NCBI RefSeq assembly: GCF_003633895.1
Contig: NZ_RBID01000002.1
Location: forward strand, 1 to 64,000
DNA from: Vogesella indigofera
Lineage (GTDB): Bacteria; Pseudomonadota; Gammaproteobacteria; Burkholderiales; Chromobacteriaceae
Direction: 5' to 3'
DNA: 64,000 bases
A program made the position numbers and the translations under genes. This document shows, in pieces, positions 1 to 64,000 of the stretch; the first letter of the stretch is position 1, and each line of letters begins with the position of its first letter. The notes under the pieces are model-generated. The model was given only the letters and a program-made list of their open reading frames with translations. It was not told where the DNA came from and ran no database searches.

Positions 1-128
1 CCGGATACCGCCAGCAGTGTTTGCGGCACGCTACCGCCAGCAGCGGGCCACCGAACTATCAAGCAGTACCACTACCATGCAAACCTAGGACTTCTTTCCT
101 TATCGCTGGTATGGCTGGCGGGGGCAGA

Positions 129-948
129 TCACAGCAGTTTGAAGCAATGCATCTTAGTTTCGACCAAGCTACGGCGATGGTAGCCACTCCAGCGCTTCCA
201 GATCGCCCTACCTCGTCGCTTAGTGGCCCGGAGAATCTCGTTCCAGGCCTGCACGCCCAGTGAGCTTCCTTTCCACGGCCGAGCATTCTTGCGCGTCGGG
301 ATTCACCCCATTGCACCCCCGCGCTGCAATCGCCTCATGACACGCCTTGGTATCAAAAGCACCATCGCCGCTCACGCAGGCTATCGGTTCATTGGACGGG
401 ATTTGCGCCAATAGCGAAGGCAACATTTGCGCATAGCTCTGGCGATTGTCCGTTACCTCAATAGCATGGATTTGCAGGGTTTCCGCGTCGATGCTCAGAT
501 GCACCTTGCGCCATTGCCGGCGATATTCCGCGCCGTGTTTCTTGGTTTTCCACTCAGCTTCGCCCAGCATTTTGATGCCCGTGTTATCGACCAGCAGATG
601 CAACGCGCCTGAACACTTTTGATAGGGAATGCTGACTTGCAGTGTTTGCTGACGCCGAGACAAGGTGCTGTAGTCCGGGACGCCCCAGCCCAGGCCCGCC
701 AGCTTGAGCAGGCTTTGAATGAAACCGATGGTCTGCCGCAACGCCAGCCCGAGCACATTCTTGATGGTCAAACAGAATTGAATGGCCGCATCGCTGTAGG
801 TCTGCGCTCGACCACGCTTCCCCCGCGGTTTTGCCTGCCATGCCATGTTTGTGTCCAGCCAGATGGACAAAGAGCCACGCAGGATCAGAGCTTGGTTGTA
901 GGCTTTCCAGTTGGTCGTTCGGTATTGTTTCGGAGCGGGCTTGGTTAT
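129..948 (-). pseudogene. IS5-family transposase, frameshifted
   Basis: Read on the minus strand from about 948, the protein shows the IS5 N-terminal region (YRTTNWKAYNQAL), the helical YSDAAIQFCLTIKNVLGLAL segment, the first catalytic Asp in LHLLVDNTGIK, and the second in VSGDGAFDTK. A frameshift near 300-315 follows AIAARG; the correct downstream sequence (IPTRKNARPWK, then YHRRSLVETKMHCFKLL with the catalytic Glu) continues in another frame and stops at 129-131, short of the normal C-terminus. The expected start codon is also missing (ATA where ATG is expected, with an in-frame TAA a few codons upstream). The gene is therefore not functional as it stands. Confidence 0.85.
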
Positions 949-979
949 GCAGCTAGCTTACCAAGCCTTGGCAAGCACG

Positions 980-997
980 GATTTGTGCAACAAAGCC
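980..997 (-). repeat. IS5-type terminal inverted repeat
   Basis: The complement of this stretch reads GGCTTTGTTGCACAAATC, matching the usual ends of IS5-group elements. It lies 32 bases upstream of the transposase reading frame and marks the rph-proximal boundary of the element. Confidence 0.75.
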
Positions 998-1032
998 TAT
1001 CCGCCGTGCCCACACACACGGCAGCATCAAGG

Positions 1033-1068
1033 CAAACAGGGTTGGCCGCATGCGGCCAACCCTGTTTG
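1033..1068. repeat. 36-base perfect palindrome built from two copies of the GGTTGGCCGCA motif
   Basis: Each 18-base arm reads CAAACAGGGTTGGCCGCA and its exact complement, with no spacer. It is an inverted pair of the window's recurring motif. It lies 46 bases beyond the stop of rph, so it could act as the rph terminator (T-rich flank only weakly developed). It is the only inverted pair not now at a convergent gene junction, but the IS element sits immediately beyond it, so the original neighbour may have been displaced. Confidence 0.85.
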
Positions 1069-1113
1069 TTTATGGCGCCATCGCAGCGGATGGCACGATC
1101 GCTTTCGCGCCGG

Positions 1114-1830
1114 TTACTTCGCCAGCGCCTCGCGCTGCAGCGCAACCAGCTCGGCGATGCCCTTTTCCGCCAGTTGCAGCAAGGCATCCATTTCCGCGCG
1201 GCTGAACGGTACCCCTTCCGCAGTGCCCTGCACCTCGACAAAGTGGCCGTCGCCGGTCATCACCACGTTCATGTCGGTTTCGCAGCCGGAGTCTTCCTCA
1301 TAGTCGAGATCCAGCAGCGGCACGCCGTCGACGATGCCGACCGAAATCGCCGCCACGTGCTGGCGCAGCGGGTTCTCGCTGAGCTTGCCGGCGGCCAGCA
1401 GGCCGTTGATGGCATCGGCCAGCGCGATGTAGGCACCGGTGATGCTGGCGGTGCGGGTGCCACCGTCGGCCTGGATCACGTCGCAGTCGATCTGGATCTG
1501 GCGTTCGCCAAGCTTGGTCAGGTCCACCACCGCGCGCAGGCTGCGCCCGATCAGGCGCTGGATTTCCTGGGTGCGGCCGGATTGCTTGCCGCTGGCGGCC
1601 TCGCGGCGCATGCGACTGTGGGTCGAACGCGGCAGCATGCCGTATTCGGCGGTGACCCAGCCCTGGCCCTTGCCCTTCAGGAAGCCGGGCACCGTCTCGT
1701 CGACGCTGGCGGTGCAGATCACCTTGGTGTCGCCAAACTCGATCAGTACCGATCCTTCGGCGTGGCGGGTGTAATTGCGGGTAATGCGGACGCTGCGCAG
1801 CGCGTCGGCAAGTCGTTGGGATGAACGCAT
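1114..1830 (-). CDS. rph: Ribonuclease PH
   Basis: Phosphorolytic 3'-5' exoribonuclease that trims the 3' ends of tRNA precursors using phosphate as the attacking group. The 238-residue protein has the full family length. Visible family blocks include [15 protein letters not shown], the phosphate-contacting [16 protein letters not shown], and the acidic metal-binding segment around [17 protein letters not shown]. The start codon follows a GAGAG ribosome-binding site. It is the last gene of a minus-strand group (kinase, phosphatase, rph), with 71 bases between the phosphatase stop and the rph start. Confidence 0.97.
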
Positions 1831-1901
1831 GGCGCGGCTCTCGGGTAGGAATAACAGCGTGATTCTACCCGATCGCCCTGCCGCGCGCGGCGGCTTGCCG
1901 C

Positions 1902-2774
1902 TCAGTGCGGCTGCCGGGGCAGCAGTTCGGCGGCCAGTTCATGCTCCATCAGCAGGCCGGGGATCGCGTCATCGGGCAGGAAGCCGGTCAGCGTGCCGCT
2001 GTCGATGTAGCCGCTGCGGCCGTCCAGCGCCGCATCCGCCGGCAGCAGGGTGAACGCCACCGCCGACAGGTTGTCGCCGCGCTCGCCGCCGCGTTTTTCC
2101 GCCACCGTCATCAGCGCCGGCAGCACCGCCGGCGCCACCCGCCCGTGGAACACGCGCGCCAGCTCCGCGTCCGGCACCATGCTCCACAGCCCGTCACTGC
2201 ACAGCAGCACGCTGCTGCCGGCCTGCAGCGGCAGCGGATGGAGAACGCTGACTTCCGGCTCGCCCATCGCACCCAGGCAGTTGTAGATGCGGTTGCGCGC
2301 CGGGTGCACCGCGGCCTCGGCCTCGGTCAGCTGGCCGCTGTCGATCAGGCGCTGCACGTGGGAGTGGTCGCGGCTGCGAAAGCGCACCGCGCCCTGCTCC
2401 AGCAGATACAGCCGCGAATCGCCGGCGTAGGCGCAATACACGGAGTCGTCCTGCACGATGGCCACCACCACCGTGGTGCTGGGGATCTCGCGCAGGTGGT
2501 GGGCGATGGCGTGGTCGATGATGGCTTGGTGCGCCTCGCCCAGCGCCCAGCGCAGGAAGTCGCCCGGCTGCAGCAACCGCGGCGTGGCCTGGCAGCGGAA
2601 CTGCTGCACCAGCACCTCGGTGGCGATCCGTGCCGCCACTTCGCCGTCGATATGGCCGCCCATGCCGTCGGCCACCACCAGCAACACGCACTCGCTGGAA
2701 CAGGTCACCGCCAGCCGGTCTTCGTTATTGCCGCGTCCGCCGATGCGGGAATCGACTGCCAGCGCAAACTTCAT
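1902..2774 (-). CDS. PP2C-family serine/threonine protein phosphatase
   Basis: Metal-dependent phosphatase, predicted to reverse phosphorylation by the kinase encoded just upstream. The 290-residue protein has the family's motifs in order: RGNNED near the N-terminus, [21 protein letters not shown] and RGDNLSAVA; the Asp residues in these coordinate the two metal ions. There is no membrane segment. The start at 2774 was chosen because the family begins directly with the conserved strand, and this ATG overlaps the kinase stop as ATGA, implying translational coupling. Longer starts upstream lie within the kinase gene. Confidence 0.93.
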
Positions 2775-3721
2775 CGTTTGCTCCCCGTCAGCCAGGCGCC
2801 GGCCTTCTGCCACAGCGAGCGCGGCGGCTGCGGCGTGACATAGTCATGGGCCAGCAGACTCTGCTGCATCTGCGCCAGGCTATCCGGCCGCCGCTGCGGC
2901 TCCAGCTGCAGGCAGGCATCGACCAGCGCCAGCAACTGCGGCGAATAGTGGCGTGCGAACAGCTTGCTGGCCGGTTGCAGCGTATCGCTGCGCAGGCGCT
3001 CGTCCGCCGACGGCAGGCGGCCACCGCCCAACATCGCGTACAGGCTGGCACCAAGGCCGTAGATATCGGTCCTCGGCCCGAGCTTGGCCTTGGCGTCGTA
3101 CTGTTCCGGTGCGGCATAGCCGGGGGTGAACATCGCGGTCAGCACCTGCCCCGGCCGCCGCAAGGCCTGGCGCGCGGCACCGAAATCGAGCAGCACCGGC
3201 GAGCCGTTGCGGCGCAGGTAGATGTTGGCCGGCTTGATGTCGAGATGCAGCAACTGCTGCTGGTGCACCTCGCGCAGGCCGCCGATCAGCTCGGCAAACA
3301 GCTTGCGCAGCCGCGCCTCCGGCAGGCGGCCGGCGGCCAGCGTCAGCTCCTTGCTCAGTGGCCGGCCCTCGGTGTACTCCATCACCATGTACACCGTGTT
3401 GTTGGCCCGGAAGAAGTTCACCACCCGCACGATATTGGGATGCTGGATGCCGGCCAGCACCCGCGCCTCCTCGAAGAAGCACTTCAGGCCGACGCGGAAC
3501 GCCTCGCGGTCCAGCTCGTCGATGATGGTGACCTCGCCGCCGGGCTGGCGGCTGGTCATGTCCAGCGGCAGGTATTCCTTGATCGCGAACTTGCGGTCGT
3601 AGTGATCCAGCGCCAGGTAGACCTGACTGAAACCGCCGGAGCTGAGCTCGCGGACGATGGTGTAGTCATCCAGCCGGAAGCCGGCGGGCAGTGCGCTTTG
3701 CTTGGATTGCGTCATGTGCAT
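2771..3721 (-). CDS. Serine/threonine protein kinase (Hanks type)
   Basis: Soluble eukaryotic-like kinase of 316 residues. Glycine-rich loop ELSSGGFSQVY at about 26-35, catalytic Lys48 in AIKEY, catalytic loop HLDIKPAN at 159-166, DFG at 179-181 and APE at 204-206. The catalytic loop has HLD instead of HRD, so activation-loop phosphorylation may not be needed (inference from non-RD kinases). No transmembrane or PASTA region follows the catalytic domain. Its stop overlaps the start of the PP2C gene. The start could also be the ATG at 3715. Confidence 0.92.
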   Translation of the reverse strand: MHMTQSKQSALPAGFRLDDYTIVRELSSGGFSQVYLALDHYDRKFAIKEYLPLDMTSRQPGGEVTIIDELDREAFRVGLKCFFEEARVLAGIQHPNIVRVVNFFRANNTVYMVMEYTEGRPLSKELTLAAGRLPEARLRKLFAELIGGLREVHQQQLLHLDIKPANIYLRRNGSPVLLDFGAARQALRRPGQVLTAMFTPGYAAPEQYDAKAKLGPRTDIYGLGASLYAMLGGGRLPSADERLRSDTLQPASKLFARHYSPQLLALVDACLQLEPQRRPDSLAQMQQSLLAHDYVTPQPPRSLWQKAGAWLTGSKR

Positions 3722-3730
3722 TGTTATAGT
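3702..3730 (+). promoter_or_regulatory. Predicted sigma-70 promoter for yicC
   Basis: TTGGAT at 3702-3707, a 17-base spacer and TATAGT at 3725-3730, preceded by TG for an extended -10 (TGTTATAGT). It overlaps the start of the divergent kinase gene, so yicC and kinase transcription may interfere. Predicted from sequence only. Confidence 0.55.
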
Positions 3731-3803
3731 GTAGCGGCCCCTGAATCGGAACCCTAGCTATTCGGGGCATGTCTTCCTGAAAACCATGACAGCCGGAGCT
3801 CCC

Positions 3804-4670
3804 ATGATCCTGAGTATGACAGGCTTTGCCTCCGCCACCCGCGACTTCCCGGGCGGCCTATTATCCATTGAACTGCGCGCGGTGAACCACCGCTACCTCG
3901 ATGTGCAGATGCGGCTGCCGGAAGAGCTGCGCGTGATCGAGGCGCAAATGCGCGAGCTGATCGCCGGCCGCGTCACCCGCGGCAAGGTGGAATGCCGCGT
4001 CGGCATCAGCCAGAACGACAACGACAACCAGCAGCTGGAACTGAACCCGGACATGGTGCAGCGCCTGCTGGCGATCAGCAACCAGGTCAAGGCCATCGCG
4101 CCGCAAATGCGCGAGCTGGGCATGGGCGAGCTGTTGCGCTGGCCGGGGGTGCTGAAATCCAATCCGCTGCCGCCGGAAGTGCTGCAACAGCTGTGCCTCG
4201 ACGGCCTGAAGGTGGTGCTGGAAGACTTCCGCGCCACCCGCGGCCGCGAAGGTGAAAAACTGGCGCAGGTGCTGCGCGACCGGCTGGAGTCGATGGCGCA
4301 GATCATCAGCGACATCAAGCCGCGCCTGCCGCTGATCCTGGACGCCTATCGTGCCAAGCTGTCGGCACGGCTGCAGGAGGCGCTGGGCAATGTCGACGAC
4401 GACCGCATCAAGCAGGAATTCGCGCTGTTTGCGCAGAAGATCGACGTCGACGAGGAGCTGGAGCGCCTGAGCACCCACCTCAGCGAGATCCGCCGCATCC
4501 TGAAGACCGGCGGCCAGGTCGGCAAGCGGCTGGACTTCCTGATGCAGGAGCTCAACCGCGAAGCCAACACCCTCGGCTCCAAGTCGGTCGCCACTGAAAC
4601 CACGCAGGCCTCGGTGGAGCTGAAGGTACTGATCGAGCAGATGCGCGAGCAGATCCAGAACGTCGAGTAA
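3804..4670 (+). CDS. yicC: YicC family endoribonuclease
   Basis: Conserved YicC/YloC protein of 288 residues; members of this family act as endoribonucleases. The N-terminal signature SMTGFA and the C-terminal block LNREANTLGSKS are both intact. The ATG at 3804 is preferred over the one at 3786 because the protein family begins MI-x-SMTGFA and a GGAG sits at the right distance. The gene is transcribed alone, diverging from the kinase operon, and ends at a strong motif-based terminator. In many bacteria gmk follows yicC; here it does not. Confidence 0.95.
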   Translation: MILSMTGFASATRDFPGGLLSIELRAVNHRYLDVQMRLPEELRVIEAQMRELIAGRVTRGKVECRVGISQNDNDNQQLELNPDMVQRLLAISNQVKAIAPQMRELGMGELLRWPGVLKSNPLPPEVLQQLCLDGLKVVLEDFRATRGREGEKLAQVLRDRLESMAQIISDIKPRLPLILDAYRAKLSARLQEALGNVDDDRIKQEFALFAQKIDVDEELERLSTHLSEIRRILKTGGQVGKRLDFLMQELNREANTLGSKSVATETTQASVELKVLIEQMREQIQNVE

Positions 4671-4696
4671 ACGTTAACCACTGAAACGCTGACGTC

Positions 4697-4736
4697 ATTG
4701 CGGCCAACCTTGCAGCAAGGTTGGCCGCAATTTTTT
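4697..4736 (+). terminator. Intrinsic terminator made of an inverted motif pair, after yicC
   Basis: Arms 4697-4713 and 4715-4731 (ATTGCGGCCAACCTTGC and its complement) form a 17-base-pair stem, followed by six T. It consists of one copy of the recurring motif in each orientation and lies at the convergent junction of yicC and the reductase gene. Confidence 0.9.
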
Positions 4737-4744
4737 AGCGCGGC

Positions 4745-5617
4745 TCAGTCGTTGTCCTGCCAGATCAGCCGTGCGATGGCGGAGGAATCCAGCTCGCCCT
4801 CGCCATTGGCCACCAGCTGGTCGATCAGGCCGGCAACACGCGCGGCCTCTGGCAGCTTGATGCCCAGCGACGCCGCGGTGTCCAGCACGATGCCCATGTC
4901 CTTCTGGTGCAGCTTGGCCTTGAAGCCCGGCGCGTAGTTGTCGTCGATCATGCGCTGACCGTGCACGTCCAGCACCCGGCTGCTGGCAAAGCCGCCCAGC
5001 AGCGCCTCGCGCACCGGCGCCGGGTCTACACCGCAAGCCTTGGCCAGCTTCATCACTTCCGCCACCGCCGCCACGCCGACGCCGACTGCGATCTGGTTGC
5101 AGGCCTTGGCCACCTGCCCGGCCCCGCTGTCGCCGATATGGGTGATGGTCTTGCCCATCGCCTGCAGTACCGGCCGCGCGGTGGCCAGCGCCGTCGCCTT
5201 GCCGCCGACCATGATGGTCAGCGTGCCGTTGATGGCGCCGACTTCACCACCGGACACCGGACAATCGAGGAAGTCGATGCCGCTGGCAGCCAGTTTGGCG
5301 GCGATCTCGCGCGCGCCGATCGGGGAAATGGTGCTCATGTCGACACACACCAGCCCCGGCCGCGCACCGTGCACCACGCCGTTCTCGCCCAGCAGCACGG
5401 CCTCGACGTCGGCGGTATCGGAGACATTGGTCACCAGCACCTCGACGTTGGCCGCCAGCGCCTGCGGGCAGTCCGCCCAATGGGCGCCCTGCGCCAGCAG
5501 CGGTTCGGCGCTCTCGCGCCGCCGAGCCCAGACCCAGACTTCATGTCCGGCCTTGAGCAGGTTTTCCACGCACGGGCGCCCCATGATCCCCAGACCGATA
5601 TACGCAACTTTCATCAT
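4745..5617 (-). CDS. NAD(P)-dependent beta-hydroxyacid dehydrogenase (GarR/3-hydroxyisobutyrate dehydrogenase family)
   Basis: Predicted reductase of short-chain beta-hydroxy acids (tartronate semialdehyde reductase or relative; exact substrate not determinable). The 290-residue protein has the Rossmann GLGIMG at 8-13, the substrate-binding DFLDCPVSGG at 115-124, and the catalytic Lys171 in GQVAKACNQ. Start preceded by AGGA. It is 39 bases downstream of the flagellar FlhB-like gene in the same direction, but has no evident flagellar role; it may be cotranscribed by position alone. Confidence 0.88.
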   Translation of the reverse strand: MMKVAYIGLGIMGRPCVENLLKAGHEVWVWARRRESAEPLLAQGAHWADCPQALAANVEVLVTNVSDTADVEAVLLGENGVVHGARPGLVCVDMSTISPIGAREIAAKLAASGIDFLDCPVSGGEVGAINGTLTIMVGGKATALATARPVLQAMGKTITHIGDSGAGQVAKACNQIAVGVGVAAVAEVMKLAKACGVDPAPVREALLGGFASSRVLDVHGQRMIDDNYAPGFKAKLHQKDMGIVLDTAASLGIKLPEAARVAGLIDQLVANGEGELDSSAIARLIWQDND

Positions 5618-5656
5618 GTTCCTAAGCAGAAAAATGCAAGCCGGCCACTCGCCGAC

Positions 5657-5977
5657 TCAGGATGGAGGCGGCTGGCGCTGTGCCAGCCACTGTTCGAAAT
5701 TCATGTCCTTGCCGGTAGCCTGGTGTTCGAGGAAATACAGGAAGGCGAGGATCTCGGCGACCGCACGATACAGCTCCGGCGGGATGTGATTGTCCATGTC
5801 CACCTGCATCAGCAGGTTGACCAGCTCCGGCGAGTCGTGCACGAAGACGCCGGCTTCCTTCGCCTGCTCGATGATGCGCTCGGCCATGCGGCCATAGCCC
5901 TTGGCCACCACTTTTGGCGCCGCGCTGTCCTCGCTGTAGCGCAGCGCGACCGCCGAACGGCGATGCTCAGGCTTCAT
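5657..5977 (-). CDS. FlhB C-terminal-domain homologue (EscU/YscU/HrcU family, stand-alone)
   Basis: A 106-residue protein matching only the cytoplasmic domain of the flagellar export switch FlhB. It opens with RRSAVALRY, the segment which in FlhB directly follows the self-cleaving NPTH motif, and continues KVVAKGYG, so it resembles the product of FlhB cleavage made as a separate gene; the NPTH itself is absent. The rest (HIPPELYRAVAEILAFLYFLE) matches the family. The ATG at 5977 overlaps the end of fliK by 11 bases, implying coupled synthesis with the hook-length/export-switch partner. No membrane segments. Confidence 0.9.
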   Translation of the reverse strand: MKPEHRRSAVALRYSEDSAAPKVVAKGYGRMAERIIEQAKEAGVFVHDSPELVNLLMQVDMDNHIPPELYRAVAEILAFLYFLEHQATGKDMNFEQWLAQRQPPPS

Positions 5978-7265
5978 CGCCGGCCTCGTGCTTGACCAGC
6001 AGGCTGGCCAGCGCCAGACCGGCGCCTTCCAGTGCCGAGCCAAGACGGCTGCGATACTGCTCGATCAGCTGTGCGGTCTGCCCATCATCGGCATCGAACA
6101 CCACCTGCACCTGCTTGCCCACCATGCGCAGCCGCGCCCCGACGCCGCCCAGTGCCGGCAGCTCCAGATTCAGCCGCGTTTGCCACACCGGCAGCTCCAG
6201 CTCGCCATCCGCTTCGCGCTCGGCGACTTCCTCGCGCTGGATTTCCCAGTCCACCGCCTGTCCCGGCCATGCCTGCCCCTGGAACACCAGCACTTTCTGC
6301 TCGTGCACCTCCAGCTGCTTCTGCACCAGCTGCCCCAGTTCCGGCGACAGCCCGGCCCGACCCTCGTGCAGCAGCTTGGCCTGCGGCTCCAGCTTCAGCT
6401 CTTCCAGCGAAAGGCGGCCATCGACCCACGCCCGCTGGTGCGACTCGTAAAAGACGCCGCTTTTTTCCACCGACTGCCGCAGCTGCTCGCCGGCACCCGG
6501 CGCCGCCGGATCGGACAGCAGGGTCAGGCTGCCGCGCGCCGCCGACTGCGTTGCCGCATCCAGCAAGCCGTTCAGGTAGCGCCCGCCCGAGGTAAAGGCC
6601 ACCGGCACCGATTTTTCGTCCGGCAGCGCATTCAGACGCAGCAGGTCGAACTGCAACAGTGGCGAGCTCGCCCCCACCCGCAACAGCATCGGCTCCTTGG
6701 TCAGCAGACCGTCCGCCGGCGCCTTCAGGTTGAATACCGCATTCTTGATCAGCACCATCGCACTGCCGTCCGCCAGGCGCTCTGCCAGCCGGCCGGTGAC
6801 CACCTCGCCACGGGCGAGATCGGGCAGCCGCCCCGGCTGGGACAGGGTCTGCAACGCGGTGCTGTTGTCGTCCTGCAGTGCCGCCGAAACCGCCCGCGCC
6901 AGCTCGCTGCTGCGCAGCGCCGTCGCCGGGTCCTGCAGCACGTCCAGCAGATTGAACGACAGCGGCGGCCCGGCGGTCACGCGCAGCGACAGCGCATTGC
7001 CATCGGCGGTCATGCCCTTGGGCAGGCTTAGCACGAAGGCCTCGCCCTTGATGGAGGCGGCCAGCTTGCCATCTGGCAGGCGTTCGGTGATGTGGGCGGT
7101 GACGGTCTCGCCGGACTGCAATGCCGGCAAGCGCGCGGGCGACGAGGCAACCTCGACCGGGCTGCGCGACGTCTCGCGACCGGGACGATTGGCAACAATC
7201 GTCGACGCTTCGGCCGCGCCGGTCGACTGTTTGCCCGGCGCAAGAATCGGGGGCAGGGAAATCAT
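5967..7265 (-). CDS. fliK: FliK-like flagellar hook-length control protein
   Basis: Predicted ruler/export-switch protein that acts with FlhB to end hook-subunit secretion. The 432-residue protein has a low-complexity N-terminus and a C-terminal region (about 330-425: VWQTRLNLELPALGGVGARL followed by a helical end) typical of the Flg_hook domain. It starts in an ATGA overlap with the DUF2802 gene and overlaps the FlhB-domain gene at its other end. It could be a second FliK paralogue, since the main fliK usually lies with fliJ/fliL, which are not in this window. Confidence 0.8.
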   Translation of the reverse strand: MISLPPILAPGKQSTGAAEASTIVANRPGRETSRSPVEVASSPARLPALQSGETVTAHITERLPDGKLAASIKGEAFVLSLPKGMTADGNALSLRVTAGPPLSFNLLDVLQDPATALRSSELARAVSAALQDDNSTALQTLSQPGRLPDLARGEVVTGRLAERLADGSAMVLIKNAVFNLKAPADGLLTKEPMLLRVGASSPLLQFDLLRLNALPDEKSVPVAFTSGGRYLNGLLDAATQSAARGSLTLLSDPAAPGAGEQLRQSVEKSGVFYESHQRAWVDGRLSLEELKLEPQAKLLHEGRAGLSPELGQLVQKQLEVHEQKVLVFQGQAWPGQAVDWEIQREEVAEREADGELELPVWQTRLNLELPALGGVGARLRMVGKQVQVVFDADDGQTAQLIEQYRSRLGSALEGAGLALASLLVKHEAGDEA

Positions 7266-7639
7266 GGAGTGGGACTATTGCGGTACAGCGACAGGATCAG
7301 CTCGGCCTCGCTACGGGAAATGCCGCAGCGCTCGGCAACATCGGCACTGCCCAGGCCGCGCTTGAACATTTCCACCGCCTGATTGTAGGGGCTGATGCCC
7401 TCGCTGCTGGCGGCCGGCAACTGCTGGCGCGGCTCGTGTTCGACCACTTTCTGCTGTGCCATCAGCGCAATGTCCTGGATATTGCGCTGTGCGGCCGCCA
7501 GCTGCTTCTGCAGCTGCTCATGGCTGACCGCCTCGACCGCGCGCTCGGACTCAATGCGCAACAGCCGTTGCCACAGATAGAAGACTGCGACGGCCTGCGC
7601 GATCATCAGGCCAATCAGCAACACCAGATAAATGGTCAT
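7262..7639 (-). CDS. DUF2802 family membrane-anchored protein
   Basis: A 125-residue protein of a family usually found among flagellar genes, function unknown. One N-terminal membrane helix (about residues 3-19, IYLVLLIGLMIAQAVAVFY) is followed by a coiled-coil-like stretch and a C-terminal helix-turn-helix-like segment (DVAERCGISRSEAELI). The ATG at 7639 was chosen over the GTG at 7645 because GGAG is then eight bases upstream. Its stop overlaps the fliK start. Confidence 0.85.
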   Translation of the reverse strand: MTIYLVLLIGLMIAQAVAVFYLWQRLLRIESERAVEAVSHEQLQKQLAAAQRNIQDIALMAQQKVVEHEPRQQLPAASSEGISPYNQAVEMFKRGLGSADVAERCGISRSEAELILSLYRNSPTP

Positions 7640-7881
7640 GATCACGACTCCGGTAACACGGACACCACCTCGGCTCAGGCGAAGGTGGCCGTCCTGATGC
7701 GCTTTGACGCAGGCAGAGCAACGAGCGGCAGCGATGCCGACTCGCCGCGGGCCATCCCGACAACACGGTGCGGCACGGCAACACTGCTTTTACTATGGCA
7801 CGCAATCGGCAGGATAACAGCGTCGTTTGCAGGTTGGCCGCAATGGCAAAAGCCCCGCTCCACACCGAAAAACAGTGCCGG

Positions 7882-8202
7882 CTAGAGGCTGTCTTTATAG
7901 GTAGAAAGCAGGTTTTGCCGCGTCTTCAGCAGCGCCAGTTCCGGCTGTAACTGGCCTTTGCTGGCAGTGACCTGCTGAGTCAGGGCTTGCAGCAAACGCT
8001 GCGCGCCGAGCAGCTCGGCCAATACCCCGTCACGAGCGGCGGCAGAAAGCGCCGACAATGGCGACAGCGTCGCCTGTGCCGCCACCAGTTGCTCGGCCAG
8101 CACGACCGCCCGCTCCCAGTCCAGGGCCTCGACCGCAGCTGACAGCTCTTGCGCCAGTGACAGCCAGGCGCGCCAGTCTTCCGCCAGCTCAGGCTGCGCC
8201 AT
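7882..8202 (-). CDS. fliT: FliT-like flagellar chaperone
   Basis: A small (106 residues) all-helical protein without cysteine or membrane segment. Assignment as the FliD chaperone FliT rests on size, composition and its place directly after fliS, not on a clear sequence motif. The start at 8202 (MAQPELAEDW) overlaps the fliS end by 14 bases, which supports coupling to fliS; longer starts lie deep in fliS. The 242 bases between its stop and the DUF2802 start hold one copy of the AGGTTGGCCGCAA motif (7831-7843) and no other gene that I can see. Confidence 0.7.
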   Translation of the reverse strand: MAQPELAEDWRAWLSLAQELSAAVEALDWERAVVLAEQLVAAQATLSPLSALSAAARDGVLAELLGAQRLLQALTQQVTASKGQLQPELALLKTRQNLLSTYKDSL

Positions 8203-8632
8203 AGACTTTTCCTGCGTCACCCGGCGCACTGCCCTGCGCGTTGGCCGGCACCCCGATCTGTACCCAGGCATCGCGGATTTCATTCAACAGTGCACACACC
8301 TGGTCCAGCAACGCGGGATCGTTGCTGATGTTGGCCTGAAACAACTGGCGGGTGCAGTATTCGTAGAGCTGGTCAAGGTTGCTGGCAATGTCGCCGCCTT
8401 TTTCGTGATCGAGCGCCAGGCGCAGCCCCTCGTCCACGATCGAGATCGCCTTGCCGATCAGCATACCCTTGTCCGCAACCTGCCCGGCTTCCATCGCGAT
8501 CTTTGCGCGCCGGATCGCCTGCAGTGCACCATCCAGCAACATGAGCACCAGTTTATGAGGGGTCGCTACCAATACCTCGGTCTCAAGTGCGGAGCGACCG
8601 TAAGCGGCCTGCATATGCCTAGAAAGTGCCAT
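8189..8632 (-). CDS. fliS: Flagellar export chaperone FliS
   Basis: Binds the C-terminus of newly made flagellin and keeps it unpolymerised until export. The 147-residue protein has the typical FliS opening with YGRSALETEVLVATPHKLVLMLLDGA and a helical core. Preceded by AAGG and 28 bases downstream of fliD, followed by the overlapping fliT gene: the standard fliD-fliS-fliT order. Confidence 0.95.
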   Translation of the reverse strand: MALSRHMQAAYGRSALETEVLVATPHKLVLMLLDGALQAIRRAKIAMEAGQVADKGMLIGKAISIVDEGLRLALDHEKGGDIASNLDQLYEYCTRQLFQANISNDPALLDQVCALLNEIRDAWVQIGVPANAQGSAPGDAGKVYGAA

Positions 8633-8660
8633 GATGAAGCCTTAATCGATGTTATCCAGT

Positions 8661-10640
8661 TCAGGAACTCTTTTGCATGCTGCTGATTTGCTGGGTCAGG
8701 AACGAGCTGCTGGCGTTCAGTTGCGCCAGCAGGCGGTCCATCGCATTGAACTGGGCCTTGTAGCGGGCCTCGGTTGTCTCCAGGCGCTTGGCCATGGTGT
8801 CCTGCTGTTTCTGCAAGTCTTTCAGCGACGCGTTCAGGCCCTTGTTAAACGAGTCCAGTGTGCCATTGGTACTGAGCATCCCCTCCAGCGTCTTGTCCAG
8901 ATTGAAGGAGAAACCCTGCGTGTAGGTCAGCGAGCCTCGGTCACCGATGGTACCACCGCTGATGTCGATGGTCAGGCCTTCCACCGGGGTGCCGATCGCC
9001 CCGATCAGCTTGCTACCGTCACCACGTGCCGCGTAACCACCGATGGTACCGGCCACACTCGCAGAGCCGGCGACACCGCTAGCGGCGGCAAAACCGGCAA
9101 AATCCAGACCACTCAGCACGTTGACCTTGGAGTCAGCCCCGGTCTTGACCGAAGAAATCAGCAATTTGCCGCTATCTTCATCGACACTGACTGAAACCTT
9201 TCCTTTGGCGGCAGTCAGGCCGGCATCTCCATTGATGGCGGTTTCCAGCGCCTTGGCTAATTCGGTGGCACTGTTATAGGTACCGGTAACCTGGGCGTTG
9301 ACAGTGGTATTGTCGATCATGACCGAAAACGCGTTGGTGCCGGAGACCGGCAGCGTCGGCACGCTACCAGCCTGATTGTAACCGTTGGTCAAGGCACTGA
9401 CGGAGACTTCGTAGCTACCAGCCACGGTCTTGGCGGTACTCGACACATAGGACATGCCCTTGCCATCGATCTGGGCACCGGTGGCAAAAAACTTGGCCAC
9501 ATCATCAGGCGAGGCTTCGATCGCCTTGCTCAGCTTGCTCGAATCCAGGCTCAGGCTGCCATCCTTGGCAAAAGCCAGCCCCAGCTGGCTGGCAACCTGG
9601 TAGCTACCGCTATTCTTGGTGGCGGCGCCAAAAGCGGCACGCAATTGCGTTTCAATACCGCGAATCGCCGTCACACCGCTCAACGGTGACGAGGAGCCGG
9701 CCTCGCCGGGCGCGGTACCGGGCGTCGCCGCCGTCGTCTCCTTCAACACCTTGGTAAAGTCGTTGTACGACTTTACAAAGTCTTCCAGTGTTTTCTTGAT
9801 GCCAGCAGTATCGCGGCTGACATTCATCTTCAGCGCTGCATCACCCGCTTCCTGCTCTTTCTTCAGCGTCAGTGTCACGCCATCGATGGCGTCGGTGACG
9901 GTGTTGGACTGCTTGGTGATTTTCAGGCCATCGACGTAAAAAACGGCATCCTTGGCCGGCTGCAACACCGTCATGGTCGTGCCCGCCGGATCATGAGTCA
10001 GGTTCGCCAGCGGCGAAGTGGCGCCACCAGCAGCCGTTACTTTCAGCGTGCTCTCGGTACCGGTCTTGCCGGAGGAGTAGATCAGCCGGTAACCGCTACC
10101 GTCATTGACGATACTGGCGCTGACACCGATATTGGCCTTGTTGACCGCATCCCGTACCTGCTCAAGAGTGGCATTGGCCGGGATCTTGACATCCTTCTGG
10201 GTCGAACCGGACAGCGGGGTGAAGGTGGCGCCGGAGGTGGTGCCAAAGGAAAAACTGAGAGTTTCCTCGGCCGCGCCATTGATGGCGGTCTTGCTGCTGG
10301 TGAAAATACTCGACGACAGCTTCTGTGCTGCGGCCAGCGTTTCCACCTTCAGGCTGAAACCACCCACTGGTGCCTTGGCGCCGGCACTGATCTCGGCCAC
10401 ATCCTTGTCAGAGGAAGTCGACGACAGCGTCTGGTATTTTGCCGGATCCTGCAGTGCCTTCAGCGCGGCCTGGAACGACGCCAGGCCATTCTTGACCTGG
10501 CCGACCGCCGAGATCTTGCTTTCAAAAACCTGCTGCTTCTGCTGCAGCTTCAATAATGGGCGGGTTTCAATATTCATCAGCTTGGAAACCAGGCTGTCAA
10601 TATCCATCCCGGAACCAAGACCGCTCGAACTCAATGCCAT
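8661..10640 (-). CDS. fliD: Flagellar filament capping protein FliD
   Basis: Forms the cap under which flagellin subunits fold. At 659 residues it is longer than many FliD proteins (450-500), the extra length being in the surface domains. The N-terminal SGLGSGMDIDSLVSKLM and the C-terminal coiled region (FNKGLNASLKDLQKQQDTM through SSFLTQQISSM) are the conserved D0/D1 parts. Good ribosome-binding site GGGAG. Located between flaG and fliS. Confidence 0.95.
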   Translation of the reverse strand: MALSSSGLGSGMDIDSLVSKLMNIETRPLLKLQQKQQVFESKISAVGQVKNGLASFQAALKALQDPAKYQTLSSTSSDKDVAEISAGAKAPVGGFSLKVETLAAAQKLSSSIFTSSKTAINGAAEETLSFSFGTTSGATFTPLSGSTQKDVKIPANATLEQVRDAVNKANIGVSASIVNDGSGYRLIYSSGKTGTESTLKVTAAGGATSPLANLTHDPAGTTMTVLQPAKDAVFYVDGLKITKQSNTVTDAIDGVTLTLKKEQEAGDAALKMNVSRDTAGIKKTLEDFVKSYNDFTKVLKETTAATPGTAPGEAGSSSPLSGVTAIRGIETQLRAAFGAATKNSGSYQVASQLGLAFAKDGSLSLDSSKLSKAIEASPDDVAKFFATGAQIDGKGMSYVSSTAKTVAGSYEVSVSALTNGYNQAGSVPTLPVSGTNAFSVMIDNTTVNAQVTGTYNSATELAKALETAINGDAGLTAAKGKVSVSVDEDSGKLLISSVKTGADSKVNVLSGLDFAGFAAASGVAGSASVAGTIGGYAARGDGSKLIGAIGTPVEGLTIDISGGTIGDRGSLTYTQGFSFNLDKTLEGMLSTNGTLDSFNKGLNASLKDLQKQQDTMAKRLETTEARYKAQFNAMDRLLAQLNASSSFLTQQISSMQKSS

Positions 10641-10703
10641 GATATTTCTCCCGCCATTATTCAGTCGTAGGGCCTGTCGGCACTACGCTTGCTGCTACCA
10701 AAA

Positions 10704-11111
10704 TTACGCCTTGCTCTGATACAAAACACCGACCAACTTGTCCAGGTTCTTGGACAGTTCCAGCACTTCTTCGGTCGGGATCTGGCGGATCACCTTGTCG
10801 GTCTGCTTGTCGATCACCTTCACAATCGGCACGCCCAGATCTTCATCGATGGAGAAGTTCAGCTCGCTGGCAAAGGTGGCGACCAGCTTGCTGATCTTTT
10901 CCGTAGCCTGCGCCAGCTCTTCCTTGTCCAGCACGTTCTTGCCCTGACCACCGGCAGCGGCACTGGACAGCGCTTGCACCGCACCAGCAGAAACCGGCAC
11001 CGTCGGGGCGCTGGCTTGCTGAGCTGGCAACGGCGCAGAGCGACCTCCACTGTCAGACAAGGCGGTGGTAACAGGTGTGGCAACCGGCAACAGTGGTGAT
11101 AATGACGACAT
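10704..11111 (-). CDS. flaG: FlaG family flagellar protein
   Basis: A 135-residue protein with an Ala/Pro-rich N-terminal half and the conserved C-terminal FlaG block (NFSIDEDLGVPIVKVIDKQT, VIRQIPTEEVLEL). In other bacteria FlaG affects filament length. The ATG at 11111 is preceded by GGAGGT eight bases upstream; a longer start would run into the fliC terminator. It sits between fliC and fliD as in many polar-flagellated proteobacteria. Confidence 0.92.
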   Translation of the reverse strand: MSSLSPLLPVATPVTTALSDSGGRSAPLPAQQASAPTVPVSAGAVQALSSAAAGGQGKNVLDKEELAQATEKISKLVATFASELNFSIDEDLGVPIVKVIDKQTDKVIRQIPTEEVLELSKNLDKLVGVLYQSKA

Positions 11112-11128
11112 AGTACACCTCCAAGACG

Positions 11129-11157
11129 AAAAGCCTGGCGTGGGGGCCACGCCAGGC
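11129..11157 (-). terminator. Intrinsic terminator after fliC
   Basis: On the minus strand GCCTGGCGTG pairs with CACGCCAGGC around a five-base loop (arms 11148-11157 and 11133-11142), followed by TTTT. It separates fliC from flaG. Confidence 0.8.
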
Positions 11158-11197
11158 ACGCTGGGTTACAGGAGGGCCATGCCCTCACCCACCTTGA

Positions 11198-12649
11198 TTA
11201 ACGCAGCAGCGACAGTACTTGCTGTGGCAACTGGTTGGCCTGCGCCAGCATGGCGGTACCAGCCTGTTGCAGCACCTGATTACGGCTCAGTTTAGCTGTT
11301 TCTGCGGCAAAGTCGGTATCCTGAATACGGCTACGCGAGGCACTCAGGTTCTCCGACGAAGACTGCAGGTTGGAGATGGTGTTCTCGAAGCGGGACTGCA
11401 AGGCACCGAACTGGGCACGCTGGCCGTTGATCGCTTGCAATGCGGAGTCAACGATCTTGATCGCATTCTGCGAGTTGGCGAACGAAGTCACGTCCAACGA
11501 AGCCACGGTCTTCAGGGTCGACGAACCACCCAGCACCAGGCCGGAACCAGCGTCAGTCACCGAGAAGCTCTTGTCAGAGTCGAACACCACGGTACCGTTG
11601 GCGATGGTGGTGGCACCAGCAGCAGTAGCACCCGGAGCAGCAACCAGCGCCGGTGTAGTGCCAGTGTTGTTGTAAGTCGCCATTGTGATGTTGCCAGAAC
11701 CTGCCTGGTTGGCAAGCTGGATATCCGAACCGGTAGCGTTGGTCAGTTTGATACCGCCCAGCGACGAATCAAACTCTGCAGTCACACCGGTTTTGCCGCT
11801 GGCGGCGTTGATGGCATTGATCGCTTCGGAGTAGTCATCGGCGCTACTCACCGATGCGCCGGTACGGAACGAAACGGTCACCGCAGTAGCGTTGTCGGAA
11901 GTAATGTTCACCGCAAACGTGCCGCTGGCGGCCAAGGTCAGGTTCGACTCGGTTTTGGCGGAGGCAGTAACACCAGTCTGCGAGGTCAGCTTGTTAACGT
12001 TGGCCGCAATGGTCTTGGCGCTGTCGGTTGCCACAGTAGTGTACTTGGCCGAGCCCAACGAACCGGCAACGGTAATGTCTTTAGCTGCAACCACGTTGGT
12101 CGCGTTCTTACTAGCAGTACCCGCCACAGTGACGTTGTTGTTGCCGTAGTTGCTGGTGCGGAAGTTGGAACCGGTTGCCTGGATGGTCTGGTTGGCGTTG
12201 GCGCCGACCTGGAAGGTCAGGGTGCCGGACGAACCATCCAGCAGCTTCTGGCCGTTGAATTCGGTAGTCTGGGAAATACGGTCCAGTTCGGAGGTCAGCT
12301 GGGTCACTTCGGACTGCAAAGCCTGACGGTCGGAAGCCGAGTTGCTGGAGTTGGACGACTGTACCGCCAGTTCACGAACACGCTGCAGGATGTTACCAGC
12401 GGAAGACAGTGCGCCTTCAGCAGTCTGCGCCATCGACACGCCATCGTTGGCGTTGCGACGAGCCTGATCCATACCGCGAACCTGACCGCCCATGCGCTCG
12501 GAGATGGCCAGACCGGCGGCATCGTCTTTGGCGCTGTTGATGCGCAGACCGGACGACAGGCGCTGCAGCGAGGTGGACAAGGCGCTTTGGGAACCGGACA
12601 TATTACGCTGCGAGTTCAGCGAAGCCACGTTAGTGTTGATGGTCAGCAT
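11198..12649 (-). CDS. fliC: Flagellin
   Basis: Filament subunit of 483 residues. Conserved N-terminal D0/D1 ([50 protein letters not shown]) and C-terminal D1/D0 ([23 protein letters not shown] end) enclose a Thr/Ser/Ala-rich variable centre at about 160-390. No signal peptide, as expected for export through the flagellar channel. Strong AAGGAG site and a sigma-28 promoter upstream. A methylase gene (fliB) lies directly upstream, so lysines of this protein are likely methylated. One copy of the CGTTGGCCGCAA motif is at 11998-12009. Confidence 0.97.
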
Positions 12650-12723
12650 GGTTGCTCCTTGGAATCATCAATCTGGGCGTTGTACCAGCCGGCCCCGTGC
12701 CGCTGCTACCGCCTTCCCTAGCT

Positions 12724-12750
12724 TTATCGGATCCTCACCGGAAAGCTTTA
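12724..12750 (-). promoter_or_regulatory. Sigma-28 (FliA) promoter of fliC
   Basis: On the minus strand TAAA (12750-12747), exactly 15 bases, then TCCGATAA (12731-12724), one mismatch from the consensus TAAA-N15-GCCGATAA. It lies 75 bases upstream of the fliC start, between fliB and fliC. Confidence 0.85.
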
Positions 12751-12768
12751 GCCATCCGGTGAAAATTT

Positions 12769-14004
12769 TTAATCAGGCAGCAATAGCAGCCAGTGCTCCG
12801 GTTTCACCAGACCCGCCTGCTGGAAGCCAGCCATGCAGGAAGGCAGGTAGTTTTCCTGATGAATGCTGGTTCTATAAAACAGGTACACCAGCTCAATGAC
12901 CTCCTTGGCCGCAAGCTGACGCTGCCTTGCTGCGGTCAGGCCCACCAGCCAGAAACGCAATAGCAGGTACTCCATGCACAGCTGCTGCACATCCTGCACG
13001 ACCTGCCCTTGCAGCGGAAAGTAGCCGGTATGGGCATGATTGAGCAGGATACGGCCCAGCCATTGCTCCACCTCGGCAGACAGCGCCGTCGCGGCGAAGG
13101 TGCGGCACAGTACCGCCTCATCTACCTCTGCCTCCGGCTGCCCCGCCCCCAGCGCTTGCAAGGCCTCGGTAATCAGCTCCAGGTAACGCGGACGATTGAA
13201 GTGCAGATCGGCCCGCACCCGGCTGGCTGCGGCCAACGTTTTGATGTGCAACTGTTCGTGGCGCTGCCAGCCTTGCAGTGCGGCAAGCGCCTGCCCGTTC
13301 TGAAGCTGTTGTTGCCAGTCGAGTAGCAGCGCCGTGATGTCATCCAGCAATACCGCCCCGGAAGTGGCATCGAACTGGTCCACCGTCTGCTGCAATGACT
13401 CCGCGATCAGCAGTTGCAAGGCCAGCCTTTGCCATAACGGCACTTCCGCAGCCGCCAGAATGGCCAGGAAGAATGCCCGCACCTGCTCCATTTCCGGGCT
13501 GGCAATCGCCGCCGGGATACTGGCAATCGTGCTGGCACGGACAGGCAGTTGCAGCTGCTGCAGCTGCAAGGCGTGCTCGTTTTCAATGATCAGACGCGCG
13601 ATTTCCGGGCAGGACGGCGATGCAAACTGCTCCAGCACGCCAGCAACCGACTTGGTGGCACGGGGATAGGTAGCACAGACATCGGGCAATATCTGTTCGC
13701 CACACTTTTTGTGAAGCTGACACAGGCCATCCTCCCCCAACAACTCACAACGCGCATGCTCCGCGTGACTAATCGATAGAAAACCGAAATCCCTGCTGCC
13801 GCTCTTGCCGGAACCGCGATGCAACGCTTTCTTTAGCAGCGGTTTTAGCTCTTTATCGGGAAGGTTCTTCAGTCGAAGGTATGCCTCATGCTCGACAGGT
13901 ACTCGCCAGCCATAACAGCAGGTGTCGGGGCACGCCGGACCAAGACAGGAAAACTGCGCCAGATACGCAGGGGCGATCATGCTTTTCAATTGGGTTTCGG
14001 CCAT
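12769..14004 (-). CDS. fliB: Flagellin lysine N-methylase
   Basis: Predicted S-adenosylmethionine-dependent enzyme that methylates surface lysines of flagellin, as known for Salmonella FliB. The 411-residue protein carries the family's cysteine-rich N-terminus: CLGPACPDTCC at about 20-30, then CELLGEDGLCQLHKKCG and PDVCATYPR, a pattern suggesting an iron-sulfur or other metal centre. Start preceded by AGGAAAGAG. It lies immediately upstream of the fliC promoter in the same direction. Confidence 0.92.
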   Translation of the reverse strand: MAETQLKSMIAPAYLAQFSCLGPACPDTCCYGWRVPVEHEAYLRLKNLPDKELKPLLKKALHRGSGKSGSRDFGFLSISHAEHARCELLGEDGLCQLHKKCGEQILPDVCATYPRATKSVAGVLEQFASPSCPEIARLIIENEHALQLQQLQLPVRASTIASIPAAIASPEMEQVRAFFLAILAAAEVPLWQRLALQLLIAESLQQTVDQFDATSGAVLLDDITALLLDWQQQLQNGQALAALQGWQRHEQLHIKTLAAASRVRADLHFNRPRYLELITEALQALGAGQPEAEVDEAVLCRTFAATALSAEVEQWLGRILLNHAHTGYFPLQGQVVQDVQQLCMEYLLLRFWLVGLTAARQRQLAAKEVIELVYLFYRTSIHQENYLPSCMAGFQQAGLVKPEHWLLLLPD

Positions 14005-14032
14005 CGTCTCTTTCCTGAATGCCGGTGGTTGC

Positions 14033-14761
14033 TCATTTTGCCAGTTGCGTCAGCACGGCCAGGATCTTGCTAACCCCGTGCTCGAACACCGTCTCCGGCA
14101 GGGCAACCGTCTCGCTACTGTTGCCCTTGCCGGCCGCCCAGTTCACCACCAGGCTGAGATTGGCGTAAGGCAGCGCCAGTTCGCGCGCCAATGCCGCCTC
14201 CGGCATACCGGTCATGCCGACCATGTCGGCGCCGTCCTGCTCGACACGGCGGATTTCCGCCGCGCTTTCCAGCCTCGGCCCCTGGGTGCAGGCATAGACC
14301 GCGCCGTCGATCACACTCAAGCCGGCCTCGCGACCGGTCTGCACCAGACGGGCGCGTAGCTCGCGGTCAAACGGCCAGGTGAAGTCGACGTGCACTACCG
14401 GCTTTTCCGGTCCCTCGAAGAAGGTGTGCTTGCGGCCCCAGCTGTAGTCGACAATATTGTCGGGAATCACCAGGCTGCCCGGCACCATGTCCGGGCGAAT
14501 GCCGCCGACGCTGCCGATGGCAATCACGCCCTTAACGCCGACACTGTGCAAGGCCCAGATATTGGCGCGGTAGTTGATCTCGTGCGGGGCGATGGAGTTG
14601 CCGTAGCCGTGGCGGGCAATGAACACCACGTTCTGCATGCCGATGCGGCCGAAGGTCAGCGCGCAGGACGGGTCGCCATACGGGGTACGCACAACCTGGC
14701 GATGGGTTACTTCGAGAATGGGCAATTTGGCGAGGCTACTGCCTCCGATGATGGCGAGCAT
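14033..14761 (-). CDS. S-methyl-5'-thioinosine phosphorylase (MTAP/PNP family)
   Basis: Phosphorolyses methylthioinosine (or methylthioadenosine) in polyamine/methionine salvage. The 242-residue protein has IIGGSSL, the phosphate-binding RHGYGNSIAPHEINYRAN, and the substrate-binding DMVGMTGMPEAALARELALPY followed by NWAAG. In Pseudomonas and Chromobacterium this subfamily prefers the inosine form; that preference is inferred here. Start preceded by AAGGAG. Followed on the same strand by fliB. Confidence 0.88.
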   Translation of the reverse strand: MLAIIGGSSLAKLPILEVTHRQVVRTPYGDPSCALTFGRIGMQNVVFIARHGYGNSIAPHEINYRANIWALHSVGVKGVIAIGSVGGIRPDMVPGSLVIPDNIVDYSWGRKHTFFEGPEKPVVHVDFTWPFDRELRARLVQTGREAGLSVIDGAVYACTQGPRLESAAEIRRVEQDGADMVGMTGMPEAALARELALPYANLSLVVNWAAGKGNSSETVALPETVFEHGVSKILAVLTQLAK

Positions 14762-14813
14762 GACGTTCTCCTTGTTATGGCTGCTCTGTGCCGAATTCTA
14801 ATCCGCAGGCATG

Positions 14814-14844
14814 AAAAAAGCCCGCAACATTTACGGTTGCGGGC
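14814..14844 (-). terminator. Intrinsic terminator after hpt
   Basis: On the minus strand GCCCGCAAC pairs with GTTGCGGGC around a seven-base loop (arms 14836-14844 and 14820-14828), then six T. Confidence 0.88.
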
Positions 14845-14866
14845 TGGCCGGGGTGTATCGCCAGGC

Positions 14867-15409
14867 TTACTTCAGCGCGTGGATGGCCGGCAGGTTGCGC
14901 CAGGCGCCGCGCACGTCCATGCCGTAGCCGAACACGTAACGATCCGGCACGTCGATGCCGACGAAGTCGGCCTTGATCGGCTTGTCCTTGCTGATCAGCT
15001 TGTTGGCGAACACGCCGCTGTAGAAGGCCTTGGCACCCATCGCCAGCACCTTGTCGCGGATCGCCGCCATGGTGTGGCCTTCGTCCAGGATGTCGTCCAG
15101 CACCAGCACCACGCGGTCGCGCACGTCTTCCTTCGGTGCGGTTTTCCACACCAGCTCGCCGCCCTGGGTCTTGTCGCCGTAGCGGGACACGTGCACGTAG
15201 TCGAAATCGAGCGGGAAGATCAGGCGTGGCAGCAGCTGGCCGGTGAACACCACCGCACCGCCCATCACCGACAACACCAGCGGGTAGCTTTCCCCCAGCT
15301 CGGCGGTGATGTCGGCGGCCATGCGGTCGACCGCGGCATTGACCTCTTCGGCAGAAAACAGGATGTCCGAGCTATTCAGAATGCCACGGGCTTCGGCAAC
15401 ATTAGCCAT
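14867..15409 (-). CDS. hpt: Hypoxanthine-guanine phosphoribosyltransferase
   Basis: Salvages hypoxanthine (and guanine) to IMP/GMP with PRPP. The 180-residue protein has the PRPP-binding loop VVLVLDDILDEGHT and the purine-contacting VPDRYVFGYGMD. Start preceded by AAGGAC. It is followed by its own terminator and then by the methylthioinosine phosphorylase gene, which would supply hypoxanthine, a metabolically sensible neighbour. Confidence 0.95.
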   Translation of the reverse strand: MANVAEARGILNSSDILFSAEEVNAAVDRMAADITAELGESYPLVLSVMGGAVVFTGQLLPRLIFPLDFDYVHVSRYGDKTQGGELVWKTAPKEDVRDRVVLVLDDILDEGHTMAAIRDKVLAMGAKAFYSGVFANKLISKDKPIKADFVGIDVPDRYVFGYGMDVRGAWRNLPAIHALK

Positions 15410-15429
15410 GATGATGAGTCCTTATTCAA

Positions 15430-15464
15430 GAAAACGACACGCCGCCTGACGCGGCAGGCGGCGT
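15430..15464 (-). terminator. Probable terminator after galU
   Basis: On the minus strand ACGCCGCCTG pairs with CAGGCGGCGT around a six-base loop (arms 15455-15464 and 15439-15448), followed by a T-rich stretch interrupted by single other bases. Confidence 0.7.
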
Positions 15465-15481
15465 GATGGATAGTTTTGCGC

Positions 15482-16354
15482 TCAGGCGCGCGGCAGGCTG
15501 GCCAGGAAGGCGGCAAACTCGCTGCCGACTTCGTGATGCTTGAGGCCGTATTCCACCGTGGCTTTAAGATAGCCCAGTTTCGAGCCGCAATCGTAGCGCT
15601 TGCCGGTAAACGGATAGGCCAGTACCGGTTCGTCCTTCAGCAACGCGGCGATGCCGTCGGTGAGCTGGATTTCGCCACCGGCGCCAGGCACGGTATTGAG
15701 CAGCTTGTCGAAGATGCGCGGCGTCAGGATGTAACGGCCGACCACCGCCAAGTTGGATGGTGCCACGTCGGGATGCGGTTTCTCCACGATGCTGGACACC
15801 TGCTGCCGGCCGTTGCCATCGGTGGCGACCTCGACGATGCCGTAGGAACCGGTCTCCTCGCGCGCCACCGTTTCCACGCCCAGTACCGAGCTGTGCGTCT
15901 CGTTGAACACGCGCACCATCTGCTCCATCGCCCCCGGCTCGCCGTCGATCAGGTCGTCGGCCAGGATCACCGCGAACGGCTCGTTGCCGACCACCGGCTT
16001 GGCGCACAGCACCGCGTGGCCCAGCCCCAGCGCCTCCGCCTGGCGGATGTAGATGCAGCTGACGTTGGCCGGCAAGATCTGCTGCACCGTCTCCAGCAGT
16101 TTTTTCTTGTTGCGGTTTTCCAGCTCGGTTTCCAGCTCGTAGGCCTTGTCGAAATGGTCCTCGATGCTGCGCTTGTTGCGACCGGTGATGAAGATCAGCT
16201 CGGTGATGCCGGCGGCTACCGCCTCCTCCACCGCGTACTGGATCAGCGGCTTGTCGACGATGGGCAGCATCTCTTTCGGGCTGGCCTTGGTGGCGGGCAG
16301 GAAGCGGGTGCCCATGCCGGCCACCGGGAATACCGCTTTGGTAACTTTTTGCAT
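15482..16354 (-). CDS. galU: UTP-glucose-1-phosphate uridylyltransferase
   Basis: Makes UDP-glucose for cell-surface polysaccharides. The 290-residue protein has the nucleotidyltransferase signature [20 protein letters not shown] at the N-terminus and the catalytic-region VEKP and [10 protein letters not shown] segments. UDP-glucose is a likely donor for the glycosyltransferases encoded at 42-54 kb. Ribosome-binding site weak. Confidence 0.96.
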
Positions 16355-16437
16355 GATGAGTCTTTTTATCCGGACAACATGTTAAGTAGCGGGCAATTGT
16401 AGGCGTTTTATCGCCACCGCTCTAGTTTTGCCTGCCG

Positions 16438-18930
<2,493 letters not shown>

Positions 18931-20073
18931 TCAGGCAAACAGGCGCAAGGCGGCGACACTGCCCGGTGCGATGCCGCGGTCGTCCATATTGCCGTAGATG
19001 CGCACCAGCTGCTCGCGGATCTTCAGCAGTCCGGCTTCGCTCAGCTCGCGGCGGTTGTCGTCGACCAGCCGCGCGTCGAATTCCTGCGTCAGCTGCAGCG
19101 CGAAGGCAATGGCGCGGTCGAACACCGCGGCACCGCCGGCCACGCGCGGCACGTCGAACAGCAGCGTCAGCGCCGGGAACGACTTGTCGAGCAGGTTGTG
19201 CAGCGTGAACGGCGTCTGGTCGGCCGAGGCCAGCGAATACAGCGAGTTGCCGGAATCGGCCAGATAGTGGAACTGGCCGTCCGGCTCCAGCTGCAAGCCG
19301 GCGGCTTCGGCCACGCTGCGCAGGCGCGCACCGGAGATTGGCGCCACCGGCACGATATTGATGCCGATCAGCACGTCGACATCGGCGCAGAAACGGTCCA
19401 GCTCGCGCGCGGCGACCAGCTTCTGCTGGCGCTGCGGGAAGCTGACCTGGGCATCGAACTGCTCGGCGTAATGGTTGATCTGCTGGCAGAAGCTGGCCAG
19501 CTCCTGCTCGGTGACCGCGCCGCTGCGATCGACCAGCTGCAAGCCGAAGTTGACCTGCTTGTAACGGGTGCCCGGCAGCAGCTCGGCCGGCGTCCACAGC
19601 CCGCGCTCGCTGCGCAGGATGGCCTGCACCCGCTTGGCGACATTGAAGCGCGGCAGCGACGACAGCGTCAGCGGCCGGCTGAACACCACCTCGGCGATGA
19701 AATCCAGCGACGGATCCAGCAGCGCCACCACCAGCGCCTGGTGGTCGGCGGCATCCATCGCCACCACTTCGTCTTCCTCTTCCGGCAGCGGCTCGCTGAC
19801 GGCGGGCGGCGGCGTAAAGGCGTGCTGCGGCGGGGTGTCGTTCAGGTAGGCGGGGGTATCGTCCTCGTCCTGCAGCAACACCGGCTCCAGCCGCTCCTGC
19901 TTGCCGTCGCGAACATGATTCTTGGGCACGTCCAGCAGCACATCGGCGTGATGACGTGAAAAGGCCTGGCGGGTCCGCTTGCGAAAGCGCCATTCCTGGT
20001 ATGTATTGAAGGCGAACACCAGGGCGATGACGATCCCCCCCAGCATCAGCAAGCCTATTTGTATGTCGCTCAT
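18931..20073 (-). CDS. zipA: ZipA-like cell division protein
   Basis: Inner-membrane protein predicted to tether FtsZ. One N-terminal membrane helix (residues 6-21, GLLMLGGIVIALVFAF), a basic patch, an acidic/Pro-rich linker (about 60-110) and a C-terminal ZipA domain (about 230-370, QFHYLADSG, FTLHNLLDKSFPALTLLFDVP). 380 residues, similar to other betaproteobacterial ZipA proteins. The zipA-ligA order is a common pairing. Start preceded by AAGG; promoter at 20113. Confidence 0.9.
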   Translation of the reverse strand: MSDIQIGLLMLGGIVIALVFAFNTYQEWRFRKRTRQAFSRHHADVLLDVPKNHVRDGKQERLEPVLLQDEDDTPAYLNDTPPQHAFTPPPAVSEPLPEEEDEVVAMDAADHQALVVALLDPSLDFIAEVVFSRPLTLSSLPRFNVAKRVQAILRSERGLWTPAELLPGTRYKQVNFGLQLVDRSGAVTEQELASFCQQINHYAEQFDAQVSFPQRQQKLVAARELDRFCADVDVLIGINIVPVAPISGARLRSVAEAAGLQLEPDGQFHYLADSGNSLYSLASADQTPFTLHNLLDKSFPALTLLFDVPRVAGGAAVFDRAIAFALQLTQEFDARLVDDNRRELSEAGLLKIREQLVRIYGNMDDRGIAPGSVAALRLFA

Positions 20074-20112
20074 CGAGCCTTATCCACTGCTGTGGCCATT
20101 ATTCAGGACAGT

Positions 20113-20121
20113 ATTATAACA
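20113..20121 (-). promoter_or_regulatory. Extended -10 promoter element for zipA
   Basis: On the minus strand TGTTATAAT gives a consensus TATAAT (20118-20113) with the TG extension. No good -35 is visible at normal spacing. About 40 bases upstream of the zipA start. The rest of the 203-base gap up to 20277 contains T-rich stretches downstream of the TonB-domain gene but no clear gene. Confidence 0.5.
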
Positions 20122-20276
20122 AACGTCGCAACGCAAACGGTGGCCACCCTCGCGTCATCGGTCATTCTCTATCGAAAACGGGCTCAATTTTTTGGTTTTG
20201 CCAGCCAAAAGCGTAATTTTCACGAAAAAACCGCCAGCGGCAGCACGACATCGCCGCGCGCGGAGGCCGCGGCCGG

Positions 20277-21008
20277 CTACAACTCGTCGAGGCGGAAGCG
20301 CACCGGGATGTCGATACTGTCCGCCACCGGCTGTCCGCCCTGCCACGCGGCGTCAAAGCGCCAGCTGCGCACGCCGTCACGCGCGGCGCGGTCGAGGCGG
20401 ATGAAGCCGCTGGAGCGCAACAGCTGCACCTGCTCGAACTCTCCGCCGGCACTGACCGAGATGCGCAGCAACACCACGCCTTCCTCGCCCAGCTCGCGCG
20501 ACAGCGCCGGATAGGGTGGCTTCGGCGCAAAGCGTACCCGCACCGCGCGGCTTTCGCCCGTCTTTTCGCTGCCGGCGGCGGTACTGCCATTGGCAACGGC
20601 CGGCGGCGAGGCCGCACCGACGGCGGCAGGGGCAAGGTTGGCCGCAGCGTTGCTGCCCGTGCTACTGGTGCTGGCGGGCGCGCTACCTGTTGCCGCTGCG
20701 GCCTTGCCGGCTGCCAAGACAGTCGCGGGCGGCGTGGCACTAGTCCGCGCTGGCGCGGATGCCGCCGGCGTGGCGTGGCGGGCGACCGGTGCCGGTGTCG
20801 GCGACTTGGTCACGGCCGGTAGCCGGGCGGCAGCCGCGGCAACGGCACGGCTGTCACCACGCGGTGCCGTCAGCGCCGCGGGCGCGGGTGCAGACAGCAA
20901 CAGTACCTGCAAGGGCGGCGTCAGCGCCGGCAGCGGGCGGAACTGCCAGGCAAACACAGCCAGCAGCAGCGCGTGCAGCGCCAGCGACAATAACAGCGCC
21001 GCGCGCAT
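20277..21008 (-). CDS. TonB C-terminal-domain protein
   Basis: A 243-residue protein with an N-terminal membrane helix (LLLSLALHALLLAVFAW), a long Ala/Pro/Thr linker (about 45-150) and a C-terminal TonB fold (KPPYPALSRELGEEGVVLLR, SSGFIRLDRAARDGVRSWRF). This is the layout of energy transducers for outer-membrane transport, but no exbB/exbD or receptor is adjacent. It begins three bases after the smc stop, so it is probably cotranscribed with smc; the reason is unclear. Confidence 0.85.
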   Translation of the reverse strand: MRAALLLSLALHALLLAVFAWQFRPLPALTPPLQVLLLSAPAPAALTAPRGDSRAVAAAAARLPAVTKSPTPAPVARHATPAASAPARTSATPPATVLAAGKAAAATGSAPASTSSTGSNAAANLAPAAVGAASPPAVANGSTAAGSEKTGESRAVRVRFAPKPPYPALSRELGEEGVVLLRISVSAGGEFEQVQLLRSSGFIRLDRAARDGVRSWRFDAAWQGGQPVADSIDIPVRFRLDEL

Positions 21009-21011
21009 CGT

Positions 21012-24000
21012 TCAGGCCGTTTCGCGCATTTTCAGCGCTTCGACGATGTCCACCGCCACGATGCGGCTGCAACCCTGCTCCTGCATGGTCACCCCCACCA
21101 GCTGCTCGGCCATTTCCATGGTCAGGCGGTTGTGGCTGATGTACAGGAACTGCGTGTGCGCCGCCATCTGCTTCACCAGATCGCAGAAGCGGCTGGTATT
21201 GGCGTCGTCCAGCGGCGCATCGACCTCGTCCAGCAGGCAGAACGGTGCCGGGTTGAGCGAAAACAGCGAGAACACCAGGCTCATCGCGGTCAGCGCCTTT
21301 TCGCCGCCGGACAGCAGGTGGATGGTGCTGTTCTTCTTGCCCGGCGGCTGGGCGATGATCTGGATACCGGCCGACAGCAGGTCGTCGCCGGTCAGCACCA
21401 GTTCGGCGCGGCCACCACCGAACAGCGTCGGGAAAAACTCGCTCATCTTGGTGTTGACCGCGTCGTAGGTGGTCTGCAGCATGTCGCGGGTTTCGCCGTC
21501 GATCCTGGCGATCGCCTCTTCCAGCGTCGCCATCGCCTGCAGCAGGTCGTCGGTCTGGCTGGCGAGGTAAGCGCCGCGCTTCTGCGCCTCTTCCAGCTCC
21601 TGCAGCGCGGCGAGGTTGACCGCGCCAAGGCCGTCGATGGCGCGCGCCAGGCGCGCGATTTCCGCCGCCAGCGCGTTGGGCTTCACCGCCTCGGACAGGT
21701 GCGGCAGCAGCGCCGCCTCGTCCGCCTCGGCGGTTTTCAGCTCCTCGTCGAAGCGCTCCACGTTCAGTCGCGCTTCCTGATGCTTCAACAGCCAGTCGGA
21801 ACGCGCCTCGCGCAGCGCCGGCAGCGCGGCGCTGATTTCCTGCTGCCGCTGCGTGGACTGGCGCAGGGTCTCGGTCAGCGCATTGAGCTGGTCGCGCGTT
21901 GCGGCCAACGTTTGCTCGCGCGTTTCGCGCAGCAGCAGTGCCTGCTGCAGCACCTCGTCCGGCGCTGCCTCTTCCACCGTTTCCGCTTCCATCGCCAGCG
22001 TTTCCAGGCGCTCGGCCAGCTGCAGATCACGGTCTTCCAGTTCGCGCGTGCGGCGCGCCAGCTCCGCCACCTTCTGCTCGGCGGTGTGCTGCGCCAGCTT
22101 GATCTCGTGCAGCATGCGCTCGGCGTCGCGCGTCTTGTTGCGCGCCAGCTCCAGCCCGGTTTCGGCGTTCAACCGCGCCAGACGCGCGTCTTCCAGCTGT
22201 TCGGCCAGTTCTTCCAGCTGCATCGCGTTTTCTTCGGCCAGCAGTTCGGCTTCAAGAATGGTTTCCTGCGCCGTGTCGCGCTCCTCGCGCAGACGCTGCT
22301 GTTCGGCGTGGATCGCCGCCAGCCGTGCGGCGCCCTGTCGCGCCGCCTGATCCAGCTTCACGTGTTCCAGCGTCACCGCGTTCAGCTCCGCCTCCAGCCG
22401 CGACACCGCACCCTTCTGTGCACGCACCGCCTCGGCCAGCATGCCCAGCATCGACGCCACGCTGTCGCGACGGCGCTGGGCGCTGTCGATCTGCGGCTGC
22501 ACCGCGGCCAACCTTGCCGCCGCCGCGTCGCGCGCCGCCTTGCGCGCCATCATGCCGTCGCCGCTATGGGCGGCGTTGAAGCGCACGCTGACCGCGCTGA
22601 CGCGGTGGCCGTCCGGCGTGATCCAGCATTCGCCGGCGGCCAGTTCGCCACGGCGGGCGATGGCATCGTCCAGCATATCGGCGCAGTAGACGCCGGCCAG
22701 CCAGTCGGCCAGCGCGGCGGCAAACGGCGCGTCGGCGCTGACCACAGCCAGCAGCGGCTGGCGGCCAGGGTTGGCCGCAACGGCCGGCGCCGGTGCGCAG
22801 TCGACCAGTGCCAGCGGCGCCGGCGGCAGAGCGCCGGGCAAGGCGGCGGCACGGGCGGCGAGGCTGTCGCCCAGCACCACTTCCACCGCGCTGCGCCACT
22901 GTTCGTCCACCTGCAGGCTTTGCCACAGCGCCGGCGCACCGTCCAGCTGCTGCGCCGCCAGCCAGCCGGCCAGCTGCTCGCCGGCAGCTTCGCGTGCCAG
23001 CACCGCGTCCAGCGCGGCGACTTCGGCCTCGGCGCGGGCGGCGTCGCTATTGAATTCGTGCAGCGTCTTGTCCAGCTGTTCGCGTTCGCTGGTGAGATCC
23101 GCCTGCTTGGCCTCGTCTGCGGCCAACCTTGCGCGCACCGCGTCCAGCGCCGCCTGCGCGCGCGCGACCTCGGCATGGGCCGCTTCCAGCACGCCGCTGT
23201 CGGGCAGGTTGAGATCGTGCAACTCGCGGCGCAGCGCGTCTTCGCGCCCGGCCAACTGCTCGATGCTGCGGCGCAGGTGCTCGCCCTGCTGCCGTGCCAG
23301 ATCGCGTTCACGGGTGAGGTTGGCGATCTGCGCCGTCATCTGCGCCAGGCGCTGGTCGGCGACGCGGAACGCGGCCTCGGCGCCGGGCAGGCCGTCGGCG
23401 CCGTCTTCCAGCCCCATCTGCGCCTCTTCCATGCGCATTTGCGCCTCTTCGCGCCGCGGCAGCCAGTCGTCCAGTTCGTACTCGACCTGGGTCTTCTGCT
23501 CCGCCAGCTGCTGGCGTTCGTTGCGGGCGCTGGCCAGATCGCGCTCCAGCCGCTCGCGGCTTTGCAGGCGGTGGCGCTGCTGCTCTTCCAGCCGCGCCAG
23601 CGTGGCATTGGCCTCGAACAGCGCCTGCTGCGCCTCGTGCACCGCATCGCTGGCGGCGTAGTGCGTCTCGCGCACCGTTTCCAGTTCAGTTTCCAGATGT
23701 GTGTGCGCCGCTTCCAGCGCGGTTTCTTCGGTTTCGATGCGCGCCAGTTCGCTGCGCGCGGCGGCCTCGCTGCACGCCGCTTCCTCGCGCCGCGCCAGCG
23801 CCAGCAGGTTCTGCTTGAAGGTCAGCGCGCCGCGCATGTCCTGATAGTTGGCCGCCACTTCCGCCTGCTCGGTGAGGCGCTCGACCTGGCGCTCCAGCTC
23901 CAGCTTGAGGTCGTCGATGCGAGTAAGGTTGTCGCGGGTGTCGGCGAGGCGGCTTTCGGTTTCGCGGCGGCGCTCCTTGTAGCGCGACACGCCGGCGGCC

Positions 24001-24497
24001 TCTTCCAGATAGGCGCGCAGTTCTTCCGGGCGCGCTTCGATGATGCGCGAGATCATGCCCTGCTCGATCACGGCATAGCCGCGGGCGCCGACGCCGGTAC
24101 CGAGGAACAGGTCGGTGATGTCGCGGCGGCGCACCTGCTGGTTGTTGATGTAGTAGCTGGATTCACCCTGCCGCGTCAGCACGCGCTTGATCGATACCTC
24201 GGCGTACTGGCCCCACGGGCCGGTGAGCTGGCCGTCGCCGTTGTCGAACACCAGCTCCACCGAGGCGCGCGACACCGGCTTGCGCGTGCTGGAGCCGTTG
24301 AAGATCACGTCCTGCATCGACTCGCCGCGCAGCTGCTTGGCCGACGATTCGCCCAGCACCCAGCGCACGGCGTCGATGACGTTGGACTTGCCGCAACCGT
24401 TGGGGCCGATCACCGCCACCAGCTGGCCGGGCACGGCGATGCTGGTAGGGTCGACGAAGGACTTGAAGCCCGCCAGTTTGATGTGAGTGAGGCGCAA
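21012..24497 (-). CDS. smc: Chromosome segregation SMC ATPase
   Basis: Condensin subunit that organises the chromosome. 1161 residues: Walker A GPNGCGKSN at about 32-40, long coiled coils, hinge at roughly 500-640, signature LSGGEKALTAMSLVFSLF and Walker B FCLLDEVDAPLDDAN near the C-terminus. The start is TTG at 24497: the conserved opening RLTHIKLAGFKSFVDPT begins at the second codon and no ATG or GTG is available upstream. Four good copies of the recurring motif lie inside (21899, 22503, 22768, 23118). Confidence 0.97.
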   Translation of the reverse strand: MRLTHIKLAGFKSFVDPTSIAVPGQLVAVIGPNGCGKSNVIDAVRWVLGESSAKQLRGESMQDVIFNGSSTRKPVSRASVELVFDNGDGQLTGPWGQYAEVSIKRVLTRQGESSYYINNQQVRRRDITDLFLGTGVGARGYAVIEQGMISRIIEARPEELRAYLEEAAGVSRYKERRRETESRLADTRDNLTRIDDLKLELERQVERLTEQAEVAANYQDMRGALTFKQNLLALARREEAACSEAAARSELARIETEETALEAAHTHLETELETVRETHYAASDAVHEAQQALFEANATLARLEEQQRHRLQSRERLERDLASARNERQQLAEQKTQVEYELDDWLPRREEAQMRMEEAQMGLEDGADGLPGAEAAFRVADQRLAQMTAQIANLTRERDLARQQGEHLRRSIEQLAGREDALRRELHDLNLPDSGVLEAAHAEVARAQAALDAVRARLAADEAKQADLTSEREQLDKTLHEFNSDAARAEAEVAALDAVLAREAAGEQLAGWLAAQQLDGAPALWQSLQVDEQWRSAVEVVLGDSLAARAAALPGALPPAPLALVDCAPAPAVAANPGRQPLLAVVSADAPFAAALADWLAGVYCADMLDDAIARRGELAAGECWITPDGHRVSAVSVRFNAAHSGDGMMARKAARDAAAARLAAVQPQIDSAQRRRDSVASMLGMLAEAVRAQKGAVSRLEAELNAVTLEHVKLDQAARQGAARLAAIHAEQQRLREERDTAQETILEAELLAEENAMQLEELAEQLEDARLARLNAETGLELARNKTRDAERMLHEIKLAQHTAEQKVAELARRTRELEDRDLQLAERLETLAMEAETVEEAAPDEVLQQALLLRETREQTLAATRDQLNALTETLRQSTQRQQEISAALPALREARSDWLLKHQEARLNVERFDEELKTAEADEAALLPHLSEAVKPNALAAEIARLARAIDGLGAVNLAALQELEEAQKRGAYLASQTDDLLQAMATLEEAIARIDGETRDMLQTTYDAVNTKMSEFFPTLFGGGRAELVLTGDDLLSAGIQIIAQPPGKKNSTIHLLSGGEKALTAMSLVFSLFSLNPAPFCLLDEVDAPLDDANTSRFCDLVKQMAAHTQFLYISHNRLTMEMAEQLVGVTMQEQGCSRIVAVDIVEALKMRETA

Positions 24498-24654
24498 GGG
24501 GTATCCAGCTCAGGAGAAATCAGTCTGCCATTTTAGCAAGCAACCGCGCCGCTGCGGCCAACCTTTGTCGGCCGGCCGCCGTGCCGCGCGGCCGCGGTGG
24601 CGCTTTTGCGCGATGTCCTTTGCCGGCCATGACAATGGTTGCCATAATGCAGGC

Positions 24655-25215
24655 ATGGATACGCTGACCCTTGCACATCATTTTCTGATCGCCATGCCCA
24701 GCATGACCGACCCGCTGTTTGCCAAAAGCATCGTCTACATTTGCGAGCACGGCGAACAGGGGGCGATGGGCATGATCATCAACAAGCCCTCCGGCCTGGT
24801 GCTGGCACAGCTGCTGGAGCAGATCGACCTGCCGCTGGCCAACGACGAGGCCAATACCGTGCCGGTGCACTTCGGCGGCCCGGTGCAGCCGGATCGCGGC
24901 TTCGTGCTGCACACGCCGATCGGCAACTGGCAATCGACGCTGACCATCACCGACGACATGGCGCTGACCACCTCCAAGGACATCCTGCAGGCGGTATCGG
25001 AGGCGCAGGGCCCGGACAAGCTGCTGGTCAGCCTCGGCTATTCCGGCTGGGAAAAAGGCCAACTGGAAGAAGAAATCGCCGCCAACCAGTGGCTGACCGT
25101 CGCCGCCGCCGACTGGGTGATCTTCGACACCCCGAGCGAGGCACGCTTCGACAGCGCCATCAAACTACTGGGCTTCGACCCGGCACTGTTGTGCACGGAT
25201 GCCGGTCATGCATAA
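24655..25215 (+). CDS. yqgE: YqgE/AlgH family protein
   Basis: Conserved 186-residue protein of unclear biochemical role, commonly paired with ruvX. Family blocks [37 protein letters not shown] and [16 protein letters not shown] are intact. The start at 24655 matches the family N-terminus; the frame is open upstream but not conserved. Ribosome-binding site weak. It diverges from smc; a single motif copy (24553-24567) lies in the intergenic gap. Overlaps the start of ruvX. Confidence 0.94.
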
Positions 25216-25639
25216 GGGCACGCTGCTGGGCTTCGACTTCGGCGAGCAGCGCATCGGCGTGGCGCTGGGCGAGCCGGAGCTGGGCATCGCCACGCCGCTG
25301 GCCACCATCAGCAGCGACAGCAACGAGGTGCGCTTTGCCGCCATCGGCAAGCTGATCGAGGAGTGGCAGCCGACCGGTTTTGTCGTCGGCCTGCCGACAC
25401 ACATGGACGGCAACGCCCACGCGCTGACCGCGCTGTGCCGCAAGTTCGCACAGCGCCTGCACGGCCGCTACCGGCTGCCGGTGTGGCTGGTGGACGAGCG
25501 GCTGACCTCGGTGATCGCCGAGAGCCTGCTGGAGGAAGCCGGCGTGCGCGGCCGCAAGCAGAAGCCGGTGCTGGACCAGGTGGCGGCGCAGGCGATCGTG
25601 ATGGCGTGGTTCGAGGAGCCGGGCGAACTCCTCGGCTGA
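25208..25639 (+). CDS. ruvX: RuvX/YqgF pre-16S rRNA nuclease
   Basis: RNase H-fold nuclease implicated in maturation of the 16S rRNA 5' end and formerly proposed as a Holliday-junction resolvase. 143 residues with the catalytic acidic residues in [15 protein letters not shown] and LDQVAAQAI. The ATG at 25208 was chosen because GGA lies eight bases upstream; an ATG at 25199 is also possible. Both overlap the end of yqgE, the usual arrangement. Confidence 0.95.
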
Positions 25640-25655
25640 GCACTGCCCCTCGCGC

Positions 25656-25690
25656 AAAAAAAGCCCGCTGCATGTGCAGGCGGGCTTTTT
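25656..25690. terminator. Bidirectional intrinsic terminator between ruvX and rbgA
   Basis: AAAAAGCCCGC (25658-25668) pairs with GCGGGCTTTTT (25680-25690) around a loop that can itself pair. A-run on one side and T-run on the other let it serve both convergent genes. Confidence 0.92.
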
Positions 25691-25698
25691 GTTTGCGC

Positions 25699-25720
25699 TT
25701 GCGGCCAACGTTGGCCGCAA
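25699..25720. repeat. 22-base perfect palindrome of the recurring motif at a convergent junction
   Basis: TTGCGGCCAAC followed directly by its complement. It stands next to, but separate from, the intrinsic terminator at 25656, so it is not needed for termination here; this argues for another function of the motif. Confidence 0.9.
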
Positions 25721-25724
25721 TGCT

Positions 25725-26666
25725 TTAGCGGCGCTTGGCGGCCTTGGCGACGCGGGCCTCGCGCTCCAAACGCGCGACTTCCTTCTCCGCGGCGCGCAGT
25801 ACCGCGGCCTCCTTCGCCGCCTTTTCCCACGCGCGCCATTCGTCCGGCCGCTCCAGCGTCATGCGCCCGATGGCGCCGCTGCGGAAGTCGGACAGCACGA
25901 TTTCCGATGCCTTCTGGATGTTGACGCGACCGCCGGGCAGCATGCCGCCACGCTTGCGGCCGATCTGCTCCAGCACCTGCCAGTCCTGCATGCCGGCGAT
26001 GTCGCCGATGTTGTAGCGCGCGTCCAGCTCCTTGCCGTAGTAGCGGATCAGGTAGGCTAGCAGCTCCAGCGCCACTTCCTCCTCGTCCATCGCGTTGCGG
26101 CCCACCGCGCCGCTGGCGGCGAGGTTGTAGCCGCCCTGCGGCACCACGATCTTCGGCCACAGCATGCCGGGGGTATCGAACAGCTCGATCTCGTCGCACA
26201 GCATGATGCGCTGCTGGCCCTTGGTGATGCCCGGTTCATTGCCGGTCTTGGCGATGCGGCGGCCGGTGATGCTGTTGATCAGCGTCGACTTGCCGACGTT
26301 GGGAATGCCGCAGATCACCACCCGCAGCGGCTTGTCGATGGTGCCGCGATTGGGCGCCACGTCCATGCAGGCCTCGATCAGCTTTTGCGCCGGCGATTTT
26401 TCCGAGGCGTCGAGACCGATGGCGATGGTGCCCGGCTTGCGGTACCAGTTCAGCCACTGCTGGGTGACGGCCGGATCGGCCAGATCCTGCTTGTTGAGTA
26501 CCTTGATCGACGGCTTGCGCTTGGCCAGCTGCGCGATCATCGGGTTGGCGCTGGAGGCCGGCAGGCGCGCGTCCAGCATTTCAATGACCACATCGATTCC
26601 GCCAAGACGCTCTTGCAGCTCTTTCTTGGCTTTGTTCATGTGTCCGGGGAACCATTGGATGGCCAT
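25725..26666 (-). CDS. rbgA: Ribosome biogenesis GTPase YlqF/RbgA
   Basis: Circularly permuted GTPase acting in large-subunit assembly. 313 residues with the G4 motif NKQD (about 58-61) ahead of G1 GIPNVGKST (about 119-127) and G3 DTPG, the permuted order diagnostic of this family. Opens with IQWFPGHMNKA, the family signature. Basic Lys/Arg-rich tail. Three bases separate it from the DUF3820 gene upstream. Confidence 0.95.
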   Translation of the reverse strand: MAIQWFPGHMNKAKKELQERLGGIDVVIEMLDARLPASSANPMIAQLAKRKPSIKVLNKQDLADPAVTQQWLNWYRKPGTIAIGLDASEKSPAQKLIEACMDVAPNRGTIDKPLRVVICGIPNVGKSTLINSITGRRIAKTGNEPGITKGQQRIMLCDEIELFDTPGMLWPKIVVPQGGYNLAASGAVGRNAMDEEEVALELLAYLIRYYGKELDARYNIGDIAGMQDWQVLEQIGRKRGGMLPGGRVNIQKASEIVLSDFRSGAIGRMTLERPDEWRAWEKAAKEAAVLRAAEKEVARLEREARVAKAAKRR

Positions 26667-26669
26667 GTA

Positions 26670-26891
26670 TTATCGCTTTCGTAGTGGGTCGAGCAGCGAT
26701 GACAGCCCGTTGTGATCCAGCTCCTGCATCAGCGCCAGCAGGCGGCCGATCTCGCCCGGCGGAAAGCCCTCGCGGGCAAACCAGTTCAGGTAGTGCCCGG
26801 GCAGGTCCGCGATCACGCGGCCCTTGTACTTGCCGTAGGGCATCACGCGGGTGACGAGCAGTTGCAGATGTTCGGGATTCATCGCGTTCAT
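26670..26891 (-). CDS. DUF3820 family protein
   Basis: Small (73 residues) conserved protein with the family pattern MPYGKYKGRVIADLPGHYLNWFAREGFP. Function unknown. It directly precedes rbgA in the same direction and is probably translated from the same messenger. ATG at 26882 is an alternative start. Confidence 0.88.
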   Translation of the reverse strand: MNAMNPEHLQLLVTRVMPYGKYKGRVIADLPGHYLNWFAREGFPPGEIGRLLALMQELDHNGLSSLLDPLRKR

Positions 26892-26944
26892 TCAAAAATC
26901 AGCCGCGCATTGTGCCAAAGCTGTGGCCAATGCGCAGCAAGCAT

Positions 26945-27298
26945 TCACTGCGGCAGCGGGCGGCGCTCGTTAAACGCCAGAAAACCGCGCACGATGCGGT
27001 ACACGTACCACACCCACACCGCAAAACCAGTGACGAAGCCCAGCCCCAGCAGCAGGATCAGCGGCCAGGAAACGGCAAAGCCGATCACCGCCCACCAGAA
27101 GGTGCGGATTTGCCAGGCAAAGTGGCTTTGCCACTCGGTACCGGCGGCTTCATCACGCTTGAGGTAGTTGATGATGATGCCGACGATGGCGGTGACCCCG
27201 ACAAACAGGCTCAGCGCCTGCAGCGCATACACCACCAGGGTCAGGGTTTTCAGTGTGTCGTCGGCGCGGGGTACGCGTTGCAGATAACCGTCGTCCAT
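26945..27298 (-). CDS. DUF4870-like small membrane protein
   Basis: A 117-residue protein with three predicted membrane helices (about 25-43, 66-90 and 92-105 with VIGFAVSWPLILLLGLGFVTG). Family members are small integral membrane proteins of unknown role. The ATG at 27298 follows GGGAGAA at a good distance, so the longer frame upstream is rejected. Confidence 0.8.
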   Translation of the reverse strand: MDDGYLQRVPRADDTLKTLTLVVYALQALSLFVGVTAIVGIIINYLKRDEAAGTEWQSHFAWQIRTFWWAVIGFAVSWPLILLLGLGFVTGFAVWVWYVYRIVRGFLAFNERRPLPQ

Positions 27299-27313
27299 GT
27301 CTTCTCCCGTTCG

Positions 27314-27377
27314 AGCATGGCTAACAAAACCGTTACGCGGCGGCACTGCCGTCACGCCAGGCTTTGTTAGCCATGCT
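27314..27377. repeat. Inverted repeat, 15-base arms with 34-base spacer
   Basis: AGCATGGCTAACAAA (27314-27328) is repeated inverted at 27363-27377. It lies between the DUF4870-like gene and the upstream hypothetical gene. It may fold the end of the hypothetical messenger, but no T-tract follows, so it is not a typical terminator. Confidence 0.7.
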
Positions 27378-27394
27378 GTTTGTGTGCGCCGGCA

Positions 27395-27925
27395 TCACGC
27401 CAGCTGCGCCAGTGCCTGTTGCAAACGCGCCAGATGTGCGGCCAACTGGCGGCGCAGTGCCAGCGATTGCACCACCGGCGATGTGGCCAAGCTCAGCAGC
27501 TGCTCGCCATGACCGTGGGTGCGCCACGGCCGTGCGCCACAAAACAGCGCAAACGAGCGCAATAGCGGGCAATCCAGTGCCAGTTTACGCGATAGCTGCT
27601 GCAAACGCAGGTTTACCGCGTCCATCAGCGCCAGTTCTTGGCTGGCCAGCTCCAGATGCTTCAGCGCGAACACCAGCACCCGCGCCGCCAGCCAGTCGGC
27701 GCGTTGCGGCGAGCGGCCGCCGGCCGACAGGTAGGCCAAGCTGCGCACTTCGGGGAACAGCGACTCCAGCACCGCCGGCTGCGACTGCCCGGCAAGCAGG
27801 GCTTGCAGGCGGGCGACCGGGTTGCCGGGCTGATGCGAGCAGTGCTCGACATCGCTGACGATGCACAACGCGCTGCTGATACCGTGGTTTGTCGCTGGCA
27901 GCTGCCAGCATCGATTGTTTTCCAT
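27395..27925 (-). CDS. Hypothetical protein
   Basis: A 176-residue protein that I do not recognise. It is mostly helical and Leu/Ala-rich, with no signal peptide or membrane segment; two Cys lie near the N-terminus (SSALCIVSDVEHC) and the central part reads VLFALKH-like helices ending in a Leu/Gln-rich tail. The ATG at 27925 is preceded by CGGAG eight bases upstream. Upstream on the same strand lie a candidate Tyr-rich leader peptide and an attenuator-like hairpin, which would make this gene their target. Confidence 0.6.
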   Translation of the reverse strand: MENNRCWQLPATNHGISSALCIVSDVEHCSHQPGNPVARLQALLAGQSQPAVLESLFPEVRSLAYLSAGGRSPQRADWLAARVLVFALKHLELASQELALMDAVNLRLQQLSRKLALDCPLLRSFALFCGARPWRTHGHGEQLLSLATSPVVQSLALRRQLAAHLARLQQALAQLA

Positions 27926-27980
27926 GTTCGGACTCCGTTTGGTGCCGCAAACCGGAAACATTGGAACTGCCCAGAAACAC

Positions 27981-28007
27981 CAATGCCGCCAGAGTGCGGC
28001 GGCATTG
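27981..28007 (-). promoter_or_regulatory. Attenuator-like hairpin upstream of the hypothetical gene
   Basis: CAATGCCGCC and GGCGGCATTG enclose seven bases, followed on the minus strand by GTGTTTC. The 5' arm's TGCCGCC can instead pair with GGCGGCA within the leader-peptide codons (Ser-Pro-Ala-Ala-Pro), the mutually exclusive pairing expected of an attenuator. The T-tract is weak. Apart from this, the 340-base stretch 27926-28265 holds only the leader ORF, two promoters and the 28211 hairpin. Confidence 0.5.
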
Positions 28008-28034
28008 ATTCAGGGATTCGGGGGTAAGGCTTAT

Positions 28035-28121
28035 TCAGCCCGTGACGCGTCCTGGTGCCGCCGGAGAAGTGCGGTAACCATAATAATAAGCGTGGGACAC
28101 GAAACGGATAACAGTAGCCAT
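28035..28121 (-). CDS. Candidate Tyr-rich leader peptide (28 residues)
   Basis: A short frame with the run HAYYYGYR at residues 10-17 (three Tyr codons in a row, then Gly-Tyr) followed by TSPAAPGRV. Such runs of one amino acid are typical of attenuation leader peptides. The putative promoter at 28130-28159 would start the transcript about two bases before the ATG, so it may be translated without a leader; no ribosome-binding site is visible. A hairpin follows at 28007-27981. The identity is an inference from these features; a chance ORF cannot be excluded. Confidence 0.5.
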   Translation of the reverse strand: MATVIRFVSHAYYYGYRTSPAAPGRVTG

Positions 28122-28129
28122 AGCGGACG

Positions 28130-28159
28130 ATGATGCGCCCGCGCGGCGCCGGCTGTCAA
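28130..28159 (-). promoter_or_regulatory. Putative promoter of the leader peptide
   Basis: On the minus strand a consensus TTGACA (28159-28154), an 18-base spacer and CATCAT (28135-28130, four of six matches). The predicted start is near 28123. Confidence 0.45.
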
Positions 28160-28172
28160 GCCGCGTCGCCAT

Positions 28173-28201
28173 TTGAGCTGCGCGCGATGGCGCAATACAA
28201 T
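28173..28201 (+). promoter_or_regulatory. Sigma-70 promoter of yciH
   Basis: TTGAGC (28173-28178), a 17-base spacer and TACAAT (28196-28201). Divergent from the leader-peptide promoter, 13 bases apart. Predicted start near 28208. Confidence 0.6.
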
Positions 28202-28210
28202 GCGTCATTC

Positions 28211-28242
28211 CTGCATCGGCAGGCCTGCCGATGCAGTTTTTT
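28211..28242 (+). terminator. Terminator-like hairpin in the yciH leader
   Basis: CTGCATCGGCAGG (28211-28223) is followed directly by its complement (28224-28236) and six T. It begins only a few bases after the predicted transcription start and 24 bases before the yciH start codon. It looks like an intrinsic terminator or attenuator; no plus-strand gene lies upstream that would need one. Confidence 0.75.
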
Positions 28243-28265
28243 CGCAAACAGGACAAGGACGCAAC

Positions 28266-28622
28266 ATGAACAAGCATGCCAGCGGCGGACTGGTGTACTC
28301 CACCGAACACGGCCGCATGTGCCCCGCCTGCCGCGCGCCACTGGACGCCTGCGTCTGCCAGCGTGCGCCAACACCGGCCGGCGACGGCATCGTGCGCGTG
28401 CGCCACGAGACCAAGGGCCGCAAGGGCAAGGGCGTGACGGTGATCAGCGGCGTGCCGCTGGCCGGCAGCGAACTGCTGGCGCTGGGCAAGCAGCTGAAGG
28501 CGCGCTGCGGCACCGGCGGCACGGTCAAGGATGGCCAGATCGAAATCCAGGGCGAACACGTGGCGCTGCTGATGGCCGAGCTGCAAAAGCAGGGCTGGAC
28601 GGTAAAACGCAGCGGCGGCTGA
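28266..28622 (+). CDS. yciH: SUI1-domain translation factor YciH
   Basis: Homologue of eukaryotic eIF1, thought to influence start-codon fidelity. 118 residues: N-terminal cysteine pattern CPAC...CVC (two CxxC/CxC groups) and the SUI1 core (RHETKGRKGKGVTVISGVPL, CGTGGTVKDGQIEIQG). The ATG at 28266 follows AGGA in a poor context. Its leader contains a terminator-like hairpin (28211). Ends two bases before a motif palindrome. Confidence 0.93.
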   Translation: MNKHASGGLVYSTEHGRMCPACRAPLDACVCQRAPTPAGDGIVRVRHETKGRKGKGVTVISGVPLAGSELLALGKQLKARCGTGGTVKDGQIEIQGEHVALLMAELQKQGWTVKRSGG

Positions 28623-28623
28623 A

Positions 28624-28649
28624 GCTTGCGGCCAACGTTGGCCGCAAGC
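28624..28649. repeat. 26-base perfect palindrome of the recurring motif at a convergent junction
   Basis: GCTTGCGGCCAAC followed directly by its complement, beginning right after the yciH stop. No T-tract adjoins it. It lies between yciH and the convergent etf-QO gene, which has its own terminator at 28767. Confidence 0.9.
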
Positions 28650-28766
28650 CAGGCAGCAATCCGGACCACGGTGATCCGCTGGTGGCGAAAGCAGGCACGC
28701 CAACGCCTGATCGCGAGCAGATGGCGGCGCGGCCGGTGCGTCATCCCAACCGCCGCACCGGCAATG

Positions 28767-28798
28767 AAAAACGCCGCCAGCGGTCTGCTGGCGGCGTT
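28767..28798 (-). terminator. Intrinsic terminator after the ETF-QO gene
   Basis: On the minus strand AACGCCGCCAGC pairs with GCTGGCGGCGTT around five bases (arms 28787-28798 and 28770-28781), followed by more T. Confidence 0.88.
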
Positions 28799-28812
28799 GT
28801 CGATAGCGGCGT

Positions 28813-30447
28813 TTACATGTTCGGGTAATTCGGCCCGCCGCCACCTTCCGGTGTCACCCAGTTGATGTTCTGGGTCGGGTCCTTGATGTCACAGGTCTTG
28901 CAGTGCACGCAGTTCTGCGCGTTGATCTGCAGCCGTGGCTCGCCCTCTTCGCGACCGACGATCTCGTACACCCCGGCCGGGCAGTAGCGCTGTTCCGGCG
29001 CGTCGTACTTTTCCAGGTTGATGCGGATCGGCACCGACGCGTCCTTCAGCTGCAGGTGCGGCGGCTGCTCTTCGCTGTGGTTGGTGTTGGAGATGAACAC
29101 CGACGACAGGCGGTCGAAGGTCAGCACCCCGTCCGGCTTCGGATAGCTGATCGGCGTGCACTCGTCCTTGGGCTTCAGGCACTCGTGGTCGGCGTGCTTG
29201 TGGCGCAGCGTCCACGGCGCCTTGCCGCGGAACAGATAGGTGTCGATCGCCGAGTAGATCATCGCCGGCCACAGCCCCCAGCGGAACGCCGGACGGATGT
29301 TGCGCACACTGTGCAGCTCGTCGTGCAGCCAGCTCTGCTTGAAGGCGGCGGTATAGCCGACCGCTTCCGCGCCCTGCGCCTCGGGGTTGGCCGCAAACAG
29401 CGCGAACACCGCTTCCGCCGCCAGCATGCCGGACTTCATCGCGGTGTGGGTACCCTTGATCTTCGGCACGTTGAGGAAGCCAGCGGTATCGCCGACCAGC
29501 ACGCCACCGGCGAAGGTCAGTTTCGGGATGCTCTGCAGGCCGCCCTCGGAAATCGCGCGCGCGCCGTAGGACAGGCGGCGGCCGCCTTCGAACACGCCCT
29601 TGATCGCCGGGTGGGTCTTGAAGCGCTGGAATTCCTCGTACGGCGACAGGTACGGGTTCTCGTAATCGAGGCCGACCACGAAGCCGACCACCACCTGGTT
29701 GTTTTCCAGATGGTAGAGGAAGGAGCCACCGTAGGTTTTCTGGTCCATCGGCCAGCCGGCGGTGTGGGTGATTTTGCCGGCTTCGTGCAGCTCCGGCTTC
29801 ACTTCCCACAATTCCTTGATGCCGATGCCGTAGGTTTGCGGATCGGCGCCGGTGCGCAGCTGGAAGCGCTCGAACAGGCCCTTGGTCAGCGAGCCGCGAC
29901 AGCCTTCGGCGAACACGGTCTGCTTCGCCCACAGCTCGATACCCGGTTCGCCCTCCTCGTCACCGTTCTTGCCGGTGCCGACGTTGCCGGTGGCCACGCC
30001 CTTGACCGAGCCGTCGGCGTGGTACAGCACTTCGGCGGCGGCAAAGCCGGGATAGATCTCCACGCCCAGCTCTTCCGCCTGCTGCCCCAGCCAGCGACAG
30101 AAGTTGCCGAGGCTGATGATGTAGTTGCCGTGATTGTTCATCTGCGGCGGGGTCGGCAGCTTGATCGACTCGGTTTCGGTCAGCAGCAGGAAGCTGTCCT
30201 GCTTGGCCGGGGTGTTGAGCGGTGCACCCTTTGCCTGCCAGTCCGGGATCAGCTCGTTCAGCGTGCGTGGTTCCAGCACTGCGCCGGACAGGATGTGTGC
30301 GCCGATTTCGGAGCCCTTTTCCAGCAGGCAGACACTGAGTTCCTGACCTTTTTCGGCAGCCAGCTGCTTGAGACGGATGGCGGCAGACAGGCCGGAAGGC
30401 CCGCCGCCGACTACCACCACGTCGTATTCCATGTATTCGCGTTCCAC
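28813..30447 (-). CDS. Electron transfer flavoprotein-ubiquinone oxidoreductase
   Basis: Passes electrons from acyl-CoA dehydrogenases, through ETF, to ubiquinone at the inner membrane. 544 residues: FAD-binding [17 protein letters not shown] at the N-terminus, second nucleotide region [17 protein letters not shown], and C-terminal 4Fe-4S motif [16 protein letters not shown] with a further upstream Cys. Start is GTG at 30447, five bases after AAAGGAG; ATG at 30432 is an alternative. Last gene of the glutaryl-CoA group, matching its role as electron acceptor of glutaryl-CoA dehydrogenase. Confidence 0.96.
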
Positions 30448-30528
30448 CGCTTCTCCTTTGCGCTGGCAGGGGACAATAAGCGCAATGATGCCAATGAAAG
30501 TGGCTGCGCGTCAAAATCAAACAAGCGT

Positions 30529-31722
30529 TTAAACGGTTCCGGCGGCGCGCAGTTGTGCAATTGCCACCGCGTCGTAGCCCAGATGCTGCAGCAGCGCGTC
30601 GGTGTGTTCGCCCAGCGCCGGTGGCGGCGTCAGGTACTGCGGCGGGGTGGCCGACATCTTGATCGGGCAGGCCACCTGGGGCACGTTCTGCCCTTTACTG
30701 TCGGTCATCTGCAACGCCATGTCGCGATGACGGATCTGCGGGTCGGCAAATGCCTCGGCGACGGTATTGATCGGGCCGCACGGCACGCCGGCGGCATCGA
30801 GCAGTTTCAGCCATTCGTCGCGACCGCGCGCCATGAAGGCCTCGGCCAGCAGCGGCACCAGCGTGGCACGGTGCTGCACCCGCTTCGGGTTGCTGGCAAA
30901 GCGCGCATCGTCGGCCAGTTGCGGCAGTTGCAGTACCTCGCACACCGCGCGGAACTGCTTGTCGTTGCCGCAGGCGAGGATGAAATGGCCGTCGCCGCCG
31001 GTCTTGAAGACCTGGTAGGGCACGATATTGGGATGGGCATTGCCCAGCCGCGGTGGCACTTCGCCGCCGACCAGCCAGTTCATGTTGACGTTGGACAGCA
31101 TCGCCAGCGCGCAGTCGAACAGCGCCATGTCGATGTACTGGCCGACGCCGGTGTGGTGGCGCGACAGCAGTGCCGCCTGTACCGCATTGGCGGCGTACAG
31201 GCCGGTGAACAGGTCGGTGACCGCGACGCCGACCTTGTGCGGCTCGCCGTCGGCGGGGCCGGTGATGCTCATCAGCCCGGACATGCCCTGCACGATGTAG
31301 TCGTAACCGGGCAGCTCGGCGTAGGGGCCATCCTGGCCAAAGCCGGTGATCGAGCAGTACACCAGCCGCGGGTTCAGCTGTTGCAGGCTGTCGTAGTCGA
31401 GACCGTACTTCTTCAGGCCGCCGACCTTGTAGTTTTCCAGCAGCACGTCGCATTCGGCTGCCAGCTGGCGCACGATCTGCTGCCCGGCCGGCTGGGTGAT
31501 GTCGACGGTGAGCGACTGCTTGCCGCGGTTGGCGGCGAGATAATAGGCGGCGGTACCGTCCGGCAGGCTGGGCGGCGACCAGTGGCGGGTATCGTCGCCG
31601 CTGCCGGGACGCTCCACCTTGATCACTTTCGCGCCGAGATCGGCCAGCAGCTGCCCAGTCCACGGCCCGGCGAGGACACGACTCAGATCCAGAACCTTGA
31701 TACCCGACAATGCGCCAGCCAT
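30529..31722 (-). CDS. CaiB/BaiF (family III) CoA-transferase, probably glutarate CoA-transferase
   Basis: 397 residues with the family III opening LSGIKVLDLSRVLAGPWTGQLLADLG, VIKVERPGSGDDTR, and VDLLENYK-like segment (DVLLENYKVGGLKKYGLDY). Predicted to move CoA onto a dicarboxylate such as glutarate from succinyl-CoA; the substrate is inferred from its neighbours glutaryl-CoA dehydrogenase and ETF-QO (compare gcdG in Pseudomonas). Start at 31722 has AAGGAG upstream. A terminator separates it from gcdH, so it may have its own promoter. Confidence 0.88.
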   Translation of the reverse strand: MAGALSGIKVLDLSRVLAGPWTGQLLADLGAKVIKVERPGSGDDTRHWSPPSLPDGTAAYYLAANRGKQSLTVDITQPAGQQIVRQLAAECDVLLENYKVGGLKKYGLDYDSLQQLNPRLVYCSITGFGQDGPYAELPGYDYIVQGMSGLMSITGPADGEPHKVGVAVTDLFTGLYAANAVQAALLSRHHTGVGQYIDMALFDCALAMLSNVNMNWLVGGEVPPRLGNAHPNIVPYQVFKTGGDGHFILACGNDKQFRAVCEVLQLPQLADDARFASNPKRVQHRATLVPLLAEAFMARGRDEWLKLLDAAGVPCGPINTVAEAFADPQIRHRDMALQMTDSKGQNVPQVACPIKMSATPPQYLTPPPALGEHTDALLQHLGYDAVAIAQLRAAGTV

Positions 31723-31735
31723 GATGCTTCTCCTT

Positions 31736-31751
31736 TGCGGCCAACCTTGGC
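31736..31751 (+). repeat. Motif copy with partial inverted extension between gcdH and the CoA-transferase
   Basis: TTGCGGCCAACCTTGG followed by CCGCGA, so that GCGGCCAA and TTGGCCGC form an 8-base inverted repeat around CC. A degenerate inverted pair in a tandem gene junction. Confidence 0.7.
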
Positions 31752-31754
31752 CGC

Positions 31755-31782
31755 GAAAAAAATGGCTCGGTTGCACCGAGCC
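31755..31782 (-). terminator. Intrinsic terminator after gcdH
   Basis: On the minus strand GGCTCGGT and ACCGAGCC enclose three bases (arms 31775-31782 and 31764-31771), followed by A and then seven T. The stretch 31783-31885 holds nothing else that I recognise. Confidence 0.85.
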
Positions 31783-31885
31783 CTAAGGACAGACAGGAAC
31801 CAACTCGCGCCGCTGGTGGAGGCCGGCGGCGGTACATCACACTCCAGGCGCACGGGACACCCTTGCCCGGTGCACCCGCAAGCGA

Positions 31886-33073
31886 TCAGGCAAACGCCTG
31901 AATACCGGTCTGGGCGCGGCCCAGAATCAGGGCGTGCACGTCGTGCGTGCCCTCGTAGGTGTTGACGGCTTCCAGGTTCATCACGTGACGGATGATGTGG
32001 AATTCGTCGGAAATGCCGTTACCGCCGTGCATGTCGCGGGCAACGCGGGCGATGTCCAGCGCCTTGCCGCAGTTGTTGCGCTTGATCAGGCTGATCATTT
32101 CCGGCGCGGCACGGCCTTCGTCCATCAGGCGGCCGACACGCAGCGCGGCCTGCAGCGCCAGGCTGATTTCGGTCTGCATATTGGCCAGCTTCAACTGCAC
32201 CAGCTGGGTGGCCGCCAGCGGACGGCCGAACTGCTTGCGGTCCAGCGTGTACTGGCGGGCACCGTGCCAGCAGAACTCGGCGGCGCCCATCGCGCCCCAG
32301 GCGATGCCGTAGCGCGCCTTGTTCAGGCAGCCGAACGGGCCTTTCAGGCCTTTCACGTGCGGCAGCAGCGCGTCTTCGCCCACTGCCACGTTGTCCATCA
32401 CGATCTCGCCGGTGATGGACGCGCGCAGCGAGAACTTGCCCTCGATCTTCGGCGCCGACAGGCCTTTCATGCCTTTTTCCAGCACGAAGCCGCGGATCTC
32501 GCCGTCGTCGTCCTTGGCCCACACGATGAACACATCGGCGATCGGGCTGTTGGTGATCCACATCTTGCTGCCGTTGAGCACGTAGCCGCCGTCCACCTTG
32601 CGGGCGCGGGTCTTCATGCCGGCCGGGTCGGAGCCGGCATCCGGCTCGGTCAGGCCGAAGCAGCCGACCCATTCGCCGGTCGCCAGTTTCGGCAGGTACT
32701 TGTCTTTTTGCGCGTCGGTGCCGTAGGCCCAGATCGGGTGCATCACCAGGCTGGACTGGACCGACATCGCCGAGCGGTAGCCGGAGTCCACGCGTTCCAC
32801 TTCACGCGCCACCAGGCCGTAGGCCACGTGCGACAGGCCGGCACAGCCGTGGGTGTCGATGGTGCAGCCGAGCAGGCCCAGCTCGCCCATCTCGCTCATG
32901 ATCTCGCGGTCGAAGCGCTCTTCGCGGTTGGCCGTCAGCACCCGCGGTAGCAGGCGCTCCTGGCAGTAGGCGTAGGCGCTGTCGCGCACCATGCGTTCTT
33001 CGTCAGTCAGCTGATCGTTCAGTAACAGTGCGTCATCCCACTGAAAAGGGGCGCGATTGGATGCTGCAGCCAT
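31886..33073 (-). CDS. gcdH: Glutaryl-CoA dehydrogenase
   Basis: Oxidatively decarboxylates glutaryl-CoA to crotonyl-CoA in lysine/tryptophan/glutarate breakdown. 395 residues: acyl-CoA dehydrogenase signature [20 protein letters not shown], substrate-binding [12 protein letters not shown] and the catalytic Glu in [12 protein letters not shown], the glutaryl-CoA dehydrogenase form of the motif. Start at 33073 follows AAGGAG. Faces the IclR gene across an operator palindrome that overlaps its leader. FAD passes electrons to ETF and then to the ETF-QO encoded downstream. Confidence 0.96.
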
Positions 33074-33089
33074 GTGGACTCTCCTTAAG

Positions 33090-33110
33090 TAATTCCGCAT
33101 TGCGGAATTA
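33090..33110. promoter_or_regulatory. IclR-type operator palindrome upstream of gcdH
   Basis: TAATTCCGCA (33090-33099), one base, then TGCGGAATTA (33101-33110): a perfect 10-1-10 inverted repeat 17 bases upstream of the gcdH start codon. The form TTCCGCANTGCGGAA is typical of IclR-family sites. It is the likely target of the divergent regulator. Confidence 0.8.
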
Positions 33111-33226
33111 CGTTCTACAATGCAAAATAGACTAACAACTCGGCCAGACGCTGTAAAGTTTTTTCTTGGTCGATATAAGGCGGTGCACTATTCTTGCCAC
33201 TCATCCAGAAAGAGAGCCGATTGCCG

Positions 33227-34006
33227 ATGTCGTCAAACCCTGTTGCAGACGAGGAAAAAGACCGCCTGTTCGTCGGAGCGCTGGCCCGTGGCCTGCGCGT
33301 GCTGGCGGCGTTCCAGCCCGGCGAGGGCGCGCTGTCCAACCAGGTACTGGCGCAACGGACCGATCTGCCTAAATCCACCGTGTCGCGGCTGACCTACACC
33401 CTGACCAAGCTCGGCTATCTGTCCCAGGATCACGACACCGGTTACTACCGGCTGGGGCTGGCGGTGCTGGCGCTGGGCTCCACCGTGCTCGGCAGCTACG
33501 ACATCCGCCGCGTCGCCTCGCCGCTGATGCGCGACTTTGCGATGCAGCACACCATCTCGGTCAGCCTCGGCATGCGCGACGGCACCGACATCGTCTATCT
33601 GGAAACCTGCCGCAGCCAGGCGCGGGTGTCGGTGCAGCTCACCGTCGGCTCGCGCGTGCCGCTGGCCAGCACCGCCATCGGCCGCGCCTGTTACGCCATC
33701 CTGTCGCCGGCGGAGCGCGCCGCGCTGGCGCCGGAGCTGGCGCAGCGCTACAGCGGCGACTGGCCGGCCGTCGCGGCGCGGCTGCAGGCCAGCGGCGAGC
33801 ACTACGCGCAATACGGCTACAGCGAATCGTTCGGCGAGTTCGAGCGCGACGTGATGGCGGTCGGCGTCGCGCTGCCGTCACCGGTACCGGGCATGCCGGT
33901 GGTGTGCCTCAATGCCAGCGGCCCGGCCTTCGCCTTCAACGCCGACACCATGCGCCGCCAGATCGCGCCGGCGCTGATGCAGCTGGCGCGCCAGATCGTG
34001 CCCTGA
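33227..34006 (+). CDS. IclR family transcriptional regulator
   Basis: 259 residues: N-terminal winged helix (NQVLAQRTDLPKSTVSRLTYTLTKLGYL) and C-terminal effector-binding domain (RVPLASTAIGRACYAILSP). Divergent to gcdH with a matching operator between them, so it most likely controls glutarate/glutaryl-CoA catabolism, with an intermediate of that path as ligand (inference). ATG at 33227 chosen; the frame is open back to a TTG at 33194. Ends before a motif-based terminator. Confidence 0.92.
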   Translation: MSSNPVADEEKDRLFVGALARGLRVLAAFQPGEGALSNQVLAQRTDLPKSTVSRLTYTLTKLGYLSQDHDTGYYRLGLAVLALGSTVLGSYDIRRVASPLMRDFAMQHTISVSLGMRDGTDIVYLETCRSQARVSVQLTVGSRVPLASTAIGRACYAILSPAERAALAPELAQRYSGDWPAVAARLQASGEHYAQYGYSESFGEFERDVMAVGVALPSPVPGMPVVCLNASGPAFAFNADTMRRQIAPALMQLARQIVP

Positions 34007-34028
34007 GCCGGCAACCGTCCCGACAAAC

Positions 34029-34067
34029 ACAAAAGGTTGGCCGCAACGTATGCGGCCAACCTTTTGT
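34029..34067. terminator. Bidirectional terminator made of an inverted motif pair
   Basis: Arms 34029-34045 (ACAAAAGGTTGGCCGCA) and 34051-34067 form a 17-base-pair stem with a 5-base loop; T-rich sequence lies on both exits. Convergent junction between the IclR and CBS genes. Confidence 0.9.
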
Positions 34068-34110
34068 GGTTTTTGCAGCCCCGGCTGCAGCGCGGCTGGC
34101 ACCGCCTGTA

Positions 34111-34542
34111 TCAGGTACGGATGTACTTCACCAGCTGCTCGATCACGAACTGCTGCTCGGCGATGGTGGCGTGCACCAGGTCGCCGATCGACAGCAGGCC
34201 GATCACGCGATTGTCCTCCATCACCGGCAGGTGGCGGATACGGCGCTCGGTCATCAGTGCCATGCACTCGCCGATGCTCTGCTCCGGACTCACGAAGATC
34301 ACCTTGCTGGTCATGATGTCGCGCACCTTGGTGCCGGCCGAGGTGCGCCCCAGCAGCACGATGCGCCGCGCATAGTCGCGCTCGGAGAAAATGCCGACCA
34401 CGTCGCCCATCTCCATCACCAGGATGGCACCGACGTCGCGTTCCGCCATCACCTGCAGCGCCTGGAACACCGTCATTTCCGGCCCGACGCTGATCAGCTC
34501 CTTGATTGCCTTGTTTTCCAGCAGTTGTCGCACTGTTTGCAT
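34111..34542 (-). CDS. CBS-domain pair protein
   Basis: 143 residues made of two CBS motifs (about 8-60 and 75-130; MTVFQALQVMAERDVGAILV, ERRIRHLPVMEDNRVIGLLSIGDL). Such proteins bind adenine nucleotides and act as energy sensors; the partner is unknown. Start at 34542 follows AGGGGGAGGG. It is separated from argB upstream by the argB terminator, so likely transcribed alone. Confidence 0.92.
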   Translation of the reverse strand: MQTVRQLLENKAIKELISVGPEMTVFQALQVMAERDVGAILVMEMGDVVGIFSERDYARRIVLLGRTSAGTKVRDIMTSKVIFVSPEQSIGECMALMTERRIRHLPVMEDNRVIGLLSIGDLVHATIAEQQFVIEQLVKYIRT

Positions 34543-34625
34543 GCCGCCCTCCCCCTTGATGACCGCCCGGCATATGCCGGAGTAGAACCGTATTGCGTTC
34601 AATATAGACAGCCGCCAGCCAGGAC

Positions 34626-34655
34626 CAAAAGAAAAAGGCCGCAACAGCGGCCTTT
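34626..34655 (-). terminator. Intrinsic terminator after argB
   Basis: On the minus strand AAAGGCCGC pairs with GCGGCCTTT around four bases (arms 34647-34655 and 34634-34642), then a T-rich run. Confidence 0.85.
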
Positions 34656-34675
34656 GGCAGGGAACAGGCGCGGAA

Positions 34676-35572
<897 letters not shown>

Positions 35573-35706
35573 TCAGAAACAGCTATTGCTGCGCCGCATT
35601 CTACCCAAGCACGGCCGATTCGGCTGGCGTTTGTGCACATCCGGCCGCGATTAAGCGGCTGTTGGCAACGCTGCAACAGGCCGCCATCGCCAATACGCCA
35701 TTTGCA

Positions 35707-35724
35707 AATAAATTTCGATTTATT
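35707..35724. promoter_or_regulatory. Candidate TetR-type operator
   Basis: AATAAAT and ATTTATT separated by four bases (TTCG), in an AT-rich patch 20 bases upstream of the predicted tetR -35. A possible site for autoregulation by the adjacent TetR protein; short, so not certain. Confidence 0.4.
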
Positions 35725-35743
35725 AATTGCCGATACCGAGCTC

Positions 35744-35772
35744 TTGCACTAAAGTCCGGCCATCAGATTAAT
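35744..35772 (+). promoter_or_regulatory. Predicted promoter of the tetR-RND operon
   Basis: TTGCAC (35744-35749), 17 bases and ATTAAT (35767-35772). A start near 35779 would exclude the ATG at 35771 and supports translation from 35798. Confidence 0.45.
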
Positions 35773-35797
35773 GAACAAGTATTCAGAGAACACCGCC

Positions 35798-36463
35798 ATG
35801 AGCAAACCATCCTGCTGTCCGATCACCCGCTGGCACCGCCGCAAGGAAGTCCGCCCGGCGGAGATCCTGGATGCGGCACTGGCGCTGTTTGTCGAGCGCG
35901 GCTTCAAGTCCACCAAGATGGAAGACATCGCCAAGGCCGCCGGCGTCACCAAGGGCACGCCCTATTTGTACTTCGAGAACAAGGAAGACATCTTCAAGGC
36001 GGTGCTGCGCGAGAACCTGGTGACGCGGCTGGCCAGCTTTGCCGAGCTGGAGCAGCAATTCGACGGCAGCAGCGCCGAGCTGCTGCGGCTGATGATGCGG
36101 CGCTGGTGGATGGAAGTCGGCGAATCGCCGCTGGCCGGCATCTGCAAGCTGATGTTCGCCGAGGCCACCAACTTCCCGGAGCTGGCGCGCTTCTACCACC
36201 ACGAGGTGATCGAGCCCAGCCACAACATGCTGCTGCGCATCCTGCAGCGCGGCGTCGCCCGCGGCGAATTCCGCGACATCAACCCACACGCGGTGGTCGA
36301 CACCCTGGTGGCGCCGATGATGCTGACCATGACCTGGCGCTGCTCCTTCGGCAAGGTGATCACCGACAGCCAGCACCGTTCCATGCCGCCACTGCAGTAT
36401 CTGGAACTGTCGCTGGACCTGATGCTTAACGGCCTGATGTCCGGCCGTCAGCCACAACAATAA
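35798..36463 (+). CDS. TetR family transcriptional regulator
   Basis: 221 residues: N-terminal helix-turn-helix (KMEDIAKAAGVTKGTPYLYFENKEDIF) and a C-terminal ligand domain. It lies 20 bases ahead of the efflux membrane-fusion gene in the same direction, so it most likely represses the pump operon and responds to its substrate. ATG at 35771 is an alternative start, disfavoured by the predicted promoter. Confidence 0.92.
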   Translation: MSKPSCCPITRWHRRKEVRPAEILDAALALFVERGFKSTKMEDIAKAAGVTKGTPYLYFENKEDIFKAVLRENLVTRLASFAELEQQFDGSSAELLRLMMRRWWMEVGESPLAGICKLMFAEATNFPELARFYHHEVIEPSHNMLLRILQRGVARGEFRDINPHAVVDTLVAPMMLTMTWRCSFGKVITDSQHRSMPPLQYLELSLDLMLNGLMSGRQPQQ

Positions 36464-36483
36464 AACGCAACGAGGAAATCACG

Positions 36484-37554
36484 ATGGCACCGCACTACCA
36501 CCGGCTGGCCCTGGCCAGCGCACTGCTGCTGACCCTGTCCGCCTGCCAGGACGAGGTCAAACCGGTCGAGGAGATCCGCCCGGTCCGCTACACCACCGCC
36601 AGCAGCAGCGACGCTGCCAGCAGCCAGCAATTCAGCGGCGAAGTCCGTGCCCGCCAGGAAAGCCGCCTCGCCTTCCGCGTCGCCGGCAAGGTGGTGGCAA
36701 AGCGCGTCAACAGCGGCGAGCGCGTGCGGCGCGGCCAGGTGCTGGCGGTACTGGATGCCAGCGATTACCAGCTCGACAGTCAGGCCAAGGCGGCACAGCT
36801 GGCGGCGGCACAGGCCAATCTGCAGCAGCAGCAGGCCGACCTGCAGCGCTTCCGCGAGTTGCTGGGCCAGTCCTTCATCAGCCAGTCGCAGGTCGACCGC
36901 CAGCAGGCGGCGGTCAGCAGCGCGCGCGCCAGCCTGCAGCAGGCGCAGGCGGCACTGGCCGCCAGCCGCAACCAGGGCAGCTACACCTCGCTGCTGGCCG
37001 ACAGTGACGGCGTGGTCAGCGAGATCAGCGCCGAGCCGGGCATGGTGGTCGCCGCCGGCCAGGTGGTCGCCCGCCTCGCCGCCGACGGTGCACGCGAGGT
37101 GCTGTTCCAGGTGCCGGAAAACGCGCTGGAACGGGTGCGTCGCGCCAGCGGCTTCAAGGTGGCGCTGTGGGCCGACGGTCGCGAGCTGGATGCCAGCCTG
37201 CGCGAGCTGGCCGCCGACGCCGACCCGGCCACCCGCACCTACGCCGCGCGGCTGCAGCTGGCGGCCAGCGACGACAGCGTGCGGCTGGGCATGACCGCGC
37301 GCATCAGCGCGCTGGCCGCCGGCGGCCAACGCGCCATCCGCCTGCCGCACAGCGCCATTCTCGACGAGAACGGCAAGCACTACGTGTGGCTGATCGACGG
37401 CAGCAACAAGGTTGGCCGCAAGGCGGTGCAGGTCGCCCGCCTCGACAGCCAGGGCGTGACACTGCAGTCCGGCCTTGCCGGCGGCGAGAAAGTGGTCACC
37501 GCCGGTGTCCACCTGCTGCGCGACGGCCAGCGCGTCAGCCTGCTGCAGCAATAA
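36484..37554 (+). CDS. RND efflux periplasmic adaptor (membrane fusion) lipoprotein
   Basis: 356 residues: signal peptide with lipobox LSAC (Cys21), a biotinyl-lipoyl-like half motif (ESRLAFRVAGKVVAKRVNSG), a helical hairpin rich in Gln/Ala (about 95-165) and beta-barrel. It links the inner-membrane pump to the TolC-type channel encoded downstream. Good GAGGAA ribosome-binding site. A copy of AAGGTTGGCCGCAA at 37408 encodes the residues KVGRK. Confidence 0.94.
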   Translation: MAPHYHRLALASALLLTLSACQDEVKPVEEIRPVRYTTASSSDAASSQQFSGEVRARQESRLAFRVAGKVVAKRVNSGERVRRGQVLAVLDASDYQLDSQAKAAQLAAAQANLQQQQADLQRFRELLGQSFISQSQVDRQQAAVSSARASLQQAQAALAASRNQGSYTSLLADSDGVVSEISAEPGMVVAAGQVVARLAADGAREVLFQVPENALERVRRASGFKVALWADGRELDASLRELAADADPATRTYAARLQLAASDDSVRLGMTARISALAAGGQRAIRLPHSAILDENGKHYVWLIDGSNKVGRKAVQVARLDSQGVTLQSGLAGGEKVVTAGVHLLRDGQRVSLLQQ

Positions 37555-37563
37555 GGGACGGCG

Positions 37564-40500
37564 ATGATGAAAAAAATCAACCTGTCGGAATGGGCGCTGC
37601 GCAACGGCTCGCTGGTGCAGTACCTGATGGTGGTGCTGATGGTGGCCGGACTGTTCGCCTACACCCAGCTGGGACAGAAGGAAGACCCGGAATTCACCTT
37701 CAAGGCGATGATGGTGCGCGTGCTGTGGCCCGGCGCCACCGCGCTGGAGACCGAGCAGCAGGTCACCGACAAGATCGAGAAGAAGCTGCAGGAAATGGGC
37801 GAGCTGGAGTACGTGAAGAGCTACACCAAGCCGGGTGAAGCGCTGCTGATCCTGTCGATCCGCGAGGATGTGCCGCCCAAGAACGTGCAGCAACTGTGGT
37901 ACACGGTGCGCAAGAAACTCGGCGACATCCGCCACACCCTGCCCACCGACATCCGCGGCCCGTTCTTCAACGACGAGTTCGGCGACACCTTCGGCAACAT
38001 CTACGCCTTTACCGGCGACGGCTTCAGCTACGAAGAGGTGCGCCGCTACGTCGACGGTGTGCGCCAGGAGATCCTGCGCCTGCCCGACGTCGGCAAGGTG
38101 GACCTGATCGGCGAACAGGAAGAGCGCATCTACGTGACGCTGTCCAACGCCAAGCTGGCGGCGCTGCAGCTGGACGCGCGCACCATCTGGAGCGCGCTGG
38201 CGGAGCAGAACGCGATGACGCCGGCCGGCAATTACGACACCGCCAGCGACCGCATCTGGGTGCGCGTCTCCGGCAGCTACGGCTCGGTGGCGGCCATTGC
38301 CGACACCCCGCTCAGTGCCGGTGGCAAGAGTTTCCGTCTGGGCGATATCGCCACGGTCGAGCGCCAGTTCGTCACCCCGCCGTCGTTCGGCATGCGTTTT
38401 GACGGCAAGCCGGCGCTTGGTCTCGCCATCAGCATGAAACAGGGCGGCGACGTGCTGAAACTGGGTAACAACCTGCAGCTGCTGATGCAGGAAGTACAGA
38501 ACAAGCTGCCGGTCGGCATGCAGATCCACTCGGTGTCCGACCAGCCGCAGGTGGTGAAGAACGCGGTCGGCGAATTCATGAAGGTGCTGATCGAGGCGGT
38601 GGTGATCGTGCTGGCGGTGTGCTTCCTCAGCCTGGGCGTGCGCAACGGCATCGTGGTGGCGCTGTCCATCCCGCTGGTGCTGGCGATGACCTTCCTCGCC
38701 ATGTACCTGCTCGGCATCGACCTGCAGCGCATCTCGCTCGGCTCGCTGATCATCGCGCTGGGCCTGCTGGTCGACGACGCCATCATCGCGGTGGAAATGA
38801 TGGCGCTGAAGCTGGAACAGGGCTGGAACAAGTTCCAGGCCGCCACCTTTGCCTACACCAGCACCGCCTTCCCGATGCTGACCGGCACCCTGCTCACCGC
38901 GGCCACCTTCCTGCCGGTGGGCATGGCCCGCTCCAACGCCGGCGAGTACGTGTTCAGCCTGTTCTCGGTGGTCAGCATCGCGCTGCTGCTGTCGTGGATC
39001 GTGGCGGTGGTGTTCGTGCCCTACCTCGGCTACAAGCTGCTGCCGGAACACCACGCCGGCAGTGCGCACGAGGACGTCTACCACAAGCCGTTCTACCTGC
39101 GCTTCCGCGCCACGGTGGAGTGGTGCCTCGACCACCGCAAGACGGTGATCGCGCTGACCGCGGCCGCGTTCCTGCTGTCACTGGTGGCGTTCAAGCTGTT
39201 CGTGCAGCAGCAGTTCTTTCCCTCCTCCAACCGCGTCGAGCTGATGGTGGACATGTGGCTGCCGCAGGGCGCCAGCTACCAGGCCACCGAGGCCGAAGTA
39301 CGCAAGCTGGAGGCGCTGATCAAGGACGACCCGCACGTGGTCAGCACCACCGCCTACGTCGGCGGCGGCAGCCCGCGCTTCTACCTGCCGCTGGACCAGC
39401 AGCAGCAGCACCTGAACTATGCGCAGCTGATGGTGATGACGCGCGACGAAAAGGTGCGCGAAGACGTCAAGCACAAGCTGGAAACGCTGTTCGAGCGCGA
39501 CTTCCCGATGGTGCGCGGCCGCGTCACGCGGCTGGAGAACGGCCCGCCGGTCGGCTACGCGGTGCAGTTCCGCGTGATGGGCGAGGACCACGCCAAGGTG
39601 CGCAGCATTGCGGCCAACGTTGAAACGCTGTTGCGCGCCCATCCCGGTGCCCGCCACGTCAACATCGACTGGGGCGAGCAGGTGAAGGCGCTGCGGGTGG
39701 AGATCGACCAGGACAAGGCGCGGGTGCTGGGCGTCTCCAGCCAGTCGCTCAGCCGCCAGCTGCAGTTGCTGATCAGCGGCAGCACCGTCAGTGAATGGCG
39801 TGAAGGCGACCGCAGCATCGGCATCGTGGCGCGGCTGGACAACGCCGGCCGCGAGCAGGTGGACGCGCTGGGCAGCCTGATGGTGCAGACCGCCAGCGGC
39901 AAGTACGTGCCGGTGGCGCAGCTGGGCAGCATCAGCTACCAGCCGGAGGAAAGCATCATCTGGCGCCGCAACCGGCTGCCGACGGTGACGGTGCGCGCCG
40001 ATGCCGCCGACGGCGTGCAGGCCGCCGACATCTCCAAGGCGCTGTGGCCCAAGCTGCAGCAGCTGGAGAAGACGCTGCCGCTGGGCTACCACATCGAGCT
40101 GGGCGGCTCGCTGGAAGCGAGCCAGAACTCGCAGGGCGCGATCGCCAAGGTGACGCCGCTGATGCTGGTGGTGGTGCTGACGCTGCTGATGATCCAGCTC
40201 GGCAGCTTCCAGCGCACGCTGCTGGTGGTGCTGACCGCGCCGCTGGGACTGATCGGCGTCACGCTGACGCTGATCCTGTTCGGCGCGCCGTTCGGCTTTG
40301 TCGCGATGCTGGGGGTGATCGCGCTGTTCGGCATGATCATGCGCAACTCGGTGATCCTGGTCGACCAGATCGAGACCGACATCGGCGAGGGCATCGACCG
40401 CTTCGAGGCCATCGTCGGCTCCACCGTGCGCCGCTTCCGCCCGATCATGCTCACCGCGCTGGCGGCGATCCTGGCGATGATCCCGCTGTCGCGCAGCACC

Positions 40501-40623
40501 TTCTGGGGGCCGATGGCGGTGGCGATCATGGGCGGCCTGCTGGTGGCCACCGTGCTGACGCTGCTGTTCCTGCCGGCGCTGTACGCGCAGTGGTTCGGCG
40601 TCAAGCGCCCGCAAACAAATTAA
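37564..40623 (+). CDS. RND efflux pump, inner-membrane transporter
   Basis: 1019 residues with twelve membrane helices and two large periplasmic loops. Proton-relay acidic pair in GLLVDDAIIAVEMM (TM4) and the second-half PLSRSTFWGPMAVAIMGG near the C-terminus are visible. Overall it resembles TriC/MdtB-like drug pumps, but the substrate cannot be told. Nine bases after the adaptor gene, start preceded by AAGGGA. Confidence 0.94.
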   Translation: MMKKINLSEWALRNGSLVQYLMVVLMVAGLFAYTQLGQKEDPEFTFKAMMVRVLWPGATALETEQQVTDKIEKKLQEMGELEYVKSYTKPGEALLILSIREDVPPKNVQQLWYTVRKKLGDIRHTLPTDIRGPFFNDEFGDTFGNIYAFTGDGFSYEEVRRYVDGVRQEILRLPDVGKVDLIGEQEERIYVTLSNAKLAALQLDARTIWSALAEQNAMTPAGNYDTASDRIWVRVSGSYGSVAAIADTPLSAGGKSFRLGDIATVERQFVTPPSFGMRFDGKPALGLAISMKQGGDVLKLGNNLQLLMQEVQNKLPVGMQIHSVSDQPQVVKNAVGEFMKVLIEAVVIVLAVCFLSLGVRNGIVVALSIPLVLAMTFLAMYLLGIDLQRISLGSLIIALGLLVDDAIIAVEMMALKLEQGWNKFQAATFAYTSTAFPMLTGTLLTAATFLPVGMARSNAGEYVFSLFSVVSIALLLSWIVAVVFVPYLGYKLLPEHHAGSAHEDVYHKPFYLRFRATVEWCLDHRKTVIALTAAAFLLSLVAFKLFVQQQFFPSSNRVELMVDMWLPQGASYQATEAEVRKLEALIKDDPHVVSTTAYVGGGSPRFYLPLDQQQQHLNYAQLMVMTRDEKVREDVKHKLETLFERDFPMVRGRVTRLENGPPVGYAVQFRVMGEDHAKVRSIAANVETLLRAHPGARHVNIDWGEQVKALRVEIDQDKARVLGVSSQSLSRQLQLLISGSTVSEWREGDRSIGIVARLDNAGREQVDALGSLMVQTASGKYVPVAQLGSISYQPEESIIWRRNRLPTVTVRADAADGVQAADISKALWPKLQQLEKTLPLGYHIELGGSLEASQNSQGAIAKVTPLMLVVVLTLLMIQLGSFQRTLLVVLTAPLGLIGVTLTLILFGAPFGFVAMLGVIALFGMIMRNSVILVDQIETDIGEGIDRFEAIVGSTVRRFRPIMLTALAAILAMIPLSRSTFWGPMAVAIMGGLLVATVLTLLFLPALYAQWFGVKRPQTN

Positions 40624-40703
40624 TCAATCCCGAGTGAAGCCGCTACCGGAATTGGGTAAGGTAGAGGCTTCACCGCTTTCATGATGCAACCGGAATGCCC
40701 ACT

Positions 40704-42011
40704 ATGAAGCTCATCCGCACCCTAGGCCTTGGCGCCCTGCTCGGCAGCGCCCTCGCCGCCCCGGCCCACGCCTTCGACCTGCTGCAGGCGCTGCAGGCCG
40801 CGCGCCAATACGATGCCGGCTACGCCAGCGCCAGCGCCGCCAACCGTGCCGGTGCCGAAAAGGCGGTCCAGGGTCGCGCGCTGCTGCTGCCCAGCATCGG
40901 GCTGAGCGCCGCCAGCACCCAGACCAAGCCGCTGCAACCGGCGGCCGGCAATTACCGCAGCGACAGCCTCGGCGTGCAGCTGACGCAACCGCTGTTCGAC
41001 ACCGCCAGCTACAGCGGCTACCAGAAGGGCAAGATCGCCAGCACCGTGGCGCAGCTGCAGTTCGACGCCAGCGGCCAGCAACTGGTGATCGACGTCGCAA
41101 AAGCCTACTTCGACGCGCTGCTGGCCGAGGACGTGCTCAACGTCACCCGCGCCACCAAGAGCGCCTACGAGCGTCAGCTGGCACAGGCGCGCAAGGCGTT
41201 CGAGGTCGGCACCGCCACCATCACCGACACCCACGAGGCACAGGCCGGCTACGACGCCGCCACCGCCCAGGAAATCGCCGCCCTCAGCGACCTCGACCTC
41301 AAGCGCAACGCGCTGGCGCAGCTGACCGGCCTCAACCCGGAAAGCATCCGCCGCCTGCGCGACAAGCCACAACTGAGCGCCGCCGACCTCGGCACGCTGG
41401 AGACATGGACGCAACGCGCGCAGCAGAACAGCCTGGCGCTGCAGCTGCAACAGCAGCAGCTGGCACTGGCCGAAAAGAACCTGGACGAAGCGCGCGGCAA
41501 GCACCTGCCCACGGTCAGCCTCAACGCCGGCTACAGCCACAACCGCAGCACCGACGCCAGCAGCGTCGCCAGCGGCCGCGACACCACGCGCGGCAGCAGC
41601 CTCGGCCTCAGCCTGACACTGCCGCTGTACGCCGGCGGTGCCATCGACTCGCAAGTGACTGAAGCCGCGGCCAACCGCGACAAGGCACGCGAGGACCTGG
41701 AAGTCACCCGCCGCCAGAACGCACAGAACGTGCGCCGCAGCTGGCTGGGCGTCAGCAACGGCGCGGCGCTGGTCAAGGCGCAGGAACAGCTGCTGGTCTC
41801 CGCCAAGAGCAAGCTCGACGCCACCCGCCTCGGCAAGGACGTCGGCGTGCGCACCAACCTCGACCTGCTCAACGCGGAAAAGGACTACCAGGACGCCATC
41901 CGCGCGCTGGCGCAGGCACGCTACAACTTCCTGCAGGCGCGACTGGCGCTGGCACAGGCCGCCGGCACGCTGGACGACGAGGTGGTGGCCGAGGTCAACC
42001 GTTTCTTCTGA
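40704..42011 (+). CDS. TolC family outer-membrane efflux channel
   Basis: 435 residues: cleavable signal peptide ending APAHA, then two repeated halves of outer-membrane efflux domain with long helices (for example LAQARKAFEVGTATITDTHEA and RLGKDVGVRTNLDLLNAEKD), the standard TolC motifs. Completes the tripartite pump. The ATG at 40704 is preferred over 40695 because of the distance to CGGA. 80 bases follow the transporter gene. Confidence 0.94.
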   Translation: MKLIRTLGLGALLGSALAAPAHAFDLLQALQAARQYDAGYASASAANRAGAEKAVQGRALLLPSIGLSAASTQTKPLQPAAGNYRSDSLGVQLTQPLFDTASYSGYQKGKIASTVAQLQFDASGQQLVIDVAKAYFDALLAEDVLNVTRATKSAYERQLAQARKAFEVGTATITDTHEAQAGYDAATAQEIAALSDLDLKRNALAQLTGLNPESIRRLRDKPQLSAADLGTLETWTQRAQQNSLALQLQQQQLALAEKNLDEARGKHLPTVSLNAGYSHNRSTDASSVASGRDTTRGSSLGLSLTLPLYAGGAIDSQVTEAAANRDKAREDLEVTRRQNAQNVRRSWLGVSNGAALVKAQEQLLVSAKSKLDATRLGKDVGVRTNLDLLNAEKDYQDAIRALAQARYNFLQARLALAQAAGTLDDEVVAEVNRFF

Positions 42012-42043
42012 TCCCAGCTTGCAGCGGACAAGGCATCAAAAAC

Positions 42044-42077
42044 ATTGCGGCCAACCTTGGACAAGGTTGGCCGCAAT
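42044..42077 (-). terminator. Terminator made of an inverted motif pair between tolC-like and GT9 genes
   Basis: ATTGCGGCCAACCTT (42044-42058) and its complement (42063-42077) enclose four bases. The T-tract (GTTTTTG) lies on the minus-strand exit, so it best serves the glycosyltransferase cluster. Convergent junction. Confidence 0.85.
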
Positions 42078-42113
42078 CACAACAACTCAACGTTTTCAGA
42101 AACGACTCGGTCG

Positions 42114-43160
42114 CTACTCTTCCCCAGCCGCCTGTGGCAGCAAGTCATCGATTGCATCCACAACAGCCGGCACAGGAATATGGGCAACCTGCCAGTCCTG
42201 TTCGGAACCGGAGGTCAGCACCCGGTGCGGCACCTGCCACGGATACCAATGCTTGGTCTTTTTATCGAGATGCTCGAACAAGCCAACCACGCTGGCCCCG
42301 CTCCCTGCCGCGAGATGCAGACCGCCGCCATCCGAACACACCGCCAGATCGGCACAAGAAAATGCTGCCATCAACTCCTTGACCGTCCGGGTGGGATAAA
42401 ACACCAAACGCTCGTGCTCCGGGAACTGGCTGCGAATGTAATCCGCTTTCTCATCATCCCCCGGATGACGAGGATCATCGGCGGCGCCTGGCGCCCACAA
42501 CAACAGGAAATCCACGTCCCGCGACAAGCAGGTACGGATCACCTCGCAAAAATGCTCGACTGCCCAGACCCGGCTGTTCTCGCGGGCACTGATGTGCAAG
42601 GCGATAACCGGGCGCTGCCTGGTGGAAAAACGTCGGGCCAAGACATCAGGCACCACAACAGCAGGCAAATTCAGCCTGCCAGGAGCTTGAGTCACACCAA
42701 GCGGTAACAAAAGTTCGGCAAGACACTCTACTTCATGACGGAATACATGATCCCGCGTGAAGGGGATCGGGTAGTCCACGATGCCATCATAGTCTGTCCC
42801 CTCCGACACAAAACTGATCACATGTTTCGGTCTGGCGGCCTTTGCCAGACGTACGGCATTCTTGGGATAACCCGAGCCGGCCACAATCGCGTAATCAAAA
42901 TGCTCGCGCCGCAACGCAAGGTAGGTCATCAGCTTGCGCCAGATTACCCGCACAACCGAATCCCCCGCTCCGCGGTGCTTCAGTTTGGTATAGAAGTACA
43001 CGCCATCCAGCAGCGGGTGCCCATCCAGCACGTCCTTGTTGTAGTCATTGACCAGTGCATAGATTGCTGCTTGCGGATATTTTTCACGCAGAGCTGCTAT
43101 CAATGGCGTGGTACAAACCAGATCGCCAATATTGTCACGGCGTATCACCAAAATCTTCAT
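42114..43160 (-). CDS. Glycosyltransferase family 9 (heptosyltransferase-like) protein
   Basis: 348 residues with the GT9 opening ILVIRRDNIGDLVCTTPLIAALREKYP and the C-terminal CSDGGGLHLAAGSGASVVGLFE. Expected to transfer heptose or a related sugar from a nucleotide donor to the LPS core. Unlike the other three GT9 proteins here it lacks the C-terminal cysteine cluster. Start overlaps the O-antigen ligase stop (ATGA). Last gene of the cluster. Confidence 0.88.
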   Translation of the reverse strand: MKILVIRRDNIGDLVCTTPLIAALREKYPQAAIYALVNDYNKDVLDGHPLLDGVYFYTKLKHRGAGDSVVRVIWRKLMTYLALRREHFDYAIVAGSGYPKNAVRLAKAARPKHVISFVSEGTDYDGIVDYPIPFTRDHVFRHEVECLAELLLPLGVTQAPGRLNLPAVVVPDVLARRFSTRQRPVIALHISARENSRVWAVEHFCEVIRTCLSRDVDFLLLWAPGAADDPRHPGDDEKADYIRSQFPEHERLVFYPTRTVKELMAAFSCADLAVCSDGGGLHLAAGSGASVVGLFEHLDKKTKHWYPWQVPHRVLTSGSEQDWQVAHIPVPAVVDAIDDLLPQAAGEE

Positions 43161-44449
43161 GCCAGTTTTCCCGAAGAAGAGCCGGAACGGAGCACCACCT
43201 GCGACAGCAGCATGCCTGCCAGCATCATCAGTAACACCGCATTTGCCCACATGCCATTGGCAAACCCCACCAGCAAGAAGGCCGGGATGATGACCAACAG
43301 ACTGCTGGCAACCGGATGGCGTACCGTCTGCCGCCAAACTTGACGAAATGCCAGCCACAGTATCGCCAACAGGAATGACAGGTACACCAGCAAACCCAAC
43401 AAGCCGGTTTCCAGCGCCACCTGAAAGTACAGACTGTGAGGGTTGGCTTTGCCATACGGATATGCTCGTCCAGTGAAATATAAATAGGCAGAACGATTTC
43501 GTGGGTGAGTTCCAGCCTGCAGATACTTCAGTAACTGCTCATGCCGTGCCAGCAGTGCCAGCTTGCGCCAGCCGGGCCCATAACCAAGTACCGGCTGCTG
43601 GCGGATCAGAAAGTCGGTCGCAACCCAGATACCCTGGCGTTCCAGCAGAGCCGGATCCTGTTGGTAAGTGTCACTACGGAATGTGGAAGCATAGCGCTGC
43701 CACAGTTCAGGCTTGGCAGCAAATAGCCCTGCCGCTGAGATCACGCACCCGAGCAGCAATAGCAGGCTCTTACGCCACGAGCCGTTAAGCAGCAGCAACA
43801 ACAGCAGGCTGGCGACGATGACCAACAGTGGTGTCCGGCTCTGGTGCAACACCAGGTTCAGCATTTCCACACCCCACATCACCACCAGCAGCACGCGCCA
43901 ACGGCGCGACAGCCAGTCCTGCCCATATAGCAACAACACCGAAGTCAATGACAGATAGAACACCGCATCCATCGCATAGCCGCGCCGGTACGGTGCCAGC
44001 CAAGCCAGATCAAGGCCGTAATAAGCCAGCACCAATAACGAGCGCAGGGCAAAGCCCAGCACAAAGCCCAGCAGAATGATGCGAACCTGCTGCTCGCGAC
44101 GGATAAAGCTGCACGCCACCAGAAATACCAGCAACGGCTTCAGGTGGTCCTTCTTGAACTCGTTGAGGTTGTTGGCCAGCCAGTCGCCATTGAGCAGCAG
44201 CGAGACGACAAACACCAGTACCAGCAGCATAAACAGGCGGAATATCCCACTACGCCACGGCAGAGTTGGCCGCACGCACAGCAGCCAGCCAGTCCAAAGG
44301 ATGACAGCCATGAAAAAAGAGACATTCATGAGGCCGGTCAGCGCAGTCGAGGCCGAGGCAAAACAGAACAGAGCAATCAGGAAGAACAGCGGTTTCTCCA
44401 GCAGCGCCCCGTAGCGCGCCAGAGAGGAAGAAGGGCGAGTATCAGTCAT
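43157..44449 (-). CDS. waaL: O-antigen ligase/polymerase (WaaL-like)
   Basis: 430 residues with about eleven membrane helices and one large periplasmic loop (about 255-330) ending ANPHSLYFQVALETGLLGLL, the Wzy_C signature. Such proteins join O-antigen to lipid A-core, or polymerise O units; as it lies within a core glycosyltransferase cluster, ligation is more likely. A distinct GC-poorer, leucine-run-rich sequence. Overlaps both neighbours by a few bases. Confidence 0.85.
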   Translation of the reverse strand: MTDTRPSSSLARYGALLEKPLFFLIALFCFASASTALTGLMNVSFFMAVILWTGWLLCVRPTLPWRSGIFRLFMLLVLVFVVSLLLNGDWLANNLNEFKKDHLKPLLVFLVACSFIRREQQVRIILLGFVLGFALRSLLVLAYYGLDLAWLAPYRRGYAMDAVFYLSLTSVLLLYGQDWLSRRWRVLLVVMWGVEMLNLVLHQSRTPLLVIVASLLLLLLLNGSWRKSLLLLLGCVISAAGLFAAKPELWQRYASTFRSDTYQQDPALLERQGIWVATDFLIRQQPVLGYGPGWRKLALLARHEQLLKYLQAGTHPRNRSAYLYFTGRAYPYGKANPHSLYFQVALETGLLGLLVYLSFLLAILWLAFRQVWRQTVRHPVASSLLVIIPAFLLVGFANGMWANAVLLMMLAGMLLSQVVLRSGSSSGKLA

Positions 44450-45551
44450 TCAGGGCTTCTTTCGCTGCCGCCAGGATGTCCCCAACCGCAACAGTGCGGA
44501 TACAGGCTCGATCACCCGTCTTGCAGGTATAAGGGGCGTTGAATACAAAGGCACACGGATAGCAGGGTGGCTGTTTCGACACGAAACGTACTTGCGGCCC
44601 CAGCGGTCGCTGCTCGCGAAAATCCACCGGCCCGACGATCACGACCATAGGCACGTCGAAGGTATCCGCCAGATAGGTCAGACCGGAGTCGACGCCGATG
44701 AACAGCTTCAAGCGCTGCATCAGCGCCGGCAGCTCGTCCAGCTGGAAGGCGCCGGCGGCATTGATCACGCGTTCGGCGCCCTTCACGCGACCCACCACGG
44801 CAGCAGCACAGGGGCCGTCTTCCGGGCCGCCGATCAGCACCACCTGTCCCGGATAATCCTGCAACAGCCGCGTCACCAGCGCCGCCAGCAAGTCCTCGCC
44901 CAGCTCCTTCAGTTTGTTGGCGCTGGAGATCGCCAGTCCGATGGCGGAATGGTCAGGGGTAACACCCAGCCGGTCACACACGGTTTCGCCGCTGACGGCG
45001 ATGGCCATTTTCTTGCGCAGGCCCATGGCGATGCCCTGCTGCTGCAACAGGCGCTGCTTGGTAGCCAGTACCAGTTCGCCCGGGCGATGCTGTTCGGTCA
45101 GGTCGATACAGTGGCGCAGCGCGGCCAGCGTGCGGCCAACCTTGGTCGGCATGATGGACAGCGTGCGCGGCACACCGGACCAGATCAGCCCGCACAGTAT
45201 CGGTAGCGACGGTGACAGGTTGACCGCCAGGTCGTAGCGCCCGCCAGCAATCAGCTGCGCCAGCCGCCATTTCCCCGCCCAGCCGCGCCAGGAGTCGGAG
45301 CGGATGGCGATGCAGTGGTCGACCTCGCTCAGGCCGGCAATGATCTTGCCGGTGACCGGCGCGTGCAGCACGGTGAGTTGCGCGTCGGGATAGTGCTGCC
45401 GCAGCGCCAGGATCACCGGCGTGGCACACAGCATGTCGCCGATCTTGGCAGTCTGCACCAGCAGGATGCGCTCGATCTTGCCCCGGCGCTGCAAGCGCTT
45501 GGCCAGCCACCACCACGGCGCCAGCAGATAGGTCAGCAGCACGTAGATCAT
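44442..45551 (-). CDS. Glycosyltransferase family 9 protein
   Basis: 369 residues; N-terminal hydrophobic/amphipathic lead (YVLLTYLLAPWWWLAKRL) then GT9 core ILLVQTAKIGDMLCATPVILALRQ and GVDSGLTYLADTFDVPMVVI. C-terminal cysteine cluster PPCYPCAF...CKTGDRACI. Probable heptosyltransferase of LPS core; acceptor unknown. The recurring motif at 45131 encodes TKVGRT. Overlaps waaL by 8 bases and the upstream GT4 gene by ATGA. Confidence 0.88.
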   Translation of the reverse strand: MIYVLLTYLLAPWWWLAKRLQRRGKIERILLVQTAKIGDMLCATPVILALRQHYPDAQLTVLHAPVTGKIIAGLSEVDHCIAIRSDSWRGWAGKWRLAQLIAGGRYDLAVNLSPSLPILCGLIWSGVPRTLSIMPTKVGRTLAALRHCIDLTEQHRPGELVLATKQRLLQQQGIAMGLRKKMAIAVSGETVCDRLGVTPDHSAIGLAISSANKLKELGEDLLAALVTRLLQDYPGQVVLIGGPEDGPCAAAVVGRVKGAERVINAAGAFQLDELPALMQRLKLFIGVDSGLTYLADTFDVPMVVIVGPVDFREQRPLGPQVRFVSKQPPCYPCAFVFNAPYTCKTGDRACIRTVAVGDILAAAKEALND

Positions 45552-46759
45552 GGTTTGCGCGCCGCCTCCGCCAGAATGGCCTCGGTACCGGCCACGTAGC
45601 GGGCGATGGTGTACTGCGCCTTGACCCGCACCTCCCCGGCCTGCCCCATGCGCTGACGCAGGCCGGCATCGGCCACCAGTTTAGCCAGCGCCTCGGCCAG
45701 CGCCGCGCTGTCGCCATACGGTACCAGCAGGCCGCTGTCGCCATCGGCGACCAGCTCCTGCGAGCCAACCACGCGTGAGGCCACTACCGGCTTGGCCAGC
45801 AGCATCGCCTCCAGCAGCACCCGCGGCAGGCCCTCGCTTTGCGACACCAGCACGCAGACGTCCATCGCCGCGGTATAGGCCAGCGGCTGCGGCTGGAAGC
45901 CGGCAAACACCACCTGCCCGGCAATGCCGAGGCTTGCGGCCAACCTTTCCAGTTCGGCGCGCTGCGGGCCGTCGCCGACCAACAGCAGGCGCACCGGCAG
46001 CTGGCGCCGCACCAGTTCGGCCGTCGCCTGCAGCAAGAAGCGCAGCCCCTTGCGTTCCACCAGTTGCCCGACCGCACCCAGCACGATTTCGTGCTCGCGA
46101 CCTACCAGCAACGTCCCCCGCACTGCAGCGCCATCCGGCAAGGTCTGCGCCGGGTCGATGCCGTTGAGCACCGCCACGCACTTGTCCGGCTGCACGCCGT
46201 GACGAACCAGTGCCCCGACCACGCCGTTGGAGACACCGATCACCTTGCTGGCCACCCGGTTGACGATGGCGGCATCGGCGGCATCCATCAGCGGCTCGAT
46301 GCGGCAATGCTGCACTACCGGCACGCCGCTCTGTTCGGCCGCCAGATAGCCTTCCAGGTTGGAACGCGGCTGGTTGTTCATGTACAGCAGGTCAAAGCGC
46401 TCGTCACGCAGCTGGCGCGCAATCGCGGCGGCATTGGGCGCAATGCGCCAGGCGTGCTCGATGCGCTTGACCAGGGCCTGGCGCCAGGGCTTATGCCAGG
46501 CTAGCAGGCCACGCGCCAGTTCCTTGGCCAGCTTGGCCCACAGCGGCTGCTTGCGCTGCGGTAACAGCCGCAGCGGCATGCCGATAGCGGCCAGCTCGCG
46601 CGACAGCGTGCTCTGGCCCTTGCTGTAATCGCGGTAAAACAGGCAGGTGATGTCAAAACGCTCGCGATCGATGCGCTTGAGCAGCTCGAACAGGCTATTG
46701 GTCCCGCCGCCCCATTCATTGCCGGTATCCAGCAACAGGATTCTGGTTCGGGTTGTCAT
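45548..46759 (-). CDS. Glycosyltransferase family 4 protein
   Basis: 403 residues with the GT-B fold: N-terminal LLLDTGNEWGGGTNSLFELL, and nucleotide-sugar site EGLPRVLLEAMLLAKPVVAS (E-x7-E pattern). Retaining transferase of LPS core or O-antigen; sugar unknown. Overlaps both neighbours with ATGA junctions. Motif copy at 45934 encodes part of ERLAASLG. Confidence 0.9.
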   Translation of the reverse strand: MTTRTRILLLDTGNEWGGGTNSLFELLKRIDRERFDITCLFYRDYSKGQSTLSRELAAIGMPLRLLPQRKQPLWAKLAKELARGLLAWHKPWRQALVKRIEHAWRIAPNAAAIARQLRDERFDLLYMNNQPRSNLEGYLAAEQSGVPVVQHCRIEPLMDAADAAIVNRVASKVIGVSNGVVGALVRHGVQPDKCVAVLNGIDPAQTLPDGAAVRGTLLVGREHEIVLGAVGQLVERKGLRFLLQATAELVRRQLPVRLLLVGDGPQRAELERLAASLGIAGQVVFAGFQPQPLAYTAAMDVCVLVSQSEGLPRVLLEAMLLAKPVVASRVVGSQELVADGDSGLLVPYGDSAALAEALAKLVADAGLRQRMGQAGEVRVKAQYTIARYVAGTEAILAEAARKP

Positions 46760-47901
46760 TGAGAATTCTCCGGTTGCAACGACAACTGGTGCTCACAGGC
46801 GGCCAGCACTTCGTCAACCGTAATGTTGTCCATGCACGGCGGCGCCGCATATCGGCAGCGTTTGCCGAGGCAGGGTTCGCAGGTGCGGTGTTTCTGGATC
46901 ACGATATGGCGTTGCAGCTCGGTGGTCGGGCCGGAGCCGTGCCAGTGCGCGGCGGCAAACAGGCCGACGATCGGCGTGCCCACCGCAATCGCCATGTGCA
47001 TGATGCCGGTGTCCGGCGTCACCAGACAGGCAAAACGCTGTACCAGCGCCGGCATCCGCGTCAGCGGCAACTGCCCTGCCGTCACCACCAGCCGCGCGTC
47101 GTTGACCGCGCCGGCAACGGCATCGGCCAGCGCCCGCTCCTGTGGCGAGCCGGTCACCACGATGCGTAAGCTTGGGTTGGCCGCAAGCAGGCGCTGCGCC
47201 AGCTCGGCATAGCGCTCCGGCCGCCAGCGCCGGCTGGCGGTCGAGGCGCCTACCTGGAAACCGATCACCGGCTGCTGCGGGGTGATGCCGTATTGCTGTT
47301 GCAGCCAGCCAGCCACCGCATCGCGGTTCTGTGCCGATACCGGCAGGATCATGTGCTTGTCGCTGCCGTCTGCACCGGCCAGCGCGGCCACGGCCAGGCG
47401 CTGGTCAATGCCGTGGGTGAAATCGCGCCAGTTGCTGACCTGCTGGTGATTGCTGAGCAAAAAACGGAAACGGCTGTTGTTGGGCAGCTTGAAGCGCCAG
47501 CGGGCACCGCTCAGATACGCCAGCGGCGTGGCCTGCGGCTCGTTGGCATGCAGAATGGCCACCAGATCGAAACGCTCGCGGCGCAGTGCCAGCGCCAGAC
47601 GCACAAAACGGCGATAGCCGCCGTGGTAGTCGATCAGGTCGTCGATGTCGGGATTATCGGCAAACAGACCGTGATACGGCGCGTTGACCAGCAGCACGAT
47701 GCGCGCCTGCGGGTAGCGCTGGCGCAGGCTGCGGATGGCCGGTGTGGATAACAGCGTGTCGCCGATGGCGGTGCAGGACATCACCAGGATGCGGCGGATG
47801 GCCACGGTACCCAGCTCGGCCGGGTCCGGCGCGCGGCGGTCGAAACGGCGGGCCAAGCCCAGCCCCCACGCCAGCAGGTTTTCACGGATGCGGGTGCCCA
47901 T
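46756..47901 (-). CDS. Glycosyltransferase family 9 protein
   Basis: 381 residues; GT9 core ILVMSCTAIGDTLLSTPAIRSLRQ, VTPDTGIMHMAIAVGTPIVGLF and C-terminal cysteine cluster CEPCLGKRCRYAAPPC. Probable heptosyltransferase. Starts in a TAATG overlap with the deacetylase stop. Motif copy at 47174 within LLAANPSL. Confidence 0.88.
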   Translation of the reverse strand: MGTRIRENLLAWGLGLARRFDRRAPDPAELGTVAIRRILVMSCTAIGDTLLSTPAIRSLRQRYPQARIVLLVNAPYHGLFADNPDIDDLIDYHGGYRRFVRLALALRRERFDLVAILHANEPQATPLAYLSGARWRFKLPNNSRFRFLLSNHQQVSNWRDFTHGIDQRLAVAALAGADGSDKHMILPVSAQNRDAVAGWLQQQYGITPQQPVIGFQVGASTASRRWRPERYAELAQRLLAANPSLRIVVTGSPQERALADAVAGAVNDARLVVTAGQLPLTRMPALVQRFACLVTPDTGIMHMAIAVGTPIVGLFAAAHWHGSGPTTELQRHIVIQKHRTCEPCLGKRCRYAAPPCMDNITVDEVLAACEHQLSLQPENSQ

Positions 47902-48722
47902 TATTTGCCCCGCAACGCCAGATAGGCGCGGCCCAGTAGCGGGCTGCGATACAGGCCGAGGCGGCGGCCAAACCAGCTGTCGCGGCGGTCCTTGGTCACG
48001 ATGCGGCCGATGTGCCGTGGCGAGGTGGTGCGGGTGTTGAGCGTCTTGTCCACCGTGTACAGGTGACGGAAACCGGCGGCGTCGGCCACGGCCAGGTAGT
48101 CGTCGTCAAAATAGCCCTGCGGCCAGCACAGGTGATCGTTGACCGAACCCAGCCGCGCCTGCAGCGTGGCACGCGACTGTGCCAGATCGGCGGCCAGCCG
48201 TTCGCGCTTGTCTTCGCGACTGGCACACAGCTTGTCCCAGCGGGCATGGCTGTGGGTATGACTGTGAAACTCGAAGGTGCCGGCGGCACGCGCCGCCTCG
48301 ATCTCGCTCCAGCGCATCATCACCGCATCGTGGCGGCCGTCGGCCACCGCCTGCTTGCAGCCATTGTGATCAGGCGTGGCCGGCAAGGGTTGGCCACAGC
48401 CGTCGTGCGGACGCACCGCACCGTCACCGATCCAGCCGGTAATGGTGAACAGCGTGGCCTGCTGGCCGTAGCGCTGCAGCACGGGATGGGCGTAGACCCA
48501 GTTGTCGAGATAACCGTCGTCAAAGGTGACCAGCACACTTTTGTCGGGCAGCGGCCGGCCGGCCAGAAAACCGGCAAGGTCGTCGCAACGGATGGTGGTC
48601 CAGCCATTTTCCGCCAGCCAGCGCATATTGTGTTCGAAGGTCTGCGGCGAGACCGTCACCAGGCCGGGGCTGGGGCTGACGTGGTGGTACATCAGTACCG
48701 GAATGGCTTTGGCCTGTTTCAT
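47901..48722 (-). CDS. Polysaccharide deacetylase (NodB fold)
   Basis: 273 residues, PVLMYHHVSP at the N-terminus, metal/catalytic motif TFDDGY at about 74-79 and HSHTHSH at about 159-165, then CWPQGYFDDDY. Predicted to remove N-acetyl groups from a sugar of the LPS being built or of another surface glycan; cytoplasmic as no signal peptide is seen. Start overlaps the upstream GT4 stop (ATGA). A deacetylase embedded in a core-glycosyltransferase operon suggests a free amino sugar in the core. Confidence 0.9.
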   Translation of the reverse strand: MKQAKAIPVLMYHHVSPSPGLVTVSPQTFEHNMRWLAENGWTTIRCDDLAGFLAGRPLPDKSVLVTFDDGYLDNWVYAHPVLQRYGQQATLFTITGWIGDGAVRPHDGCGQPLPATPDHNGCKQAVADGRHDAVMMRWSEIEAARAAGTFEFHSHTHSHARWDKLCASREDKRERLAADLAQSRATLQARLGSVNDHLCWPQGYFDDDYLAVADAAGFRHLYTVDKTLNTRTTSPRHIGRIVTKDRRDSWFGRRLGLYRSPLLGRAYLALRGK

Positions 48723-49819
48723 CCCTGCCCCCGTTGTGCCAGCAGGCGACGATACAGGTCCAGCATCGACTGGCACATGGTATCGACGTGGAACACCGAC
48801 GACACCAGCTCGCGGCTGCGCCCCGCCATGCGCTGGCGCAGCGTGTCGTCGCCCAGCAGGCGGTTGACCGCTTCGGCCAGACTGGCGGCATCACCCGGTG
48901 CGATCAGCAGGCCGTTGTGACCGTCGCGGACCACTTCCGGCACGCCGTCGACATTGGTGCCCACCACCGGCAGGCCCATCGCCATCGCCTCGATATAGGA
49001 GGTGCCCAGCGCTTCCTGCTCGGTCGGCAGCAGGAACAGATCGCAGCCGGCCAGCACGTTGGCAATGTCGCGGCGCAGGCCGAGCAGGTGAATGCGTGCG
49101 GCCAAGCCTTTGGCCGCAATCAGCGTCTTGAGGTTGTCCATCTGCGCGCCGTCGCCGGCAAACACGAAATGGGTGTCCGGATGCGCGGCCAGAATGCGGT
49201 CGGCCGCCTCCACAATGAAACGGTGCCCCTTTTTCATGCGCAGGATGGCCACGGTGCCGATCACGCGGGCGTTGTCGGCAATCCCCAGTTCGGCGCGCAG
49301 CGTGGACGGCCCATCCAGTTGCATCACCTGTGGGTCGATGCCGGTATACACGGTAGACACGCGCGACTCCAGCACGCCCTCGCTCATCAGGTAGCGGCGC
49401 ACATGCTCGCTGACACTGACGACATGGTGCGGCAGCGTGGTGTAGGTGAAACGCGAGGTGATCGGCAGCGCCAGATGGCGGGTGCGCACCACCAGACGGC
49501 CGGCCAGCAGACCGGCCAGACCGCCGAGAATGCTGTCGCGGCCGCTGTGAGTGTTGACCACATCGGCCTGCACGCGACGGATGATGGCCGCCATACGCCA
49601 CGCCGCCGGCAGATCGATGCCGTTGCGCATGCGGACTTCAAATACCTCGAAGCCGGCCTCGCACGCACGGGCGCCGAACTTGGCCTTGGGCTGGCACAGC
49701 AGGATCATGCGGTGGCCCAGCTTGCGCAGGCCGACCATCTCCTTGAAGGTACGGTGTTCCTGCCCGCCCCAGCCCAGCGATGATTCGGTATGGACGATGG
49801 TCAGCACCGGCTTAGTCAT
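48719..49819 (-). CDS. Glycosyltransferase family 4 protein
   Basis: 366 residues: IVHTESSLGWGGQEHRTFKEM, VYTGIDPQ, and donor site TEQEALGTSYIEAMAMGLPVVGT. Retaining GT-B enzyme of surface-glycan assembly; sugar unknown. The ATG at 49819 follows AAGGAG and overlaps the msbA stop. Contains an imperfect inverted motif pair at 49095-49119. Confidence 0.9.
   Translation of the reverse strand: MTKPVLTIVHTESSLGWGGQEHRTFKEMVGLRKLGHRMILLCQPKAKFGARACEAGFEVFEVRMRNGIDLPAAWRMAAIIRRVQADVVNTHSGRDSILGGLAGLLAGRLVVRTRHLALPITSRFTYTTLPHHVVSVSEHVRRYLMSEGVLESRVSTVYTGIDPQVMQLDGPSTLRAELGIADNARVIGTVAILRMKKGHRFIVEAADRILAAHPDTHFVFAGDGAQMDNLKTLIAAKGLAARIHLLGLRRDIANVLAGCDLFLLPTEQEALGTSYIEAMAMGLPVVGTNVDGVPEVVRDGHNGLLIAPGDAASLAEAVNRLLGDDTLRQRMAGRSRELVSSVFHVDTMCQSMLDLYRRLLAQRGQG
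49095..49119. repeat. Imperfect inverted motif pair inside a coding region
   Basis: TGCGGCCAAGCCTTTGGCCGCA: the two half motifs face each other with AAGCCTT between. It is the only such inverted arrangement within a gene; both halves deviate by one base from the consensus. Confidence 0.6.
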
Positions 49820-51572
49820 GCGCGGGCTCCTTGAACTGCAGGCGGTGCAGGTTGGCGTACAGGCCATCCTGCGCGATCAGTGCGGCATGGTTGCCGACTT
49901 CGGCAATGCGCCCCTGGTGCATCACCACGATGCGGTCGGCGTGCTCGATGGTGGACAGGCGGTGGGCGATCACCAGTGTGGTGCGGTTCTGCATCAGGTT
50001 CTCCAACGCCGCCTGTACCAGACGCTCGGACTGGGTATCCAGCGCGCTGGTTGCCTCGTCCAGGATCAGGATCGGCGCGTTTTTCAGCAATGCGCGGGCA
50101 ATCGCCAGCCGCTGGCGCTGGCCGCCGGACAGGCGCACACCGTTTTCGCCGATGATGGTGTCAAAGCCCTGCGGCATCGCCTCGATGAATTCCAGCGCGT
50201 TGGCGGCGCGGGCGGCGTCGACAACCTGTTCGCGGCTGACTTCGCCGATGCGGCCATAGGCGATGTTGGCCGCCACGCTGTCGTTGAACAGCACCACGTC
50301 CTGGCTAACCAGCGCGATGTGCTGGCGCAGGCTGCCGAGGGCGATGTCGGTCAGAGGGATGCCGTCCAGCGTAATCTGTCCTGCCGACGGCTCGTAAAAG
50401 CGCGGGATCAGGCTAACCAGCGTGGTCTTGCCGCTACCACTGGAGCCGACCAGTGCCACCGTTTCACCCGGCTTGATGGCAAAGCGGATGTCCTGCAGTG
50501 CCGGACGCTCGGCATTGGGGTAGCTGAACTGCACATTGTCAAATGCCAGCTCGCCACGCGTGCCCTGCAGACGGCGGGTGCCGTTGTCCGGTTCGCCCTG
50601 CTCGTCGAGGAAGCCGAACACGCTTTCGGCGGCGGCAAGACCTTTCTGCAGCGACTGCGAAATACTGGTGATGCGCTTGACCGGTGCGAACAGCATCAGC
50701 ATCGCGGTGAGGAAGGACATGAAGTCACCGGCGGTGAAACTGCCGCTGTGGGCACGCAGCGCGGCGAAATACAGGATCGCCGCCAGCGCGCAGGCGATGA
50801 ACAGCTGGGTGACGCCGGTATTGGCCGACGAGGTGGCGCTTTGCTTGACGCCGTTGTGACGGATGGCTTCGGCCGTGCGCTGGAAGCGCTGCGCCTCGTA
50901 ACCTTCGCCGCCATAAACCTTGACCACGCGGTGGCAATCGATGGTTTCGCCCAGCACCTGGGTCAGCTGCGCGATGTTCTGCTGGTTCTGCCGCGACAGG
51001 CCGCGCAGGCGCTTGCTGACCAGGCGCACGCACAGCGACACCACCGGCAGTACCGCGAGGCAGATCAGCGTCAGCTGCCAGTCGGTATAGAACAGCAGGC
51101 CGAGCAGGCCGATGATGGTGATGCCGTCCTTGACGGTGACTGTGATCACGTTGAAACCGGCTTCGGTCACCAGATTGACGTCAAAGGCGATGCGCGACAG
51201 CAGCCGTCCGGACGGATGGTCGTCGTAGTAGTTCACCGGCAGGCGCACCAGCTTGGCAAACATCTCTTCGCGCAGCGTCTGCACCAGATGGCCGGTCAGC
51301 CAGCTGGTGGAGTATTCGTTGATGTAGCTGGTCAGCCCACGCACCAGGAACAGGCCGACAATGGCGAGCGGTGCCCAGATCAGCGACGAGCCGTCCTTGT
51401 TGACGAAGCCGCCGTCGATCAGCGGTTTCATCAGCCGGGCAAACGCCGGCTCGGTGGCAGCGGCGATACTCATCGACAGCAGCGACACCATGAACACCTT
51501 CCAGTAAGGCTTCAGGTAGCCGAGCACCCGCTTGTAAAGCGCAAAACTGCTGACCGCAGAAGGAGTTGTCAT
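49812..51572 (-). CDS. msbA: Lipid A export ABC transporter MsbA
   Basis: Flips lipid A-core across the inner membrane. 586 residues: six-helix membrane domain, then ATPase with Walker A GSSGSGKTT, signature LSGGQRQRLAIARALL and Walker B ILILDEATSALD. ATG at 51572 chosen; the frame also allows TTG at 51584. Lies within the core cluster rather than next to lpxK. Confidence 0.95.
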   Translation of the reverse strand: MTTPSAVSSFALYKRVLGYLKPYWKVFMVSLLSMSIAAATEPAFARLMKPLIDGGFVNKDGSSLIWAPLAIVGLFLVRGLTSYINEYSTSWLTGHLVQTLREEMFAKLVRLPVNYYDDHPSGRLLSRIAFDVNLVTEAGFNVITVTVKDGITIIGLLGLLFYTDWQLTLICLAVLPVVSLCVRLVSKRLRGLSRQNQQNIAQLTQVLGETIDCHRVVKVYGGEGYEAQRFQRTAEAIRHNGVKQSATSSANTGVTQLFIACALAAILYFAALRAHSGSFTAGDFMSFLTAMLMLFAPVKRITSISQSLQKGLAAAESVFGFLDEQGEPDNGTRRLQGTRGELAFDNVQFSYPNAERPALQDIRFAIKPGETVALVGSSGSGKTTLVSLIPRFYEPSAGQITLDGIPLTDIALGSLRQHIALVSQDVVLFNDSVAANIAYGRIGEVSREQVVDAARAANALEFIEAMPQGFDTIIGENGVRLSGGQRQRLAIARALLKNAPILILDEATSALDTQSERLVQAALENLMQNRTTLVIAHRLSTIEHADRIVVMHQGRIAEVGNHAALIAQDGLYANLHRLQFKEPAHD

Positions 51573-51631
51573 GCGAAAAACCAACGATAAAACAGACGAT
51601 TATAAACCAGCCCGGCGCCAGCCGGGCCCTG

Positions 51632-52753
51632 TCACAGCAAGCGCCGGTAGCAAGCCAGCAAACGGCCGGCCATCTGCTCCAGCGTGAGGTCGGCGGTACT
51701 GGCCCGCGCCGCCGCGGCCAAGCTTGGCCACTCGGCACGGCTGGCCAGCCATTGGCCGAGCTGCTGGCGCAGGGTGGCGCCGTCCAGCGCATCGGCCACC
51801 CAGCCGTTGTCGCCGTCGCGGATCAGCTCGGCGGCACCGCACTGCTGCGTGGTGAACACCGGCAAACCGCAGGCCAGCGCTTCGACACAGACATTGGGAA
51901 ACGGGTCATACAAGGTCGGCAGGATGAAGGCGTCGGCCATACCGTAAAACGGCTTGACGTCGTTTTGCGCGCCGGCAAAACGTACACGCGACGCGATGCC
52001 CAGCGTTGCGGCCAACCTTTGGTACTGCGCGGCGTGCTTGTCCTTGCCGACAATCAGCAGCTGCACCTCGGGGTGCGGCACGATGGCCTGCAGCGCACGC
52101 GCCACGCCCTTGCGCTCGAAACCGGAGCCAACGTACAGCAGCAACGGTGCCGCTGGCGGAATCTGCCACTGTGCACGCATCGTGGCACGGTGTTCGCGCA
52201 GCGACGGATGGAAAGCCGCGGTATCGACGCCATTGTAAATCACGGCAAAACGCGCGTCCGGCAAGCCGAAGTAGTGCTGGATCTCGCGCTTCACCATCTG
52301 CGAATTGCAGATCACCGTTTTCAGGCGCGGATGCAGGAACATGCGCCGCTCCATCCACTGCACGTAGTGGTGGTAGGGATTCAGTTGCAAGGCAATGCGG
52401 CCCCAGCGCGACAGCACCCGGCGACGCAGTTGCAGCCAGTGGCGGTGCACGCCGTCGCCGGCGCGGTAGATGTCGCAGCCGGCGATGCGCTCGTGCGACT
52501 GCACCAGCTCGAAGCCTTCGCGCTGCCAGATCCGGCGCGCGGCGCAGGCAAAGCCCCAGTCGCGCCAGACGCTGCCGAGATAGAAAGGGTTGGCCGCAAT
52601 GGCGCGCACACCGGAAAGCGATTCCCACTTGCGCGCGATCAGGTTCACTTCCAGTCCACCCTGCGCCGACAGCGCCGACAGCGCACGGCTGACAAAACGC
52701 TCGGCGCCGCCGGCCGGATTGTATTTCTGCCGCACGATCACCAGTCGCGTCAT
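51632..52753 (-). CDS. waaG: Glycosyltransferase family 4, WaaG-like
   Basis: 373 residues with the opening VIVRQKYNPAGGAERFVSRAL and donor site PTLYDPFPNVCVEALACGLPVF, both close to LPS glucosyltransferase I (WaaG), which adds glucose to heptose II. Starts in an ATGA overlap with waaQ. Two good motif copies (52006, 52584). GalU at 15.5 kb would supply UDP-glucose. Symbol given by similarity of arrangement with waaQ. Confidence 0.8.
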   Translation of the reverse strand: MTRLVIVRQKYNPAGGAERFVSRALSALSAQGGLEVNLIARKWESLSGVRAIAANPFYLGSVWRDWGFACAARRIWQREGFELVQSHERIAGCDIYRAGDGVHRHWLQLRRRVLSRWGRIALQLNPYHHYVQWMERRMFLHPRLKTVICNSQMVKREIQHYFGLPDARFAVIYNGVDTAAFHPSLREHRATMRAQWQIPPAAPLLLYVGSGFERKGVARALQAIVPHPEVQLLIVGKDKHAAQYQRLAATLGIASRVRFAGAQNDVKPFYGMADAFILPTLYDPFPNVCVEALACGLPVFTTQQCGAAELIRDGDNGWVADALDGATLRQQLGQWLASRAEWPSLAAAARASTADLTLEQMAGRLLACYRRLL

Positions 52754-53832
52754 GCGCCGACCTCGGCCATCAGGCTGTTGAAGGCTGCCAGTACCTGTGT
52801 TTCGGTGATCAGCTCCAGGCATTCGCTACGCTTGCCGCCGCCACAACCGTCCTTGCCACACGGGCGGCAGGGCAGCTCGGTGCGCAGCAGGCGGTGCGCC
52901 ACCTGCCACGGCCCCCACTCGATGTCGCCGGAGGGGCCGAACAGCGCCACGCACGGCGTCTGCATCGCCGCGGCGATGTGCATCGGCACCGAATCCATGC
53001 CGATGAAAGCCTGCGCGCCGTCGATCAGCGCCGCCAGCTCCTTCAGGCTCAGCTGGCCGGCCAGCGAAGCCACCGGTTGCGACAGCCGGCCGGTGATATC
53101 GGCCAGCAGTGCCAGCTCCGCCGGATCCGGTGCCGCCGACAGCACCACCGTTTCGCCCTGCGCGCGCAACTGCTCGATCAATGCCGCCATGCGCGCGGCA
53201 GGCCAGGTTTTGAACAGCCAGCGCGAGGTCGGATGGATGACCAGATAACGGCCGCTGACACCCTGCGCCGCCAGTTTCTGGCGCACGCTCTGCTGGGCCG
53301 CTTCGCCCGCCACCAGCCGCAGCCGGCGCTCGTCGGCTGCCGGATAGATGCCGAGGCGGCGCAAGGCATCGAGGTGGATTTCGACGGTATGGCGGCGATT
53401 GCCGCTGATCACCGGGTAACGATGGCTGAAACTGTTGGCAAAGAACTTGCCGAAATTGCCGCCCGGCGCCACCGCCCAGCGCGGCCGCAGCACGCGGCTC
53501 AGCCAGGCACCACGCTTGTGTTCGGTCAGCTGGATCACCAGATCGTAGTGGCGGGCTTTCAGCCCGGCTAGCAACTGCCACTCGGCGGCCAGCTGCCCAC
53601 GCAGACCGAGCTTTTTCCACTGCCGGTCGATGGTGAACAGCTGCGACAGCGCCGGATGGCCGGACAGCATGTCGCGGGTGTCGTGATACACCAGCGCGTC
53701 GATCTCGGCATGCGGCGCGTGCGTCTTCAGCACCGACAGCACCGGTGACGACAACAGCACGTCGCCGTGGTGGCGCAGCTTGATGACAAGCACGCGGCGC
53801 ACGGCGGACAGATCGATAGCGTCTTTGAGCAT
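52750..53832 (-). CDS. waaQ: LPS heptosyltransferase III
   Basis: 360 residues; opening VLVIKLRHHGDVLLSSPVLSVLKTHAPHAEIDALVY matches WaaQ closely, plus IHPTSRWLFKTWP, GMDSVPMHIAAAMQTP and the cysteine cluster CRPCGKDGCGGG. Adds the branch heptose of the inner core. The ATG at 53832 follows the T-run of the ptsI terminator and no ribosome-binding site is visible, so expression could be weak or the true start different. First gene of the cluster. Confidence 0.88.
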   Translation of the reverse strand: MLKDAIDLSAVRRVLVIKLRHHGDVLLSSPVLSVLKTHAPHAEIDALVYHDTRDMLSGHPALSQLFTIDRQWKKLGLRGQLAAEWQLLAGLKARHYDLVIQLTEHKRGAWLSRVLRPRWAVAPGGNFGKFFANSFSHRYPVISGNRRHTVEIHLDALRRLGIYPAADERRLRLVAGEAAQQSVRQKLAAQGVSGRYLVIHPTSRWLFKTWPAARMAALIEQLRAQGETVVLSAAPDPAELALLADITGRLSQPVASLAGQLSLKELAALIDGAQAFIGMDSVPMHIAAAMQTPCVALFGPSGDIEWGPWQVAHRLLRTELPCRPCGKDGCGGGKRSECLELITETQVLAAFNSLMAEVGA

Positions 53833-53836
53833 AGAA

Positions 53837-53866
53837 AAGAAAAAAGCCGGATCAGGCGTCCGGCCC
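53837..53866 (-). terminator. Intrinsic terminator after ptsI
   Basis: On the minus strand GCCGGA pairs with TCCGGC around seven bases (arms 53859-53864 and 53846-53851), followed by six T. It overlaps the end of ptsI and ends right before the waaQ start codon. Confidence 0.8.
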
Positions 53867-55591
53867 GGCATTCAGTTGTTGCAGAAGATCGGCGATTCTA
53901 TCAGGGTCTTCGCTGCGAAGCATGCGCGCGACGTGCGGTCCCACTTCATCGAGGTGGCTGGACAGTACCTGCTGCTTCACGTCCAGCAGGTTGGCCGGGT
54001 GCATCGAGAAGCGGCGCAAGCCCATGCCCAGCAGCAACCGGGTCAGGCGCGCGTCGCCGGCCATCTCGCCGCACACCGATACCGGCACCCCGGCCTTGCT
54101 GGCGGTCTTGATGGTGTAGGAGATCAGCTTCAGCACCGCCGGATGGATCGGATCGTACAGGTGGCTGACGGTGTCGTCGTTGCGGTCGATCGCCAGCGTG
54201 TACTGGATCAGGTCGTTGGTGCCGATGGAGAGGAAGTCGACATGCTTGATGAAGCTGCCCACCACCAGCGCCGCCGACGGGATCTCGATCATGGCGCCGA
54301 CTTCCACCGCCTCGGCAAAGGCGATGCCTTCGGCGCGCAGCTCGGCCTTGGCGTACTCCAGCTGAGTCAGCGACTGCTTCAGCTCGCCCAGGCTGTTGAT
54401 CATCGGGAATAGGATGCGGATCTTGCCGAAGGCCGAGGCGCGCAGCAGTGCGCGCAGCTGGGCGCGGAACATCAGCGGCTCGGCCAGGCACAGGCGGATG
54501 CCGGTCAGCCCCAGCGCCGGGTTTTCCGCCAGCTGGTGATTGAGCCAGCGCGGACTCTTGTCGGCACCGAGGTCCATGGTGCGCACCGTCACCGGCGCGC
54601 CGCCGGTCAGCTCCGCCACCATGCGGTAGGCGTCGAACTGCTCGTCCTCCGACGGCAGGTTGTCGCGGCCGAGGAACAGGAATTCGCTGCGGAACAGGCC
54701 GACGCCGACGGCGCCGGCTTGCAGCACGTTGGCCGCATCCTGCGGCAGCTCGATATTGGCCAGCAGCTCGATCGGGGTGCCGTCCTCGGTGATGGCATCG
54801 GTATTGCGGATGCTGGACAGCTTGCGCCGCGCCTCGACGCAGGCCCGCTGCCGGCGGCGGTACTCGGCCAGCACCGTCGGTTCCGGGTTGATCAGCAGCA
54901 CACCCTGCTGGCCGTCGACGATGATCAGCTCGTCCTCGCGCACCAGCTCGCGCGCGTGGTGCAGCGCGATCACCGACGGCAGGTCGAGGCTGCGGCCGAG
55001 AATGGCGGTATGACTGGTGGCGCCGCCGACATCGGTAACGAAGGCGGCGACGTTGGAATCCTTGAAGTAGACCATGTCGGCCGGCGACAGGTCGTGCGCC
55101 ACCAGGATGGCGTCGCCGTCCAGCCCTTCCGACAGCTGCAGCTCGGTGGTGTGACCGCCGAGGTTCTTGAACACCCGCTCCACCACCTGCAGCACGTCGT
55201 GCTTGCGTTCGCGCAGGTAGTCTTCCTCGATGGCGTCGAACTGCTCGATCAGGGTGTCGCACTGCTGTTTCAGCGCCCACTCCGCGTTGCAGCGCAGGCT
55301 GGCAATCAGTTCGCGCGGGTCGCGCGTCAGGGTCACGTCCGACAGCAGCATGATGTGCAGCGACAGGAACGCCCCCAGCTCGGCCGGGGCGTTCTCCGGG
55401 ATGCTGCCCCACAGCATTTCCAGCTGTTTGCGCGTAGCCCGCACCGCCTGGTCGAAACGCTGCTGTTCTGCCGCGATTTCGTGGTCATCGATACTGTAAT
55501 GCACCACGTCATCCATGCTTTGCGACAGCAAGTGGGCACGGCCGATGGCAATGCCGCCACCGATCGGTACCCCGTGCAAAACGATGCTCAT
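53852..55591 (-). CDS. ptsI: PTS enzyme I (phosphoenolpyruvate-protein phosphotransferase)
   Basis: Takes phosphate from PEP and passes it to HPr. 579 residues: phospho-His site GGATSHTAILGRSLDLPS, PEP-binding LFRSEFLFLGRDNLPSEDEQF and C-terminal FLSIGTNDLIQYTLAIDR, VCGEMAGD. GGAGAG ribosome-binding site. 45 bases downstream of ptsH. No sugar-specific EIIBC gene is nearby. Confidence 0.96.
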   Translation of the reverse strand: MSIVLHGVPIGGGIAIGRAHLLSQSMDDVVHYSIDDHEIAAEQQRFDQAVRATRKQLEMLWGSIPENAPAELGAFLSLHIMLLSDVTLTRDPRELIASLRCNAEWALKQQCDTLIEQFDAIEEDYLRERKHDVLQVVERVFKNLGGHTTELQLSEGLDGDAILVAHDLSPADMVYFKDSNVAAFVTDVGGATSHTAILGRSLDLPSVIALHHARELVREDELIIVDGQQGVLLINPEPTVLAEYRRRQRACVEARRKLSSIRNTDAITEDGTPIELLANIELPQDAANVLQAGAVGVGLFRSEFLFLGRDNLPSEDEQFDAYRMVAELTGGAPVTVRTMDLGADKSPRWLNHQLAENPALGLTGIRLCLAEPLMFRAQLRALLRASAFGKIRILFPMINSLGELKQSLTQLEYAKAELRAEGIAFAEAVEVGAMIEIPSAALVVGSFIKHVDFLSIGTNDLIQYTLAIDRNDDTVSHLYDPIHPAVLKLISYTIKTASKAGVPVSVCGEMAGDARLTRLLLGMGLRRFSMHPANLLDVKQQVLSSHLDEVGPHVARMLRSEDPDRIADLLQQLNAGPDA

Positions 55592-55636
55592 GTTGCGCCC
55601 TCTCCCCTGTCCGGTACCTGTTCTTGTTGCGGGCGG

Positions 55637-55906
55637 TTATTCCGCCTCGTCAAAGCGGTTGTTGATCAGTTCGACCAAGGCCGCCATCGCGAGATCCTCG
55701 TCCTCGCCATTGGTTTCCAGCTCGATTTGCGAGCCTTTCGCTGCCGCCAGCATCATCACCCCCATGATGCTCTTACCGTTGACGCGGCGGCCGTTGCGCG
55801 CGATCCAGACTTCGGCCTTGAAACGGCTGGCGGTCTGGGTGAACTTGCTGGAGGCGCGCGCGTGCAGGCCCAGCTTGTTGATGATCTCGATTTGCTGTGT
55901 TTTCAT
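55637..55906 (-). CDS. ptsH: PTS phosphocarrier HPr
   Basis: 89 residues: phospho-accepting His15 in KLGLHARASSKF and regulatory Ser46 in GKSIMGVMML. Having the Ser site suggests possible HPr kinase control, though hprK is not in the window. Start overlaps the EIIA stop (ATGA). Confidence 0.96.
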   Translation of the reverse strand: MKTQQIEIINKLGLHARASSKFTQTASRFKAEVWIARNGRRVNGKSIMGVMMLAAAKGSQIELETNGEDEDLAMAALVELINNRFDEAE

Positions 55907-56301
55907 TCTTTTCCCTCGGGAATGACGTAGTACACGCCTTCCAGTCCCCCTGTAATCGCCTTGCTGACCACCACCTCCAGCGGCTGCGCGCTGTAGCTCA
56001 GCGCGCGCACCAGCATCGGCAGGTTGACGCCGGCAACGACCTCCACCACGCCGCGCTGACGCAAGCGGCTGGCAATATTGCAAGGCGTCCCGCCGAGCAT
56101 GTCGCTTAACACCAGCACGCCACTGCCGTCATTGATCTTGTCGATCAATGCCTGCGCGTCCAGCAGCCGTGCGTCGGGATTGTCTTGTTTCTCGACGCCG
56201 AGGATGGCCAGATTGTCCGGCACGCGCCCCAGCACGTGCCGTGCACAGTCGGCCAGGCACAAGCCCAGCTCGCCATGCGAAATGATCAGTACACCTACCA
56301 T
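55903..56301 (-). CDS. Mannose-type PTS EIIA protein
   Basis: 132 residues of the EIIA-Man fold with the phospho-His9 in IISHGELG and SDMLGGTPCNIASRL. In betaproteobacteria this stand-alone EIIA with HPr and EI forms a regulatory phosphorelay instead of a transport system; that role is inferred from the absence of EIIB/C/D genes here. First gene of the EIIA-ptsH-ptsI operon, with CGGAG upstream. Confidence 0.93.
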   Translation of the reverse strand: MVGVLIISHGELGLCLADCARHVLGRVPDNLAILGVEKQDNPDARLLDAQALIDKINDGSGVLVLSDMLGGTPCNIASRLRQRGVVEVVAGVNLPMLVRALSYSAQPLEVVVSKAITGGLEGVYYVIPEGKE

Positions 56302-56378
56302 GATTGTCTTGCTCCGGACGAGCCGGTATTGTCCTCGTTATGACGTGGTGACGGTACCGCGCCGTCACCGCCCTGGAT

Positions 56379-57794
56379 TCACTGCTGCGCGTCGGGAGTT
56401 ACCGCCACTTCCTCGACGCTACGAAACCAGCCCAGCCGCGACGACAGCGCCACCACGTCGCCGACGATGATCAGCGCCGGCGAGGCGATGCCGCTCTGCG
56501 CGATCTTGGCCGGCAGGCTGGCCAGCGTGCCGACCACGGTACGCTGCTGCGCGGTGGTGGCACGGTGCACCACCGCCGCCGGCGTGGTCGCCGCCTTGCC
56601 GTGCGCGATGAAGGTGTCGCAGATCTCGGCCGCCATCGCCAGCCCCATATATACCACCACCGTCTGATCCGGGCGCGTCAGTGCCGGCCAGTCTAGCTGA
56701 ATGCTACCGTCTTTTTTATGACCTGTAACAAACACCACCGCCTGCGCGTGATCGCGGTGGGTCAGCGGGATGCCGGCGTAGGCGGCGGCACCACTGGCCG
56801 AGGTGATGCCGGGCACCACCTCGAACGGGATGCGGTGCTCGGCCAGCAGCTCGATTTCCTCGCCGCCACGGCCGAAGGTGAACGGATCGCCGCCCTTCAG
56901 CCGCAGCACGCGCTTGCCCTCTTGCGCTAGGCGCACCAGCAGGGTGTTGATCTCTTCCTGCGGCATGGTGTGGTTGGCGCGCTGCTTGCCGACGAAGATG
57001 CGTTCCGCATCGCGGCGTACCAGCTCCATCAGCTCCGGCGCCACCAGATTGTCGTACAGCACCACGTCGGCCTGCTGCATCAGGCGCAGGGCGCGGAAGG
57101 TGAGCAGGTCGGGGTTGCCGGGGCCGGCACCGACCAGGTACACCGCGCCGGACGGCGTGCTATCGCCTGCGGCCAACCTTTGCAGCAGGTCGGCCTCGGC
57201 GGCGCGCTCGTCGCCGTTCATCACCTGCTCCGCCAGCGGCCCTTCCAGCACCGCCTCCCAGAACGCCCGCCGCTCCTCGACATTGCCGAAGCGCGCCTTG
57301 ACCTGGTCGCGGAAACGCGCGGCAAACTGCGCCAGACGGCCGAAACCGGCCGGGATCAGGCTTTCCAGTCGCGCGCGGATCAGCCGCGCCAGCACCGGCA
57401 CGCCGCCGCCGGTCGATACCGCGATCACCAGCGGCGAGCGGTCGACGATCGCCGGCGTGATGTAGCTGGACAGCTCGGGGTCATCCACCACATTGACCGG
57501 AATGCCCAGCGCCTGCGCCGTCTGCGACACCAGGCGGTTGACCTCGCGCTCGTTGGTGGCGGCCACCACCAGCCGCTGGCCGCAGACCTGTGCCGGCTGG
57601 AAACAGGCGTCGATATGGCACACCTCGCCGGCGGCCGCCATCGCGGCCAGCTCCGGCACCAGCTGCGGCGCCACCACCGTCAGCCGGGCGCCGGCCGATT
57701 GCAGCAGGCGCGCCTTGCGCACCGCCACCTCGCCGCCGCCGACCAGCAGGCACGGCTCGCCGGCAAGGCGCATGAAAATCGGAAAATACTCCAC
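56379..57794 (-). CDS. cysG: Siroheme synthase (fused dehydrogenase/ferrochelatase and uroporphyrinogen-III methyltransferase)
   Basis: Makes siroheme for sulfite/nitrite reductase in three activities. 471 residues: N-terminal NAD domain [17 protein letters not shown], dimerisation region, then methyltransferase [36 protein letters not shown] and [21 protein letters not shown]. The start is GTG at 57794: the family N-terminus ([10 protein letters not shown]) and an AGGAG upstream fit it, while no ATG does before residue 9. Transcribed divergently from the GGDEF gene. Confidence 0.95.
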
Positions 57795-57974
57795 GGAATG
57801 CTCCTGTAGCTGACCATGGCAGAATACTCCAGCCGGCGCCGGTTGGCGATGCCCGCCCTCGGCACTACGCCCTGCAGCGGATATCACCGGCCATGGCATT
57901 CAGGTACTATGCTTCAAACATTATTCCGGATTTGCCATTGCCCGCCGCGCGGCCATGGCTCGCAGGAGCACAAC

Positions 57975-59642
57975 GTGTTCGCCCAAGCCACTCTCGAAAC
58001 CGTCCTCAGCGCGCTGCCGGCCGGTTACCTGCTGCTTGACCTGTCGCGACAGGTCGTCTTCGTCAGCGAGCGTTTCAGCATCGCCTGCCACGGCAACCCG
58101 CTGCCCACCGTCGGCAGCCCGCTGCCGGCCACGCTGCTGCCGCAAGCGGTGCAGCAGCGCCTTGATCAGCCCGACAACAAGGGACTGACGCTGCCGGCGC
58201 ACGGCCTGCTGCTGGAGTGGCTGGTCACGCCGCTGCGCGACGGCTGGCTGATCAGCGTGCGCGAGGACCGTCATGCCTTCCGCACTCTGGTCGACAATTC
58301 ACCGGACATCATCACCCGCTACGACCTCGAGCTGCGCTGCCGCTTCATCAACAACACGCTGAGCAACTTCTCGCCGACACCGGCAGCGGAACACATCGGC
58401 CGCACGCTGGAAGAACGGCGCCTGCCCGCGCAGCTGAAGGATGCCATCCGCCACAATGCGCAGCAGGTGATCGCCAGCGGCAAGCCGCAGCGTTTCATCA
58501 GCGAGCTGAGCCTGCCGCAGCGGCTCTACGTGTTCGAGTCGAGGCTGCTGCCGGAGTTCGACGACGCCGGCCAGCTGCAGTCGCTGCTCAGCATCGACCG
58601 CGACATCAGCGAGCAGCACGCCACCCGGCTGTGGGAAGCCGACGAGAACCGGCTGCTGGAGATGATTGCCAACGACCGGCCGCTGCAGGAAGTGATGGGC
58701 TGGACCTGCCAGATGATCGAGAACCAGCTCAGTGGCGCGATGTGCAGCATCATGCTGCTGGACGAAGCCGGCGAACGGCTATACCTGGCGGCGGCGCCAT
58801 CGCTGGCCAGCGAATACAAGGAGGCGATCGACGGCCTGCGCATTGGTGAAGGCATCGGCTCCTGCGGCACCGCCGCGCAGCGCGGCGAGATGGTGATCGT
58901 CAGCGACATCGCCAGCGATCCGCTGTGGCAGGACTACCGCGAGCTGGCCGCCGCTCACCGGCTGCACGCCTGCTGGTCGCTGCCCATCCTGGCGCAGGAC
59001 GGCAAGGTGCTCGGCACCTTCGGCCTCTACCACGACCGCCCCTGCGCGCCGGATTCGCAAGCACTGGACATCGTGCGCCGCACCTCGCACCTGATGGCGA
59101 TTGCCATCCAGCAGGAGCAGCGCGCCACCGCGCTGTACCGGCTGGCGACGCAGGACGGTCTGACCGGCCTTGCCAACCGCCGCCACTTCCTCGACCTCGC
59201 CTCGCAGCGTTTCAAGGAGGCGCGCTACCTCGGCAAGCCGTTCAGCCTGCTGATGATGGACATCGACCACTTCAAGCGCGTCAACGACGGCCACGGCCAC
59301 GAGGGCGGCGACGTGGTGCTACAGGCCTTCGCCCAGTGCGTGAAGAGCACGCTGCGCGCCAGCGACCTGGTGTGCCGCATGGGCGGCGAGGAGTTTGCCG
59401 CCATCCTGCCCGATACCCCGGCCAGCGAGGCGCTGGTGGTGGCGAAACGGCTGCGCAACGCCATCGCCGCGCTGCCGATCGCGCATCAGGACCACACCAT
59501 CCCGATCACGGTCAGCATCGGCGTCGCCTCGCTGTCGCCGGCCTGCCGCGAGCTGAGCGAGCTGATCCGCCACGCCGACCAGGCGCTGTACCAGGCCAAG
59601 GCCAAGGGCCGCAACCGCGTCTGCGTCGCCGAGTCGCTGTAA
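57975..59642 (+). CDS. Diguanylate cyclase with PAS and GAF domains
   Basis: Predicted c-di-GMP synthase. 555 residues: N-terminal PAS-like part, PAS (about 95-215, RTLVDNSPDIITRYDLEL), GAF (about 230-375, GSCGTAAQRGEMVIVSDIASDPLW) and GGDEF (about 385-550) with active-site GGEEF and DGLTGLANRRHF. No membrane helix, so cytosolic. No inhibitory-site RxxD four residues before GGEEF is seen (the segment is ASDLVCRMGGEEF). Start is GTG at 57975 after AGGAG; ATG at 57908 is possible. Confidence 0.92.
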   Translation: MFAQATLETVLSALPAGYLLLDLSRQVVFVSERFSIACHGNPLPTVGSPLPATLLPQAVQQRLDQPDNKGLTLPAHGLLLEWLVTPLRDGWLISVREDRHAFRTLVDNSPDIITRYDLELRCRFINNTLSNFSPTPAAEHIGRTLEERRLPAQLKDAIRHNAQQVIASGKPQRFISELSLPQRLYVFESRLLPEFDDAGQLQSLLSIDRDISEQHATRLWEADENRLLEMIANDRPLQEVMGWTCQMIENQLSGAMCSIMLLDEAGERLYLAAAPSLASEYKEAIDGLRIGEGIGSCGTAAQRGEMVIVSDIASDPLWQDYRELAAAHRLHACWSLPILAQDGKVLGTFGLYHDRPCAPDSQALDIVRRTSHLMAIAIQQEQRATALYRLATQDGLTGLANRRHFLDLASQRFKEARYLGKPFSLLMMDIDHFKRVNDGHGHEGGDVVLQAFAQCVKSTLRASDLVCRMGGEEFAAILPDTPASEALVVAKRLRNAIAALPIAHQDHTIPITVSIGVASLSPACRELSELIRHADQALYQAKAKGRNRVCVAESL

Positions 59643-59804
59643 GCGCCTGTTCACGATCGGCTGCAACTGATCTCTACGGGGGCGATACTGGCTTAAAAAC
59701 GGCTTCGGCATGCTTGTTTATATCTGGATAAACGCCGCTTCCCCAGCCGTTTTCGCCTTGTCTCGCGCGAGCTCGTGAGCACGCGCTAAGCGGCGCGATT
59801 GCAA

Positions 59805-59848
59805 AAAAGGTTGGCCGCAACAGCGTGCGCTGTTGCAGCCAACCTTTT
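59805..59848. terminator. Bidirectional terminator made of an inverted motif pair
   Basis: AAAAGGTTGGCCGCAACAGCG (59805-59825, written as two parts AAAAGGTTGGCCGCAA and CAGCG) pairs with 59828-59848 with a single mismatch (the right copy reads GCAGCCAACC). T-runs on both exits. Convergent junction between the GGDEF gene and polA. The 160 bases before it (59643-59804) hold nothing recognisable. Confidence 0.88.
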
Positions 59849-59874
59849 GCCATACGGGGAAGACCTGCGCGCGT

Positions 59875-62670
59875 CTAGTGTGCGCTCTCCCAGCTGCTGC
59901 CGACGCCGACTTCCGCCAGCAGCGGCACCTTCAGCGCGGCGACGCCGGCCATCAGCTGCGGCAGTTTTTCCCGCACCAGCGCCAGTTCGCTTTCCGCCAC
60001 TTCCAGCACCAGTTCATCGTGCACCTGCATGATCAGTTTGCTCTGCAGCCGCTTGGCCAGCAGCCAGTCCTGCACCGCGATCATCGCCAGCTTGATCAGG
60101 TCGGCGGCGGTGCCCTGCATCGGCGCGTTGATCGCGGCACGCTCGGCACCGGCGCGACGTGCCTGGTTGGCGGCGCGGATCTCCGGCAGGTACAGGCGGC
60201 GGCCGAACACGGTCTCGACATAGCCCTGCTCGCGCGCCGCATCGCGCGTCTGCTGCATGTACTCGGCGACGCCGGGGTATTTGCGGAAGTAGCTGTCGAT
60301 ATACAGCTTGGCGGCGTCGCGGCTGATGTCCAGCTGCGAGGCAAGGCCGAATTCACCCATGCCGTAGATCAGGCCGAAGTTGATGGCCTTGGCGGCGCGG
60401 CGCTGCTCAGTGCTGACCTCCGCCAGCGGGGTGCTGAACACCTCGGCGGCGGTGGCCTTGTGGATGTCCTCGCCGCTGGCAAACGCCGCCAGCATGCCGG
60501 CGTCGCCGGACAGGTGCGCCATGATGCGCAGCTCGATCTGCGAATAGTCGGCTGAAACGATCACGTGGCCGGGCGCGGCGATGAAGGCCTCGCGCACGCG
60601 GCGGCCCTCGGCGGTGCGCACCGGGATGTTCTGCAGGTTGGGGTCGGAGCTGGCGAGGCGCCCGGTAATCGCCACCGCCTGTGCATAAGTGGTGTGCACG
60701 CGGCCGGTCTGTGGATTGATCAGCGTCGGCAGTTTGTCGGTGTAGGTGGACTTCAGCTTGGCGAGGCCACGGTACTGCAGGATCAGCTTCGGCAGCGGGT
60801 GATCCAGTGCCAGTTTTTCCAGCACTTCTTCGTCGGTGGAAAAGCCGCCGCTCGGCGTCTTGCGCACGCCCTTGGTGGCGATGCCGAGCTTGCCGAACAG
60901 GATTTCCTGCAGCTGCTTCGGCGAATTGAGGTTGAACGGCTGGCCGGCCTGCGCGTAGGCGGCCTGCTCCAGGCGCAGCATCTCGCTGCCCAGCTGGTGG
61001 CTCTGCGCCGCCAGCTGCTCGCGGTCGATCAGCACGCCGTTGCGCTCCATCGCGAACAACACCTCCGCCACCGGCAGCTCGATGTCGCGGTAGACCTCGG
61101 CCAGCTTGCCGCTCAGCAGCGGCGCGAAGTGCTGCGCCAGGCGCAGGGTGATGTCGGCGTCCTCGGCCGCGTAGTTGGCCGCAACCTCCACCGCCACCTC
61201 GGCAAAGCCGATCTGCTTGGCGCCCTTGCCACAGATTTCCTCGTAGCTGACCGTGGTTTCGTTCAGGTGACGGCGCGCCAGCTCGTCCATGCCGTGGCGT
61301 TCGTGGCTCTCGATCACGTAGGAGGCCAGCAGCGTGTCGTCGGCCACGCCGCGCAGGGTGATGCCGTGGTTGGCAAACACGTGGCGGTCGTACTTCAGGT
61401 TCTGCCCCAGCTTTTTCTTGCTAGCGTCCTCCAGCCACGGCTTGAGTTTGGCCAGCGTGGCGTCGAAGTCCAGCTGCTGCGGCGCGTCCGGGCCGCGGTG
61501 CGCCAGCGGCAGGTAGGCGGCCTGCCCCGCTGCCACCGAGAAGCTGATGCCGACCAGCCGCGCCTGCATCTGGTCGAGACTGGTGGTCTCGGTATCCAGC
61601 GACACCACCTCGGCCGCGGCCAACCTTTGCAGCCACTCGTCCAGCTGCTCGCTACTGAGAATGGTGTCGTAGTGGCGTGCGATGGCGGCGGCAGCGGATT
61701 CGCTCGCGGCAACGGCATCCGGCACCGCCGCGCTGTCGTCGCCGAACAGGTCGCCGCTGGTATGCAGCGCCGGCTGCGCCCGCGTTGCTACCGGCGTGGC
61801 GGTATCGGCCGCCGGCTCGCTGACTTCGCGCAGGAAGGTACGGAAGCCGCAGGCGGCAAACAGCTCCGCCAGCCGCGCATTGTCCTTGCTGCCATGCAGC
61901 AGGCTGGCCATGCCCTGCGGCATCTCGTCCGCCAGCGGCACGTCGCACTTGATGGTGATCAGCTCGCGCCCCTTGGGCAGCCACGCCAGCGCCGCGCGCA
62001 GGTTGTCGCCGACCTTGCCGCCGACCTTGTCCGCCTGTGCGATGACCCCGGCCAGCGTGCCGTACTCTTCCAGCCATTTCACCGCCGTCTTCGGGCCGCA
62101 CTTGTCGACGCCGGGCACGTTGTCGACCTTGTCGCCGATCAGCGTCAGGTAGTCGATGATCAGGCTCGGCGGCACGCCGAATTTCTCCTTCACCCCGGCC
62201 TCGTCCAGCAGCTCGTTGGTCATGGTGTTGACCAGCGTCACCGCCGGCGTCACCAGCTGCGCCATGTCCTTGTCGCCGGTGGACACGATCACCCGCATGC
62301 CGGCGGCCTCCGCGGTACGGGCCAGGGTGCCGATCACGTCGTCGGCCTCCACCCCGTCCACCATCAGCAGCGGCCAGCCGCTGGCACGCACCACCTCGTG
62401 CACGGTGACGACCTGCGCGGCGAGGTCACTCGGCATCGACGGACGGTTGGCCTTGTACTCCGGGTACAGCTCGTCGCGGAAAGTCTTACCTTTAGCATCG
62501 AAAATGCAGGCGCTATAATCGAACTGCACTTCCTTCTCCAGCCGGCGCAGCATGTTGACCATGCCGTAGATGGCACCGGTCGGATCGCCGGTGGGTGAGC
62601 GCAAGTCGGGCATCGCATGGAAGGCTCGGTACAAATAAGAAGAGCCGTCAATCAATAACAAGGTTTTCAT
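59875..62670 (-). CDS. polA: DNA polymerase I
   Basis: Fills gaps and removes primers. 931 residues: N-terminal 5'-3' exonuclease (LLIDGSSYLYRAFHAMPDL, VEADDVIGTLA), 3'-5' exonuclease domain with an intact acidic motif (VVSLDTETTSLDQMQARLVG), and polymerase with motif A VSADYSQIELRIMAHLSGD and motif C IMQVHDELVLEV. No clear ribosome-binding site. Only 16 bases separate its start from the divergent LOG gene. Confidence 0.97.
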   Translation of the reverse strand: MKTLLLIDGSSYLYRAFHAMPDLRSPTGDPTGAIYGMVNMLRRLEKEVQFDYSACIFDAKGKTFRDELYPEYKANRPSMPSDLAAQVVTVHEVVRASGWPLLMVDGVEADDVIGTLARTAEAAGMRVIVSTGDKDMAQLVTPAVTLVNTMTNELLDEAGVKEKFGVPPSLIIDYLTLIGDKVDNVPGVDKCGPKTAVKWLEEYGTLAGVIAQADKVGGKVGDNLRAALAWLPKGRELITIKCDVPLADEMPQGMASLLHGSKDNARLAELFAACGFRTFLREVSEPAADTATPVATRAQPALHTSGDLFGDDSAAVPDAVAASESAAAAIARHYDTILSSEQLDEWLQRLAAAEVVSLDTETTSLDQMQARLVGISFSVAAGQAAYLPLAHRGPDAPQQLDFDATLAKLKPWLEDASKKKLGQNLKYDRHVFANHGITLRGVADDTLLASYVIESHERHGMDELARRHLNETTVSYEEICGKGAKQIGFAEVAVEVAANYAAEDADITLRLAQHFAPLLSGKLAEVYRDIELPVAEVLFAMERNGVLIDREQLAAQSHQLGSEMLRLEQAAYAQAGQPFNLNSPKQLQEILFGKLGIATKGVRKTPSGGFSTDEEVLEKLALDHPLPKLILQYRGLAKLKSTYTDKLPTLINPQTGRVHTTYAQAVAITGRLASSDPNLQNIPVRTAEGRRVREAFIAAPGHVIVSADYSQIELRIMAHLSGDAGMLAAFASGEDIHKATAAEVFSTPLAEVSTEQRRAAKAINFGLIYGMGEFGLASQLDISRDAAKLYIDSYFRKYPGVAEYMQQTRDAAREQGYVETVFGRRLYLPEIRAANQARRAGAERAAINAPMQGTAADLIKLAMIAVQDWLLAKRLQSKLIMQVHDELVLEVAESELALVREKLPQLMAGVAALKVPLLAEVGVGSSWESAH

Positions 62671-62686
62671 AAGAAAAGGGGCAGAT

Positions 62687-63415
62687 ATGAGCTTGTCCGA
62701 TAAATTACCGCAAACCAGCGACCGCTACGCGATGATGCAGCGTTTCCGCTCGCGCGAAGCCTGGCATGTGATGAAAATTCTGTCGGAATTTGTTGAATCG
62801 GCAGAAGAACTGCAACAGATCAGTCCAGCTGTAAGTATTTTTGGCAGCGCACGGACGCCGCGCGATCATCGCTATTATAAGCTGACCGAGGACATTGCCC
62901 GCCTGTTATCCGACGCCGGCTTTGCGGTGATTTCCGGTGGTGGCCCCGGCATCATGGAGGCGGCCAACAAGGGCGCCTATTACGGCAACAGCCCGTCGGT
63001 CGGCCTCAACATCGTGCTGCCGCACGAGCAGCGCCCCAACGAGTACCAGGACCTGAGCCTGAAGTTCGACCACTTCTTCAGCCGCAAGGTGATGTTCGTC
63101 AAACATGCACTGGCCTATGTGGTGATGCCCGGCGGCTTTGGTACACTGGACGAAATGTTCGAGGCGCTGACGCTGATCCAGACCGGCAAGACGCGCAAGA
63201 TGCCGATCATCCTGTGTGGCGGCGAGTTCTGGAGCGGCCTGCTCGACTGGGTGCGCCAGCGCCTGATCGGCGACGGCCTGATCAACGCCGATGACCTCGA
63301 CCTGCTGCAGCTGATCGACGACCCGCAGCAGATCGTGGAAACCATCTTCACCTTTTACGAAACCCGCGGCTTCGAGGCCCTGCCGGAAGAACGCGAACAG
63401 CTGCTCAATCTGTAA
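62687..63415 (+). CDS. LOG family (TIGR00730) Rossmann protein
   Basis: 242 residues with the family motifs SGGGPGIMEAANKGA and PGGFGTLDE. Homologues are nucleotide 5'-monophosphate phosphoribohydrolases (cytokinin-activating LOG) or PpnN-like nucleosidases; the bacterial role is probably nucleotide salvage. Good AAAAGGGG ribosome-binding site. Begins a plus-strand run LOG-DUF2782-thrB. Confidence 0.92.
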   Translation: MSLSDKLPQTSDRYAMMQRFRSREAWHVMKILSEFVESAEELQQISPAVSIFGSARTPRDHRYYKLTEDIARLLSDAGFAVISGGGPGIMEAANKGAYYGNSPSVGLNIVLPHEQRPNEYQDLSLKFDHFFSRKVMFVKHALAYVVMPGGFGTLDEMFEALTLIQTGKTRKMPIILCGGEFWSGLLDWVRQRLIGDGLINADDLDLLQLIDDPQQIVETIFTFYETRGFEALPEEREQLLNL

Positions 63416-63464
63416 TATTTGCCGACCGGCGCTGCCCGCCAGCGCCGACAACCAAGGAAACACC

Positions 63465-63776
63465 ATGTCCCGCCTGATTCTGGCCGTGCTGGCCGCCATC
63501 GCCCTGCCGGCGCTGGCCGATACCCCCGCCGCGGTGCTGCCGCCACCGCCGACCATTGCCGCCGATGCCATGGCAGAGCCGGAAGTCCGCATCATCCAGG
63601 ACGGCGACAACAGCATCGAGGAATACCGTCTCAACGGTCGCCTCTACCTGCTGAAAGTGACGCCGAAAAACGCGCCACCGTACTACCTGCGTGACGACGA
63701 GGGTAACGGCCAGATGAAACGCATCGACCCGTCGCAGCGCCTGGTGGTGCCGCAGTGGGTCCTGCTGACCTTCTGA
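63465..63776 (+). CDS. DUF2782 family exported protein
   Basis: 103 residues: signal peptide (ILAVLAAIALPALA), Pro-rich spacer, then the domain EVRIIQDGDNSIEEYRLNGRLY and a C-terminal PPYYLRDDEGNG. Function unknown. Commonly encoded beside thrB and polA in beta- and gammaproteobacteria. AAGGAA ribosome-binding site. Confidence 0.9.
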   Translation: MSRLILAVLAAIALPALADTPAAVLPPPPTIAADAMAEPEVRIIQDGDNSIEEYRLNGRLYLLKVTPKNAPPYYLRDDEGNGQMKRIDPSQRLVVPQWVLLTF

Positions 63777-63785
63777 GGAGCGGGC

Positions 63786-64000
63786 ATGTCGGTTTATACC
63801 TCGGTCTCGACCGCAGAGCTGGCACAGTGGCTGCAGCGCTATGCGCTGGGCGAGCTGGTCGAGCTGAAAGGCATTGTGGCCGGTGTCACCAACACCAACT
63901 ACTTTGTCACCACCACCCACGGCCGCTATGTACTGACGCTGTTCGAGGTGCTGCAGCTGGACGAGCTGCCCTACTTCCTGGAGCTGAAGAGCCACCTGGC
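63786..64000 (+). CDS. thrB: Homoserine kinase (APH-fold type), 5' part
   Basis: The first 71 residues are in the window; the frame runs off the end. The opening [34 protein letters not shown] and GRYVLTLFE match the aminoglycoside-phosphotransferase-like homoserine kinase of Pseudomonas and betaproteobacteria, which phosphorylates homoserine in threonine synthesis. GAGGAG ribosome-binding site, nine bases after the DUF2782 stop. Confidence 0.92.

Follow-up and report, generated by a model that had tools for sequence, protein, structure and literature searches.

Neisseria and Haemophilus recognise their own DNA in uptake by means of short labels. To our knowledge, and within the passages of the literature cited here (PMC3630211, PMC1852404, PMC4906244, PMC13020248, PMC10715097, PMC2397512, PMC3868556 and PMC12061091 included), self-specific DNA uptake guided by a genomic word has been described in two families only. 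In the Neisseriaceae the DNA uptake sequence (DUS) exists as GCCGTCTGAA and variant dialects (Frye 2013, PMC3630211), with about 1900 copies of the 10-mer per genome in N. meningitidis (PMC3630211). The DUS receptor is the minor pilin ComP (PDB 5hz7, 2nba, 2m3k), and the DD region of Neisseria ComP contains two disulphides, that is, four cysteines (PMC4906244). In the Pasteurellaceae the word is the USS AAGTGCGGT, which is abundant and also forms inverted pairs in terminators (Kingsford 2007, PMC1852404); according to PMC4906244, this family lacks a ComP homologue.

Judged from its sequence and distribution, the word described here in Vogesella indigofera is very probably a DUS, one dialect of a set with the core CGGCCAAC that occurs in part of the Chromobacteriaceae. 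It resembles the Neisseriaceae DUS in copy number, in its presence on both strands, in forming lineage dialects around a common core, in its inverted pairs at the 3' ends of genes, and in the presence of a ComP-family pilin in the genome. It differs in that its core is CGGCCAAC, without the CTG core of the Neisseriaceae, and in belonging to another family, in which the dialects are patchy and most ComP homologues lack a second cysteine pair. With the Pasteurellaceae USS it shares the abundance and the inverted pairs, some of which may act as terminators, but both the word and the bacterial class are different. The Neisseria DUS itself can be ruled out, as GCCGTCTGAA has only 3 copies in the V. 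indigofera genome.

The window analysed is a stretch of 64,000 nucleotides of this genome (contig NZ_RBID01000002.1, positions 1 to 64,000). The word reads approximately (T)TGCGGCCAAC(C/g)TTG, roughly 12-14 bp, and the window holds 97 matches with at most two mismatches, compared with 36.5 +/- 5.8 in 100 shuffles (maximum 53). A preliminary description had placed two facing copies at each of six convergent gene junctions; using our own gene calls (our own coding model, with long ORFs filled in; 9.7% of bases noncoding), which likewise give six such junctions, we find facing arms with 0-1 mismatch at all six. Its statement that clean pairs are absent from other junctions, apart from the one at 1033-1068, also holds: a pair is present in 1 of 19 tandem spacers of 40-1000 bp and in none of the 4 divergent ones. 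That pair has the RNase PH gene (1114-1830, minus strand) and a DDE transposase as neighbours. The pair near 31736 is degenerate, as described, and was left out of the pair counts; whether it lies in a spacer or inside gene 30529-31776 hinges on the choice of start codon. Separate terminator-like hairpins are present beside the pairs at 25699 and 28624, again as described. The inverted pairs, to which no strand is assigned, are:

1033-1068: tandem junction, just beyond the 3' end of the RNase PH gene; one mismatch per arm; -31.1 kcal/mol, z -7.7
4697-4731: convergent junction; plus-strand stem with a T-rich tail; exact arms at 4698 and 4720; RNA stem -28.2 kcal/mol, z -6.1
25699-25720: convergent junction; no spacer between the arms (ACGT loop); exact arms at 25699 and 25710; adjoins a separate terminator-like hairpin at 25663-25681
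28624-28649: convergent junction, immediately 3' of a stop codon; no T tail of its own; exact arms at 28626 and 28637; separate terminator-like site at 28770-28798, minus strand
31735-31756: degenerate pair, tandem junction or just within the start of the next gene; 0 and 2 mismatches
34029-34067: convergent junction; long stem; arms at 34036 and 34050, one exact and one with 1 mismatch; -33.8 kcal/mol, z -7.9
42044-42077: convergent junction; exact arms at 42045 and 42066; -26.2 kcal/mol, z -7.7
59805-59848: convergent junction at the polA 3' end; arms at 59810 and 59833, one exact and one with 1 mismatch; minus strand -38.2 kcal/mol, z -6.0

Single exact copies lie at:

7833-7843, minus strand: in a tandem spacer
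11999-12009, minus strand: within a gene
16833-16843, plus strand: within a gene
21899-21909, plus strand: within a gene
22770-22780, minus strand: within a gene
29386-29396, minus strand: within a gene
37411-37421, minus strand: within a gene
39608-39618, plus strand: within a gene
45934-45944, plus strand: within a gene
47176-47186, minus strand: within a gene
52006-52016, plus strand: within a gene
52589-52599, minus strand: within a gene
61174-61184, minus strand: within polA

Genome-wide, the 11-mer has 917 copies, 460 and 457 on the two strands, and the reversed word, used as a control, has 2. In 864 kb (the window plus 40 sampled stretches), TGCGGCCAAC ranks first among over-represented 10-mers, counting words with at least 20 copies, at about 560 per Mb. 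The conserved span is about 14 bp, with little beyond it. The core occurs at 592 sites: 373 hold a single copy within a gene, 91 a single copy in a spacer, and 128 belong to pairs. With 464 copies unpaired, the inverted pair is ruled out as the basic unit.

The pairs are unevenly distributed among junction types. In the 864 kb a pair is present in 37 of the 106 convergent spacers, in 29 of the 249 tandem ones and in none of the 96 divergent ones; the convergent count is 36/106 without the window gene 42114-43358 (minus strand), which was set by hand. The perfect association from which the preliminary description deduced a selected or actively maintained element thus does not hold, while the maintained look does: the check that it proposed, run on a quarter of the genome, finds convergent junctions richer in pairs than tandem ones (Fisher p = 9e-7). 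Since the 40 stretches outside the window give 31/100 convergent, 28/230 tandem and 0/92 divergent, the six out of six in the window is a lucky draw on a real trend. If pairs tracked single copies, about 6.5 would be expected in divergent spacers, where there are none (Poisson 0.0015). The comparison that the preliminary description drew with the inverted DUS pairs of Neisseria was apt, the same tail-to-tail enrichment being reported in Kingsford 2007 (PMC1852404). The synteny check that it called for, made at the polA junction alone, finds the 3'-end pair in place, with differing loops, in V. fluminis, V. margarita and V. alkaliphila; the wider comparison of words with their flanks covers 5-6 sites in each of five non-independent comparisons, which is too small to decide on in-place conservation. 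In 80 kb samples of other word carriers, inverted pairs are clearly in excess only in G328 (8 vs 1.0 expected) and weakly so in G331 (3/0.5), G338 (2/0.8), G339 (2/0.3) and G347 (2/0.7), and the Gulbenkiania sample of this size shows no excess (0/0.5).

Could codon and amino-acid usage by itself produce the word? Intragenic copies do prefer frames reading AAN or LAA, but third-order composition predicts 6.0 copies in the 864 kb where 485 are found, changing one letter at any of the eight inner positions gives words with 0-16 copies each, close to or at the chance level, and spacers carry single copies at a higher density (0.61-1.49 per kb) than genes do (0.48 per kb), so that we give this origin practically no credence. 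A site for a chromosome-maintenance protein (KOPS, Chi, a nucleoid or segregation site) has rather more in its favour, though we still consider it improbable. The copies run to many hundreds, and they are spaced more evenly than chance (CV 0.846 vs 0.980 +/- 0.050 in 40 stretches, a value reached in 1 of 1000 simulations). They are also thin in low-GC3 genes, at 1.8-1.9 per 10 kb for GC3 below 0.7 vs 4.0-4.2 at GC3 of at least 0.8, a difference that might reflect scarcity in horizontally acquired DNA but is confounded by composition because the word is G+C rich; five of the 40 stretches, two of which were inspected, have fewer than 7 copies. Against a maintenance site, unpaired copies have no leading-strand bias in 41 stretches (176/189, with the G-rich strand as proxy for the leading strand), and 164 lie on the G-rich strand vs 201 (p 0.06, 41 stretches); moreover, close pairs (at most 60 bp apart) are inverted in 60 cases and direct in 2, and the word varies by lineage. 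Such an excess of facing pairs and such lineage-wise variants are atypical of KOPS-, Chi- and nucleoid-type sites.

The placement of the pairs would also suit a word that is a terminator building block only, a preferred stem that selection for 3'-end termination has spread. Pairs cluster past stop codons, they are missing from divergent spacers, their stems are strong, and T tails are more frequent than in controls, with at least 5 T in 12 nt on 39 of 105 sense sides vs 11%, though 8 of 31 antisense sides of tandem pairs have them too. Yet most core copies are single and the largest class lies within genes, only 9 of 91 strict hairpin terminators are built on the word, two of the window pairs adjoin other terminator-like hairpins, and dialects differing by one or two letters between lineages are not expected of a terminator stem. 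We thus agree with the preliminary description that termination alone is insufficient, and regard this explanation as very unlikely. Inverted pairs between genes and past stop codons are likewise what a REP/BIME-like element, or another selfish palindromic repeat that a transposase mobilises, would leave behind. REP elements are longer and intergenic, whereas here conservation fades beyond about 14 bp and 373 of the 592 core sites are single copies in genes rather than confined to spacers; a repeat of this kind we find scarcely credible.

The reading of the word as a DUS draws on its great excess as a perfect word, on both strands and both within genes and between them, on its even spacing and its thinness in low-GC3 genes, and on the relatives as well. 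The Vogesella word is present in 13 of 13 Vogesella genomes, and TTCGGCCAAC or CTCGGCCAAC in ten relatives at 183-2168 copies; the words differ by one or two letters between genera around the common core CGGCCAAC. One carrier, Pseudogulbenkiania ferrooxidans 2002, has 1104 copies of its dialect word and is among five Chromobacteriaceae genomes that Frye 2013 (PMC3630211) reported as having no obvious DUS. The dialects are patchy: 23 of 61 family genomes carry one, and 38 have none of TGCGGCCAAC, TTCGGCCAAC and CTCGGCCAAC in bulk. Outside the family the dialect words are near background; applied to two genomes from a different family, a scan of the same type recovers their known DUS. A fourth word, CTCGGCAAAC, was hinted at in Chromobacterium by an 80 kb sample, but whole genomes give at most 58 copies and it was rejected. 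A polA tree (60 of the 61 genomes, G303 missing, plus 3 outgroups) intermixes carriers and non-carriers, with 6 presence/absence changes by Fitch; because several deep nodes are supported at only 27-76, the loss count is only a suggestion. The words TGCGGCCAAC, TTCGGCCAAC and CTCGGCCAAC were not found in print among the matches listed in the open-licence literature, although Table S1D of Frye 2013, a list of 10-mers over-represented in the five genomes, may print them.

A candidate receptor is encoded 30 kb outside the window, where V. indigofera has a gene for a ComP-like minor pilin. The ComP_DUS domain (PF16732) scores 45.9 bits in the Vogesella protein and 64.3 bits in that of P. ferrooxidans, the curated cut-off being 27.3. 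For the P. ferrooxidans homologue, to which the fold comparison applies, ComP is the best PDB match both by sequence (E 4e-13) and by fold; the Vogesella protein was compared by sequence, and its top PDB matches are other pilins, aligned through the N-terminal helix, with ComP (2nba) matching over the globular part. In 49 of 57 genomes the best ComP match and polA share a contig and are no more than 35 kb apart. These matches come from a profile built on 13 homologues, among them Vogesella, Aquitalea and Chromobacterium sequences, which its scores favour; some Aquitalea-genus genomes have paralogues scoring as high as 125 bits, and the g139 genomes, with the lowest best matches (83-127 bits), are less certain.

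Cysteines, loop and pI were compared in the ComP homologues of 49 of the 61 genomes; those left out are the 4 g136 genomes, which have no clear homologue, 7 of the Chromobacterium genus and 1 of the Aquitalea genus. In 46 of the 49 the soluble part contains two cysteines, in 2 it contains three and in 1 four, and because nearly all thus have two rather than four, the two-disulphide DD region of Neisseria ComP is not found in them. At one loop column, K or R occurs in 22 of 23 dialect genomes vs 0 of 26 others examined, a contrast confounded by clade. Mean pI does not separate word users from the others (7.2 vs 7.4), and net charge likewise has no effect. A ComP homologue alone is no predictor of the word: all 19 Chromobacterium-genus and all 10 Aquitalea-genus genomes have one, yet among them a dialect is present in just a single genome, of the Aquitalea genus. 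ComEC gave no match in two word-carrying Vogesella genomes, G348 (330 contigs) and G349 (88% complete); this search says little on competence because 10 of the 14 control genomes, E. coli among them, were positive as well.

We suggest that a putative ComP-like minor pilin on a competence type IV pilus favours DNA bearing the word, so that imported and recombined fragments would keep re-seeding it. Two facing copies would form a strong hairpin in the transcript. Downstream of stop codons such pairs may be retained, serving as terminators if a T tract comes next and possibly, in other cases, as hairpins at RNA 3' ends, and promoter regions may be kept free of them; convergent junctions, having two 3' ends and no promoter, would therefore gather them. 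As for the history, we tentatively propose, at somewhat less than an even chance, that uptake-word recognition by ComP predates the split between Neisseriaceae and Chromobacteriaceae, and that orthologous receptors adopted an entirely different word (core CGGCCAAC, not CTG) with dialects of its own (TG in Vogesella, TT in Pseudogulbenkiania, CT in another genus); the system would have been lost several times (in Chromobacterium, in the greater part of the Aquitalea genus and in two other genera), with altered, broken or missing ComP genes remaining.

If the word is indeed a DUS, it would represent a third set of such words, in environmental relatives of Neisseria, and the DUS/ComP partnership would either have an older origin or have arisen anew. 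The TG, TT and CT words, together with the word-free genomes, would then form, in organisms that lend themselves to laboratory work, a natural series for working out how a pilin reads DNA.

All six convergent junctions of the window do hold facing copies of the short word, approximately (T)TGCGGCCAAC(C/g)TTG, four pairs being exact and two carrying one mismatch in one arm. With our own gene calls, a pair (inverted copies) is found in 6/6 convergent, 1/19 tandem and 0/4 divergent spacers of 40-1000 bp in the window, and RNA folding predicts strong stems for the six convergent pairs as well as for a pair at 1033-1068; word matches with up to two mismatches number 97, versus 36.5 +/- 5.8 in shuffled sequence. 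The preliminary description called this association perfect. In a sample covering 864 kb of the 3.62-Mb genome, made up of the window and 40 further 20-kb stretches, 37/106 convergent spacers (40-1000 bp) have a pair, compared with 29/249 tandem and 0/96 divergent ones (p = 9e-7 for convergent vs tandem, p = 1e-4 for tandem vs divergent); had pairs simply tracked single-copy density, the tandem rate would predict ~6.5 divergent spacers with one. Leaving the window out gives 31/100, 28/230 and 0/92, and the order is unchanged for exact 10-mer pairs in both spacer-length classes split at 150 bp (convergent 15/57 and 14/49, tandem 10/157 and 16/92, divergent 0/49 and 0/47). The convergent trend is thus real, while its perfection does not hold genome-wide; six of six was a lucky window.

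The unit is the single word, not the pair. In an unbiased ranking of 8- to 12-mers with at least 20 copies, the word or its parts come first; TGCGGCCAAC has 485 copies in the 864 kb, against 6.0 expected, and the conserved span is ~14 bp with little outside it. Of 592 core sites (594 less two close to stretch ends), 128 belong to inverted pairs; the single copies number 373 within genes and 91 in spacers. Over the whole genome the 11-mer has 917 copies, 460 and 457 on the two strands, against 2 for the reversed word. Each single-letter variant at the eight inner 10-mer positions is present 0-16 times, which is at or close to chance, while the first base tolerates variation (C 54, G 51) and the last tolerates G (35). 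Words are spaced more evenly along the DNA than random, and no strand polarity was seen. They are sparse in low-GC3 genes, and five of the 40 stretches hold fewer than seven copies, composition being a confounder for both. Two low-copy stretches were inspected, with the same confounder: C9:20001-40000 of this genome (54% G+C, one copy in 20 kb) has a C5 methylase gene and a helicase gene, plus an integrase-core match slightly below the Pfam cut-off, and the second, with two copies, has metal-efflux and YqaJ recombinase genes.

Exact copies up to 60 bp apart are inverted in 60 cases and direct in 2, and arm spacings concentrate at 0, 2-3 and 10-12 bp, giving hairpins whose arms are entire words and whose loops are short. 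A T-rich tail follows 39/105 sense sides and, in tandem pairs, also 8/31 antisense sides; for control positions the figure is 11%. Strict hairpin terminators built on the word make up only 9 of 91 in the sample. The pairs would thus act as RNA at the 3' ends of transcripts: those followed by a T tract would terminate transcription, and the others may be stabilising hairpins. The same tail-to-tail enrichment is described for uptake words of N. meningitidis in the part of Kingsford 2007 (PMC1852404) consulted, and passages of the TerminatorNet report place uptake words within terminators of Neisseriaceae and Pasteurellaceae (PMC13020248).

At the polA 3' end, 18 relatives were set against the window. 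The pair is retained, with different loops, in V. fluminis, V. margarita and V. alkaliphila, whose polA proteins are 93-95% identical to that of the window. V. urethralis, V. aquatica and one MAG have a single copy adjoining another hairpin, and Paludibacterium denitrificans has a single copy of its own related word; in the remaining relatives no word was seen at that place.

Among 300 genomes of the order, more than 14 copies of the 11-mer occur only in the three of genus g1, and within the Chromobacteriaceae all 13 Vogesella genomes have 349-917 copies, versus 0-15 in the other 48. Related words, first spotted when 80 kb was sampled from one or two representatives of each genus, were then counted on whole genomes.

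Copies of related words in Chromobacteriaceae genomes
TTCGGCCAAC: strain JH1-16, 2168, whole genome
TTCGGCCAAC: Paludibacterium denitrificans, 1851, whole genome
TTCGGCCAAC: G074, one of ten genomes of the Aquitalea genus, 1368, whole genome
TTCGGCCAAC: Gulbenkiania mobilis, 1245, whole genome
TTCGGCCAAC: Pseudogulbenkiania ferrooxidans 2002, 1104, reversed-word control 9
TTCGGCCAAC: two further genomes of the genus of P. ferrooxidans 2002, 893 and 183
TTCGGCCAAC: Crenobacter oryzisoli, 579, whole genome
TTCGGCCAAC: remaining family genomes, at most 78
CTCGGCCAAC: two genomes of genus g137, 1940 and 1590; others at most 165

With the Vogesella word these make three dialects, set apart by one or two letters placed before a common CGGCCAAC. 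One is present in bulk in 23 of 61 family genomes (carriers); none of the three is in the Chromobacterium genus (19/19), genera g136 (4/4) and g139 (6/6) or 9/10 genomes of the Aquitalea genus. Outside the family, copy numbers stay near background across 150 genomes of the order (93 at most). The Neisseria DNA uptake sequence (DUS) was recovered in another family, presumably Neisseriaceae, with 1863 and 2499 copies (2 in a third genome), so the scan works. G074 is the sole carrier among the ten genomes of its GTDB genus, and a polA tree places it, with weak support, apart from the nine other members examined. A palindrome, GCTTAAGC, is a second abundant word in 80 kb of P. denitrificans (G338; stretches L073, L074, L093 and L094), with 40 copies vs 1.9 expected; GCTTAAGCA has 26 vs 0.5. 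A sub-dialect of the Vogesella word is possible in genomes G343, G345-G349 and G351, with 349-557 copies of the 11-mer; in G347 the 10-mer reaches 538 per Mb, versus 555 in the window's genome, and the preceding T is not preferred.

Matches to Pfam ComP_DUS, the family of the DUS receptor pilin ComP, occur in 61/61 genomes, 60 above cut-off, partly via other pilins. With a more specific profile built from 13 homologues, the best match reaches at least 83 bits in 57/61; the four genomes of g136, without a dialect, reach at most 68.1 bits. In 49 of these 57 genomes this match shares a contig with polA and is no more than 35 kb from it; in five it is on another contig and in three 65-230 kb off. 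In the window's genome the homologue occupies C11:94166-94570 on the minus strand, 30 kb beyond the window. For the P. ferrooxidans homologue, ComP is the best PDB match by sequence and also by predicted fold (mean pLDDT 87.5); the Vogesella homologue matches ComP 2nba over the globular part, its top PDB matches being other pilins via the N-terminal helix. Two cysteines are present in the soluble part of 46/49 homologues; two others have three and one has four, the number in Neisseria ComP according to a passage of PMC4906244. The two-cysteine form counts against full ComP membership. All genomes of the Chromobacterium (19/19) and Aquitalea (10/10) genera keep the homologue, nearly all without a dialect. 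At one loop column K or R is found in 22/23 carriers vs 0/26 other genomes examined, a contrast confounded by clade; mean pI does not differ between carriers and non-carriers. G074 (comP at stretch L227) has ANTDAG as in other carriers and T instead of K at the loop column. In a g139 genome without a dialect (G332, stretch L240), the match has one in-frame TGA. The homologues of G343, G345-G349 and G351 score lower in the 13-homologue profile, which includes high-copy rows only, but so does that of G350, a genome with 865 word copies. ComEC/Rec2 matches occur in 59/61 genomes, the two without being word-carrying Vogesella, and in 10/14 control genomes; ComEC is thus weak evidence of competence.

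Those two carriers, together with the mixed pair excess seen when other carriers were sampled at 80 kb (clear in G328, with 8 vs 1.0 expected, weak in four more and lacking in Gulbenkiania), slightly reduce our confidence in the uptake-sequence reading and, a little more, in the further reading that uptake-word recognition by ComP predates the split of Neisseriaceae and Chromobacteriaceae. Frye 2013 (PMC3630211), in the parts consulted, reported that five such genomes, NH8B and two Chromobacterium among them, had no evident DUS; it also reported no ComP by BLAST in C. violaceum and placed the DUS origin after the split from that species. Its Lutiella nitroferrum 2002 is P. ferrooxidans 2002, with 1104 copies of TTCGGCCAAC here; the supplement, as described there, lists over-represented 10-mers of those genomes and may print the words, not taken as uptake words. 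In the open-licence literature searched, no description of an uptake word from Chromobacteriaceae was found. The word is best explained, by a wide margin, as part of an uptake-sequence system and, judged from sequence, would promote DNA uptake; the inverted pairs at convergent junctions are a known side-use of uptake words. Apparently new are the word and its dialects, the family that carries them and the ComP relatives, most of which have two cysteines.
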